This document shows, piece after piece, positions 1 through 64,000 of a stretch of 64,000 bases of DNA. Each line of letters starts with the position of its first letter. The stretch's first letter is position 1. The stretch lies in assembly GCA_014871385.1 (NCBI GenBank), contig CM026426.1, positions 21,008,573 to 21,072,572 of the forward strand, written 5' to 3'. Made by a program: the position numbers and the translations under genes. The stretch is from Ceratodon purpureus (lineage: Eukaryota > Streptophyta > Bryopsida > Pseudoditrichales > Ditrichaceae). The notes under the pieces are model-generated. The model was given only the letters and a program-made list of their open reading frames with translations. It had not been told where the DNA came from and ran no database searches.

Positions 1-277
1 TGTACATGACGCGGACGCCATCTCTGTATCCCTTAACGAACTCCCGCTCCAAGTGTTGTACCCCCATTTCACCCACTGGTCTAACCTTGGCCATTGGTAT
101 CATCCTGCATAGGGGCACAAGCATTCGCGACTTATGCGTGGGTTTGATCCTGAGGTTGTTGATGACGGCGTTGGAGTCCAGCTTGAAGTGTATACGATGC
201 TGCAGTTCCCCTTCCATAGCAGTCTTCAAGTCAGTTGGACAAGATGGTTTGGCCCACACATCTTGTGTTTGAGTAAC
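1..277 (-). CDS. Gene B of element 1, ParB-like domain exon (partial, runs off the window)
   Basis: This open stretch of about 92 codons starts at a splice acceptor (minus strand ...GGCAG, then GTTACTC) and runs off the window edge. It matches the ParB-like exon of gene B in element 2 (51,737-52,320) closely. Shared blocks include VPLCRM, KVRPVGEMGVQHLEREFV and RVMY. The region fits the N-terminal half of a ParB/sulfiredoxin-type fold, in which a leading strand is followed by an arginine-bearing segment; the diagnostic VWxGNxR block lies beyond the edge. No stop is seen in the visible part. Gene A lies just upstream on the same strand. The start codon of gene B is not identified, because the exon begins with an acceptor. 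Confidence 0.6.
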
Positions 278-431
278 CTGCCAAGAGGAGTGCGAATTAA
301 GAAAGGAATAACAATCAATTAATGTCATGCAAAGAAGACAAGTATGTAGAAGAAAGTAACAATATATCTTCATACTGTCATCTCTTTTGTGACAAGTGTA
401 ACAAGTCAAACGTCATCTGCGCTTGGGGGAA

Positions 432-3400
432 CTATCTACGTGATGCTCGACTATAGTACTCCTTAGACTGTCTACAGTTCCAATGACGGCGCCTCCTCCA
501 AAACCGCCTGGTTTGCTAAACCGGGCACGGCAAAATTGCCGGTAGAGCAAACACCACATGGGCTGGCCTCCTCACTCTGATAGGCGAGGAAGGAGACGGT
601 GGAGACATAGGCGGTGAGCCCTCTTGAGGGGAAGTGGGCATGTAGGCCGGAGAAGTGGGCTCATACACTGGGGAGGTTGGCTGGTACACGGGCGAAGTAG
701 GCATGTACTGTGGAGAGTGGACCTCGAAAGGTCCACTATCTCCAACAATAGGGTTGGCTACATCACAGGTACAATAAGGCTGATCAAATGAATCCGAGAG
801 ATCGGAAACATTGATAACTGATATGGGGGAGGTGGCAGACATCTCAGGAGCATCTGAATATACCTAAAGTAAAAGAAAAAAACAAAGGGTTATATTCCAG
901 TTTGAAAAGAATGGAGGCAAAAATCTCCACTTAAAAATCCTACAGGGCTAGGTTGGTTGAGCAACTATTGAAGTACCTCGGTCTCTGCTGGAGTCGGGTC
1001 TTCACGTTGGCTCTCCATATTATCCTCAGAGGAATCCTAATTACAAAACAAAGTAATGGTTATTGAATATCAAAATAAGAGATTGCAACCAGATGGCTGC
1101 AGCCCTTCTGTCGTTGTCGACAGATGGGTTGCAGCCCCCAACACTCAAATGTTAACAATAAAAACCGTGGCTTCCTCGAGCTTTGCGATTAAAAAATGGA
1201 CCAATCTCATGGCATCATCGACCACGCCCGATGGGCATGGCCTCCGCCTCACTTCACATATGATGAGCCGCGGCCCACTGTCGGCAACGACAGTGGGCTT
1301 GAGCTTTGCGAATTTTAAAAAAAAATGACCATTCTCACGGCTTCGTCGACAACGTCCAATGGGCATGGCCGCCGCCTCACTTCACATATAATGAGCCGCG
1401 GCCCACTGTCGGCAACGACAGTGGGCTTGAGCTTTGCGAATTTAAAAAAAAAATGACCAATATCACGGCATCATCGACCATGCGTGATGGGCATGGCCTC
1501 CGCCTCACTTCACATATCATGCGCCGCGGCCCACTATCGGCAACGACAGTGGGCTTGACCTTTGCGAATTTAAAAAAAAAATGACCATTCTCACGGCTTC
1601 ATCGACCATGTCCGATGGGCATGGCCTCCGCCTCACTTCACATATCATGAGCCGCGGCCCACTGTCGGCATCGACAGTGGGCTTCAGCTTTGCGAATTTA
1701 AAATAAAAATGACCAATATCACGGCATCATCGACCATGCGCGATGGGCATGGCCTCCGCCTCACTTCACATATCATGAGCCGCGGCCCACAGTCCTTGCC
1801 GATAGTGGGCTTGAGCTTTGCGAATTTAAAAAAAAAATGACCAATATCACAGCATCATCGACCATGCCGATGGAAATGGCTTGCGCCTCACTTAACATAT
1901 CATGAGCCGCGGCCCACTGTCCTTGCCGACAGTGGGCTTGAGCTTTGGGAACTTAAAAAAAAAAATGACCAATATCACGGCATCATCGACCATGCCCGAT
2001 GGGCATGGCCTCCGCCTCACTTCACATATTATGAGCTGCAGCCCACTGTCGGCAACGACAGTGGGCTTGAGCTTTGCGAATTTTAAAAAAAAATGACCAT
2101 TCTCACGGCTTCATCGACCATGCCCGATCGGCATGGCCTCCGCCTCACTTCACATATCATGAGCCGCGGCCCACTGTCGGCAACGAGAGTGGGCTTGAGC
2201 TTTGCGAATTTAAAATAAAAATGACCAATATCACAGCATCATCGACCATGCCGATGGGCATGGCCTGCGCCTCACTTCACATATCATGAGCCGCGGCCCA
2301 CTGTCGGCAACGACAGTGGGCTTGAGCTTTGCGAATTTGAAAAAAAAATGACCATTCTCACGGCATCATCGACCATGCGTGATGGGCATGGCCTCCGCCT
2401 CACTTCACATATCATGAGCCGCGGCCCACTGTGCGCAACGACAGTGGGCTTGAGCTTAGCAAATTAAAAATAAAAATGACCAATATTACGGCATCATCGA
2501 CCATGCCCGATGGGCATGGCCTCCGCCTCACTTCACATATCATGAGCCGCGGCCCAGTGTCGGCAACGACAGTAGGTTTGAGCTTTGCGAATTTAAAAAA
2601 GAAATGACCATTCTCACGGCTTCATCGACCATGTCCGATGGGCATGGCCTCCGCCTCACTTCACATATCATGAGCCGCGGCCCACTGTCGGCAACGACAG
2701 TGGGCTTGAGCTTTGCGAATTTGAAAAAATAATAACCATTCTCACGGCTTCATCAACCATGTCCGATGGGCATGGCCTCCGCCTCAATTCACATATCATG
2801 AGCCGCGGCCCACTGTCGGCATCGACAGTGGGCTTCAGCTTTGCGAATTTAAAATAAAAATGACCAATATCACGGCATCATCGACCATGCGCGATGGGCA
2901 TGGCCTCCGCCTCACTTCACATATCATGAGCCGCGGCCCACTGTCGGCAACGACAGTGGGCTTGAGCTTTGCAAATTTTAAAAAGAAATAATTATTCTCA
3001 CGGCTTCATCAACCATGTTTGATGGGCATGGCCTCCGCCTCACTTCACATATGATGAGCCGCGACCCACTGTCGGCATCGACAGTGGGCTTCAGCTTTGC
3101 GAATTTAAAAAAAAAATGACCAATATCACGGCATCATCGACCAAGCCTGATGGGCATGGCCCCTGCCTCACTTCACATATCATGAGCCGCGGCCCACTGT
3201 CGGCAACGACAGTGGGCTTGAGCTTTGCGAATTTTAAAAAGAAATAATTATTCTCACGGCTTCATCAACCATGTTTGATGGGCATGGCCTCCGCCTCACT
3301 TCACATATCATGAGCCGCGGCCCACTGTCGGCAACGACAGTGGGCTTGAGCTTTGCAAATTTTAAAAAGAAATAATTATTCTCACGGCTTCATCAACCAT

Positions 3401-5364
3401 GTTTGATGGGCATGGCCTCCGCCTCACTTCACATATGATGAGCCGCGACCCACTGTCGGCATCGACAGTGGGCTTCAGCTTTGCGAATTTAAAAAAAAAA
3501 TGACCAATATCACGGCATCATCGACCAAGCCTGATGGGCATGGCCCCTGCCTCACTTCACATATCATGAGCCGCGGCCCACTGTCGGCAACGACAGTGGG
3601 CTTGAGCTTTGCGAATTTTAAAAAGAAATAATTATTCTCACGGCTTCATCAACCATGTTTGATGGGCATGGCCTCCGCCTCACTTCACATATGATGAGCC
3701 GCGACCCACTGTCGGCATCGACAGTGGGCTTCAGCTTTGCGAATTTAAAAAAAAAATGACCAATATCACGGCATCATCGACCATGCCCGATCGGCATGGC
3801 CTCCGCCTCACTTCACATATCATGAGCCGCGGCCCACTGTCGTTGCCGACAGTGGGCTTGAGCTTTGCGAATTTAAAAAAAAATGACCAATATCACGGCA
3901 TCATCGACCATGCTGATGGGCATGGCCTCCGCCTCACTTCATATATGATGAGCCGCGGCCCACTGTCGGCAACGACAGTGGGCTTGAGCTTAGCGAATTT
4001 AAAAAAAAAATGACCATTCTCACGGCTTCATCGACCATGCCCGATCGGCATGGCCTCCGCCTCAATCCACATATCGTGAGCTACGGCCCGGCAGCGATAG
4101 AGCCGGTAGGCAGGGACGTTGCGGAGCAAGGGAGCAGGGAATCATAGCATACCCATCTTCCGGAACCCAACAAGAAATACATTGCCACAAATCCAAGGTA
4201 CAACTTACAAGCCAAATTCGTATACTCACAACCCACAAGCGGGATCCGACTCCTCAACAATCCATTATTTCAAATGTACGGATTCCGCATCACATCAACA
4301 TTGACTGCCTCAAAGTCAAACGCAATCCACCCGTCTGATCCGTACATTCTCAACTCGAAACCCCAGATCCATACTAATGAGTATTTCCAACATTTGAATG
4401 CCTCTCTTCCTGCGTACCTCCTCTCGACCTTCGGGGTCTTGCTCACTATTGTCCACCCTCTCGAGCGCCTCGCTCGCGTCCCCGGGCAACATCAGCTGCT
4501 CGTCCTCTTCTCCCAGGTCAACCGCGCCCATCTCCGGACCCTGCTCTGCGGCCTCTCCTCCGTCCTGCATCACTAGCGCTCCTCTCTCCTGCTCCTGCCT
4601 CGCAGCCATAGCCTCGCCCCCTTCTCCTGCGCCCAAGATCTCACTCCTCGCCCTCCTCGCTATGGCAAGCAGATGGTCGATTTCGCCTCCCACTTCTGCA
4701 AGTGAACCCCTACTCGATTCTCCTACTTCCCTTATCTTCAGGTTACTCTACGCAAATTTTAAAAAAAGACACAGTCGTGAGTTGTTAGGCACTTACGTGG
4801 TTTAAAGCAGATCCCTCGGTAATTTTCCCAATATAATTAAGATTTTTCTATTACTAATGCTTCTACTGAATTAATTTAAACAACTCGATTCAGATAAGAC
4901 GGTGTAGAATTGCTTACCTTTTTGGAGTCAAAGTATAGATCTGATTGAGAGCCCGGCTCCCCCGTCGAAAATTCATTGAAACTAATAGAAGGTTGCGGTG
5001 ACTCTACTCTTTGACTACAATTGAAGACTAATTCTTTCGTCATGGCCTCCCGTGCAACTCCTCTTAAAATTACCTCCTCTTCCTGCTCGTGATTAGCGAC
5101 TTCGGTGTTCTTTAAAAAAACTTCATGCTCCTCCACTATAGAGTCTAGTATGAGTTTACGAATGCTACAGAACTTCAAAGCAACAGGCAGACCTGATCCT
5201 CTCCTTTTCATAGGAGCACTCAAATGGTCACTTTTAAATACTACCTTCTTTCGTGACTCTCTCCTCTTCCTGGCTCTTCTATCCGTAAAATCTGTACGAC
5301 CTGGTTTTCTTCTACGTTTCGGAGTAACATAAGTAGAGGGAGATGGCCCTCCACTCTGCTTCAT
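432..5364 (-). CDS. Gene A of element 1: nuclear-type protein with Pol II CTD-like heptads, broken by a stop
   Basis: Exons are read by comparison with element 2: 5364-4918 (ATG, MKQSGG start; donor AAG|GTAAGC), 4747 to about 4418 (acceptor TTGCGTAG; donor GAG|GTACGC, likely), 1036-977 (60 nt, ends in PTPAETE) and 863-432. Exon 1 is basic (KRRRK, RRARKRR) and has a conserved block [15 protein letters not shown]. Exon 4 holds [11 protein letters not shown], then four heptads at 624-707 ([28 protein letters not shown]), an SP-rich stretch and a basic end. A TAG at 516-518 cuts off the last 27 codons, where element 2 has CAA; the shared natural stop is at 432-434. The 128-bp array lies in the intron between exons 2 and 3. 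No enzyme domain is recognised. The gene is divergent from T. Confidence 0.55.
624..707 (-). other. Four RNA polymerase II CTD-like heptads in gene A
   Basis: Four uninterrupted seven-residue units of the form Y-x-P-T-S-P-x are encoded. The Pol II largest-subunit tail consensus is Y-S-P-T-S-P-S, so positions 1, 3, 4, 5 and 6 match in every unit, while positions 2 and 7 (the Ser2 and Ser7 sites) are replaced. The sister gene at 52,668-52,730 keeps three such units. Confidence 0.8.
1095..4085. repeat. Tandem array of about 23 units, period about 128 bp, each with a hairpin
   Basis: The marker ACTTCACATA recurs at 1251, 1379, 1507, 1635, 1763, 1890, 2019, 2147, 2274 and 2402, so the period is 127-129 bp. 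Each unit holds a 10-bp stem CCCACTGTCG with a GCAA loop and its inverted arm, a smaller inverted repeat ATGCCC-GAT-GGGCAT, and an A/T tract. Later units form a higher-order pattern of about 385 bp (compare 3,141 with 3,526). Open frames across it are by-products of the repeat. It sits in an apparent intron of gene A. Element 2 has an unrelated array in the same place. Confidence 0.9.
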
Positions 5365-5989
5365 GTGTCTAACCAAAGGGAGGACTCTCTCACATAAAGG
5401 CTCTCTGCAGAACTTCCTCCCAGCTTAAATACCTGTGACGTACAACTATTTCGATACAACCCTAAGTTGATATAGCATCTTCACAACTGACACCTTTTCT
5501 ACCATCTTTATTTAAAGAGTACCAATATCAATCTACTTTGAAGTAAAGTTAAAATTATTAACCTTTAAATATAAAGAAAAAATCCAAGCACACTATATAT
5601 TAAAAGATTTGAATCAAGCACTTTAATGTATGCCTTTTTTAATATTCATTGTTTTAAATGTGGAATTTAAAAGACGGCTCATTCTAATCTTATAATATAT
5701 CATGACAAATAGAATCTGCTCAACGATTCAAATTATTAAAGTATAGTTATGAAAATCTTACCTGCTATACTAAGACAGGCACAAACTGGCGTTCAGATTA
5801 GTTAGCGCCGTCTCTCATAAATCATACATTTGTTACGTGACAGAATGAATCATTCTCTCGTCGTCCACATGGACAATCAAACCTGAATAAAATGATCACC
5901 AGCGATCCTTCATTCCTCTCACTTTGGTCTTGCGATACCTCTTGAATAGTACTCTTACTCTTACCCTCTTTGCGCTAGTACTACCGAGT
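4919..5989. promoter_or_regulatory. Divergent control region between gene A and transposase T in element 1
   Basis: The useful part is 5,365-6,000, between the oppositely oriented start codons of gene A (5,364) and T (6,001). It is AT-rich and only moderately like the matching stretch of element 2 (56,055-56,663), whereas the transposase that follows is nearly identical. No clear TATA box could be fixed. The upstream part of the interval given is the exon 1 end and coding region of gene A. Confidence 0.3.
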
Positions 5990-6000
5990 TGCCTGCGATC

Positions 6001-9000
6001 ATGGGGATGGTCTGTCTGTACGCCCAAGGCATGGGCATCCCCCTTAGGTTTTGCGTAGATGACGATGGTCTAGCTACAGTCTCCTCTCTTCGCCTGAGTC
6101 TCAGATTCCATTTCCGTGAGGATTCCATCAGTATAGAGGAGGAGATCTTTCATGACGTTACTGCGGAGGTTACCCACACCCTCGGGCAACCTTCTGTGAG
6201 AGATGAAAACAATATGTTGCAGTGGAGACTCCTCCCTGGATCCTATAGAGTCTATGGTCTTACTGATTCTCTGATGGCTGCATCCACTGAGATCCTCACC
6301 CCCCGTCGTTCTTCTACTTGCACAATTCAGACTCCCTTACCTCGTGATGTCAAGGTCAAAGTCGAGCCTGGAACCGAGACTTCAGACGTAGAGAAACCTC
6401 CCCCTCCGACAGTCATTTCTCTCTCCTCTGATGACGAAGTTAGTCCCGTCAAGTTGGTGCCCAAGGTCCACGCTGATGCTCCTCCTTCCAATGTCTCTCC
6501 TCCATTGTCCTAGGTCACAGTTAGCATTGTTCCGCTCCTTCAACAGCTTGCAAAGGCGCGTGGGTCAAAAAACATTTTGAAGAAGATAGACTATTCCACT
6601 ATTAGACACGAGAGAGTAGAGTACTTGCCTGCGAAGTTTGATGGTCCGGTTCTTTTTGAGTTGCCACCAGCTGCTGCAGGATCCTCTAAGCTCGCCGCCA
6701 AGTCAATGCAGGGAATGGACAAACGATACGACGGACACTTGTGGACCAAGACCATCACAACAAACATCTAGAACGACTTCGGACTGTCTTTTCGAAGTTC
6801 CAACTGCGTCGGATGGCTGCGCTGCACCAACGAGGAGTGTGACTTTCTGAAACGTGTTCCCAAGATCTTCGACGTTCACGAGACTGAGTTCGAAAGCTGT
6901 ACCCTGCAAGCTTTTGTCATGGATCAGCCTCCTCCATCTGACTCGACGCTATTGTGCAAGGTATGTAAAGAACCTCCATCATGTGTAGCTACATGCGAGG
7001 CTAAGATTTATTACGTTGTGGGCAAACCGAATCAGACTAGAGCTTGTTATCACATAGGAACACATGATCATCTAGTGAAAGTTGGAGACTACAGAGACTC
7101 TAAAGCAGAGATAAGTAGCTTAATAGAAGAGCAGGTAGAGATGAACAACAAAGCAACAAAGAGCGCCGTTGTCTTGGAGGCGAGTAAACTCCTCATTGGG
7201 AGCTACCTACTATAGCCCGAGGATGCACCACCGAGGAAACTGACGATGGAGGAGCTGGTCCCTGTTCTGGATCGATGCAAAGACATGGCGTCGCCCAACA
7301 TCCGCAACAAAGTCGCAATCTTCAAAAAATACAGAAGGTACGGAGTCATGGACGGTATCACCAAGCTCCGTGGAAACAGTCTCTGGGCGTATGTCCAGGA
7401 GAATAGGTTTCCTGGTCAGAGATCTATGCGTGACAAAGTCTTCGTCTTCAAGATGTCGGAGGTCGGGCCGGGAAGTGGTGTCGACTTGGTCAGCCGTATG
7501 CAAGCTGGGGGAGACTCGGAGAACGCATGGATCATGTTCGACCATGTAAAACGCGTGAAAGACTGGTCGACGCTGGCGTGCGATGTGTACGATGCCACCT
7601 ACTGCCGCGTGATCACAATCGCCACTTGCGACATGCAGTCCGAGGACACAGAGGCCCAGCTCGTCTTCTGGAAAAACCTGAACCTGGTCATGGAGATCAA
7701 TGGCGTTGCAGCGCCGAACTTCAAGGGGTTCATGGCGGATAACGCACAGGCGAATTGGAATGCAGTGCGAATCCTTTACGGCAATGGCAACAAAGAGGAC
7801 CCAATGGAGGACCGGGAGAGGTCGTGCTTGTTCCACTGGATTCAGAACATGGTGGCGTATACGCAGAAGCACTTCCCCGAAGAACTCTGGGAACAGCACA
7901 AGAAGATGTGCACTCAGTACAAGAATACGACCAGCATGGCAGAGGCGGAAACTCTGTACCACGCGTTGCGAGCCTGGTGGGCATCCACCGGGGTCGTTGG
8001 CGAAAGCGGACTCATCAAATTTGATCAGTGGCTGTCATTCTGGCACCACCGCTTCCGCCAGTGGGGGGGATTCATGACCGAGGTATGATCTCTGCACTCT
8101 GTTTTCATGTTTTTCATACTGGTTTCCTAGCCCTAACCTACAAAACTCTAATCCGTGAATCTAATGGCTCCTACTGTCAAAACTGCAGAAATTCACGGAA
8201 GAAGAACTCACAGAGATGCCCACCTGTAACCTTGCCGAAACAGTTCACAACAAGTGGCTCCAAGCTTCTGGAAACAACGGGAACGACCTCTACGTTGCTA
8301 CCGTGGACGATTTCGTTCGGGCTTTTCTACAGGTTGTTAACTACTACCAGTTCCTCAAAAGTGACGTCGGCGGAAGAGGACCGTCCAAGAAGGAACTCAG
8401 GCTCCGAATGGCGGAACGCAACGCGAAGAAATGGGGAAATCCTACACTGCTCGAAAACCCCATGCTCGATATGCCAGGTCATGGATGAGTTCTGCACCCG
8501 TCAGCCTATCATGCCTGGAGCGGAAATCTTCGGTTCACAGAAGCGAAAAGCCGACGTCCCCATCGGCGCTGACGAGGAGTCTCATCGCCCGGACAAGACA
8601 AACTTCTCACGCCCAAGAGGCCCAAGACGTGCCGTCAGGGCTCGCCCTATGCGGATGCCCGTCATTGTGGAAGACGACTCCGAACACGACATCAAGGTAG
8701 AAGGTACCCAATCTCCTGCCCAAGAAGTTGATTCCCCTTTACCTTCACCTCTGAACAAGGGCGGCATTCGCCATGTCAACGCGGTTGAAGAAATCAAGGT
8801 CGACGTGAAGGAGTGGCACATCTCGAGACTTCACAAACTTTCTGCAAAGTGCTGCTGGGCCCAAAGAGCTGAAACGAAGAAGAAGTGCACTGAGAGAATC
8901 GTCAGGGGGCCCCATTGCACAGCTGCCCCGACCTACACTGGGCTTTGGACTAACTACCGTAGGAACACAGTCGAGAAGACAGAGTTCTTCTTCTGCTCCG

Positions 9001-9682
9001 ATGATATTGAGCGCTGCGTGGAAGGCTCTAAGCGGAAGTGGGTAGCACACTACTCAAAGGACCAAGAATTCCCCTCCATTCCAGAGGTGTGGCCAATGAA
9101 ACTTGGTACTAACCTAAAACTCACTAAGATTCTTGCCCTCGAAGCAGCGGGCTTTCAACTTCCGCCGAAGAAGCCGATCTCCCCAAGACGCCTGTTCTCT
9201 TCTCCCCCCCCCCTGCAAATCTCAGCTCGGTGCCAGTCCCTGCAGACGCTGACCGCTACCCAGGCAAGAGAGACGGCAAGATGGTGAAGCGCACTGCCAC
9301 TCGTCCCAATCCGGCGCAGCGACTCTCCATGGGCTCCTCCGAGTCACTCAAATCGCGCCTCCGTTCCGTCACCATGATACCTGAGCCGGGCCACGGTTGC
9401 ATCATTCGGCTGGATTCGGGCGTCGCACCACACATCACACGGTACCAGATTACCATCAGTTCTTACCCTGGTTGCACTTGCCTAACATTCAAGAAGACGA
9501 TGACTACGTTCCGTGGCAAGACTCAGTTCACGTATTGTAAGCACCTTTACTACATACTCTTGAAGGTCTGCAACCGTGATCCCGAAGCCGAGCTTTTCAT
9601 CCATGCGCCTACCTTTAGCTTCAACGAGGTCAAGCTTCTCCTAGAGAGTGGAATCTTGCGTCACCCCTTGGCGAAGAAGTAG
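6001..9682 (+). pseudogene. MULE-type transposase T of element 1, interrupted
   Basis: Start is ATG 6001, the first base of near-identity with element 2. The N-terminal part (residues 1-170) ends with a SUMO-site-like VKVE (119-122) and VISLSSDDE (138-146). A Cys-rich region with a C-x(n)-C...GTHDH pattern (6,800-7,080) fits WRKY-GCM1-type zinc domains known in MULE transposases. The catalytic part begins at ATG 7246; it has MFDHV, GFMADNAQANWNAV and CLFHW, matching the D, D and C-x2-H features of MULE DDE domains. An intron at 8083-8188 (GAG|GTATGA ... CTGCAG) is clear. The C-terminal part has a SWIM finger, CTC...CKH (about 9,475-9,545). In-frame TAG codons are at 6511, 6769 and 7213. Frame shifts occur near 8,470 and at a C10 run near 9,204. 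The first TAG is CAG in element 2. Confidence 0.8.
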
Positions 9683-9936
9683 GTAGCCCTCCTACTTTAG
9701 AACTGCCATTTCCACAATGGCCATTTGTCACGTAGTGAATGATTTTAGTAATATACCATGTACTAAGTCAGCTATTCAGAAGCTGTATTGACTTTTTCAT
9801 TATATTAAAGGCTTTGTCGTTCACATTGATTGCATTCTATTTCAATACATTCTATCTTGAACAAGTGCACTATATACCTCGTATCCTCTGACATGTACCC
9901 TTTATTACAGCAAAAATATACTTGTTATTAGATGTC

Positions 9937-10389
9937 TTAATCTTCGAACCTAACACGTTTAGGGTTGCCCACTACACTATTAGCAGGACTATCAGCCGCT
10001 GATTGTACTACAGGACAAACTACATTCGCATTCACTTTTGTTCCGACACTTGGCAAGTGTCCTTGATAAGAACGTTTCAACAATGGCCCACCTCCCCGCC
10101 TCCGATTCACTGATTCCCTGGAATAGGTTCCCCTTGGGATCTTTCCAACCTTCGAGTATGCATGTGGTTGCAAAGGCACATCTGCGTCCTCCTCTAGCAC
10201 TATGATATCATCCGAATTTCCTGAACGTGGAGGATCAACTCTTACATCCGGTTGTACGTCAACATCCGTTGTCAAAGGACGCCCTTGGCTGTTGGCCATC
10301 ACCTCTTCTTCGTCCTCCACCTCAACATATGGTTGAAATGGACAAACATCGTCAGCAAGTGATACAACAATATCTCTAACGTCTTCCAT
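9937..10389 (-). CDS. Gene C of element 1: small acidic protein of unknown function
   Basis: This intact 150-residue reading frame is convergent with T and ends 255 bp past it. It is almost identical to the copy at 60,600-61,052. It has acidic clusters (VEVEDEEEV), a SUMO-interaction-like DDIIVLEED and a basic RRRGGG stretch. The C-terminus PKRVRFED resembles the basic ends of other proteins in this window. No known domain is recognised. Preservation in both elements, while T carries stops, argues that it is a real gene. Confidence 0.65.
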   Translation of the reverse strand: MEDVRDIVVSLADDVCPFQPYVEVEDEEEVMANSQGRPLTTDVDVQPDVRVDPPRSGNSDDIIVLEEDADVPLQPHAYSKVGKIPRGTYSRESVNRRRGGGPLLKRSYQGHLPSVGTKVNANVVCPVVQSAADSPANSVVGNPKRVRFED

Positions 10390-11370
10390 AACTGCTGTCC
10401 CGCACTACGGAAAAGAGCTTCTCAAAACACCAACAGAAAAGAGGAAGAGACATTCCATACTCTTATCTTAAATATCCCTGAAGAAGATGCTTGGCGCCCT
10501 TGAAAATCGGCTTTTCATTCATTTAAAAGTTGTCATCCTCCTAAACTGAATGGGAAAAGATGAGGGTTTAACAGAGGTCATCTAGCATTTAAAATTTTAA
10601 AAAAAAATAAAAAAAAATGAAATTATAAAAGCAAAAAAAAAAAAAAAAAAAAAAAAACATTTATATAAAATGAAATTAGAAAAATAAAAGTAAACAAAGG
10701 AAAATAAATAGTAAGGTTGAAAAAAATATGAAGGCGATTGAAAAAATAAAAGAGAAAATAAAATGAAAGAGAATTAAAGGAAAGGACTCTTTTGACCCCT
10801 CTAACAAGATAGATAGAATAATGGAAGTTAATATAAAAAATAAAAGAAATAAAAAAGTTGTAAGGCATGTAGACTATGGCGGATGAATTCTAGCAATGTT
10901 AAGAAAATGTTAGGAAATTAAATGTTACTTGATTCCTCTTAAGAGGTTCAATACCAATACATTTTAAGTAGTAATTTGCATATAAATTTGAGGAGATAAG
11001 GGGAATTAATGTATGCCTGAACTAGTTAGAAGGAGCTAGAGCATAGTAATTGGTGCACGCTAAATAATTAATCACCAAGAAAAGAGAAAACGAACTACAA
11101 ATTCAATGAAAATACTGTAATTAATCCACGGTTATAGGGTCAATAAAATTACTAAAATTAGTAACTTTCCAAAAATATACTAAGAATATTCGAATCTTCT
11201 AATTTTATAATTTATTTTTAGTAAAAAAATTGCTATTTTAAGGTTCTATCCCCTATTCTGTGCTCTCCGCTCTCCAAATCTGCGCTCACCGCTCTCCGCT
11301 CTGCGCTCACCGCTCTCCGCTCTGCGCTCTCCGCTCTGCGCTCTCCGCTCACGTACAAGCTACGTCCCAC
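10390..11370. mobile_element. Right subterminal region and TIR end of element 1
   Basis: There is no gene here. It starts with the probable promoter of gene C, then a poly-A tract (about 10,637-10,657) and AT-rich sequence similar to 61,060-61,990. At 11,260-11,352 lie repeated copies of CGCTCTCCGCTCTG, the complement of the GCGGAGAGC motif, and then CTCACGTACAAGC, the terminal motif also present at 62,011-62,021. The exact last base cannot be fixed because the left end and its target duplication are outside the window. Confidence 0.75.
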
Positions 11371-11388
11371 TGAACCAATCATAGTAGT

Positions 11389-14300
11389 ATGCAATTTACG
11401 ATGGAGGCAGTAGCAGCTATACCGCGTGTTTTGAAATTAGCGTTAGCTGGAGGAACTGCAAGATTTGATTTCGCTGGTTACGGTGATTCAGTTGAAATCC
11501 CAAAGTCCGATCTAGTGGAGTCATTTGGCCTAAGAATTGGAACATTGCATATTAAAAAATTGGATATTGATGGAGCCCTCTGCGGTCGATTCTGTCCCGA
11601 AGAAAAGAATGGCCAAAAGATCTTCACGTTGCCCTATACAGTAGACGGGGTTTACATTGTACATGAGGATCTTCAGATGGGAGTACCTCCCCGGGAAGCG
11701 GAAATACAACCAGAAAGAAATGATAATGAAGAGCCTTTGGATTGCCATCTTTTGGAGGATACGTCGTGTGACAGCCCTTACAGCGAAGGTGGATTTTCGT
11801 GTGGAAGTCCTGAGTTTGAAGGGGGCTCTGGATTGCGCAGGGCAGATGCTCCAGGCAAACGAAACCTCTGCCTTGAGGATTATCCAGTCGAGCCAATTGG
11901 TACCATGGATCTTCGGAGCACGGTGGTGCACCATGCACCCAGTTCCCCTGATGTAACAACTCCACAGCAAAGTCCCACGTCAAGCAACCGATTACATGCT
12001 CCCCCGTGTGGTCAGAGTCCAGTGGAATCCCTGCAAGCGAAGTCGGAGGGTGAACTCCACGCTCATTCTTATATGTCACCAAGCTCTCCTTTAAGGCCAA
12101 GGGCAATGGTAGCTGAGGACAAAGACTCGCCATTTCCCGGTGCTTTCTCCATATATCCGAACTTAATGGATCTGCCTGGCAAGGGTTGCACTGGTGAGCT
12201 CGCGAGTCTCCTCCTAGTAGATTTCCCACACACAAAGTGCAGGTATCTGCCGGGGGAGTATAAAGGAAATCAGATTTACGAAGTTCCTCGAGTGACAGAT
12301 GACGATTACATCACAATAGATTTGTCTTTCGATGGGCATCCTTGGATAAAATCCAACAGCTATAATTCAGCACGGCTCAAGGAAGCAGTTCTCCGTGTTC
12401 GAAAGAGTTTTTGCGCTGGAGCATTTGAGTGTAGAAACAAGGATTGCCCCCATGTCGACCTCCATGGTGGACCAAACACACTGTACTGGGATGGCCGATG
12501 TCATACAAGGCCAACACCTGGTAAAACGCCAATAGACAGCGACTGGAGATGTTCCTTTTGGCATTATACCCCTTATAGTGTCCAACAGTGCAGCGCTGTT
12601 CTTTGGATAATCAGCCATGAATCAGAGTTTCTAACACGAGCGGTTGTGCACGCCGGAACACACTCTCATCTCTCACCTGCAGGGCGAAGTGGGGGGGCAT
12701 ATGTCAACATGACGGATACAATCCACAAGTTTGTGGATGACCAGCCGTGGCTGCTGGCTGCACCAGGATGGGTAGGATTTTGATGTGCGCACAGAAACTT
12801 CTTTGATTTAATAATGCAAAGCACAACAGTAGAAGAGAGGGAGATGCTGAACGAAGAAGACATAGTCCGCATTCTAGAGGATGCACCACCTTTCCACGAC
12901 AAGACTCGAGTAAAATATGTCGTTACTAAGTTCAGGTCTGACCAAGAGCGCTGCATTTTGGCGTTGAAGCGTTACTCCCGGTACTGTTACATTCAAGATA
13001 GTCATTTCCCTGGTCAGTCAGATGAAGGCATCAAATTTGTATTTAAAATGTCGACTGTTGGTGTTGGAAGCGGGGTGGACTTGGTAAGGCGAATGACATC
13101 AGGAGATTTAAAGGATTCATTCGTAATGTTTGACCACGTTAGACGAATTCATCAATGGACAACGATGGCAGCCCATGTGTACGATCATAATCTCCAGCGG
13201 TTGCTCACCATAGCGGTTTGTGAGATGAAGTTGGAAAACACAGAAAACCAGATAAAATTTTGGAGGCTCCTCAAAAGTGCAATACAAAAACGAGGGATGC
13301 CTAAACCAAAATTCAAGGGCTTTATGGCAGACACTGCTCCGGCAAACTACAACGCTGTAAGGGCAGTTTATGGATTGGTGGAGGGGTTGGACGGAAATCC
13401 CGACGACGTTGACAATAATGTCGCCAACACTGAACATCCTATACTTAGGACGTGCTATTTCCACTTTGTGCAAAGCATCCGTGATCACACCAATAAGTGG
13501 GTTATGGAGAAGTTCCGAGTTCATCATGTCGAGATGTGCAAACGATGGGCATTAGCACCAACAAACCTGGAATTCCGACAGATTGCTGAAGAATTAGAAG
13601 ATTGGTGGCAATCGTCTGGAGCAGTACAAAAATGCAACATCAAATTCATGCTTGCATGGAAAACGTGGTGGATGGCAAGGAGGACGTTATTTGCTTATCA
13701 CCACGTGAACGAACTTGATCTAGATTTAGGAAGCGAAGCACTAATTCCAAGTACGAATTTATGCGAACCCGTCCACAGCTCCATGTGGGCAACATCTGCA
13801 TGTGGATACAAGGTAAAAATGGATTTGTACACCGTGTGTGCAGAGGACATGACTCGGTCATTACTCCAGCAACAATTCTGTCTAGCGGCCTTAAAAGGCC
13901 AACTCAAAGATTCTGGTCCGTCGAAGGCTGACTTGTTGCTGAGAAGTGCAGCAAGGTCACACCGCCCTGAAAAAGTCGCAATGGCGGTGAAGGCTGCAGT
14001 GAAGGGAACTGAGTTCCATTCCAGAGGCGTCGGAAGAAGAGCTCGATAGGACATCCACCACGTTTTCCACCACGTTTTCCAAACTCTTCTGGGATGGCGC
14101 CGGCGCCATTTGGCACTGCACCAACAACAGCGGGGGGGGCATGGCAGCACGAGAGTGCATTCCAAGGGGGTCCCACGGTCGGCGTTACATCAACAATGAG
14201 CGATTTCAGGCAAACTCAACGTCAAAATCTGGCCACTGCGGTATCAAACCCGGGCAATCAGAGGCTGCAATCGCAAGCTGAGTCACAGAGCTTTGAGCCC

Positions 14301-15503
14301 CACCAGGAATATGATCCCTACCGTGCCCCACAATATAATCAGCAAAGCACTATGTGGAGGGCTTCCTGCCTTCCGCCTTCTACTCAGCAATATCTGACAA
14401 ATCAAATATTGTCATCATCCTTGAATCCCACCCATGAATCATACATGGGGTAGAATGGAATCCGAATCCCTGTTCCTAGAGCAAACATCTCGGGGCAGAG
14501 TTATGGACATGGAAATCATTCCTTTTATGCACCTTATAACGTAACGCATCAGGAAATTGTTCGTCCCGGTCTTTCAAACATACCACAATATCAACACCAG
14601 GAAACTCCAGTCGCACAGCCTGTATTACAGTTCGGGCACCCGGTCCTAGAAAGAGAAGTAGACCACAATGAATGGGCTATCCGTAGATCCTTACCGGGGG
14701 AGGATCCCAAATGTTCCGCTTATGTTGATCGAAACGGAAGATGGGAGTCCTGTTGTCGTCCTCTCAAAAGTAACTCGAATCTCAGTGTCGCAGCTCCATC
14801 TTTCTATGGCATATGTGAAATTCGTTTCACAAAGAGCTTCCAAATCTATTGGTTCTATCCAAGATCAGCAGCAGGGTGTGTGGGAAGCGACCATGTTCTC
14901 CACATGAGAGGAGGGAAATCGCCAAAACTTCCAAGGGTCTGGCTAGTTGATATGGGTACGAAGTTGACTACGTCAGAGGCTAATGAGCTGGGTAGAGCCG
15001 GATTCCTCTTGGTTGATGATGCTTCTGTAGAGGAGCAGCTCAAACTCCAACAAATTGAGTTTGCAAGTAACGTCTCACCAATGAATCCGCTGAGAAGACC
15101 TCCGCGCAGGGCCGGGAAGAAAGTCAATAGAAGATCATTGACTAACAGTGGGGAGTCCAGAAGGGATAATGGATTACGGATGGTCGCACAGGTTCGGGTA
15201 CTGAGTCAATGCAAGGAGGATTCTGTTTACACGTTCAATTTGCACACTGTGTCGACGACTACGAACAAATCTGTAAATTACGTAATCACCATCTGTGAAA
15301 TGCCGTCATGTACTTGTCCATTCTTCGTCAACAGCGTGTCTGACCACAAGCCTGGACATTTTTACATGACTTGTAAGCATATGTATCACATTTACAACCG
15401 GGTGCTCGGATTACCGCTTACTGATGAGCGGCCACATCAGGCAACATTGAGTCGAGCTGAAGTGGAAGATATAATGAAGACCTGGATACCTACTCCAACG
15501 TGA
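11389..15503 (+). pseudogene. Divergent MULE-type transposase T'' of block 3, in three reading-frame modules
   Basis: Module 1 (11,389-12,783, ends TGA) has a Cys-rich zinc region (FCAGAFECRNKDC) and RAVVHAGTHSH, matching the zinc domain of T. Module 2 (ATG 12,814-14,049, ends TAG) is the catalytic part: MFDHVRR, GFMADTAPANYNAV and CYFHFVQS give the D, D and C-x2-H signature. Module 3 (about 14,094-15,503, another frame, TAG at 14,451-14,453) has the RVWLVDMGTKLT block also found in T and a SWIM finger CTCPF...CKH (about 15,310-15,380). The breaks between modules fall near those of T. The TIR of element 1 ends about 20 bp before the first ATG, so its own promoter is displaced. The palindrome at 14,094-14,109 is inside module 3. 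Confidence 0.75.
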
Positions 15504-16072
15504 ATTGCCGCCTAAAAACGCCCGCATTCACCCCATATGAAAGCGCTGGCTGTCGAGTGTAGTTCTTGTCGTAGGCATGGTCAGAGCTGGAAAGTCTAGA
15601 AGTCAGATAGAACAAACAGCGAAGTTATGTTGCAAAGTCTTCGATTTCAGGCCCCACCACTGAGCGTTTGAACTACAAATTTTAGACTGTTTTTGGTATT
15701 ACCATATATACAATTGGATTGAACATAAAGTTGTCATTATATTTCTTGCTTATGGCGGCTGAAACTTACTCTCTTTTTTCCTGAATCCTGAGCCTCATTA
15801 AAGTAACCTGGATTTCATAATCAGTTTCAAATTGTTAAAATAACGGCGAAAATCCGCTCAAATGGCGCTGGCGCCATTCGAACGAGGCTCTGTAGGCGAG
15901 GCCACTGTTAAATGAAAAACTATGCTCGGTGGGATGAATGTTCAAATCTGTTCTCAATGCACCCTATAAATTGTTTAGCAACTCTTCTCTTACAAGTTAT
16001 CAACGCTTCAAGCAAGTAGAATTTAGATCTTTTCTTCTTAGCGAGATTAGCAGCATTGCTCCCCGCCTCATC
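15504..16072. promoter_or_regulatory. Intergenic region with palindrome and TATA box of the first RING gene
   Basis: No gene is seen from 15,504 to the ATG at 16,073. The palindrome variant ATGGCGCTGGCGCCAT is at 15,862-15,877, and CTATAAATTG is about 90 bp further on, near 15,964. The order is therefore palindrome, TATA box, leader, ATG. Confidence 0.5.
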
Positions 16073-17156
16073 ATGTCGTCGATTGCTTTGTCCCCATTTG
16101 GTACGCACTACTCTAGGATTACGTCCATCTGTTACCACAAACATTTGATTGCAACAGAGTCAAAGAGAAAGCTAGATATCTCAGAGGAGAAATTGAGGAT
16201 ATTGAAAGAGGAATTGGCAGTGGAGGAGCCCGTGATCTCTGAGGTAGGTAGTTGTTTCAACGCACTTGCTGAGGCGGAGGCTATTCTCCGTGACACCCAC
16301 TCACGTTTCTTACTGTGCTACGAGTCTGTAAAGGATGCAGTTGTGCAGGCTGCCATGATTGATAGTGCTACAGCAGACCCAAGAGTCCGCTTTGAGACAA
16401 GGGCGAACGTGAGTAGTCTGCGAGAGAAGATGAGACAGTTGAGGGAGGACCGAGCTCGGGCAGAGTCGACACTCCGCAACATGGATGGGTATGGTTCTTA
16501 CCGTTCCGTTATTGTCTTACTACTTGAGGCACAGCGTAAAACTGATATCGACCGCGAGGAGTGGCAGGAGATGGAAGCTGATCAGTTCCTGACCATTGAA
16601 ATTCTACGTCGCTATAGTAAACACACGCAGTTGACACTTTCGTCCGGAGTTCTCCACCCGAGTAGCATTGCTGAAGGGGACACTGGAAGATGCGAGATGT
16701 GCGGAACTGGATTTCCGGCAGACGAAGTGATTACTACACCGTGCGGCCACTACTACCATTTGTTTTGTCTTGCAATGCGGGTTGCAGTGGATCCGGAGTG
16801 CAGTAAGGCTGCATGCAGCCTCCCTTTCCCGATCCCGTGGATGCAAACCTTTGGGTTCCCATCCATTATCCTATCGGAAAACAGTACGGAGGCAATATTG
16901 AGTTCTTCCTCCTCAGAGGAAGAAATTGCTGCCGGTAAGGTCTTTACTTGAGGTCGACGCAATTTGAATTCTATTTGATTCTATGTTGGGAATTCTAAAG
17001 ACATTGATGCTGATAATGTGTGTATTTTGATCCTTTTATGAAGCCGGCGACAGTGGAGATATTGGTGCAAATGAGCTGGGGACCCAAGAGGTAGAAGGTC
17101 CTGCAGAAGGAAATCCCTCACCAACACCGCTCCAAAAACGTCCTAGGGTCCATTAA
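16073..17156 (+). CDS. RING-type zinc finger protein with coiled coil (probable E3 ubiquitin ligase)
   Basis: Two exons, 16073-16934 and 17044-17156, join in frame to 324 residues (donor GCCG|GTAAGG; acceptor TGAAG). The first two thirds is rich in Arg, Glu and Leu and looks coiled-coil. The zinc region reads CEMC...TTPCGHYYHLFC, then an unusual last pair C-x4-C (ECSKAAC). This is a RING-H2-like order with a loose final pair. After it come SIILSE and a Ser/Glu run that could bind SUMO. The end is TPLQKRPRVH, a likely nuclear signal. Start is chosen at MSSIA because it fits the TATA box and the length of its paralogue at 19,918. RING proteins usually transfer ubiquitin; the target is unknown. 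Confidence 0.7.
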
Positions 17157-17797
17157 ACTCTCTGTTTAGATAGAATGTCACTCTGAAACATCAGATAAGA
17201 AGCCGTAGTTTTGTCGAAAATGGTTATAGAATGCAGCACTACTATGGAACACTACCTAGAATGTTCTTCAGTAAGTATCTGCAACATCAGATAGGTAGCG
17301 GTAGTTTTGTGAAAACGCGATACAGAATGCAGAACTATTGTGGAAATATACGGCTTTCAGATATCACATTGTAACTGATCAAGTAATATAACACTTCATT
17401 TTGTCAACATAAGTATAGCTCTTTCAATGAATTGGGGACCTAGATGAAGTTCACATTATGTCGGAGCTCTTAGACAATCCCTAATTGTGAGGAAGAAATC
17501 ACATCATCTTGCTCACTGCCGTGGGATGGCGCCGGCGCCAACTGATACTGAATTTGATCAAATTATTTCCATCTAAACGATTGGCGCCGGCGTCAAGTGA
17601 GACTACTCAAATATTAAGGTAACTGTTGTTGCATTGAAGTCTAAAAGAAAGGCCATAGACGAAACGGTGCACTTAAAACGGTACAGTTGCCGTACTGCAT
17701 CACCCTAAGCATCCGACATTTTTATTTCCAATTTGCGAATTACACGACCTTTTACGAAGAAAATTGAAACTTCAATAAATCTATAGCTCGAGAGACA
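17157..17797. promoter_or_regulatory. Intergenic region with two palindromes
   Basis: No coding sequence is seen. TGGCGCCGGCGCCA is at 17,527-17,540 and the variant TGGCGCCGGCGTCA at 17,582-17,595. Two short related stretches (near 17,195 and 17,295) repeat the wording of a TAAG-AGCGGTAGTTTTGT-like sequence. A weak TCTATAGC lies near 17,780, just before the next ATG. Confidence 0.45.
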
Positions 17798-18802
17798 ATG
17801 TGGACGATCATTCCATCAATTCATATATTCTCTACTTTAATCATGAGTATGGTGATACATAATTTCGTAATGGCCTACCGACCGGATCCCCCTAGTCCGA
17901 TAGAAATAGCAAATGTGACACCGAATAACGTTACAATTTACTGTATTGAGAAGGATTCTATAGATGGGGAGATCCGGCAACAAAACATCATAAACAGTAA
18001 AATTTTAAAGAATTCTGTTGTGCAGGTTGGCATTGCAAATCGAGATGACTATGACTTGGCAGACTTTGGAGAAAGTCAGTACTGTGTGTTTGAGATGTTG
18101 TATAGAGGATACAATTGTGCAATCTTATGGAGTACTGACAAGTTCTGTGTTTGGGAAAATCCTGAGGTTGTGCTGAGCCGAAACCGATATTCGGAGCCAC
18201 ACCCCCCAAATTGTCCCATATGTGACGAGAAAGCGAAGCTAGGCCACCAACAGTGCCGATGGAGAGTTGAAAAAGATGGAGTCTATGTCTCTCAGTATGA
18301 CATACATCGAGGACGCCATCGATTTGTAAAAAAAGCTGATTGGGATGAGGAATTCCTTTCCGAGGAGCTAGTCAATGAGTACAACATATCGATTTGGAAT
18401 AATCTTGAGCATGAGCTGATATTATCAGAGCGAACCGCAGAGGGCACAAAAGGATTGCTCACCCTGGCCCATCGGAAAACTGCTAAATTTTCGTTAGTTC
18501 GTGGAACAGACGATGAATTTCTATACACCTGGATCTGTCATTTCCGAGTTGCCAAAACCGGTGCCTACCGCAATGGGATGGTTCTCTGGATTCCACCTCC
18601 ATACGACAGTCTCTCGCCTATTCGATGCAATGATTGTTCTTGGAAAGCCGACTCCGATGGTATCTGGCTAGATTCTAGTGGCTGTGGTCTAGTTGGACCA
18701 AGCTGGCAAAAAATGCATGATTGGCTGTTTCATGAGTGCGACTCACTAGAAAAGTACAGTAAACCAAGCAAAAGACCGAGACGTGAACACCAAGAACTAT
18801 GA
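17798..18802 (+). CDS. Two-domain protein resembling plant self-incompatibility S1 homologues (tentative)
   Basis: Single-exon frame of 334 residues, ATG to TGA. A hydrophobic N-terminus (about residues 1-27) could be a signal peptide. Two halves show the same pattern: a strand-rich segment starting NVTIYCIE or ISIWNNLE, then a closing C-x-W-x(4-5)-D-G motif (CRWRVEKDGVYV and CSWKADSDGIWL). N-L...W-x-C-x-F and C...C-x-W...DG resemble the plant S1 family (secreted small beta-sandwich proteins), here duplicated. The C-terminus KRPRREHQEL is basic, which would suit a nuclear protein, so secretion is in doubt. Two palindromes lie upstream. The family assignment is from motif memory only. Confidence 0.45.
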   Translation: MWTIIPSIHIFSTLIMSMVIHNFVMAYRPDPPSPIEIANVTPNNVTIYCIEKDSIDGEIRQQNIINSKILKNSVVQVGIANRDDYDLADFGESQYCVFEMLYRGYNCAILWSTDKFCVWENPEVVLSRNRYSEPHPPNCPICDEKAKLGHQQCRWRVEKDGVYVSQYDIHRGRHRFVKKADWDEEFLSEELVNEYNISIWNNLEHELILSERTAEGTKGLLTLAHRKTAKFSLVRGTDDEFLYTWICHFRVAKTGAYRNGMVLWIPPPYDSLSPIRCNDCSWKADSDGIWLDSSGCGLVGPSWQKMHDWLFHECDSLEKYSKPSKRPRREHQEL

Positions 18803-19140
18803 TACATTGAGGCCTTTCTCGGCAGTGTATTTCATAAATATGAATCAAATTTCTTCACTGGGACAATTCAGTCAACAAGAATACAGCATGGGCTGCATTG
18901 TGAGTAGATGATGGCGCTGGCGCCATTTCAACACAAGAATTTGCTTTCCATTTCTTCTTTAATTCTTCTTCATAAGAAGCAATTTTTTCTAAAAAACATC
19001 AAAACATATAACTCAATCACATCCGGCTGTTAGGAAAATTTACTTCCATCAAAGTTGAACGAGTGACAAGCCACCGTTATGGAATGAAGAAAAAATTACT
19101 ACACAATATTGGTGCTAATTAACTTTCAGACTGGGCTCGT
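18803..19140. other. Intergenic, one palindrome
   Basis: No gene is seen. The palindrome variant ATGGCGCTGGCGCCAT is at 18,911-18,926; the rest is AT-rich. Confidence 0.5.
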
Positions 19141-19422
19141 TTATATAGGAATACTATCAAGCTGACGCCATAATTTTACAAGATCGCGGTGTTCCAGATA
19201 ATAAATGACTTCACCAACAAGGATCTCATAATGCTGATTCACCATACTGATGGTACATATCTCCATCCCCAGTATTTCTGGAACATCTTGCTCAGGAAAA
19301 TCAACAACCCCATAATTGATTAAAACTTCTCCTTGATTTGGCGCCGGCGCCATCTCCTCCTCGAGAAGGTTGCCCTGACACATCCCGTTGGAGGCATTAA
19401 GATAGAGAAATGCGATGGCCAT
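19141..19422 (-). CDS. Small acidic protein, unknown function
   Basis: The frame has 93 residues, starting MAIAFLYLN and ending RQLDSIPI. A TATATAG motif lies about 55 bp upstream on the minus strand (near 19,475), which supports real transcription. The palindrome at 19,339-19,352 falls in the coding sequence and reads Met-Ala-Pro-Ala-Pro there. No domain is recognised. Confidence 0.4.
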   Translation of the reverse strand: MAIAFLYLNASNGMCQGNLLEEEMAPAPNQGEVLINYGVVDFPEQDVPEILGMEICTISMVNQHYEILVGEVIYYLEHRDLVKLWRQLDSIPI

Positions 19423-19917
19423 TTAAACCAGGTCTTGTTCATGCCCAGCACATGCAATCCAAATCCGTTGTACTATATATGAACACCAATGATTATACAA
19501 TCTCCGGTTGATCTGTTATAAAATCTGAATTCTAGGAAAAAATAATCATGAGTACTATGGAAGAATTATAATGACAGCAAATTGCAGTTCGAATTTGCAA
19601 AGGGCTTGGTGGGTTGTTAGATTACAACCTAGTGGTCGAATGGCGCCGGCGCCAATTGAACTCGGGGAGGATCCCTAGGTTGCGACCATTTACATCAATC
19701 CATCCATTCAAATTCGTTCACGAAGGTTATCGCCTGATATGTATATGAGACTCTCTCCGCGCATCTCCTTCATTCCAAATTAGAACAACTGAGAGAGTGC
19801 CAAGCTTTTGAAATTCGGAAGACGCAGGCTCTACCTCTGCGTTGAACCTTTGTCAACCCAGATTGTAGCATTGGTTATTTGAGAAATAGTCCCTTCTGTA
19901 TCCACGGCTTTTGAAGG
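19423..19917. promoter_or_regulatory. Divergent promoter region with palindrome
   Basis: It lies between the minus-strand small gene and the second RING gene. The palindrome TGGCGCCGGCGCCA is at 19,641-19,654. A TATA-like GATATGTATATGAG follows about 85 bp later on the plus side (near 19,740), and a minus-side TATATAG is near 19,475. Confidence 0.5.
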
Positions 19918-20955
19918 ATGCCGCCATCTCAAATAGCGTCAACTCTAGCGCATAAGGCAGACTTAGTTAGCGATGCAGGACGACGTGTTGAGATTGCCCG
20001 AATCCGAGAGCGCAATGTAAGTGAGCAATTCGAGATAGACTTGCCGGAGCTACCGGAGGAAGGGGTAGAGCGCAATGCCGTCCTTGAAGCGGATGGGGTT
20101 TTGCGCGATGTTCATTCTCGATATTTGCTTTGTGTAGCATCAGTGAAGGATGCCTTAACTCAGGCGCAGAGGATAGATGCGATGACAAGCGACGCAATTG
20201 TGAGAATGGATTCTAGAGCGAATCTGATGGAGCTAAGAGAAAAGCAGTTAGAACTTCATCACGACCGTCTGCGTGCAGAGCGCGATTTACGCGCTCTTCC
20301 TGGATTCCAGGACTCATCGAGTGTCTTAGCAAAGCTTCTGGATGCTCAAAGGGAGTTGGAGAAACTTAAGGAAGAGTACCACGAACTTCAGGCCGACCGT
20401 CGCATGGCTGGCGACACTCTAAGCAACTACGGTGAACACACTCAGCTCAGCTTGTCCAAGCAAATCCATCTTCCGAGAATTCCGTTACCAGATGACGGAA
20501 GACGATGCGAGATGTGCAACACAGGATTCCCGGCAGGGGAAGTGGAGATTTCACCGTGTGGTCACTTTTATCACATTTTCTGCTTGGCAATTCGAGTCGC
20601 GATGTATCCAGAATGTTGCGGTCGTGGGTGCACTGTGCCATTTCCTCCATGCTGGCTTCAGAATTACGGATTTCCTTCACAGACAGTCGTTGAATCAGAC
20701 AGGGGCAGCTCGTCTACCGACAACGACAGTATTAACGGTGTGGTTGCACCGTCTACCTCATCCTCCTTTTAGTGCATTTTGATCATTATCCATAATGATG
20801 AATCACTAACTATGAAGGGTCTTGCCCGTGATATTCTTACAGACTTGGAAGACATAAACGAGGTGCCCAGTGTTCAAGCTGATCAAGTAGTCCCCAACCC
20901 CAGCACTTGTCGATCCCCGCCCACGCCGCTCTTTAAGCGGCCAAGAGTTTTGTAG
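19918..20955 (+). CDS. RING-type zinc finger protein, paralogue of the gene at 16,073
   Basis: Exons 19918-20737 and 20843-20955 join in frame to 310 residues (donor AACG|GTGTGG; acceptor TTACAG). It shares the HSRYLLC, HTQLSLS and CEMCNTGFPAGEV blocks and the zinc core CGHFYHIFC with its paralogue. The last metal pair is again irregular (ECCGRGC). A TVVESD stretch with following Ser/Asp residues lies after the RING. The C-terminus TPLFKRPRVL repeats the basic tail of the first copy. The N-terminal part is coiled-coil-like. Intron position and phase are the same in both genes, so they come from a duplication. Confidence 0.7.
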
Positions 20956-22951
20956 GCTTGAATTAATGTAAACTCGGATCTAGTTACAATCGCTTTCTGT
21001 ATGTTGCAAGCGTTTTCTTAGGCATACTTCAGCACATATAGATTTTTACCGACTTGGAAGCAGTCACAGTGACTTTTAACGAATTAGAAGCCGTAATAAT
21101 GTTCTGTATCTCCGATGACGCTGGTATTGGTAATTTTAATGGTCCCTTTCCATATACATCTCTGCCATGTATGAGCTCTACGATTCTTATCTGTATGAAC
21201 ATTTTTAATGAGGCCAAGTGGATACCACTGAGTCAAGTAGCACAGCGGGAGCCTTAGCGCATTACATTTCTTACTAATGGACGATAATATTATAGGAATT
21301 ATGACTATTTGTTTTCCCTTGCCTTTAACCACATGTTCAGAGTGCGACTTGCAGCCGAGAGTATGTGCTCGTTCCTTGCATTGCTGTGACTTATATCTGC
21401 TTAGATTGTTTGTGGTACATTTCGAATAGGCCGTGAAAAGAAAAGTTTATGAAATAATTTGATAGTGTTGGCGCCGGCGCCATGGCCATTCTTTTCTCAG
21501 TTCCATCTCAATGTTTTGATAATCAGAATTAGGATCGGTCTGCTTGAGAATGCTAAGAATGTTCTCTACTTGCTCGTCGGAACATTCTGATTGTTTTCCT
21601 TGCTGAACTAAGGTTCGTCACATGCACTTCATGTATCCAGCTAACTACTCACTCGGCCTTGCACCCGAAAGTTTGTTGTATTTGCTTACGTTCTCATGAC
21701 TGCTATTTGCTTCCTGCTGCTAATAAAAAGAACAGTTAATGTCATAATTCGACAGTGTTGGCGCCGGCGCCATGTCCATCCTTTTCTCAGTTCCATTTCA
21801 AAATTTCAAAAAGCTGAATGAGGATCGGTCTGCATGTGAATCCTCGTAAATTTGTGAGAAGTGTTCGACTGAAGTTGGGCGTCGGATCATTCTGATCTTT
21901 GAGTTGATTTTTGCCACTTGAAATTCACATGGATTCTGCCTACTGCTAACTCGGTCCTGCAGCGGAGGGTATTCATTTGTATGCTTTAATTACCGCGACT
22001 GGCTTTTCAAATTACCTGATTCATGTAAGGGTGACAGTCGCTGGTTCACTCCTCATGGCGCCGGCGCCAAATGAGTAATAATGTTTGAGGAATTATTCCA
22101 TAATCAGTAATATCTCCCATCTTATCATTGATTCATTCCTGCTCGCTTGTGCGCAATCACTTTCTTGGAACACGTCCAATCAGCCGTGACATGGTAGACT
22201 GACCAGTAAACATTTGGTCTGGAGATGATTTCGTATATACGAGTCAATAACATTATTATAGTGAATTAATTTGTACTCCTACCATGTCCTCTGGTTAAAC
22301 TGCAACTCTAAAGAAAACAACTTGCATTACATTACAAATCATATAAACAGATTCACATCACAAAACCTCTCAATTGAAACCAAAACTAATTCTTGTTTCC
22401 GCAGTTCTTTCGATAAAACTTGGCAAACAAATGAAACGTTCACCTACACTTCAAAGACCACTTACGGCAAATTTGACTCTGAAAGTCCATTATAATAGGG
22501 AGCAATGGACTCTTGCCAACCAAAATCATTACACATATGAAACAAAATCCTCTGCCAAAAGTACAGCAGTGTATACAGGTGACCAAGAACCAACAACGCA
22601 AATCTCGGTAGGGCTGGAGATAGTTTTAAGCGCCAAATTTGTCGCCTCCACTCAGAGTAAGCCCTCTACCGTGATTATCAGTTATCACGCGCATAATTCC
22701 TAGCATATAGCAAATCGGTCTCAATGCAACTCCCCGAGCAAAGTGAACGAAGACCGTTACACGTGGACAGCACTCACACTCGCATTCATGTTCTGAATCC
22801 TCCGACCACTTACAGAACCTACGCAAATCCAGCTCTCTTCCACACGCCTCCAGGATGTGATTGTCCGCAGCTCGCCGTCATTGGTAAACAAACTATCATC
22901 AATGGCAAGAACGCCTAGCTTCGCATACGCCTCGTCAAAGTATTCATCTTT
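20956..22951. repeat. Gene-poor stretch with palindrome-bearing dispersed repeats
   Basis: No convincing gene is seen. Two copies of a dispersed repeat (about 21,440-21,560 and 21,730-21,850) share GATAGTGTTGG-palindrome-CATG and TTTTCTCAGTTCCAT. Palindromes are at 21,469-21,482, 21,759-21,772 and 22,056-22,069. Related repeats lie at 26,030, 26,745, 31,940 and 32,270. Confidence 0.6.
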
Positions 22952-23411
22952 TCAGAAGTCAACTCTTAGAAATATTGGACCCAAAGGGGCAAGCGGTTGA
23001 GTAAAGCACATTGCGATGCAGTTTCCGCTGGGCCAATTGCTACCCTGACCCCTTGGAGGATCAGGACTACTCGCCACAGGCGGCACTTCAGGAGCCATTA
23101 ATCCACCACCAAGGGCTTCCTTAAATCCATGGCCATGCTCCCAAACATACAGAATCATACAATTCATCCTTCTCACAGCGCCCTCCGGGACTTCACCCGC
23201 CGGATCCTGAATCGAACTGGGCATGATAAAACTTTAATCAGCCACGTCTTTAAGTTCATAGAAAAGTCCTCCGGCCCCTCGTAAAGTGAGTAGTCCACTG
23301 CCGACGAAGCGTCTAGCTTGCGAAGCAGGATATCGCCGACCTGGGGCTGATCGAGTGACCTGTTGTATAAAGCATACTGGATTGAGCCTGTGACAAGATA
23401 GAAGGACGTCA
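22952..23411 (-). pseudogene. Small gene with apparent frameshift, unknown function
   Basis: A minus-strand ATG at 23,411 follows a TATAAA near 23,465. The frame runs through NRSLDQPQVGDILL to about 23,220, where sense appears to move to another frame that carries QDPAGEVPEGAVRRMN and ends at 22,952. No intron with good splice sites joins them. No domain is recognised. It is divergent from the gene at 24,013, with one palindrome between them. Confidence 0.3.
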
Positions 23412-23421
23412 TTGTACGCAA

Positions 23422-24012
23422 AGTAGAGAGTGAGGCAGAACGATGCCTAGTCCCACCGAGGTTTATACTTGACCCCGAATTTCCACATTAAATTCTACAC
23501 ATGTCAAGTTACAAATTTGAATGTTGCTTTAGAAAAGCCGTATCATGAGAATCCTAAAAATGGTCTATATTTCTAGCGGCACTTACTTCAACCGCCATTG
23601 TGAAGTTTGCAAAGGGGACAGTACTTTTTGACTGTGTGGTTCATCGTAGACGGTCATGTGCATTTACTTCTGTATCCGTTTTTCGTCAGCAGCAGTGTCA
23701 TCTATATTAACTCTAACGATTACAGTAGCCGCAAACAGCAACATACTGCACAGCAAACTATGTCATTAAATTATGGATGGTTGAGACATTCAATAGACGA
23801 CATATTTCAATATTAACTTGGTACGGGATCAATAACACGGTAATCTAGTAATAAATATTTTGGAGTAACGTTCGCTTGTATCCGTTCGGCGCCGGCGCCA
23901 TCGCCTTTGGACAGGCTGACATTTGAAATCGCCGTTACCAAAGTGTTTTATTTCACCGTATATATGGTGTGGAAGAAACAATCCTTGACAACGTCTACAC
24001 TTTCAAGGAAAC
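23422..24012. promoter_or_regulatory. Divergent region with palindrome and TATA boxes
   Basis: The palindrome core GGCGCCGGCGCC with CGGC start is at 23,887-23,900. TATATATGG follows about 60 bp later (near 23,960) and the ATG at 24,013. On the other strand TATAAA near 23,465 serves the minus-strand frame. Confidence 0.5.
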
Positions 24013-24667
24013 ATGTCTTTCATCGAGGGACTCCCGAACGAGGTCATAGTAGATGTCATCTTCCATAAGCTCCTAGTTCCACTGAATCGCCGAAGGTAAA
24101 TTATCTGTGACCATGATGCCATCATTATCCTCCTGCACAGACTTCGAAGGCTGTGGGCAACATCTATTCTATGGAAATCAAGAATTGAGGAGACAGTGGA
24201 ATGGGCCGCGTGGAGATTGGGACGATGGGAGGCCGACCTCTATGCAGCAGAATCCTCCGGCCCTGGTGCGAAATGCAAGCACGGTGCGAGTGTCATTGAA
24301 ATAGTGTCCACATGTGTTTGATAGTACACGACTTTTCTCTCATATCTTATGCTTTTTAATGATGTATTCATCTTCTGCAGGGTACTCCTTGGTGGATATA
24401 GATCCAATGCATCCACTGTTTGGAAAGTCAGATCCGGTTCAGAATTTCAAAATGAATGTAAATCACTTCTCCCGATCGAAGGCGATTTGGGTTCATTGCA
24501 AGAAACCCCAAAAACTCAGCAGGAGGGAGTTGTTATCTCCCTTGAAGGCGCTATCGTTGATTGAGCTGCAGCGACTGCGAAACACACTACAGAAGGCCGT
24601 AAGAGCAAAGGATTTAAAGTCGTCGGCCGGACAAACCTGGGTTACTCCTCAGGATAGGTTGGACTGA
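24013..24667 (+). CDS. Small protein with possible F-box-like start
   Basis: Suggested exons 24013-24095, 24141-24283 and 24381-24667 join in frame. The start MSFIEGLPNEVIVDVIF has the LPxEv...I pattern of an F-box, the adaptor motif of SCF ubiquitin ligases, followed by RRLWATSILWKS. The C-terminal exon is basic and leucine-rich. The first intron would be only 45 nt, which is unusually short, so this join is uncertain. A palindrome and TATA box lie directly upstream. Confidence 0.4.
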
Positions 24668-25186
24668 AGTCACTCTTGTCATTGTAGTTCAATTCGCAAC
24701 GGCGACTTAGGTACCCGCTAGAACAACAAACAGCAAGTACCGCTCATGCGAACTAGGCTTGCAGATTATTTCACACTGGCCAGCGCTTGTTCAGTATCAT
24801 TCCGTTTGACCTTTCCATTTCGACTGAATTTTATTCTAGACGTTGATATAAATATCGCATTTAAGATTAATTATGTGTCCCTTTATGGTTTCTCTATTGA
24901 TTGTAACCGAATCGTTTTCACAGCTTCCTATAGTACATTTTTGCATAACGCCTCCCTCCATATCTGTAACCGGAAAGCTCAGACTTGAGTTCATGTATGT
25001 CTTCACCACTGCCATGTCCATGTATGCATCATCCTGTACTACGTTGCTGGAAAAACAACACACGAGACTAGGAGAGTAATAGTCGAATTCTCAAAAAAAC
25101 CTCTTCATCAGAAATTAACAACCGCTCAACAATCCCAAATCTTTCAAACTGTACATGACAAAAAAAGCCAATTTATGGCGTCAGAA
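24668..25186. other. No gene seen
   Basis: AT-rich sequence with short open frames only; nothing recognised. Confidence 0.4.
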
Positions 25187-25519
25187 TTAGGGCATTCCAG
25201 GATATATAATTAGAATCAATTGAGCACTACCACCTAGGGCATTCCTGGCCCCGGCGACTGTCGCTCCTTCCGTTTTTTCTCGTTTACTAAGCCACATCGA
25301 GGCAAGGTGCCAAGTGACGAGGGTAATACGGATAGTGTTGGTAAAAATATCAGCTTGATCCAGTAATTCCATATACCATGGGATAAATATTGCGACGCTC
25401 AGGCTGTGGGGGTTTGAACCGTGAAGCGCGAACTCTGAAAATACAGTTTTTTCCAGCCTCTGTAAAATACTAAACAGTACTGTCAGCCCTTGCTCACAAG
25501 TACTAGTCTTCTCATTCAT
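25187..25519 (-). CDS. Possible small protein, unknown
   Basis: The first ATG in frame (MNEKTSTCEQG) gives about 110 residues ending LIIYPGMP. A palindrome variant is about 115 bp upstream on the same strand (25,633-25,646). No domain is recognised and no TATA box is clear. Confidence 0.25.
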   Translation of the reverse strand: MNEKTSTCEQGLTVLFSILQRLEKTVFSEFALHGSNPHSLSVAIFIPWYMELLDQADIFTNTIRITLVTWHLASMWLSKREKTEGATVAGARNALGGSAQLILIIYPGMP

Positions 25520-25555
25520 TTCTATTTTCTCAATATTTTCGGAAAGTATTGCCAA

Positions 25556-27537
25556 GTATTCATCTCTATTTTTCGAGTTTTTTTATTTCTCTTAAATTGA
25601 TGTCACCTTAAAATTTGGTGCTCCAATCCTCTTGGCTCCGGCGCCAAATGAAGAACGCCTCGCTTTGACACTGGAAGAAATCTATCAGTCGTTCCTAGCT
25701 TGGGATAGCTTTAATATGCAGAGATGTGAAAGCATAATTATGTGATGCTTGGCTATAACCACATATAAATTGATTATTGTATCATCTGAGGAGGGTTGCA
25801 AATACATTATTCAGTTGTTAATTAAAGCCAAGTACAATATAAACTAACAAAACTTACCTTAATCCAAGGATACTGAGTAAACACTTTGACCACTTTTATT
25901 TACAAAAATTGAGTAATCACTTTGACCACATGTATTATCGACCAAAAAAGACTCTGACAATTTCAGTTCTATGGCTGAACTCATGCATGAGGTCAAGCCG
26001 CACTTCTAATGATAAGAAATATTTATATTATAGTTCGGTAGTGTTGGCGCCGGCGCCACGTCCATCCTTTTCTCAGTTCTAGATCTCTATTTCGATTAGC
26101 GTAATTCATATTGGTCTCCTTCAGGATGCCCGAGAATGTTTAAGAATGCTTTGGCTGTAGTTGATGGTTGGAACCCTCTGATTGTGATGGGGCTCTCGAT
26201 GGTTTGCGTTGCAGCTAAGCTCGTGGTTTTCTCTTCGGTTTCGCTTCTAGGTTGACTATCCACATTCCCTGCCCATCAGTATTTCTTTGAATACCGGATC
26301 TTAGCTTGGAGATCACTTGCGGGTTTTTTTTAGTCCTTCTTCATATATTTTCAATTCTATTATCTTCTTCTGAACAGAAAGACACTGTCTCTCAAACTGT
26401 TGGCTCGGAATTTCGTAGCTTTCTGTTCAGTCCATTAGCTCACTTACCTGTCCCCGTCATTTTCTATTACGACAACTCGGAGTTCCACTTAATGCTTCCC
26501 TAATCTTAAAACGGGTTGGTTTGCTTGATAATGCTATGACCTTAGTTGGTGGTCAGACTTCCTGATTGTAATTTCTCGTCACATGCACTTGAGTAGGATC
26601 CTGCTATCTGCTCTCCTGCTGTCTTGCAGCCAAGAGTTTGTGGTACTTGCATGCAATGTCGTCACCGGTATTTGCTTGCATTGTTTGAGGTATTTGCTTT
26701 CATAAGCCATAGAACCTTCCTCTTATGATAACGATTATTTATATTATAGTTCGATAGTGTTGGCGCCGGCGCCAAGTCCATTTGTATGTCAGTTCTAGTT
26801 TACTATTTCGATTAGCTCTGTACGGATTGGTCTGCTTGAGAATTGTCGAGAATGTCTGAAAATGCTATGGCTGTATTTGATGGTCAAAACCCTCTGATTG
26901 TGAGGAACGCCGCGGAGGAGGGCGACGCTCAGCCTCTGTCATCTGCTCTTGGTGTGTTGGATTGCAGCTACACTCGTGGTTTTCTCCACGGTTTCGCTTC
27001 TGGGTTGACGATCCACATTCCCTGCCCACACTCTCTGTGAATACTGGATCTTAGCTTGTTCATCACTTGCGGGTTTATTTTTACTGTGGCTTGATTATAT
27101 TTGTAATTATATCTTCTCCTACTTGACATGAAGACCCTCACTCCCACACTGTTGGCTCGGAATTTCGTTGCTTTCTTATCAGATCATTAGCTTTCGTCAT
27201 TTCCGATTGGGGCAATTGTATTATACCATGCCTACTTACGAATTGATGCTTTTCCCATGCTCGTGCAATTCGTGCCTTGTTGATAGTACGGGACACCTTT
27301 GCTACCGCACTGATCAGACGATGTCCGTTGTACTTTATTCCGTGGATCCTACTACTAATCAAACTGAAATTAATGCGGTTGTATCCGGGAGTGAATTGAT
27401 AGATTGAGGATTTCTTAAGCCAGCAGTCTTGCGTACAGCCTTGTGGGTTTCCATCTGTTAGTCACTTTCGTGATTTTTTAATGTAATTTTGGCTCAGAAG
27501 TCATTTAGCTCATTCTTGATCCTTTTATCAGCCGCAG
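25556..27537. repeat. Dispersed palindrome repeats upstream of block 3 gene B
   Basis: No gene is supported. Palindromes occur at 25,633-25,646, 26,045-26,058 and 26,761-26,774. The last two sit in longer repeats that share TTATATTATAGTTCGRTAGTG before the palindrome and GGTCTGCTTGAGAAT or a variant after it. Unidentified 5' exons of the following gene may be hidden here. Confidence 0.5.
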
Positions 27538-30500
27538 ATTGACACTTCCGTTATTGGGGAAGCTGATTATGGAGAATCAGAACCAGAGAACGATGACGAC
27601 GGACTTGGGGAAACCATCTTGAGAAAACCCGATGACAAGCCCACCGTGTCAACTTTTGAGCAGTTTCAAGAGGCATTATGCAGCCAACTTAACATTCACA
27701 AGCGTCTTGCGGTGAAAAAGGTAAAGCCGCTTCGTCTACAAATTCCTCTCTGTAGACTGAAGCCGACGACCTGGGTTCGACAAGCTTTGGAGGCAGATGT
27801 ACAAATTGTTTACGAAGGCTTTCATATCGGCGACTGGGGTGCCAATTTCTGGGTTACAAGCTGCGGTGGTCCCGGTTCCTTTGTTCTTAAGGAGCTTGAG
27901 GACCATGAGAGGTGGGCAGCTGTGTCTGCAAAGTTCGACCAGGACCTCCGAGACAAATGCGAGTCTGACCCTGAAAACAGGCCGATTTATGAGAAAATTA
28001 TTGGACAGTATGTCAATGTATGGGATGGGAATCATAGGGCCTTGGCGTGGATGCGCCATATCAGAGAATGCAATGGAGAACCGATCTTGGTGAACTGTTT
28101 CGTTCTCAATGACTCCGAAGAGGACCGTGGCTGGATCTCGAACTTCATGCGTGACATCAACGAGTATGTCCCTAACCTATGGTCCACCAAAGTCGTATTG
28201 ATTAGCTTTCCTTGTTACTCGTAATTTAATTTTGAAATTGTCAGATATTCCGATTGGAAGTACTGGCACTGTTAAACATCAGTTCGAGTTAGGCTTCGAT
28301 GGCACGATATGCATGCCAATGGCGGCCTGGATATGCATGGCACCTCATCTGGCCAAGTCCTCTTAATCAGAAGTACTTACACTTTGGGGTATTGGGATGA
28401 CTTGCCATGATCATGTTGCTGGCCGCATCGGCATGCGTACATGCGGAATGTAGCTGGGATGAGTCAGACATGGTATGATGATAAGTAGCAGAGAATCTGG
28501 CTTCAGGAAATTAACATTCAGTTGTATGAAATCAGTGGCACAGTGAACTCAACGGTGAAGAAACAGTTGGCCCACACTATTTTCGAAGTGATGCAAATAG
28601 CCAGCCGAGATCCCACTGAGTACAAGGTCTATTTTACAGACAATGAGATTGAGCGCATCAAGGATGTTTGCAAGGGGCGGTGGTATAAGATGACGTGTGA
28701 TGCTGTAAGCAAAGTATACTTCAAGGTAAGAGATGTGGTTTTCAATTCCTTGCTGAATCTGTCCATGGATCGCTGTAATGTTGGAACGCTTGCGATGAGA
28801 AAACCATGCAGTGTTCGTTATGATGGCGGGAGTTTCTGTTTGACTCTCATGTTACGTCTCAAATACCTGTGAGTGAGTACAGCGGCAACGTCTTTCGCAG
28901 CCATCGTAATTCTGAGTTATGATAATAGGATGGCTTAGCTTTGACTGAATTGATTCAGTTGTACGTAGAGGACCTTCAATGAGGCAACTAATTGTAAACT
29001 TATAAGGCCTTTTTGTGGAGAGGATAATTCGTTAGCAAGTCATTGTTTTGGGAAATCGTCTGATGATCATGCCATTGAAATTCTTGCAATGCTAGATTCC
29101 TGGACACATCCTTAATTATAAAGTCAGACATTTCGACTAGATCATGCATCAGTAGATGGGCTGAGAGGGTAAGGGCGATGTCAAGACTCGATAGTCCTCA
29201 TTTAGACATCCTCGAACTCGTTAAACATATGATTTACTTATTGTATGGGTTGTTTTATCATTCCATAAACTGTTTTAGGAAATGATCAAGAATATCAGTA
29301 TAATTGGGGCAAAGCAGGTAGCAATTAGCACCACGCATTTTATTATTCGGCACGACTCTAGGAATGATGATTAAGCACATAAAAGTCTTATAGCTCTCCA
29401 TTTAGCCATTTTCTTCTCTTCGACTTCAACTTATATCCGGCCAAATGGCGCTGGCGCCATGACCCGAGAACGATTTCGCAATCCTTCATCACTGTCCTGA
29501 TTCTTGAAGTGTCGCTGTTCTCCGCTCCTCTTGACTACTGATTCTTACTCAAAATTCGAGTTGTCCCTGAATCTCCTTTCGAGCTTTAAGAGCGATGTTC
29601 AATGTACTGACCTTGAGTTCAATTTGTATGGTGGTTTCATATCAATGCAGCGTGAAATCAGCATGGCGGAGCGAGACTCAGTAAAGCGGCTACGCAACAA
29701 AGTGAGCAATCCAACCTCTCTGGCCATCGAAGAAGCCAAGCACGCAGGGGCTCAGAAGCTGCGGAAGGAAAAAATGGATTATATGAAAAAAATATTTCGA
29801 CTATGCAACCCCAAGTATCACCCGCACCTCATCGACGAGCTAGTCATTAACAGTCGCAGTGGCGCAAGGGCCAAGGACAAGAAGGTTGGCTTGATGACCG
29901 TTGACAACCTTAATATTCTCGTTGGTGCCCAAGGTGTAAACATCAAAAGAGTGTTGCGGTTATGGAATTCTAGCTGTAAGGAGAAAACGAAGTACAGTTT
30001 CCCGGATCTAGACTTCACGAGAGCCGCATTCCAGAAGTGGCTCAATTGGAGAGCGTGGTGGGAGCAGGTAACTTCTTCACCCTCTTATAGGCTAAAAACA
30101 CTTCCACAGTGATTACGACCCTAGGGCTTGGATACTAAGGCTTGGTACATAACATTTAAAAATTTAGTTGGAATTATTTGCAATACATCCAGCAGTCATG
30201 CAGTCACCTCGATGTCGACTTCCTTTGTTTTGCATGGCTTCGAATCTGGTGACTCTGAAATTACATCCAGCAGGCATGCAGTCACCTCGATGTTTGCTTG
30301 CACGCCTTCGAATCTGGTGACTCTGAGCTGACCATGATTTGTTTTGTATCGTAGTTGCATTCGAGGGTTGGTGTGGTCTTGGAGCAACTCCTTGGTAAAA
30401 GCAAGGTGGACAAAGGAATCGGTTTCCTGCGACTGAAGACCGACACCACGAAGTGGCTGGAGGACTTCTTTGACGATGTAATGATATTTGGCTTCGAGAG

Positions 30501-33500
30501 ATTCTTCCCAGAGATCTTTACAACAGAGAAAGGACCACTGCGCCACAAGACATGGGAGGAACAGCCTAGGTACGACTTGGGAGAAAAGGCCGTACAGAGG
30601 TGTGTCATGCGGTTTGTGCGGTGGCTCGGTGAGCAACTATTGTTAAAGAATGAAACCGGGGATTTAAAGAACTACCCTATCTTTCAGGACTGGCGACGTC
30701 TAACCGCCGACGGTTGCTTCACCCAGTACCAAATTGATCATTACGACCCTCCGCATTTGATGAGCCTAGGATGGTATATCAAGGACAGTGAAGGATTTAC
30801 CGACTACATCGACTCCGTGGACAAGAACCTCCATGATCAGGTGCTACTAGACATTCAGGGTACTATGGATGCGTCCCTAGAAGAGAAGGCCGCGGTTCTT
30901 TCGGAGACACTGCAGATGGTCAAGCGGCAGGTTGAGAGCTCCGTTCGCGATGGAAATGGCGCCCGTGACATGGTATCTCTCACCCCATCGTCTGACCTAC
31001 TTGGTGTGCTTGAGGGTAGAGTCAGTTATGTTTACGTCCCGGTTACTAACAATGGGTTGCTGATGCATTATGGACCCATTCTATTTACTGAGCTGCAGGA
31101 CCTCATTGAATCATCAAAACGGGGAGATATTTCGCAAAACGAAGACGTGAATGATGTCATTAGAGGGGTTCTCGGGGACATGTCAAAATTGGGAACTCCC
31201 AATGAAGACGATGATTTACAGTTTCTACGCCAGACTCAGGGAGAGCCCATTGCCAAGGAGATTGAGGGTGAGGGGGTTCGTCGGGGTCCTACGTTGCGGC
31301 CTCGTAATGTCAAGGAGACACGTGAGGAGGAGGCTGGTTTGAACAGTCAGGTGGCACCCCTGAAACGACTGCCTGCGAAGTCCGGGAAGAAAATTCAAAA
31401 AGGTGGCGAGGATGCAATACCCCTCGTTAGATACATGGCCCTCCCAGTCGATGGCGTGGCAGAGACAATTAAGTTGTCCTTAAATATTGCCTTCGAGTCG
31501 CTCCTTGAGGGCATTGACCGATCCATGTTCATCACTTTCCTGAATTGCATCAAGCAGGTGAGTTATTTCTAATCTTTATTTGCTTAAGGTTAGTTAGCAG
31601 TTTCTGTATTGCGGTCTCGTGGTTGCATGCTTGCGGCTCTCTTTATAATTTCAAGCTTCTCGGTGTGCCATGGATTGTCATTTTCCTGTATGCACTGCAC
31701 TCTAGAATTCCCATCTCTGCATGTTTGAAGTGCTCCTCACATGTGCAAAATCATTATGTAATTTCCTCATGTGGGCCGCAGCAGCATTTCACAAGTCAAT
31801 GGGCGTATGATCTGTAAATTGCTTTGCGTCATCAAACAGGGTTAACAAATGCATAGAGTTTGTGGTATTTACATGCATTGATTTTGGTATTTGCTTGCAT
31901 AAGCCGTGAATTCTGCTTCTAATGATAAGAATTTTTTATATCATAGTTCGATAGTGATGGCGCCGGCGCCAAGTCCATCTCTTTGTCAGTTCCAGTTCAC
32001 TGTTTCGATTAGCTTTATTCAAATTCGTCTGCTTGAGAATGGTCGAGAATGTCTGAAAATGCTTTGACCTTAGTTGCTAGTCGGAACTTCCTGATTGTAA
32101 TTTTTTGTCACATGCACTAGAATAGGATCCTGCTATCTGCTCTCCTGCTGTCCTGCACCGGAGAGTTTGGGGTACTTGCTTGCATTGTCGTCACTGGTAT
32201 TTGCTTGCATTGTTTGAGGTATTTGCTTGCATAAGCCATAGAACCTTCTCCTTATGATAAGGATTATTTATATTATAGTTCGATAGTGTTGGCGCCGGCG
32301 CCATGTCCATCCTTTTCTCAGTTCCAGTTCACTGTTTTGATTAGGTTTATTCGGATTGGTCTGCTTGAGAATTGTCGAGAATGTCTGAAATTGCTTTGAC
32401 CTTAGTTGCTGATCGGAACTTCTTGATTGTAGGACACTGGGTGTAGGACAATGAATGAAAGACGACCGAGTTTCACTGAAATAGAATGTGTTTAGTGGCA
32501 TTACTGGAAATCGTTTTTGGTCCAGATGGCGCCGGCGCCAACAGCAATCATACATTTTCTGACATGCTTTTTCACTGGTCGTCTTTCATTCATTTTTGAT
32601 GCAATTCATTTTCTGTATTCTTCTCGAGGTCAAATTTGCGAGGAGTTCTCTTGGGGTTTGATTGGAGGACGCTCTGTTGCAACTTCCGAGAGAATATATT
32701 CATTTCTTTGTTGACCTCATCCGTGAAATTGGCATGGAGCTGGCGCCATTGGACCATCCTTTTCGTGATTGCGCGATACTTGTTTCTCAAGATAATCTGA
32801 ATGTTTCTTTCTAACATGGCCTTTGTGAACTTGTCAGATCAACGGTGGCAAGCTCCGGCAGCATGATGGTGTAGCTAGCCCGAACTGCGTCGATTTGATC
32901 ATTTGCGATACACCGGACAATAACAGGGTGCCTGGTGTATTGGGAGGAGTTCCAACGTGGAACATGGTGAAGAAGTCCACTTTTGCAGCCATATTTCACA
33001 TTGCTGAGGCGGTCCTCTCAGACTCTGGATTTTTGCTTCTCTTTGTGCCGGCAGAGGAGCTCGATGACATAAGTTCGCTCCATGATTGGGACTGTGTGCG
33101 AACATTCTATGTTGTGAACCACAGGCCATTCACTCCAGCGTGGGTAAGAATGTTGTTCAACATTGTATCCATGTGGAGTTATGCTAAATTATAAGAATGA
33201 CGTGACTGATTACGTGCTGTGACATTGTTCAGAAACGGTTGTTCAAGGCTAAGGTTCTACGGAAGAAGAGCATGAAAAACGAAGCGTTTCATTTCAACAA
33301 AATTGCGAGTAAAGTCATGGACTGGAACCCGGACCAGTCTGATGTCCTTCAAAACGTTGTGACCGACGACATCCTTCTGCGAGTGGACGGGGTTAACTCA
33401 TTTCGTGGATCAAAATAGAAGTCACCGGCGTCAATGGAATCTATGATTGAAATCTGCACCGAAAGTGGAAGCGCGGTCCTCGAGTTGACCGCCGGTGTCG

Positions 33501-33839
33501 GTTCGTTTTTTCAGACTCTCGCTCTTAAACACTTAAACTTATTGAATTCAAAATAATCTGCAAAGCAGTTTGCATGAATCTTACCCATTGGTTGCGACTG
33601 CAGGCTACTCTGTGTCCGCCTGTGAACTGAGTGGAAGACACATACTTGCGATGGAGGAGGATGCAACACCTTTTCACGTGTTCTTGAAAGAAATTTCTGT
33701 TGAACCAGACGTAGATATAGCAGAAGAGGACAACCGGAAGATGAGTCTGAAACATCACCTAGGCCTGGTCGACAGTATAGCCTCGCAGTCAAAACAGTCC
33801 ATAAGTGGGACCTCTTATGGAATCGCGACCATAAGCTAG
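27538..33839 (+). pseudogene. Gene B of block 3: ParB-like domain, long middle, methyltransferase-like end; one stop
   Basis: Exons 27538-28163, 28494-28725, 29651-30067, 30355-31557, 32838-33143, 33233-33500 and 33604-33839 keep frame and have GT-AG ends. Exon 1 has IPLCRLKP and VNVWDGNHRALAWMRHI, like the DGxHR block of ParB-like domains. Exons 5-7 give VDLIICDTPD, then VLELTAG and ACELSGRHILAMEED. Catalytic motif first and AdoMet-binding motif last is the order of beta-class DNA amino-methyltransferases. The usual D-P-P-Y is D-T-P-D here. A TAG at 33,416-33,418 falls where element 2 has Glu of RGPREK. Introns are long and hold five palindromes. It matches gene B of element 2 exon by exon. 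The start codon is not found. Confidence 0.7.
31558..32837. repeat. Large gene B intron filled with palindrome repeats
   Basis: The intron between two conserved exons holds four palindromes (31,958-31,971; 32,290-32,303; 32,527-32,540; 32,734-32,749) and two copies of the longer dispersed repeat. The matching intron in element 2 is only about 90 bp. Confidence 0.6.
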
Positions 33840-35322
33840 TTAGTGTCGTGGACTATCTCTGATCTGATGACAGGTTCTATTCTCATGTTATTTATGGAGG
33901 TGATTGAGAATCGTAGAGAGAAGAGCCAATTTCTGCCTAGCAGCTGTATAAGTAATGAAACTATCTGTATCCTTGACCTGATAGCAATAAGACGACTGCG
34001 CCCAGCATCAACTCATTTGTTCACTGCCTCACAACTCGGTGTTCACACAAGGCTTTTCCCTAGAGTGCCAATTGTCCCAACATGCATGTTCAAACTAAAG
34101 CGCTGATCGGCTTTACATCACCTTTGCATTATGCTTCGGTTCTACATAGTGTGAAAAGCTTGAAACAAGACTCACTAGACTCGTGTCAATGATCACTCAC
34201 CCATCTCATCCTCACTCACGATATTTGCCTAGAATTTTGAGACTTTACTTAAGACGTCCACTACTTGATCAGAACTGATATCCTCTCGCTGAATTCCATC
34301 TTCGGAGACAACGAATGCCGGAACATCCAAAATGACTACCGACAGGACCTGCTGTAAGGTAATATCTCGTGCGCTGTCTTGGCTAGTTCTTCGAGGGGCA
34401 TAGTCAAATAGACAGTGACTCTTCGCATGGCAAAAGCAGAAACACTCTGCACCGCAAAGTAATACGAGAGTATGATTTTAATTCTGCATCCGAAGACGAG
34501 AGCGGAGATCAACGTACAACAAGCACAAAAATGGGAGGGGCAGTTCTATTTGCGCCTCAAAACATGACAATTGCTACCAAAATATTGACGATGATAAAAA
34601 TCATGTACCAGCACAACCCTTCTTGTTGTCGCCTGCAGTCCTCCTGAAGTGAGCAGCTCCCACCCGCCATCTCCTTCTCGCCCTCTTCGGAGGTGCCCTG
34701 TTTGCTCTCCTCCGCGTGCCCGCCATTCCGACCTGTTGATTGCGAGAATGGTATGTGGTAATTCTAAATTCTGATCAAAGAGCACTACATGAACTGTTGA
34801 AGTGCAGAAGGCACGGCCCGCATTGTTGGGAGAGATGTGACCAGTAATTGGAGTTGTACAACTACCGAGGTCAGAAGCGCCAAAAATGATGTTTTGAACT
34901 TAATGCAAAAAGATACTAAAGATGCGCCAAATTTCGAGTTAATGTGTTTCCGTTGTGATCCCCTATGATATGGCAGTAATGGCAGTTTGTGTGAGAGGAC
35001 TATGAGCAATAAAAGCGTTTTGGCATCAAAGTTGGAAGATTTGAAGTGCCAGCGCTTGTTACGTTTTCACATAGTTCCCTTCGTTTTGTCTCATTTATTT
35101 TACTCCGACCTAGCTGGCGACTAGTTTGAATGAATTGAATATCAATGGACTATTCCCACGATCTCTTCTTCTCTCAAACATAGACTCAGTGACATGGCCT
35201 CTGTACGCTATCCTTCAAACACTAATTGCAGCCCTGGGCAGCATTTTAAATCTGAGTGACTGCTTCGCTCGCCTCATTGTATCTGCTGATAGCAGGCCTC
35301 TCTTTCGATATTGTGTGCCGCT
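33840..35322. other. No gene seen
   Basis: The 3' flank of gene B, then short frames only. No palindromes are found here. Confidence 0.4.
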
Positions 35323-35949
35323 ATGGTTAAGAGAAAGCATTCTCATTTGGTCCTTGTCGTTGGTAATAGGTGCAGTCCACCTCCAAGATGCCAGGAAGTG
35401 AATGCGATGATCGCTGGTAATGCTTTGGTGTGGACTGATATTAGGAGGACCGCTCAAATTGTTAGTGATGAGAGCGACAATAGCGACTCCGACTTTGAAC
35501 CCAACGTAGAGTCCATAATTTCCAAACCGGTCCTCACACTTGGTTGGTTTCGAGCCTTATCTTCAAGTCGACTGTTCAGATTGCTAGAGTTGATTTTGCC
35601 ACAATTGGATCCTTCTTCCGAGCAATGCTTCTCGTAATCTTTTATCAGAGACGGGGTCAATGTAAACTCCTTTCCGTACGAACCCCACTTCATCCTGATT
35701 TTGCGATCTAGCATTGGACCAATTTCTGACCGGGTTGTATTGTACCTGAACCGCGAAGTGGATAGCCTTGTGTCGAGATAAGTACTGATTACGAGGCATG
35801 TGACAGGACGGTTGAACTTGCAGGTCTTGCATTTCTGGCAGCTAGACGAGAGCGCTCCGACTTGGATTCATCGTGGTACTGGTCGTTACCTAGTCGCTGA
35901 GGGTCAGGAGTGGGAGGAAGTAGAGGTCCAGCCTACGCACTGTGAACTC
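35323..35949 (+). CDS. Possible two-exon acidic protein, unknown
   Basis: ATG 35,323 (MVKRKHSHLV) opens a frame with an acidic stretch VSDESDNSDSDFEP. A second exon is suggested after TTGCAG near 35,825, reading VLHFWQLDE to a TAG at 35,949. The join is not proved and no domain is recognised. Confidence 0.25.
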
Positions 35950-38313
35950 TAGAAATTCGGCCATCTTCTTCATGCTCGGAAACTGATATTGCAGCGTTTC
36001 CGCTTGGGATTGTGGTTCACCCCCACCAACTTAGTTGGATAGCTGTGGTTTGTGACTCCAAGTTAAACTTCGAGGTGTTTTGATCTGGTTTCTGTAAATG
36101 ATCGCTTTATAGAGTTGAGCACGCTTTTTGTGACTTAACATGATTCTGACAAGGCCATGAGACCTTATAGAATATACATATGTAGTAGATTGGCTAATTC
36201 GAGTGAACCAGCTCAATCCACCTTCAAATGGAGCTGGCGCCACCCTCGGGGCTTTGGGGTCTTGACTTCCAAGTCAGCTCAGCCGATGCAAAGTTTCGCC
36301 AAATTTCATGCAAGTTGGTGCTAGCATTATTGCTGTAGACTCTGCTCGGGCATTTGGGTAATTGAGTTTGATATATTGCAGTATTAGTATGTAACAATGC
36401 AGTCTCTTTGGTTTCCAAAGGCAGCATAATATGGATACTGTACTTCTGAAATTTCAGTTTCATGGAAATGTATGTTTTGGTTGAACGGGTAAAGTCAGTG
36501 TCACAGAGGCAGAAGTCTTCCTGCATCTTGACTTAGATAAATTTGTGTATAATCTTCCCAACTGGCGCCGGCGCCATGGCCCTCGAATGTTTTGCAAACT
36601 TCCATCAAAAGACATTATCATTTGGATTTTGCTAACCGAGTTTTGCAGCCGAGGCTCCTTATTGGTTTGCTCGGATTGATTGGTCTGGTGTATTTGCATA
36701 TGAAGTATTTAGTTTAGTGGTGAAACTGCAACATGTGCAATGTTTTTTTATTTGTGGCCCACTGGTTATGCTTGTGAGAGGGATTTTTGATGGCTGGGAA
36801 TCTTTGTAATGCAGATTATCATTGCTCCTCTACACTGTGAAGGAGAGATTTTAGTGCACTTTACCATGCTTACTCCCAATTACGATATAATGTATCGTGA
36901 TGTTTAGAGTTCTCTTAATCAATATTATCAACTTCAGTTTTATTAATTTTTGATAATGAGATATGAATACATCTTAATATAATGATATCATAAGAAGATT
37001 AGAATTTTAACGTAAACAATAATCATAATTATTCCGTTATCAAATGAAATTGACAAAATGATCATGTTTCAATCATACTGAGGCAAGTGTACGAATCTGG
37101 CTTACATATTCGCAAGCTCACTGACAAAGATCACTAGCACCAAATATGATTTCTTCTATTTTAAAATCCCGGAGCAATTCCACATTTTTCTATGTTACAC
37201 TCCTAACTCACCGGCTTCTCTAGTCGCTAAAAAAAGGAATAAATTGAATACCCACGGACACACATGAAAGAACCCACACACACATGAACTAATAATGCTT
37301 GGACGATTTTAATCAATGTGTCTTCAAGTTCACACATAGATGCAGAGAGTAAAAGCTGCAAAAATCCTTGATAGAGAAAATGAAATCCCACAAAAGGATT
37401 GAAATGGTCATCAATCACCGCGGCTTCCTTACCATTCCTTTATCATAATCCGCAAAAAAAAGAAAACGACAGTAGTACACAAAAGTTGCAACTTGGTCAC
37501 TTGCAGAGGTCGATACCTCCCACTTGGCGCCGGCGCCATCTCCCTTCTTTGTCAAAAATTATACTGTATGTCGTACGTATCGTACGCTGTATTCGTATCG
37601 TATGGTATTGTATCTTAATGGATGAGTATTGGATGATATTCGAAGAGTTACATTTTGGACGATGTATATCTATACGGTCTGTATTTCTGCCATTTTTGGT
37701 CCTCGGGTCAGTATTTTCAGGCGGATGATATCGTCAGAGGACAATGAATGTGTCGTTTACGCTCCTTACGAGGTACTAGTCCTGGCTGACAGCCTGTCAC
37801 GCGGCAGGCCTACGCGCACCCCCAACGACGACGCACTCTTAAACCACTGCCTCCACAAACACCACCAAAACTTCTATCTACAAATGTGGGTTGTGAGAAG
37901 AAAAGCTCCGAAGTGATCCGTGCCGAAGAAGGCAAGCTCCCAGGGTCGAGATTCAGCCACGAAGCTACAAGATCATTGACACCATGCCTGCAAAAAATGC
38001 TGCAAAACGATTTGCAGAAAATGATGCAAAAAACAATCTAGAAACTGAGCTAGTCCAGCTTTTTGCATGTTTTTATGCGGCGTGGTAGCCTTCGAGATGA
38101 TCTCTTTGCATTTAATTTTGCGGTGCAGTTGAGCTTCGACACCATGTGAGCGTGGGAGCCATAGTATCTTCTCTTGAAGATGACCGCTCTTGGAACGAGC
38201 GTGATCTCATGAGAGCGTGTGGAGTTTTGGGGATGGAGTGCAATTGCTTGAAATTGCGGGGCGTTTCGGTGTTTTCGAAACTCGAGAGGTTGTGATTGCG
38301 AGGTTTGGTGGCG
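35950..38313. other. Gene-poor end of block 3
   Basis: No gene is supported. Palindromes are at 36,229-36,242 (variant), 36,563-36,576 and 37,525-37,538, the last of the set. AT-rich sequence fills 36,850-37,100. The right border of block 3 must lie between about 37,540 and 38,300, but no inverted terminal repeat was recognised. Confidence 0.45.
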
Positions 38314-39309
38314 ATGGAGTATCACTATCTGTTCGCGGTATGTATCGCCTTCGTTTCGTGTTTCGCAGTTGGCGCTCTGTTTTTGCTGTGGAGGTATGAG
38401 GGCGCGAGAGGTGCTGGTTCGCGGAGAAACGATGTCGTTGTGGATGATCCGAGCGTGGTTGGAATTTTGCCGGCGGGGAGGTTGTCACGGGCGGAGCTTT
38501 GGAGCGCTTGCGGTGGCACTATGAGCCCTAACTGGCTGCTGCTGTTTCGTGCGCTCTGTTTCGCGTATCTGCTTCCGGTGCTTGTCTTCAATGTGCTTCT
38601 TAAGAATGTGATGATGTTTTTTTTCTATACCGAGTGGACGTTCACGCTCCTCATCGTCTACTTCGCACTCGCGTTCCGGCAGAGCTTGTTGCATTATTTG
38701 GAGACGCGGTCCGCGGCTGCGCATCCCGAGAGCGGCGTGGGGCTGCTTAATGAGGATTTGGAAGCTGTGTCGGACGGAGGAGGGGTTGGCTAAGGTGTGA
38801 GCGATGATTGCGACTCTGCACCATCGTTGCCGTTCGCGAGAGGGCGGGAGGTACAGGAAGGCGCGGGGGTGGCCGGCTACGTGACGCAGTGCGTGTTCCA
38901 AACGGTGTTGCCCGCTGCAATCCTCACAGATCTCGTCTACTGGGGGCTTCTGGTGCCGATTTTTCTTCCGGCGAACGTCCACCACAGTTTTATTGACATC
39001 AACATGCACGCTGTGAACCTTGTGCTTCTTACTCTTGAGTTTTGCTTGAACAGCCTCCGCTTTCCGTGGTTCCGTATCAGCTACTTCATTCTCTGGAGCT
39101 CCGCGTATTGCTTTCTTCAGTGGAGTCTTTTCAGCTCCGGGATCACTCGGTTTTGGCCGTATCCGTTTATGAACGTGGACACGCCTTACGCTCCTGCTTG
39201 GTACTTCTCCATCATCGTCTTCCACGGCATTTGTTACGCGATTTGCTTGCTTCTTGCTCTCGGGAAGCAGAGCATCTGGTCTTGCTTCAACCTTCCGGTT
39301 GTAGGTTAA
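38314..39309 (+). pseudogene. Plant seven-helix membrane protein, one in-frame TAA
   Basis: ATG 38,314 (MEYHYLF) opens one continuous frame to 39,309, broken only by TAA at 38,791-38,793. About seven hydrophobic segments are visible. Blocks FFYTEWTFTL, LNSLRFPWFRISYF and FLQWSLF are typical of a plant membrane protein family of unknown function that includes Arabidopsis At1g10660 and At5g62960, as I recall it. The stop lies in the loop between helices 3 and 4, after a Gly-rich tail, so it may be a nonsense mutation, a sequencing error, or two coupled frames. The frame is intronless and GC-rich at third positions, unlike the flanking DNA, which could mean a retrocopy. Confidence 0.6.
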
Positions 39310-39892
39310 TGAGCAGGTAGATCAGATCAACATACTTAGAATTAATTCCTATTCTTTTTTTGGGGTGCAATCGATGCCATTTCTTCGCAGAGAATTGCCT
39401 CTGGCGGATTGTTTTTGATGCTGCAGATTAATTCTTGCAGAGATTAGCCTTTAGGCATTGTAAATACAATACGTTAATTTTCGACCTATATCATCAATGC
39501 TTTTAAAAACATTTTGCCATGGTTAGGTCGAATGTAGGTCTTAAGAGAGCAGATTGTCTCAGATTGTCACAGATTTGTTCTCAGGATTCCCCTGCAATGC
39601 TCAAGACCGGTATTACTGATCCTTAGCATTTTGATGAGACACTGTTAGTCATTTGAGCGAGATAGTGCAACCTTGTTGTCGTATTGATATTAATCCTGCA
39701 GATAAACTGCTGTAGATCCCCATGCCTTGTGAATGCCGGTACGTTTTAAGAGCCTTCGACCTATCATCAGCATTGGTAACCCATGGTTAGGTCGGATGTA
39801 GCTTTTACGAGTAAGCTGTGTTTAAGGTAAGGGTGTTGAAAATCGTAAAAATTTCAGGTTAGCTTACTTGGGACAGTGGTGGAAAACTTGTA
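39310..39892. other. Intergenic, no gene seen
   Basis: AT-rich 3' flank of the membrane protein gene. Two related stretches (near 39,475 and 39,745) repeat the wording ACCTAT-ATCA...CCATGGTTAGGTCG. Confidence 0.4.
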
Positions 39893-40790
39893 CCGTAGGT
39901 GGAGGGCTGGTTCGATACTAAATAATTCAAAAATTATAAGTTGAATTTTATTTGAAATTATTACTTAGTATTGCCAGAATCAATCTAAAATACAGTAAGC
40001 ATTCGACGAAATAAATTAAATTCATTAGGTTCATCCCTAAATGGAAGGTGTGTGAAATTTAGTGGGGAGAAGGTGTTCTCTTTGTAATCAAACCCACTTA
40101 CATTAGTCCACAAACAGTATGGGTTAAGACGTAGCAAGACTGTAGGTGAGGTTTTTGAAATGTGTTGTATACAAATTTTTGGAGTCCAATTAAGCATAGG
40201 AGATGAAGGTTAACGGAATTGTGTCAAACTGGAAAAAGTTGAGGAATCAAGCCTTCTTCCACTTCCAACAAATTTTGTGTTAAAATAAGTTTTTATGCAA
40301 AAGATATAGACGAAAAAACATTGTAAAGGTCTATGTGTCAAACTGCGTTTCTAACAGTTTTTCAAAGCTCATTTGTGCGTAGAGGATCAACTTTTTTGGA
40401 ATTGTTTGGGTCTAAGAAAATCTTAGGAATCAAGTACTCTTTCACCTCCAACAAGTTTAATGTCATTTGAAGACTTCATGCAAAAGCTATGCATGTTATA
40501 AATAAAGACTAACTAGGTGCTTCACCTCAAAGTTCATATATCCCACATTGATTGTTGGATACAACTCCACTCCACTTGTATAAAGTACAGAGCATTCTTA
40601 GAACTCCACACTCAAATCTTATATGCTAACTTGTTGAAAAGACTTGGTCTTGACAACATGGTAGAATTTATAATTTTAAGGAGAAAATTGCCAAAATGAT
40701 CAAAAAAAAAATTTTTAGATGTCAAACATGTTTTTTCCACTTTAATTAATTATTCGACAAATAAGTGTCGAACCGGCCCTCCACCTACGG
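39893..40790. mobile_element. 898-bp TIR element flanked by TA
   Basis: The left end TACCGTAGGTGGAGGGC (39,891 on) is the complement of the right end (to 40,792), with the match continuing through GGTTCGA. TA flanks both sides, fitting a Tc1/mariner-like target duplication. It has no transposase, so it is non-autonomous. Inside is a partial direct repeat around AGGAATCAAG and TCCAACAA. Confidence 0.7.
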
Positions 40791-41400
40791 TATTATTTTT
40801 AAAAACATTTTTTGGATTACCTCTATAATTTCCTATAAATTTTTGAATGTGAAGTTCTAGGGAGGCCACTGCCCGAACTTAGAGTCTTGCCAAAGTTGGG
40901 AGTTTGGATTCTGCTAACTGTGGGATGGATGCTACAAAATCAATAAAAAAGAGACCACTTCTTGACCAAAAAAGGCCTTTGCACTGCTCAATGTAGAGGG
41001 CAACGCTGCACACAATGAATTTGGACAAACAAACTACGGACGATCGAAAATCACTCACGCTGGCACCCTATGGCATCCCATGTGCCCCCCCCCCCCCTCC
41101 CCCCCCCCCCCCCCACATTGATGTGGTCATGAAACCGAATACCAATGAGGCCTGAATCAGCTGATTGCATGCCAAAAAATGGCCATTGGCTGCTCGTGAC
41201 ATGTGCAACTACGGATCACAAATCCAAAAACAAAGGGCCTAGAGCCGACCCTTGGGCCGTGTCATGCTGACCACGACTGATGGTGGTTCCTATCCTCTGC
41301 GACTCTCCCACTCCAATGGCCACCTGCCCTCTCCCGCCCACTCTCGCTCTCACCTGTCTCTCGCATGCCTCGTCTCTTTCCGCTTCTCTCCACACTGCGC
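40791..41400. repeat. Intergenic with poly-C tract
   Basis: No gene is seen. A run of about 30 C with one T lies at about 41,085-41,114. Confidence 0.6.
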
Positions 41401-42603
41401 CTTCACCTGAGATCCGTTGCGCCTAAGCGCTCCCCACCTCCGCTGATCTCCCTCTCACCTGCAATCCTCTTGCGATGTACATGGTGTGGTTGTGGTCCTC
41501 CCAATGCCCAAAAGACGTGGACACGTATTGGTGATGGTGGAACGGAGAAGTCGGGTGAGGGTTGTAGAACCCTGTTTGTAGTCCTTGGATGACATGCAAG
41601 TAGTTCAAGTTTGCAGGAGGAGAGTCTTGATGTGTGTGTGGTGGAGGATGCGGTGAGGGGGGAGGTGCGCCTACACGAGCCCAATGCCGGGCCACGCTCT
41701 GGACAATGGGCGCAACAGGGCGAGTGAAGGAGTCGCCAAAGCTCTCCGCCACTTCTACACCAGCCTGTGACGTTATTGTGCGGGCAAGGAGTTTGTGGAG
41801 AGCTGCGAAGGCGGGCAACAGAGCTCCCAGAAGTGAGGCTGCAGCCCCACCAAAGGCTTGAAGGTGAGGCTGTGGCCGAAATCTGCTATGGCCGTGAGGA
41901 TCAGCAGTGAACCGACCCTGCTGCACTTCTCCGACCACTCTGCCCCCGATGGATGCTGCTGCTTGCCCTCCTCCCTCAACATTCCAATCACCCTTCGACG
42001 CCTCCCCTCCTATTGCCGCATTTCTGACCAGCGCCCCTCCTCTGTGACTTCTGCAGGTATGTGCCCTTCTTGCTCATTGCTGACGTTCTCTCTCCTCCTT
42101 TTTTTGTGCTCTTTGAGCTGCACGTTCTTCCTTTTCTTTTTGCTGTTGTTCTTTTGCCATCTTCCTTTGCTCCTTGGTAGTCTCCTTTTTTTTAATTTTT
42201 TAATTTTTTTTAGCAGCTGCAATCTCCTCCTTTTTAGTGAGAAGATCTACTAGTCCTTGCATGTATTGCTGTGATGTTAAGATCCTACTATGGGTGTAGT
42301 CTAGAAGTGGTTGGTGTCTTTTTTCTCTCTTTTGCCGGAATAAGTTCAGGTAAACACAAAAATTGTGTTATGTCTCTATCATTTTTCCTCTCAAGTTCCT
42401 CCCTAAAAGTAGGATCTATGCTCACATGTTGTTCACATGCTTCATAGTTGCTCTCATGTGTGTCTAGCACATCTACATAATAGTGCCTTCTAGTTGCATG
42501 TAGGTGTGGGCAAGATGTAGACTTGTGAATAATTTTTGTTTCTCTTTTTAAAAAAAACGACTAAGATCTAATGGAAGGCCTGCAGGTGAGGCAACGGACT
42601 TAC

Positions 42604-44206
42604 CTACAGCTGCAGAGCTCCAATTGCTCTGCCTCGCTCATCTTTGGATTGCAAACTACCAAGATGAGTCTCCTGACGCCTTTGTCTACTTCCGAATATT
42701 TTTTTGTTGGCCTCTTTCCAAACTGAAATCTGCTCAGCTCCCTCTCTTCAGAAGTTGTGATATCAGTTTTAGTTCTGAATTTTGAACTTGATCCATGTTT
42801 TTTTGATTGTACAGGGAGGTATATTTACTTGCAATTGCAGACTCCGGACCCGCTCCTCCTCGCTCACCTGCAAATCATAAACCACCAAGGTTAGTCTCAT
42901 TCTTCCTCAGTTTGGCTGGGGCTTATTAAGTTATTTTCAAAAAAAAATCAAAGTAAGTGCTTAGAAAAATCTGCTCCGTTCCTAGGTCGATGAGTTCGGT
43001 TTGAAGAAGGCTAAAAGTGGTTACCATACTTTTTTGGAAGTGCAGGTAGGTGAACTCACCTGCGGTTGAAGACTCCGCCCGCACTCGGCCACGCCCACAT
43101 GCCACGCAACAACCATCGAGGTTAGTGTTTGATTAGAATTCGTCAGCTTGCAGAATACCTTCACGGTTATCATAATAGACGGACGGGGCATAAAATTGTC
43201 GTCTTGTCACGTAACGGACGTGATGGACGATTTTTTATCTGACTATTTGATGCCCTTATCCGACGAGCTTTCGCGCGCGAGTAAAATTACTATCCTCAAA
43301 GTTTACTACTGTTTACCATGGGATGGCGCCCATCGTCGCGTCTGCTCGCGCCCGTAAGCACGCGCGCGGGCAAAAAAAATAAAAAATAAAAAATAAATAT
43401 ATATATATATATATATTTTTTATTTTTTATTTTTTTATTTTTTTATTTTTATTTTTTGGCGTGCGCGCCCACATGCTCGCGCCTGAATGCTTGCGCCCGT
43501 TTGCACGCGTTCGAGAGCTTGCGCGAGACTTTCACAAATAAATTGTTCATTTCAGTTTGGTGATAGTTCCTCCTTTGGGCATGTGCATGTAGGCATGCAT
43601 ATAGGAAAAAATCAAGCACCAAAATGAAATGAACAACTTCTTGGTGGAGGTTGGGTGCGTGCATGTCGGTGAGCGTAGAAAAAACTAGCACAAAAATAAA
43701 ATGAAACCGAACTTCCAAAATTCATGTAGATTTATTCTTATATGATTTGAATTTTGATTTTTGTACTATTAAAGTTATTCTTGTTAAACATAGTTTTATA
43801 TTTCGTTCATGATTGCATTCATTAATTAAATATATAAATAACTAATATTTCATGTTTTTCTTAAATTTATTTACCATGTTTCATTCAATTGGCACATACA
43901 ATAAGTTTACATAACAAATATAGGGAAAAAAAAATACATCATAGAATGGGAATGATAAAATAATTACATGATAGACTAAGAATGGAAGAAAAAGAAAACG
44001 AGAAAAGTGAATGGAATAGTAATGGAATAGTAATGGAAGAATAAATAAATAAATAAATACATCATCGGCTAGAAATTGAAGAAAAAGAAAATAAGAAGAT
44101 AGAACGGAATAATAATGAAGTTCGATGCGAGCTCTCAGGGAGTGCGGACGAGCGCGAGCACTCAGGCGGGAGCGTACGGGCGAATGCATAAAAAATAAAA
44201 TAAAAT

Positions 44207-44260
<54 letters not shown>

Positions 44261-44890
44261 ACTCGCCTATTTCCTCCCGCCTGAATGGACGCGCATGAAA
44301 GTCAGCGCTAGGTAAATTCGTTTTATCCTTACCATGAGTCAACCGGTGAACACCCTTATCGGACGGACATTTGGGTGTGTCTTGTCACCATGACGGAGTA
44401 ACGGACTAACGGACGGTCGGTCTATTATGACAACCATGCTTACCTTGTTTTGATCTAATTGCTGTATGGTTCTGAGCTTCTCCAATCTGGTGTAGACCGA
44501 CCTCAAGCGTGGAATACAACCTTTAGGGAGTTGCAACTTACCTGCACCTTCGGACTCCTGCCGGGCTCCCCCTCACTCATCTGCAGTCACCAAATATCGA
44601 GGTTAGTCTCCCAACCGAGATCCATGTTCATTTTTTATTTTTTCTGCTTCTTGAAAGCAGTCACTCCGACCTCAAGGCACTGTTCTAGAACCTATGAATT
44701 TGTGTTTTTAATTTCTCCGCAATGAATTAGTAAAGCTGAAGTCTTAGACCAAGCTCACCATTAAATTGGTAAGTGCAAACGGTTCTCCTCACATTTGAAT
44801 GCCGCGATGAGTCTAAGCGGACTGTGCTGCGTTTAAAGAAGGCAGACTTACCTGCGGCTCTACCGCACTCACTCCTTCCAGCTTGGTCAC
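42604..44890 (-). repeat. Repeated mini-exons of about 39 nt in ~230-bp units
   Basis: Minus-strand units at 44,852-44,890, 44,542-44,580, about 43,044-43,085, 42,829-42,867 and 42,604-42,641 each look like an acceptor AG, about 39 nt often beginning with a GAGYGAGG stretch, and a donor GTRAGT or GTAAAT. The third and second are separated by an inserted TIR element; without it the spacing is about 215-310 bp. Confidence 0.55.
43165..44435. mobile_element. TIR element with microsatellites inside
   Basis: The left end GGTTATCATAATAGAC and the right end, whose complement is GGTTGTCATAATAGAC, form an inverted repeat about 1.27 kb apart. Inside are a TA microsatellite (about 43,398-43,418) and a T run of about 48 (44,211-44,258). 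No clear target duplication was found and no transposase is present. Confidence 0.5.
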
Positions 44891-46202
44891 TTGCGGCAAG
44901 CAAAATTGGTGCATGTTAGTCTCCTCTCGCTGCCTTTACGGAAATCTGAGTCAAATTGTCTATGTTTTCTTTTTTTTTCTACTATATTCTATGGACTTTG
45001 CTGCGTTTTGATTTTAGCTCATTTCACTGCTGCAAGCCGACTGTTGATGTCTTACATGCGACTGTCAAGGAAGCTGAACCCGGTCTGTAGCCGCGGCAGT
45101 CTCTGTCGCCCCCGTCCTCTCCCTTGCTTGCTTCGCTACTAGTTTCATTGTCCTCCATGTTAGCTTCCTCACCCCCTTCCTGAAATCCCTCAATAGGAAG
45201 TAGTGATTTTGATATAGCATGTGCATCTAAGGGCCAGATTTTGGTTTTTCTTAAACCTCTCTTGATGTTCTTAGGAGACAAAGCTCTGTCCAAAGCTTTG
45301 GCTCTCCACTCACACAAATCAGTCTTCTCCACCTTCTTTCCTTTCTTCTCTAGAGTTCATAAATTTGTGATTTCTCTAAAAGAAAATTTGAATGGTTTAA
45401 AACAAGAAACATCCAAGGGCTGAAGGACATGGGATGTGTGTGTAAGTAGAGTGATTATGTCCAACCCTGAATTCATAGCACATTTCACCACCTCAAGTGT
45501 CACATGAAAATTGTGGCCGTCCAAAATTAGTAAGTGCATGTTTTCCTTATCTATGTGTCCTATTTTCTTCAAAGCTTTGATGAAATGTGATAGCCATGAC
45601 TGAAACAACCACTTAGTCATCCATGCATTGGGCTGCATGGCCATAAGAGCATCCTCCTTACATTTCTCCACATAAGCTTCCAAAAAATATGTGCCTTTTA
45701 GGATGTAGAAGTTTAGTATCTTGCCTCCTCATGCATTTATGCATGACAAAACTGATAAGTGCTCTCTTTGGTCTGATTCTATTGTGTGTACAGGTTTTGA
45801 TCAAACTTTGGCTAGGACTGTAGCTCCCCACTCCTTCCAGCTTGCACCCCACTCTCATTACAATTCCATATGTGTGAGGGTGGATACTTGTAGGTATTGT
45901 ATAAGCTTTCCAAATTCTCATAAAGAGTAGCTACTTTCTTTTGGCATAATTCCCTAATTCTTGCAACTTCTAGTGGCTGGCTTCTCCTAGATGCTAGTTC
46001 AGGATGCCCATGTTTGAAGTTCTTCAACCAACTCTTTCTAGGAACTCCTACACCACTCCAAGGAGTTTCCCTTCTTTGTGTAGCTTGGACCACCTTCAAC
46101 CTCAATTGCAAGGCTTGTCAGATTTCAACCACGAATTTCCAATACAAACAAAAAGTTCCTCTTAAATCCACGCCTCCCTTGAGACCATTCCAACGCTAGG
46201 GC

Positions 46203-46679
46203 TTGGACTTTATTAGACCTATTCGGCTAGCAACAAGAAAAGGGTATAAATACATTTTGGTCGCCACGGATTACACCACCAAGTGGGTCGAAGCCAAATC
46301 CCTCAGAAACAACACCACGATGGTCACAGCTACGTTCCTCTATGACAGTATCATCACATGCTATGGGGACCCATTGGAGATCGTGTCTAACCAACAATTA
46401 GCACGTCATCAAACACCGCACTAGCGCCGTATACTACCTTCAAGGAAAAAGACAGGCGAAATCCACAAATAAAACCATCATCAATATGCTTAGGAGGTTT
46501 GTCCACGCCAACCAAGCCGACTGGGATGACTGCCTCCCAGCCGCACTATGGATGTACCGTGTTGCCACAAAAAATGCCACACACCTCAGCCCATTCAAAA
46601 TGGTATATGGAGCACAACCCTTGCTGCCCATAGAATATATTGCCCGGAAGTTCCAGTCCACAAATCCACGAGACTACTC
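46203..46679 (+). pseudogene. Ty3/gypsy integrase core, left half
   Basis: MDFIRPI, YILVATDYTTKWVEA and the later NATHLSPFKMVYG block are typical of Ty3/gypsy integrases. The second catalytic Asp (expected SD) reads SN, and the third catalytic Glu region reads QAKSTNK where QAESTNK is usual. The frame shifts near 46,420. It ends at the target site of element 2 and resumes at 62,029. Confidence 0.75.
46669..46679. repeat. Left target site duplication of element 2
   Basis: CGAGACTACTC directly before the terminal inverted repeat, repeated at 62,029-62,039. Eleven bp is within the 8-11 bp range of Mutator-like elements. Confidence 0.9.
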
Positions 46680-47434
46680 GTGGAAAGTTCGTATGTGAGC
46701 GGAGAGCGTAGAGCGCAGAGCGGAGAGCACAGAATGGAGAGCACAGATTTGATAATTAGCAAAATTTTCAAAAGCAAAGTAGACCCTATAACCGTGGAAA
46801 ATTACTAAATTAAGGCTTGATTTTGACACTTTTTTTTGGAAAAGAGTATATTACCGTGGAAATCAGGGTTATCTCTGGTAAGAATTTATTACGTTTGTTC
46901 TCTTAGATACAAATTAGGGCTGATGTCATGATGACGTCATGCATATATTTAGTAAGATTTGTCATGGGTTTAGGCAAGATACAATGATCAGGCGTTAAGT
47001 TTTAGATCAAACAATTAATTCTTTCATAGGTTTATGTAAATGCACAAGGAAAGAAACAAATTTCACAGAACATAAAGGAGGCAAGGTTTGAAAACTTCCT
47101 GGAATATTTCAAAATTCGTGTATAATATCTGCACTGCTGGAACCAAGATATACCTTGTTAGAGTCCTTGTCTTCATCGAAGATTACTCTCTCTTCCTAGG
47201 CAGTGAAGCATCTTCATTTGAGTGATACAAGTAGGAGATTTTCATCATGAAACAGCACTTGGTGAGCTGGGTTCCAGAGAAGGAGGTCACTCTTGGTTTC
47301 TTGAGCTTGTTTCTAGGTGGCGTATTAGGATAGTGACACAGTCTGTATGCGAAGGTAGCGTAGGAGTTCGGGGGGATCAATCTGCAAGCTTGCGTGGAAC
47401 GTTTTAAGACTACAACAATTTAGTGTGTTGCGCG
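46680..47434. other. Left terminal and subterminal region of element 2
   Basis: Inverted terminal repeat with GCGGAGAGC copies (46,696-46,745), then AT-rich sequence without a gene up to the ATG of gene D. Confidence 0.7.
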
Positions 47435-47806
47435 ATGCCGAAGGTGTGTAATGCGAGATCGAGGAGGACGAGAGCCGCTGTAGGTTTGCCCTCAAAGGCA
47501 CCGGCGAGTTATCAGGAGCTACGGCCCTGGCTGCTGGAGGTGGAGCGCGCCAGGGAACGAGGCATGGACCTGCCACCGTTTAGGCACATCGGAAGCCTCC
47601 ATGTTGGTGAAGGTGAATGGCGTTGGAAAATGCTTTGTACCAATGAGCTTCTCCGTATTATGGAGTTGTCCCTAATCTCGTATCCCTTGCTATCGAACGT
47701 CGATGAGAATCCAATTGTTCAGCTGCCCGAAGTGATCATATCGGATGGCGAAACTTGCTGGTTTGATATCGACAAGAGTTGGACTGTATATCCTCCGAAG
47801 GATTAG
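47435..47806 (+). CDS. Gene D of element 2: small protein, unknown
   Basis: An intact frame of 123 residues, MPKVCNARSRRTR to WTVYPPKD. The start is basic, followed by an amphipathic stretch and a hydrophobic-acidic second half. No domain is recognised. It is the first gene inside the left end and points inward, convergent with gene B. Element 1's matching part is outside the window. Confidence 0.5.
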   Translation: MPKVCNARSRRTRAAVGLPSKAPASYQELRPWLLEVERARERGMDLPPFRHIGSLHVGEGEWRWKMLCTNELLRIMELSLISYPLLSNVDENPIVQLPEVIISDGETCWFDIDKSWTVYPPKD

Positions 47807-48320
47807 TACCGTGAAGTCTAGTGGGGTGTCCGAATACATTCCTTTAGATTTGGTCCCTTATTGGATCTAGATACGAGTATTCCAGCATGATGGTTTTAGA
47901 TAATATAGAGGATTCTAGGAATAAGACAACTCGAGACCAACTACAAGAAATGGTCTTAAAAGTTCGTGGAATATTTCAGAGTTCGTGTACAAAAATGGAG
48001 TAGCAGAAACCAAGATGTACACCAAGTCAAGAATAGGTAACATGGCTATGGAAATGTGGGATTTTGAATGATCGAAATATAAATTACATCGCAATTTAAA
48101 TTTTGAGCATTTCTTTTGTAACATTTCATTCTTCATATTATATTTTGAGCATTACAGTTGTGACATTTCATCCTTTACATACAAGGAGACAAATTGGAAA
48201 TGAGAATCATAACAAGATTAGGTTTAGGGTAGTAGAGTAGACGAAGGATTACGCAATGAACTCCAATTAAATCAAATCAAATCAAATGAAAACAATGAAA
48301 GACCGAAGCCTCCTTCTAAC
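47807..48320. other. Convergent intergenic region, no gene seen
   Basis: Shared 3' flank of genes D and B, AT-rich. Confidence 0.5.
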
Positions 48321-51300
48321 TCAGAACATGCTACAGTCGCTACTTCCACTCTTAGAACTAGATGACTCTGAATCTCCTTCTACAGCCTCTTCATCCACGA
48401 ATAGAAGGGCCCTGGGATCAAAAGTAGTTGGCCGACTAGGAACATATGTGAGGGCTCCAGATTGAAACGCCTGTGCTAAGTCCTCTGCGTAGTCCGGAAG
48501 TATGAAAGGCTGAATCGAGCAGGAATGAAGACGCCACGATGGAGTGGACACTGATGTTGGCCCACGTGGCGGTGTTGCCGAAACTACTCTGCAATAGAAA
48601 ACCGATTGTGGTTAGATTTAGTACGTAGAGGTGCAAAAAGAAGCAGTGCTAGGATATTTTGAACAAAGAGTAGAAGACTTACACCACTTCTCAGGCCTTG
48701 CTCTCTTTGAAGGCGTTTCGTTTGCTGCTGCTGGCCTAGGATGTTTCAGGGGGCCCATGTCGAATGGTCTAGCCATGTATTGTTTGAGAAGGGCGTTGAA
48801 GATGGCTTCGTCATCTTCAAAAGCTACAATGTGTCGACCAATACCCTGGCAAGCCTTGATGGAGGCCCCTGGAAACTCGGTGAGTAACAAAGAATTTAGA
48901 AACGGTTGAAGAAACGAGAGGAAAAATGAAACAGACATATGTATGGATAGTTACCTGTTCCGGCATTCCAGTCAAGGACTACGTCTCCGGGCTTCGAAAG
49001 CTCTCCAATTATGCTCTGCATCATCTCAGGGGCTTTCTCCCTTGGCCCTCTCCACATAATGTCCCCATTCATCTGTTGCGACTCCGCATCGGTCCAGTTA
49101 AAAATGGCATGACTCTCGGTAATGTTGAGGACCCCATGTATCAACTGTGATTTCTTCGTCTCGAAAGAGAAATTACTGCCACGACGAACGTAGACGCGAA
49201 TCCAGAACCGCATAGTCTGCACTCAAGCAAAACTAGTGAGTACAAATAAGGAGAACGGTTATCACTAAGTAAAGAGAAGGAAATGTTTAGATGTAATTAC
49301 CAAGTTCTCGGGGTTCGTAGGAGAAGTTAGGCCGAGAACATTGACGCCCCACCAGTCCTTGTAAAGCATGAAGTCATGTCCCTCAGCTTCTTCCTCGATA
49401 TCCTTAGCCAATTTCTGATCACTATTGTAGATGAGGCAGAGGGCACCATCTGTCTTCAGGTATTGATCTGCAAAATGGAAGATATCGTACACATAATCCT
49501 TGTAGCGAGAGTTCCAAGGCGGAATACTTGTGAGGGGGTGAGAAACGGAAGGGACGGGAAGATCCTCAGGGATGTTGGCAATCATCAAGTCGACTCCCTG
49601 ATGGTTCTCTTGTTTGCACTGGTCCGGAACTCTGTTTTCGCGGCCTGCTCCGAACTTGAAGAAACAAGGAAGCAGAGTTAGAAACTAAAAAATGAATAGA
49701 AGTAGATGTATGAGAGAAATGTCTGAAGAACAAAAAATACCTTCCGAATGAAGTCTTGAGTCTTGATCCAATCTGGGTCGCCGCCACCTTTTCTCTCTTG
49801 TCTCTTATTTCGCCGCAACATTGAATCCACAGATAAGTTGAAGACGGAAACATATGTGGAATTCGAAGCTCCAGCGGAAGAAGTAATATGGGGAAAGAGT
49901 TTGGCCTTCCTCTGCTCAATGAGACTTCTGGAGATCTCAGAAGCACTTATGGATGATGGAGCATTCGCAGTGGTCGAAGTTGGCACTAAGACGTCTGCGG
50001 TTAGAGAAGCGTTGGGTGTCTCCTTTCCTGGTGCGGAAGACTCCGCATCAGTATCCTGTGAGCCCAAGGACTTCGATCCCAGCTTTCGCAGTCGCCGTGC
50101 CCGCCCTTTCTTCGGTGGAGGTGCAGATGACTGATCCTGAAGGCCTTCGGCCTCATCAAAACCGTCTCCAAAATCATCGACTGCTATTGATCCCACGTCA
50201 AGCTCAGCTTTGAGCTCCGTTTCAGACTCAATAATGAAACCTCGAATGCAATCGAGGTACCAACAACTTGCGGCTAGGTGGGGCGAGCTGTACCTCTTCA
50301 GCTGTAGAGGAGTATAGATACACTAATCAGAGCCTCTCTGAATCCACGACGCGAAGTATGAAGAGAACTTCTCAGGGTCAATTGCACCTTTTGGAAGCAG
50401 CTCTCTCTTGAAGTACCTAATGAAATTCAACTGCCATGTATCAAAAACATATTATTGACAATGAATAAAAGCGAAAAGGAAAAAAGATACGAAGTCGTAG
50501 TTCATAAATGTCCTACCGGTATGTCACACGCTTGACAACATCTGCTGCTCTCGGAAAGGTGGAAAAATCAGACTTCTTATCAAAAGGCTTTTCTGCGCGG
50601 GTATTAATAAATGCGAGGAAAGCCTTTTCCCAAAGGAGAATACGCCAACTCTCCACATATGCGTCTGGCCGCAACAGTCCCGGGAAGGACTTCCACTTGA
50701 TGACAAGGTTCTCGGTCTTACAGATGTCATCAAACTCCCGGGTAACAGCATCCTCCAACTACCACAGAAAGGTAATGTCGTTGAGGTAAACATGGACATT
50801 AAACAAAGAAGAAGAGGTTTCAGTGATTGTTACGAAGTTTGAAGAGCTCTACCGCAGCCCAGAATGTGGCCTTGTTCAACCAGGGGTCCAACTCGGCCTC
50901 CTTAAATTCTTGGGGCAGAAATCTGTAAGATTGTCGTGCACTTGGTGAAGAGTTCCACCACTTCAGCCAACGGGCTTTAAATCTGGCATCAACATTTGCG
51001 GGAACAATCCTCTGAAGCTTATCCACTGTCATCTCGGGCTTGGAAAAATCACTATAATGCCGATTGATCTGGGAAGAGAACAATACATGATAGGGAAGAT
51101 TAGATTTGGAAATAGTTATTGGAAAGTAAAGTAGAAATGTCAAGAAACTCACCTCCGCAAGGAAGTCATCACCGTTTTTGGGATTGGCAATGGTCAGGTA
51201 CTTGGTGAAGTCCTTCTTCTTAATGTAGTTGATCATGTCGGACGAAGCAGCAGACATAGCATCCCAAACACCTGCCGCACTTTGCTCTGTAATGGGTGTT

Positions 51301-52320
51301 TTCTCCTTGTAGGTCCTGGCAGCTTCGTCTCAAGCAGCCACGATTTCTCTCTGGAAAAAAAGTAATATCAACTTCTGAGTATACAGAGCACGGCAATTGA
51401 TGACATTTAGAATCGTGAGGGGGGGGGGGGGGGAAGAAGTGCTTACACGATAAAGAAATGCGATGAAGATTTTGGTTGGCAAAGTAAACCATCCAGGAAT
51501 CGATGGTTTGTGATTCAAACATAATTGATACTCCGCTGGTGAGAGCAGATCCTTGAATTCCTCCAATTTCATCACACCAAAAGAGCGAATACGAAAGAGT
51601 TTTGCAGGAAGATTACTCTTCACATGATCATTTTCTGCAGACCTGCTCGAAGATATGGTAGTTAGTAAAAGCCCTGAAGTGGAAGTACAAGCAGCTTTCA
51701 AGAAGTGGGGACAAGAAGTAGGGAAAAAATTCTTACCAGTTGATGTCGTGCATGGCATGAAGAAGGTTTCCCACATGACCGCGGGGGTCAAGAACAATGC
51801 AATGCACGGAGATGTGCCAAGCTGGATCTTCACTGTGATGGTTGTTGATATGTCTGAACCATGCGGCAAGGCGATAATTACCTTCCCAGACATAGAACAT
51901 TTTCCCGGAGAACTCCTTCAAGTCCGGGTCGGCCAAGAGCTCATCTTCGAAAGCATCATTGACTTTTTGCCAACAAGGGCTCCAGTCAGCCTTGATCTCC
52001 GTAGTGACTTCGGCTGTCTTCTCTTCGTGGTTGTACATGGAAATGTACATGACCCGGTCCCCATCTCTAAATCCATTGACAAACTCGCGCTCCAAATGTT
52101 GAACTCCCATTTCGCCTACAGGTCGCACTCTTGCCATTGACTGCATCCTGCAGAGGGGTACAAGGATACGGGACTTCGTCTTTGGGAGTATTCGGAGATC
52201 GTTGATGACGGTTGTAGAGTCCAATTTGAAATGTTTCCTGTGTTCCAATTCACTGTCCACTGCATTCGTCAAATCAGTAGGACAAGATGGCGCTGGCAAT
52301 TGATCCTGTGTTTGAGTTAC
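48321..52320 (-). pseudogene. Gene B of element 2: ParB-like plus methyltransferase-like protein, two stops
   Basis: Exons on the minus strand: 52320-51737, 51642-51447, 51350-51153, 51068-50834, 50758-50517, 50416-49741, 49654-49301, 49216-48955, 48868-48683 and 48586-48321. Exon 1 has FYVWEGNYRLAAWFRHI, like a ParB DGxHR block. Exon 7 has VDLMIANIPED, in the place of (N/D)PP(Y/F). Exons 8-9 read RGPREKAPEMM, VVLDWNAGTG and GIGRHIVAFEDDEAI, matching motif I and the following acidic site of beta-class DNA amino-methyltransferases. In-frame TGA 51,330-51,332 and TAG 50,323-50,325 break it, and the splice phase between exons 4 and 5 does not fit. A fused ParB-methylase is known from phages and bacterial elements. 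The start codon is not found. Confidence 0.7.
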
Positions 52321-52475
52321 CTGTCAAAGGTCATACGTATTTAGAGTTGATTCGAAGACAATGAACGTAAGCAAATCAAAAACAATAAAGTAGAATAAAA
52401 GAATTACTTCTCAGACTGGTACATCTCTTTTGAGAACACAATCAGCTGCTGCAGAAATAAGTAGAGCTTAGGCCA

Positions 52476-55400
52476 CTATGTGCGTCGTGCACGACTATAA
52501 TACTCCCTAGCCTGTCTACAGTTCCAGTGACGGCGCCTCTTCCAAAATCGCCTGGTTTGTTGGACAAGGCATGGAAATACCGCCGGGAGGGCGAAGACAA
52601 CATGGGCTGGCCTCCTCACTCTAATAGGCGAGGATGGAGAAGGTGGAGACATAGGCGGGGTCCCAAGTCTTGGAGAGGTAGGCATGTAGCCCGGGGATGT
52701 AGGCTCATAGACATGAGACGTAGGCATGTACTGAGGAGAGTGGACCTCGAGAGGTCCACTACCTACACCTACAGGGTTTCCTAAATCACACCTACAGAAA
52801 TAGGGCTGATCAAATGAATCCGAGAGGTCGGAAACATTGATCACTGAGGTCGAGGAATTGATGGACAAGGGTGCATCCGAGAATACCTAGAGAAAAGGAA
52901 CAAAAACATTGTCAGATTCCCAACTAAGCTTTCAGAAGAGAATTACAATTGATTATGGAAGTTCAATAAAATAGGCTATGTTCAAATCAGAAAACAAATT
53001 CAAACAACTTACCTCAGTTTCTGCTGGAGTTGGGCCATCAAAGTCACTTGCGGTGAATTGCTCTGTGAGCTCCTACAACACAAAGTGTATGCATCTCATG
53101 AGATTTCAATACAAAGCATAAAATAAACAGAATAAAACAAAGAATTGCAGATTAAACAAATCATTTTCCCAATATTAAGATTAATTTTTATTTTAAAAAA
53201 CATCACACTCCCCCCCCCACATTCTCGGGCCCTCCTGGTGGGGGGGTTTCGGATCCGAATCCGCCCATGCCAGGGGCTCCTCCCCCGGGGCCAAATCCCT
53301 CCCATCAACCTCCACTGCTGCAGTAAGGGCCGCAAGGGCCGCGGCCATGGCTGTAACAAGCAGGCGCTGCATACCAAAACTCTCCCCCCCCACATCCTCG
53401 AGCCCTCCTGGTGGGGGGGTTTTGGATCCGAATCCGCCCATGCCAGGGGCTCCTCCCCCGGGGCCAAATCCCTCCCATCAACCTCCACTGCTGCAGTAAG
53501 GGCCGCAAGGGCCGCGGCCATGGCTGTAACTAGCAGGCGCTACATACCAAAACTCTCCCCCCCTACATCCTCGAGCCCTCCTAGTGGGGGGGTTTCGGAT
53601 CCGAATCCGCCCATGCCAGGGGCTCCTCCCCCGGGGCCAAATCCCTCCCATCAACCTCCACTGCTGTAGTTAGGGCCGCAAGGGCCGCGGCCTTGGCTGT
53701 AACATGAAGGCGCTGCATACCAAAACTCTCCCCCCCCACATCCTCGAGCCCTCCTGGTGGGGGGATTTCGGATCCGAATGCGCCCATGCGAGGGGCTCCT
53801 CCCCTAGGGCCAAATCCCTTCCATCAACCTACACTGCTGCAGTGGAGGCCGCAAGGGCCGCGGCCATGGCTGTAACAAGCAGGCGCTGCATACCAAAACT
53901 CTCCCCCCCCAAATCCTCCCCCACCTCGTGGGGGGGTTTCGGATCCAAATGCGCCCATGCGAGGGGCTCCTCCCCCGGGGCCGCATCCCTTCCATCAACC
54001 TCAGCTGCTACAATAGGGGCCGCAAGGGCCGCGGCCATGGCTGTAACATGAAGGCGGTGCATACCTAAACTCTCCTTGCCCAAATCCTCCCCCACCTCGT
54101 GGGGGGATTTTGGATCCGAATGCGCCCATGCGAGGGGCTCCTCCCCCGGGGCCAAATCCCTTCCATCAACCTCCACTGCTGCAGTAGGGGCCGCAAGGGC
54201 CGCGGCCTTGGCTGTAACATGAAGGCGGTGCATACCAAAACTCTCCTTGCCCAAATCCTCCCCCACCTCGTGGGGGGGTTTCGGATCCAAATGCGCCCAT
54301 GCGAGGGGCTCCTCCCCCGGGGCCAAATCCCTTCCATCAACCTCCACTGCTGCAGTAGGGGCCGCAAGGGCCGCGGCCTTGGCTGTAACATGAAGGCGCT
54401 GCATACCAAAACTCTCCCCCCCCCCCCACATCCTCCCCCTCCTCGTGGGGGGGTTTCGGATTCCAATGCGCCCATGCGAGGGGCTCCTCCCCCGGGGCCA
54501 AATCTCTTCCATCAACCTCAACTGCTGCAGTAGGGGCCGCAAGGGCCGCGGCCATGGCTGTAACATGAAGGCGGTGCATACCTAAACTCTCCCCGCCCAA
54601 ATCCTCTCCCACCTCGTGGGAGGGTTTTGGATCCGAATGCGCCCATGCGAGGGGCTCCTCCCCTGGGGCCAAATCCCTCCCATCAACCTCCACTGCTGCA
54701 CAGGAGGCCGGAAGGGCCGCGGCCATGGCTGTAACAAGCAGGCGCTGCATACCAAAACTCTCCCCCCCCACTCCCTCCCCCACCTCCGATACAATATTCT
54801 CCTCGGCCTTTACTTGATAACCTTCTGCGGATTCACTCCTTTCTACCTGTACACCGACGCCCACAACCCCAACAGATCTATCTACCCACAATTTGATTAA
54901 CTCCAACACCATAACAAGTGTGCTCACCTGATCAGTAGGAGGGCCGCGGTCCGAGCCACCACCCTCACTCGCCATCTCCTCCTCTTCACGCTCCTCTCCT
55001 CGCCCCTCCATCTCCTTCTCGATCTCCCCTTGGGCCGCGGGTGTATGCTGCACTGGGGCTTGCGAAGAGCCTTTTCCTCTTCCACCTCGACCCTTACCCC
55101 TCCCTCGACCCCTCACTTCAGCCCTTCGACCTCTCCCTCGGGCCGACCCCTCATCCATGTCCTCTTCTCCTGGGCCTACCGCAATGTCGAGCGAATCACT
55201 ATCCTCCCTACTAGTTTCAGTAGGACTTCCAGGGTGCGCTCGCCCCGCTCGTGTAGCAGCAAGTGCTTCCCCACCTTCGCTCGCCTCCATAATTTGGCGT
55301 CTCGCTCTCCTAGCGACTTTTCTCAACGTCTCATGATCTGACTCCTCGCCCGTATCCACTTCTGGCGTCTTCTCCTCTATAACCTCTTTCTCAATCCTAA

Positions 55401-56054
55401 TCCAGTCGACAATCTGCGCAAATGTTCAAGACGAACACGAGAATTACTACTCGACTCTTATTTTGATCGACCATTCAGTTTAATGCGGCATCACTATTCT
55501 AAACAGTTAGAAAATGAACCCGCAGCAAAGACAATACTTCCAACCTAATAAAACTCTAAAAAAATACAGAATGTACATTTAGCATTTTTTAATTTATGGA
55601 TTATGAAACTTACCACATCCGTGTTAGAATGGTCGCCCGACTGAGAATCCGTCCCTCTAGTTGAACACTCCTTGAATCCGAAAGAAGGTTGTGGTGTCTC
55701 CAAAGTCGGACTGCAATTGAACCCTAGCTCTTCCGTCATCTCCAGGTGTTTCTCTCCGCTACTTATTTCCTCATGCTCCTCATGCTCAACTGCGGTATCC
55801 TCTAAATCCTCATCTTTCACCTCTACTATGGGCTCTAGAATGAGTTTACGGATGCTACAAAATTTAATTGCCACAGGCAGCCCAGCTCCTCGAACCTTCA
55901 GAGGTGCACTCAAAAGGTTGCCTTTCGACTTTGACTTCCTACGTAATTCTCTCCTCTTCCTCGATCTCCTGTTCGTAAAATCTGTACCATCTGCTTTCCT
56001 TCTAGGTTTAGGAGTGACATAAGTGGAGGGAGCTGACCCTCCACTCTCCTTCAT
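52476..56054 (-). CDS. Gene A of element 2: protein with CTD-like heptads and RG-rich region
   Basis: Exons: 56054-55614 (ATG, MKESGG; donor GTG|GTAAGT), 55413 to about 54814 (acceptor TTTGCGCAG; donor CAA|GTAAAG likely), 53072-53013 (60 nt) and 52886-52476 (stop TAG). Exon 1 has basic RRSRKRRELRR and a conserved [15 protein letters not shown]. Exon 2 has an RG-rich part (RGRGRGKGRGGRGKG), typical of RNA-binding tails, and a Glu-rich part. Exon 4 has [11 protein letters not shown], three heptads and a basic end [14 protein letters not shown]. Unlike element 1, exon 4 is intact. If splicing after exon 2 fails, 57-residue repeats of the adjoining array would be added. No enzyme domain is recognised. 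Confidence 0.6.
52668..52730 (-). other. Three CTD-like heptads in gene A of element 2
   Basis: YMPTSHV, YEPTSPG and YMPTSPR follow each other directly. One Pro at position 6 is His. Element 1 has four units. Confidence 0.75.
53204..54785 (-). repeat. Tandem array of 9-10 units, 171-175 bp
   Basis: The marker ATACCAAAAC (or ATACCTAAAC) recurs at 53,371, 53,544, 53,717, 53,890, 54,061, 54,232, 54,403, 54,578 and 54,749. Units of 171 bp keep frame on the minus strand and would encode 57-residue repeats with AAVEVDGRDLAPGEEPLAWA. Units of 173 and 175 bp differ in the length of a C run and break frame. The array lies between exons 2 and 3 of gene A. Confidence 0.9.
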
Positions 56055-56663
56055 GTGTCTAACTAACGAGATATCTCTCCTCACAATATAGCTCTCCTTC
56101 TAACTTCTCTTCCTCTTATATATCTTAAACCTTCAACTCCTCTGACTCAACCCTAAATACTTACCTTAATCTAAACCTACTTATATTAATGAAAACTATA
56201 AATAATTGCATTTTGAATTAAAGCTGATGAGATCAATCTATATTGGAAGAGAATAAACCAAGCTCAAAAAATATAAGAAGATTTGAATTAAGCACTGGAA
56301 TACTTGTATTAAATATGGAGACAACTGACGGCTCAGTCTAATCTCACCAACCTCCACATCGAATAGAATCGGTTCCACGATTCAAATATTAAATGCGTAC
56401 TTCTAAAAATCCCTACCCTGTTAACTCGGGCCTGCCGCCTGCAGAAAGCAACATTCTAATTAGTTAGCGCCGTCTCTCTTTAATCATACATTCGTTACGT
56501 AACAGAATGAATCATTACCTAGTCGTCCACATGGACATTCCTACTTCAATAAAATGATCAACAGCGATGCATCATTCCTCCCACTTTGCTCTCGCCATAC
56601 CGCTTCGATAGTACACCCACTCTTCTCTCTTCTTCCCCTATAATCACTGAGTTGCCTGCGAAC
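56055..56663. promoter_or_regulatory. Divergent region between gene A and T of element 2
   Basis: AT-rich, between two opposite start codons. The GTTAGCGCCGTCTCTC stretch (about 56,462) is shared with element 1 (about 5,802). Overall similarity to element 1 is moderate until just before the ATG, where it becomes near-identity. Confidence 0.4.
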
Positions 56664-59600
56664 ATGGGGATGGTCTGTCTGTACGCCCAAGGCATGGGCA
56701 TCCCCCTTAGGTTTTGCGTAGATGACGATGGTCTAGCTACAGTCTCCTCTCTTCGCCTGAGTCTCAGATTCCATTTCCGTGAGGATTCCATCAGTATAGA
56801 GGAGGAGATCTTTCATGACGTTACTGCGGAGGTTACCCACACCCTCGGGCAACCTTCTGTGAGAGATGAAAACAATATGTTGCAGTGGAGACTCCTCCCT
56901 GGATCCTATAGAGTCTATGGTCTTACTGATTCTCTGATGGCTGCATCCACTGAGATCCTCACCCCCCGTCGTTCTTCTACTTGCACAATTCAGACTCCCT
57001 TACCTCGTGATGTCAAGGTCAAAGTCGAGCCTGGAACCGAGACTTCAGACGTAGAGAAACCTCCCCCTCCGACAGTCATTTCTCTCTCCTTTGATGACGA
57101 AGTCAGTCCCGTCAAGTTGGTGCCCAAGGTCCACGCTGATGCTCCTCCTTCCAATGTCTCTCCTCCATTGTCCCAGGTCACAGTTAGCATTGTTCCGCTC
57201 CTTCAACAGCTTGCAAAGGCGCGTGGGTCAAAAAACATTTTGAAGAAGATAGACTATTCCACTATTAGACACGAGAGAGTAGAGTACTTGCCTGCGAAGT
57301 TTGATGGTCCGGTTCTTTTTGAGTTGCCACCAGCTGCTGCAGGTTCCTCTAAGCTCGCCGCCAAGTCAATGCAGGGAATGGACAAACGATACGACGGACA
57401 CTTGTGGACCAAGACCATCACAACAAACATCTAGAACGACTTCGGACTGTCTTTTCGAAGTTCCAACTGCGTCGGATGGCTGCGCTGCACCAACGAGGAG
57501 TGTGACTTTCTGAAACGTGTTCCCAAGATCTTCGACGTTCACGAGACTGAGTTCGAAAGCTGTACCCTGCAAGCTTTTGTCATGGATCAGCCTCCTCCAT
57601 CTGACTCGACGCTATTGTGCAAGGTATGTAAAGAACCTCCATCATGTGTAGCTACATGCGAGGCTAAGATTTATTACGTTGTGGGCAAACCGAATCAGAC
57701 TAGAGCTTGTTATCACATAGGAACACATGATCATCTAGTGAAAGTTGGAGACTACAGAGACTCTAAAGCAGAGATAAGTAGCTTAATAGAAGAGCAGGTA
57801 GAGATAAACAACAAAGCAACAAAGAGCGCCGTTGTCTTGGAGGCGAGTAAACTCCTCATTGGGAGCTACCTACTATAGCCCGAGGATGCACCACCGAGGA
57901 AACTGACGATGGAGGAGCTGGTCCCTGTTCTGGATCGATGCAAAGACATGGCGTCGCCCAACATCCGCAACAAAGTCGCAATCTTCAAAAAATACAGAAG
58001 GTACGGAGTCATGGACGGTATCACCAAGCTCCGTGGAAACAGTCTCTGGGCGTATGTCCAGGAGAATAGGTTTCCTGGTCAGAGATCTATGCGTGACAAA
58101 GTCTTCGTCTTCAAGATGTCGGAGGTCGGGCCGGGAAGTGGTGTCGACTTGGTCAGCCGTATGCAAGCTGGGGGAGACTCGGAGAACGCATGGATCATGT
58201 TCGACCATGTAAAACGCGTGAAAGACTGGTCGACGCTGGCGTGCGATGTGTACGATGCCACCTTCTGCCGCGTGATCACAATCGCCACTTGCGACATGCA
58301 GTCCGAGGACACAGAGGCCCAGCTCGTCTTCTGGAAAAACCTGAACCTGGTCATGGAGATCAATGGCGTTGCAGCGCCGAACTTCAAGGGGTTCATGGCG
58401 GATAACGCACAGGCGAATTGGAATGCAGTGCGAATCCTTTACGGCAATGGCAACAAAGAGGACCCAATGGAGGACCGGGAGAGGTCGTGCTTGTTCCACT
58501 GGATTCAGAACATGGTGGCGTATACGCAGAAGCACTTCCCCGAAGAACTCTGGGAACAGCACAAGAAGATGTGCACTCAGTACAAGAATACGACCAGCAT
58601 GGCAGAGGCGGAAACTCTGTACCACGCGTTGCAAGCCTGGTGGGCATCCACCGGGGTCGTTGGCGAAAGCGGACTCATCAAATTTGATCAGTGGCTGTCA
58701 TTCTGGCACCACCGCTTCCGCCAGTGGGGGGGATTCATGACCGAGGTATGATCTCTGCACTCTGTTTTCATGTTTTTCATACTGGTTTCCTAGCCCTAAC
58801 CTACAAAACTCTAATCCGTGAATCTAATGGCTCCTACTGTCAAAACTGCAGAAATTCACGGAAGAAGAACTCACAGAGATGCCCACCTGTAACCTTGCCG
58901 AAACAGTTCACAACAAGTGGCTCCAAGCTTCTGGAAACAACGGGAACGACCTCTACGTTGCTACCGTGGACGATTTCGTTCGGGCTTTTCTACAGGTTGT
59001 TAACTACTACCAGTTCCTCAAAAGTGACGTCGGCGGAAGAGGACCGTCCAAGAAGGAACTCAGGCTCCGAATGGCGGAACGCAACGCGAAGAAATGGGGA
59101 AATCCTACACTGCTCGAAAACCCCATGCTCGATATGCCAGGTCATGGATGAGTTCTGCACCCGTCAGCCTATCATGCCTGGAGCGGAAATCTTCGGTTCA
59201 CAGAAGCGAAAAGCCGACGTCCCCATCGGCGCTGACGAGGAGTCTCATCGCCCGGACAAGACAAACTTCTCACGCCCAAGAGGCCCAAGACGTGCCGTCA
59301 GGGCTCGCCCTATGCGGATGCCCGTCATTGTGGAAGACGACTCCGAACACGACATCAAGGTAGAAGGTACCCAATCTCCTGCCCAAGAAGTTGATTCCCC
59401 TTTACCTTCACCTCTGAACAAGGGCGGCATTCGCCATGTCAACGCGGTTGAAGAAATCAAGGTCGACGTGAAGGAGTGGCACATCTCGAGACTTCACAAA
59501 CTTTCTGCAAAGTGCTGCTGGGCCCAAAGAGCTGAAACGAAGAAGAAGTGCACTGAGAGAATCGTCAGGGGGCCCCATTGCACAGCTGCCCCGACCTACA

Positions 59601-60345
59601 CTGGGCTTTGGACTAACTACCGTAGGAACACAGTCGAGAAGACAGAGTTCTTCTTCTGCTCCGATGATATTGAGCGCTGCGTGGAAGGCTCTAAGCGGAA
59701 GTGGGTAGCACACTACTCAAAGGACCAAGAATTCCCCTCCATTCCAGAGGTGTGGCCAATGAAACTTGGTACTAACCTAAAACTCACTAAGATTCTTGCC
59801 CTCGAAGCAGCGGGCTTTCAACTTCCGCCGAAGAAGCCGATCTCCCCAAGACGCCTGTTCTCTTCTCCCCCCCCCCTGCAAATCTCAGCTCGGTGCCAGT
59901 CCCTGCAGACGCTGACCGCTACCCAGGCAAGAGAGACGGCAAGATGGTGAAGCGCACTGCCACTCGTCCCAATCCGGCGCAGCGACTCTCCATGGGCTCC
60001 TCCGAGTCACTCAAATCGCGCCTCCGTTCCGTCACCATGATACCTGAGCCGGGCCACGGTTGCATCATTCGGCTGGATTCGGGCGTCGCACCACACATCA
60101 CACGGTACCAGATTACCATCAGTTCTTACCCTGGTTGCACTTGCCTAACATTCAAGAAGACGATGACTACGTTCCGTGGCAAGACTCAGTTCACGTATTG
60201 TAAGCACCTTTACTACATACTCTTGAAGGTCTGCAACCGTGATCCCGAAGCCGAGCTTTTCATCCATGCGCCTACCTTTAGCTTCAACGAGGTCAAGCTT
60301 CTCCTAGAGAGTGGAATCTTGCGTCACCCCTTGGCGAAGAAGTAG
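56664..60345 (+). pseudogene. MULE-type transposase T of element 2, interrupted
   Basis: The start is ATG 56,664. Domain order is as in element 1: N-terminal region with VKVE and VISLS, Cys-rich zinc region with GTHDH, MULE catalytic part from ATG 57,909 (MFDHV, GFMADNAQ, CLFHW), intron 58746-58851, middle region with VIVEDDSE and IKVE, and SWIM finger CTC...CKH (about 60,138-60,208). TAG codons are at 57,432 and 57,876. The first TAG of element 1 is absent; this copy has CAG there. The frame shift near 59,133 and the C10-run shift near 59,867 are shared. Only about ten base differences separate the two copies over 4.4 kb. As read, no full-length transposase can be made, so the element was probably moved in trans or uses recoding. 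Confidence 0.8.
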
Positions 60346-60599
60346 GTAGCCCTCCTACTTTAGAACTGCCATTTCCACAATGGCCATTTGTCACGTAGTG
60401 AATGATTTTAGTAATATACCATGTACTAAGTCAGCTATTCAGAAGCTGTATTGACTTTTTCATTATATTAAAGGCTTTGTCGTTCACATTGATTGCATTC
60501 TATTTCAATACATTCTATCTTGAACAAGTGCACTATATACCTCGTATCCTCTGACATGTACCCTTTATTACAGCAAAAATATACTTGTTATTAGATGTC

Positions 60600-61052
60600 T
60601 TAATCTTCGAACCTAACACGTTTAGGGTTGCCCACTACACTATCAGCAGGACTGTCAGCCGCTGATTGTACTACAGGACAAACTACATTTGCATTCACTT
60701 TTGTTCCGACACTTGGCAAGTGTCCTTGATAAGAACGTTTCAACAATGGCCCACCTCCCCGCCTCCGATTCACTGATTCCCTGGAATAGGTTCCCCTTGG
60801 GATCTTTCCAACCTTCGAGTATGCATGTGGTTGCAAAGGCACATCTACGTCCTCCTCTAGCACTATGATATCATCCGAATTTCCTGAACGTGGAGGATCA
60901 ACTCTTACATCCGGTTGTACGTCAACATCCGTTGTCAAAGGACGCCCTTGGCTGTTGGCCATCACCTCTTCTTCGTCCTCCACCTCAACATATGGTTGAA
61001 ATGGACAAACATCGTCAGCAAGTGATACAACAATATCTCTAACGTCTTCCAT
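60600..61052 (-). CDS. Gene C of element 2
   Basis: An intact 150-residue frame that differs from element 1's copy in a few residues (EEDVDV for EEDADV, SPADSV for SPANSV). It keeps the DDIIVLEED motif and the PKRVRFED end. Convergent with T. Confidence 0.65.
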   Translation of the reverse strand: MEDVRDIVVSLADDVCPFQPYVEVEDEEEVMANSQGRPLTTDVDVQPDVRVDPPRSGNSDDIIVLEEDVDVPLQPHAYSKVGKIPRGTYSRESVNRRRGGGPLLKRSYQGHLPSVGTKVNANVVCPVVQSAADSPADSVVGNPKRVRFED

Positions 61053-61280
61053 AACTGCTGTCCCGCACTACGGAAAAGAGCTTCACATAACACCAACACA
61101 AAAGAGGAAGAGACATTCCATACTCTTATCTTAAATATCCCTGAAGAAGATGCTTGGCGCCCTTGAAAATCGGCTTTTCATTCATTTAAAAGTTGTCATC
61201 CTCCTAAACTGAATGGGAAAAGATGAGGGTTTAGCAGAGGTCATCTAGCATTTAAAATTTAAAAAAAAAATCAGAAAATG

Positions 61281-61324
<44 letters not shown>

Positions 61325-62028
61325 ATTTATAAAAAATGAAATTAAAAATATTAAAGTAAACAAAAGCAATATTTAATATGAAGGTTAAAAATAATATGAA
61401 GGAGATTAAGAAATTGAATGTGAAAATAAAATGAATTTGAAAATAAAACAAAGGTGAAAATTAAATGAAAGGAGGCTTTTGACCCCTCTAACAAGATAAA
61501 TAGAATAAAGAAAATTAATAAAAAATACAAGACAATTATTAAAAAAAATAAAAATAAAAAAAAAGAAGGAGAAAGGCATGTAGACTATGGTGGATGAATT
61601 ATAGCAATGTTAAGAAAATGTTACGAAATTAAATGTTTCTTGATTCCTCTTAAGAGGTTCAATACCAATACATTTTAAGTAGTAATTTGCATATAAATGT
61701 GAGGGGATAAGGGGAATTAATGAATGCCTGAACCAGTTAGAAGGAGCTGGAGCATAGAAATTGGTGCACGTCAAAAAATTAATCACCAAGAAAAGAGAAA
61801 ACGAACTACAAATTCAATGAAAATATTGTAATTAGTCCACGGTTATAGGGTCAATAAAATTACTAAAATAAGATTATTTCTAATAATATACTGAGAATAT
61901 TCGAATCTTCTAATTTTATAGTATATTTTTAGTAAAAAAATTGCTATTTTTAGGTTCTGTCCCCGATTCTGTGCTCTCCGCTCTCCAAATCTCCGCTTTG
62001 CGCTCTCCGCTCACGTACAAGCTTCCCC
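61053..62028. mobile_element. Right subterminal region and TIR of element 2
   Basis: Probable gene C promoter, a poly-A run (about 61,280-61,323), AT-rich DNA with GGTTATAGGGTC shared with the left end, then CGCTCTCCGC repeats (61,973-62,010) and the terminal repeat to 62,028. Confidence 0.8.
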
Positions 62029-62039
62029 CGAGACTACTC
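62029..62039. repeat. Right target site duplication of element 2
   Basis: CGAGACTACTC, identical to 46,669-46,679. Confidence 0.9.
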
Positions 62040-63327
62040 CCCCTACAAAGTTTTAGCAGCCCAAATCCAAGATATTCATCACCTTGAAGAAATTCGTACC
62101 TTGGCCATCAAAAACATTACGGATAATCAACAGCTCAGCGCCAAGTATTTCCAAGCTTCGAAACCGGCTCGAATTTTCCAAAAAGGAGATGAGGTACTCT
62201 GGTGTCCCCGTGATCCCAAGATGAGAAATACAAAATTTGAATCCATTTGGCATGGACCTTATCGAGGACAGCTAGTTCTACCAAATAACACCGTGCTTTT
62301 AGTGAACAACGACTATTACGACGCAGAAGCCACTATTGTCAATACAAACAAACTTAAACAGTATCACACTACCTTACCTAGTATCACTCCCAAACTCAAT
62401 TTAGGCAAAATTTACACCAATTTGCCAGCCAAGGCCCAGACTCTGGCAGACCCGATACCCGCCACGGATTCCTTAGAGACCGTGGATGATACCCACACAA
62501 CACTTCCCCATACCCACGTTAGGAGCATCAGGGTAGATATGTGCGGCACATGTACCGGTCCTTACCCCGGGTATGAAAGATGTCCTCGGGCAGCATCCGC
62601 GGACATATATCCCGAAGACAAGAAATGTCGTGGGACAGACCTCATACCTTCCATTGTCAACTGCCAAAACTGCCATAGTATGTCTTATCAGCTCAGCCCT
62701 CCTTCACACCTAGCCCTCTATGAACTCAATCTTACTACTAGACATGACACCCTCCCTTTACACCAGCATCACTCACTATGTGGAAGCCATGGACACCAAA
62801 GACTAATCACACCAAGTAAAGTCTACTCCCAAGCTAGGCAAGCACTCCAAACACAGTGGGCACGTCAAGGAGCTAGGAGTCTTGTCTACCATGATCAACT
62901 ACGCTCTGATAGGACCTCGCCACCATTTTCTACGGCCACCTTGCAAGAGTCTAGGATCCTTGGCACATCCAGCCCCCAACCATCCCATCAACCCTGGATC
63001 ACCTCACAATGTCACCCGTCAGCGCCTCCTCTTCGTCTCTTCCCTTCCTTCATTCCTGGCTCTCTCATTCCTTTAGGCAACACTGCATATTGTCTGTCCT
63101 TGTGTTTTGTGTTGCCTTCCTTGTATCCATTGTCCATCACCCACGCTGCTTTTCTTCTCTCTTTACACCCAGAATCCATGGATAGCAAAACCGCCATGGG
63201 CCTCATCTACCTCCCTCGCATGGTGCGCGAGTGGAAGAGGAAGACCGATGGCGCCTGGCTCACCAAAACCAATTTGATTAAGTACTGGACAAGGTTAGAC
63301 GATCATGTTGATGTTGCTCGCTGCTAG
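62040..63327 (+). pseudogene. Ty3/gypsy integrase C-terminal region and long 3' extension
   Basis: The frame resumes the integrase after the target site (PYKVLAAQ), passes GDEVLWCPRDPK and SIWHGPYRG, which are typical integrase C-terminal (GPY-type) blocks, and stays open to TAG 63,325-63,327. The extension of about 300 residues has C-x2-C pairs (CGTCTG, CQNC) and is rich in His, Ser and Pro. It is not recognised. With the left half it forms one element older than element 2. Confidence 0.65.
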
Positions 63328-64000
63328 GCATTCTTAGCCTCCATGGCGACGCGGAGCAAAGATGAGCAGTTTTCCGTAGGAGCCATGACATGGATATGGA
63401 AGTCATGGCACTCGAGCCCCTCAAACTCCATGGCCAGGATATGGGCCACTTGCTCGACAATATGGCCATCCCGACAGAACGTCCACAGGAGATTCAGAGT
63501 GAAGCCCCGCCACCTTCATTGGAACCAGCGGAGCAGCCGGATTGTGTTCACATCCCTGATGCTCCCACCGACCCGGAGGATACCCCTGCAGCCTCACCTT
63601 GTATGCCGACACTGGCCCCCATCTCGCCAGAACGGTTTGCACCGACTGACCATGCAACACCAAGTTCCTCCAATACCTTGGTACGCATTCCACACAAAAC
63701 TTTCCGAAACCATAAATTAGCATTATAGAAATTGGAAGAAGATCATGACATAGAGGCAGACCATAGTGATGATAGCGAGTCACAGGAGGAAAGAAATACT
63801 TTGCTTCACAACGTGACTTAGCCACTCGATACTCTAACCCTGAGGCCGACAATGTGCAATGTCTGGCATGTAATAAGCTGCTTGGAAAAACAGTAACTGA
63901 TGTTTATCAGCATGCCCGCACATCCAAGTCGAAGCATAATCTGCTTCATTGCTGCGTCGCGATAGCCATAGCTCGCATCTTTGGTAACCAAGATCCTCCC
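63328..64000 (+). other. Possible coding remains to the window edge
   Basis: A Pro-rich acidic frame from about 63,390 reaches a TAG at 63,726 and continues in frame as KLEEDHDIEADHSDDSES. In another frame, from about 63,790 to the edge, YFASQRDLATRY is followed by CLACNK...HARTSKSKH, a C-x2-C...H...H zinc-finger-like pattern. It may belong to the Ty3 element or to a neighbour; the window ends here. Confidence 0.3.

Follow-up and report, generated by a model that had tools for sequence, protein, structure and literature searches.

Three giant elements in the window

Three giant DNA transposons of MULE-like type lie in the window analysed here, the whole stretch of 64,000 nucleotides; every one of them has a transposase-like gene and an accessory gene. 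Pieces of the accessory gene are present in all three, with the start alone lying within the window in unit 1. Unit 1 (1–11,380, + strand) is the right part of a related element with its right end at about 11,380, and it contains the accessory-gene start (− strand), a 128-bp satellite and a transposase-like gene (+ strand). This satellite (1,191–4,089, 22.7 copies) carries the inverted repeat CCCACTGTCG-GCAA-CGACAGTGGG, plus GCCGCGGC. Unit 3 (46,680–62,028, + strand) is a complete element of 15,349 bp with imperfect inverted ends, and its 171-bp satellite (53,207–54,786, 9.2 copies) contains GGCCGCGGCC nine times. The open reading frames flanking unit 3 look retroelement-like by eye, a likeness that neither Pfam nor the solved-structure library supported.

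Elements of the MULE superfamily have target duplications of about 8–11 bp, and unit 3 shows, besides its inverted ends, an 11-bp target duplication, CGAGACTACTC, at 46,669–46,679 and 62,029–62,039. The label MULE-like is based on these element ends together with the motif order and a SWIM-like CxC-CxH motif, both recognised by eye. Pfam searches with the pieces from units 1 and 2 and with 6 of 17 relatives found no match to a MULE transposase model, returning weak, unrelated matches alone. P0014 drew no support from solved structures; the unit 2 transposase-like protein found no relatives in GTDB genomes, and alignments of the accessory and transposase-like proteins found none in IMG/VR.

Units 1 and 3 share 99–100% identity in 14 of 14 comparison windows across 6,201–10,400 (the transposase-like gene), compared with 52–73% over 4,701–5,900 and 65–75% between their accessory-protein starts. 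The nearly identical block has sharp edges, which suggests that the transposase-like module was recently exchanged, and the contrast with the accessory half therefore need not mean faster evolution of the latter. The two satellites do not match each other in self-BLAST and contain GC palindromes of their own, other than that of unit 2, which is absent from both units. The 8-bp palindrome GCCGCGGC is common to both satellites (18 and 9 copies, with one more at 45,090); this sharing was noticed post hoc, and any such shared word arose in 15 of 2000 pairs of shuffled sequences.

Unit 2, a giant MULE-like element seen here as a block of about 26 kb, is the only one of the three that bears the palindrome described below. 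Its transposase-like gene (11,401–15,503, + strand) is read in pieces at 11,401–12,783, 12,814–14,049 and 14,454–15,503, with a frame change before 14,050 and a stop at 14,451–14,453; it has no Pfam match, and its second piece shares 38% identity with the proteins of units 1 and 3. The relative P0007 shares 80% identity with the unit 2 transposase-like protein over 31% of it. Three further genes lie on the + strand: RING-like gene 1 (15,938–16,951), with weak RING matches that are all below Pfam cut-offs; a gene with a weak match to plant self-incompatibility S1-like proteins (17,798–18,802; E 1.6e-4, below the Pfam cut-off); and RING-like gene 2 (19,918–20,772), which is 43–45% identical to the first. 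The accessory gene (27,538–33,839, + strand) has at least seven exons, set by eye, and one in-frame stop at 33,416. Unit 1 seems to have been inserted just upstream of the unit 2 transposase-like gene, so that the left end of unit 2 would lie outside the window; the right end, which lies after 37,538, was not found.

A palindrome dispersed through unit 2

A search of the 64-kb window for the 14-bp core TGGCGCCGGCGCCA, allowing at most two mismatches, returned 22 matches, all within 14,095–37,538, and zero elsewhere. Fourteen sites are exact: sites 1 (14,095–14,108), 3 (17,527–17,540), 6 (19,339–19,352), 7 (19,641–19,654), 8 (21,469–21,482), 9 (21,759–21,772), 10 (22,056–22,069), 13 (26,045–26,058), 14 (26,761–26,774), 16 (31,958–31,971), 17 (32,290–32,303), 18 (32,527–32,540), 21 (36,563–36,576) and 22 (37,525–37,538). 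Six have one change, namely C7T in sites 2 (15,863–15,876), 5 (18,912–18,925) and 15 (29,446–29,459), C12T in site 4 (17,582–17,595), T1C in site 11 (23,887–23,900) and G5T in site 12 (25,633–25,646), while two, sites 19 (32,735–32,748) and 20 (36,229–36,242), share the changes C4A and C7T. The original prediction of 22 copies confined to one block of about 23 kb, with none elsewhere in the window, was thus borne out directly. Its start positions agree with ours at 17 of the 22 sites and are one base lower at five (14,094; 15,862; 18,911; 29,445; 32,734), where the count may have been of a 16-bp form. It had also taken the block to be one unit, which holds insofar as the sites mark one element, unit 2, with the correction that unit 1 adjoins it upstream, apparently as an insertion.

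Chance or base composition was rejected as the origin of the sites, given that 100 dinucleotide-preserving shuffles of the whole window yielded a mean of 0.08 matches and a maximum of 1. A span this short has a probability of about 1e-8 for 22 random points over 64 kb and about 1e-6 for 17, the number of independent sites when a repeat family of six is counted once. A looser scan of the + strand (12-base core, up to three mismatches) added 18 weak words, of which 7 fall beyond the block. As to the identity of the sites, an RNA family and tRNA genes were ruled out, with 0 Rfam matches at gathering score and 0 tRNA genes found. An E2F-type promoter element was also considered; by eye, TTT adjoins the core on one or the other side in 3 of the 22 sites. 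The exact string was found in none of the 5.39 million papers searched, and an IMG/VR search for two exact palindromes 1–30 bp apart yielded no relatives.

Symmetry and conservation of the site

The symmetry extends over about 22 bp, in the form S-NN-W-TGGCGCCGGCGCCA-W-NN-S. The base adjoining the core is A or T in 16 of the 17 independent sites on each side (P 0.001), and the fourth flanking base is G or C in 16 of the 17 (P 1.7e-5 per side, uncorrected, with 24 positions inspected). Both members of each class occur, with A10/T6 and T10/A6 beside the core and C11/G5 and G9/C7 at the fourth base, suggesting that the base class is kept, rather than that a longer unit was copied.

The flanks mostly differ, as had been claimed: for 16 of the sites, self-BLAST detected no surrounding repeat of at least 40 bp. 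The other six (8, 9, 13, 14, 16 and 17) share one diverged repeat family, D18 of a repeat finder that listed it without regard to the palindrome, and align over about 100–480 bp. Across the six copies, every one of the 14 core columns is invariant, compared with 53 of the 125 columns beyond the core (hypergeometric P 1.7e-5, treating columns as independent), while the flanks average 72% identity and their longest invariant run is 7. The palindrome core is under selection.

These observations bear on two rival explanations. The first regards the sites as arising incidentally from an ordinary repeat family or from base composition, for which the six family members speak. However, 16 of the 22 sites lie outside the only family found, composition predicts 0.08 matches, and the core is invariant amid diverged repeats, so that this explanation is largely refuted and extremely improbable. 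Presence in one ordinary repeat family alone had been named as an outcome that would overturn the original proposal, and the proposal passes this check. The second draws on the GC clusters of fungal mitochondria, which are tiny self-spreading GC elements; a 14-bp core in mostly unrelated flanks would fit such an element. However, the palindrome is limited to one element in the window, no flanking duplication is visible by eye in the flanks inspected, and the core has outlasted its diverged flanks, all of which make self-spreading highly unlikely. A symmetric site of about 22 bp whose core is kept amid decay and which marks one element is most naturally read as the target of a dimeric DNA-binding factor. 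That factor had already been proposed, and the part of the proposal that concerns the site holds: the site itself recurs, is symmetric and is kept.

Location of the sites relative to genes

Of the 23,444-bp span, 7,866 bp were read as coding, and none of the 22 sites touches them. Site 1 falls within the transposase-like gene, in a coding linker that has decayed; if this linker is counted as coding, 1 of 22 sites is coding (P 0.001; 0.007 for one of 17) and 21 are non-coding by the gene reading. One frame of site 1 reads MAPAP, a peptide that occurs twice in P0007, one of 17 transposase relatives; in P0007 the likeness is at the peptide level alone. Site 6 also reads MAPAP within a 93-aa open frame (19,144–19,422, − strand), which was left out of the gene count and the coding total. 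Site 15 lies between accessory-gene exons, and sites 16–19 share one accessory-gene intron (31,561–32,837).

Another explanation is that a host or captured transcription factor binds the sites, which would then serve the element's genes as ordinary enhancers or promoters. A symmetric 22-bp site suits a dimeric factor, and five sites (2, 3, 4, 7 and 11) lie 60–270 bp upstream of likely starts. However, proximity to promoters is inconsistent, with four sites in one intron and three 2.4–3.7 kb beyond the last recognised exon, and no site occurs elsewhere in the window, including around the FAR-17a-like gene at 38.3–39.3 kb. We consider this explanation rather unlikely.

The accessory protein

The joined accessory pieces of unit 2 are 54% identical over 99% to P0023, a 1,084-aa protein of Ceratodon purpureus. 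P0023 matches PF01555 with E 4e-5, at a score below the curated cut-off, and phrog_67 with E 6e-6, and 35 of its residues match a phage methylase (E 3e-4), which supports an N6/N4 amino-methyltransferase domain in the accessory protein, as judged via P0023. The catalytic motif of amino-methyltransferases is (D/N)PP(Y/F). At the corresponding position, unit 2 and Ceratodon have DTPD and unit 3 has NIPE, so methyltransferase activity is doubtful.

The likeness of the accessory protein to ParB consists of a VWDGNHRALAW motif recognised by eye; profile comparison with ParB (hhalign) gave a probability of 0.2% vs. 0.03–0.42% for 20 shuffled controls. Two structure models had mean pLDDT values of 36 and 41, too poor for a fold search, and comparison with solved structures gave weak, unrelated matches alone for P0023 and for the ParB-like exon. 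P0023 found no relatives in a phage collection, and no parA gene was recognised among the open reading frames scanned. Pfam detected no VANC domain (DUF1985, DUF287) in P0023, in six accessory pieces of units 2 and 3 or in the other open reading frames scanned.

It is conceivable that the sites are substrates of the methyltransferase domain, through which the element would modify its own CpG-rich palindromes. The domain matches of P0023 favour this, as does a published speculation (PMC12477816) that accessory proteins of the ParB-methyltransferase kind bind the transposon that encodes them and modify it. However, the altered catalytic motif renders the idea improbable.

A candidate self-marking system

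We propose, with a probability of about 0.5, that the 22 palindromes are the sites of an element-encoded dimeric protein which marks the element as self and counteracts silencing. A sequence-specific dimer encoded by unit 2 or its family would bind the dispersed palindromes at many non-coding places of unit 2, including the accessory-gene intron; the bound protein would mark the element as self, and chromatin would stay open for expression and transposition, as with VANC. The likeliest binder would be the accessory protein, whose gene is, apart from the transposase-like gene, the only one found in all three units. Protein binding, the identity of the binder and the anti-silencing purpose are what we infer. 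Unit 2 is damaged by a frame change and stops, and a resident active binder is therefore not assured.

In Arabidopsis, the VANC protein binds a repeated non-coding motif of its own VANDAL element and prevents silencing, and the motifs lie upstream of VANA as well as in introns of the VANC and VANB genes (PMC5735166). The unit 2 arrangement resembles this system (PMC5735166, PMC10398659) in three respects. First, a MULE-type element carries accessory genes. Second, a short motif is multiplied in the non-coding DNA and introns of its own element. Third, related elements carry other motifs and tandem repeats, and the transposase is more conserved than the accessory gene; the VANDAL family likewise combines a conserved transposase with a divergent accessory half and repeats (PMC5735166), the pattern seen in units 1 and 3, which a recent module exchange could also produce.

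However, there are also differences. The VANC motif is 8–9 bp long and is never called a palindrome in PMC5735166, whereas the unit 2 site is symmetric over about 22 bp, and no VANC domain was found in the accessory protein. VANDAL elements are described as non-TIR (PMC6446971), whereas unit 3 has imperfect inverted ends. The host is probably a moss, rather than Arabidopsis, and an anti-silencing role here is putative; among the literature matches listed for anti-silencing or VANC in moss, the anti-silencing papers concern Arabidopsis or MULEs in general. Within the window itself, units 1 and 3 have satellites, whereas unit 2 has dispersed sites, and the equivalence of the two arrangements is something we infer.

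The accessory protein also invites comparison with giant transposons that encode ParB-like/methyltransferase proteins. As in those elements, a protein of about 1,100 aa with a methyltransferase domain is encoded in a giant DNA transposon, and in units 1 and 3 the accessory and transposase-like genes are on opposite strands. Unlike them, the present elements are MULE-like and from a land plant, the two genes are on the same strand in unit 2, and the ParB part was recognised by eye; the passages on those transposons mention no binding sites, whereas unit 2 shows candidate sites.

A more specific version of the proposal treats the palindromes as parS-like loading sites in a eukaryote, at which a ParB-type nucleotide clamp would load, slide and coat the element against silencing, with the methyltransferase domain acting as the DNA-reading part. 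Palindromes near a possibly ParB-like/methyltransferase gene recall ParB-parS and the phage ParB-N6N4 methyltransferase fusions (PMC12704722). However, unlike ParB-parS in that source, the setting is a eukaryotic transposon with 22 sites over 23 kb, and the ParB likeness was seen by eye. We regard the parS-like version as decidedly improbable; if true, a plant transposon would protect itself with a bacterial-type DNA clamp.

For Arabidopsis VANDALs, the literature consulted documents anti-silencing that the element itself encodes and that works through a repeated cis motif. If self-marking through the palindromes is true, a moss would hold a second, apparently unrelated solution, and self-marking would evolve repeatedly. 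The ParB-like/methyltransferase accessory proteins of giant transposons would then gain candidate target sites, binding to which is directly testable.

Distribution and constraint of the palindrome

A scan of the whole window allowing up to two mismatches returned 22 matches to the 14-bp GC palindrome, against 0.08 expected by chance, and all of them lie within 14,095–37,538, with none elsewhere. The original prediction of 22 copies confined to one block is thus borne out within the window. Fourteen of the 22 copies are exact, and deviations from the consensus, summed over all sites, amount to 10 of 308 positions. Half of these (5/10) are C-to-T changes in the central CpG, every one on the plus strand (15,863; 18,912; 29,446; 32,735; 36,229), with none on the other strand despite the symmetry of the site.

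The prediction also held that the flanks mostly differ, and 16 of the 22 sites indeed have no surrounding repeat of at least 40 bp by self-BLAST; the alternative that the palindrome occurs only inside one repeat family extends to just six sites, which belong to one diverged family. In this family, whose copies were defined by a repeat finder independently of the palindrome, the core columns are invariant (14/14) compared with 53/125 elsewhere (hypergeometric P = 1.7e-5, columns treated as independent), and the flanks share 58–86% of their bases (mean 72%). Because the core is invariant while the flanks have diverged, the palindrome is taken, from these alignments, to be under selection.

The constraint appears to extend beyond the core. 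With the repeat family entered once (17 sites) and 24 flank positions examined, the fourth base outside the core is G or C in 16/17 sites both to the left and to the right (P = 1.7e-5 per side, with no correction for the 24 positions), and the base adjoining the core is A or T in 16/17 sites on each side (P = 0.001). If a longer unit had been copied, the base rather than its class would be expected to be kept, whereas both members of each class are observed, i.e., A10/T6 on one side and T10/A6 on the other for the adjoining base, and C11/G5 and G9/C7 for the fourth. This pattern would fit a protein sensing base class, e.g., via the minor groove.

The coding sequence as read, with exon borders placed by eye, covers 7,866 bp (34% of the site span) and is touched by none of the sites. 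Site 1 falls in a decayed coding linker, and therefore 21 of the 22 sites are non-coding; the probability of at most one coding site is 0.001 for 22 sites and 0.007 for 17. Site 6 lies inside a 93-aa open frame without gene assignment. The peptide MAPAP, also read at site 1, occurs twice in P0007, a relative of the unit 2 transposase-like protein, and in no other of the 23 proteins scanned, among which the other transposase relatives may not all extend to this region. This is the one hint of the site elsewhere, since codons for MAPAP can spell the palindrome without having to.

Structure of the three elements

The window DNA reads as eukaryotic, with long non-coding stretches and genes split with GT-AG borders. 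The host is probably a moss, given that the accessory gene has a full-length relative in the moss Ceratodon purpureus, and a weak plant S1-like match is consistent with this. Unit 3 (46,680–62,028; 15,349 bp) is complete: its inverted ends match imperfectly, and a target duplication of 11 bp flanks it. The element interrupts a retroelement-like ORF, identified by eye, for which no Pfam support was found. Unit 1 is a related element, and its right end, at ~11,380, adjoins the upstream side of the transposase-like gene of unit 2. Unit 2 itself runs from ~11,380 to beyond 37,538 and carries the 22 palindromes. No Pfam transposase model matched the unit 1 and unit 2 transposase-like proteins. The elements are called MULE-like for the order of motifs and a SWIM-like arrangement of cysteines, each judged by eye, and for the inverted ends together with the 11-bp duplication. 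Unit 2 carries unusual cargo, namely two RING-like genes (15,938–16,951 and 19,918–20,772; 43–45% identical) with the S1-like gene between them. Right of the last palindrome lies a FAR-17a/AIG1-like gene (38,296–39,309), either host gene or cargo, of which the piece 38,797–39,309 gave a match under Pfam's cut-off (E = 4.6e-4).

Comparison of unit 1 (4,701–11,300) with unit 3 (55,400–62,030) gave 99–100% identity in 14/14 windows at 6,201–10,400, 87–94% at 10.4–11.3 kb and 52–73% at 4,701–5,900. The sharp edges of the 99–100% block suggest that the transposase-like module was recently exchanged or converted, which would also account for part of the contrast.

Although the elements are otherwise related, no match was found between the satellite of unit 1 (1,191–4,089; 128 bp, 22.7 copies) and that of unit 3 (53,207–54,786; 171 bp, 9.2 copies). 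Both contain GC palindromes, each with its own set. The longest word common to the consensuses is 10 bases, equalled or exceeded in 23/500 shuffle pairs, and the sole common 8-bp palindrome is GCCGCGGC, with 18 and 9 copies in the two satellites plus one at 45,090; any common 8-bp palindrome arose in 15/2000 shuffle pairs, a comparison chosen post hoc. In unit 2, which has the 22 palindromes instead, repeat finders reported no satellite.

The accessory gene

Units 2 and 3 have pieces of the accessory gene in common, at 25–38% identity, and its start is 65–75% identical between units 1 and 3. A full-length relative from Ceratodon purpureus, P0023 (54% identity over 99%), matches N6/N4 methyltransferases under the curated cut-off (E = 4e-5) and phage methyltransferase families at a best E of 6e-6. 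The usual catalytic motif is altered, to DTPD in unit 2 and Ceratodon and to NIPE in unit 3. The N-terminal part contains VWDGNHRALAW, which is ParB-like in look, but when this part was compared by profile against ParB-type proteins from five phage sequences, it did not rise above 20 shuffled controls. As read here, the accessory gene is interrupted by an in-frame stop in both unit 2 and unit 3. The predicted protein start in units 1 and 3 (519–863 and 52,479–52,886, minus strand) contains heptads, which resemble the RNA polymerase II tail; none were seen in the unit 2 pieces read.

A possible VANC-like use of the palindrome

In Arabidopsis VANDAL elements, the anti-silencing protein VANC21 binds YAGTATTAY within its own family, at non-coding positions, and such motifs multiply through tandem repeats, including in VANC and VANB introns and upstream of VANA, which is better conserved than VANC (PMC5735166). 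The pattern seen here agrees with this published picture of VANDAL elements (PMC5735166). ParB-methyltransferase fusions are common in phages (PMC12704722), and a 1,104-aa ParB-like and methyltransferase protein is encoded in a 21.5-kb Sola1 element of Ectocarpus; such proteins were suggested to bind and modify their own transposon, with no site named in the sections consulted (PMC12477816). By analogy, we infer a VANC-like use of the unit 2 palindrome, which would be employed as VANC motifs are in VANDAL elements, with the accessory protein as its putative servant.
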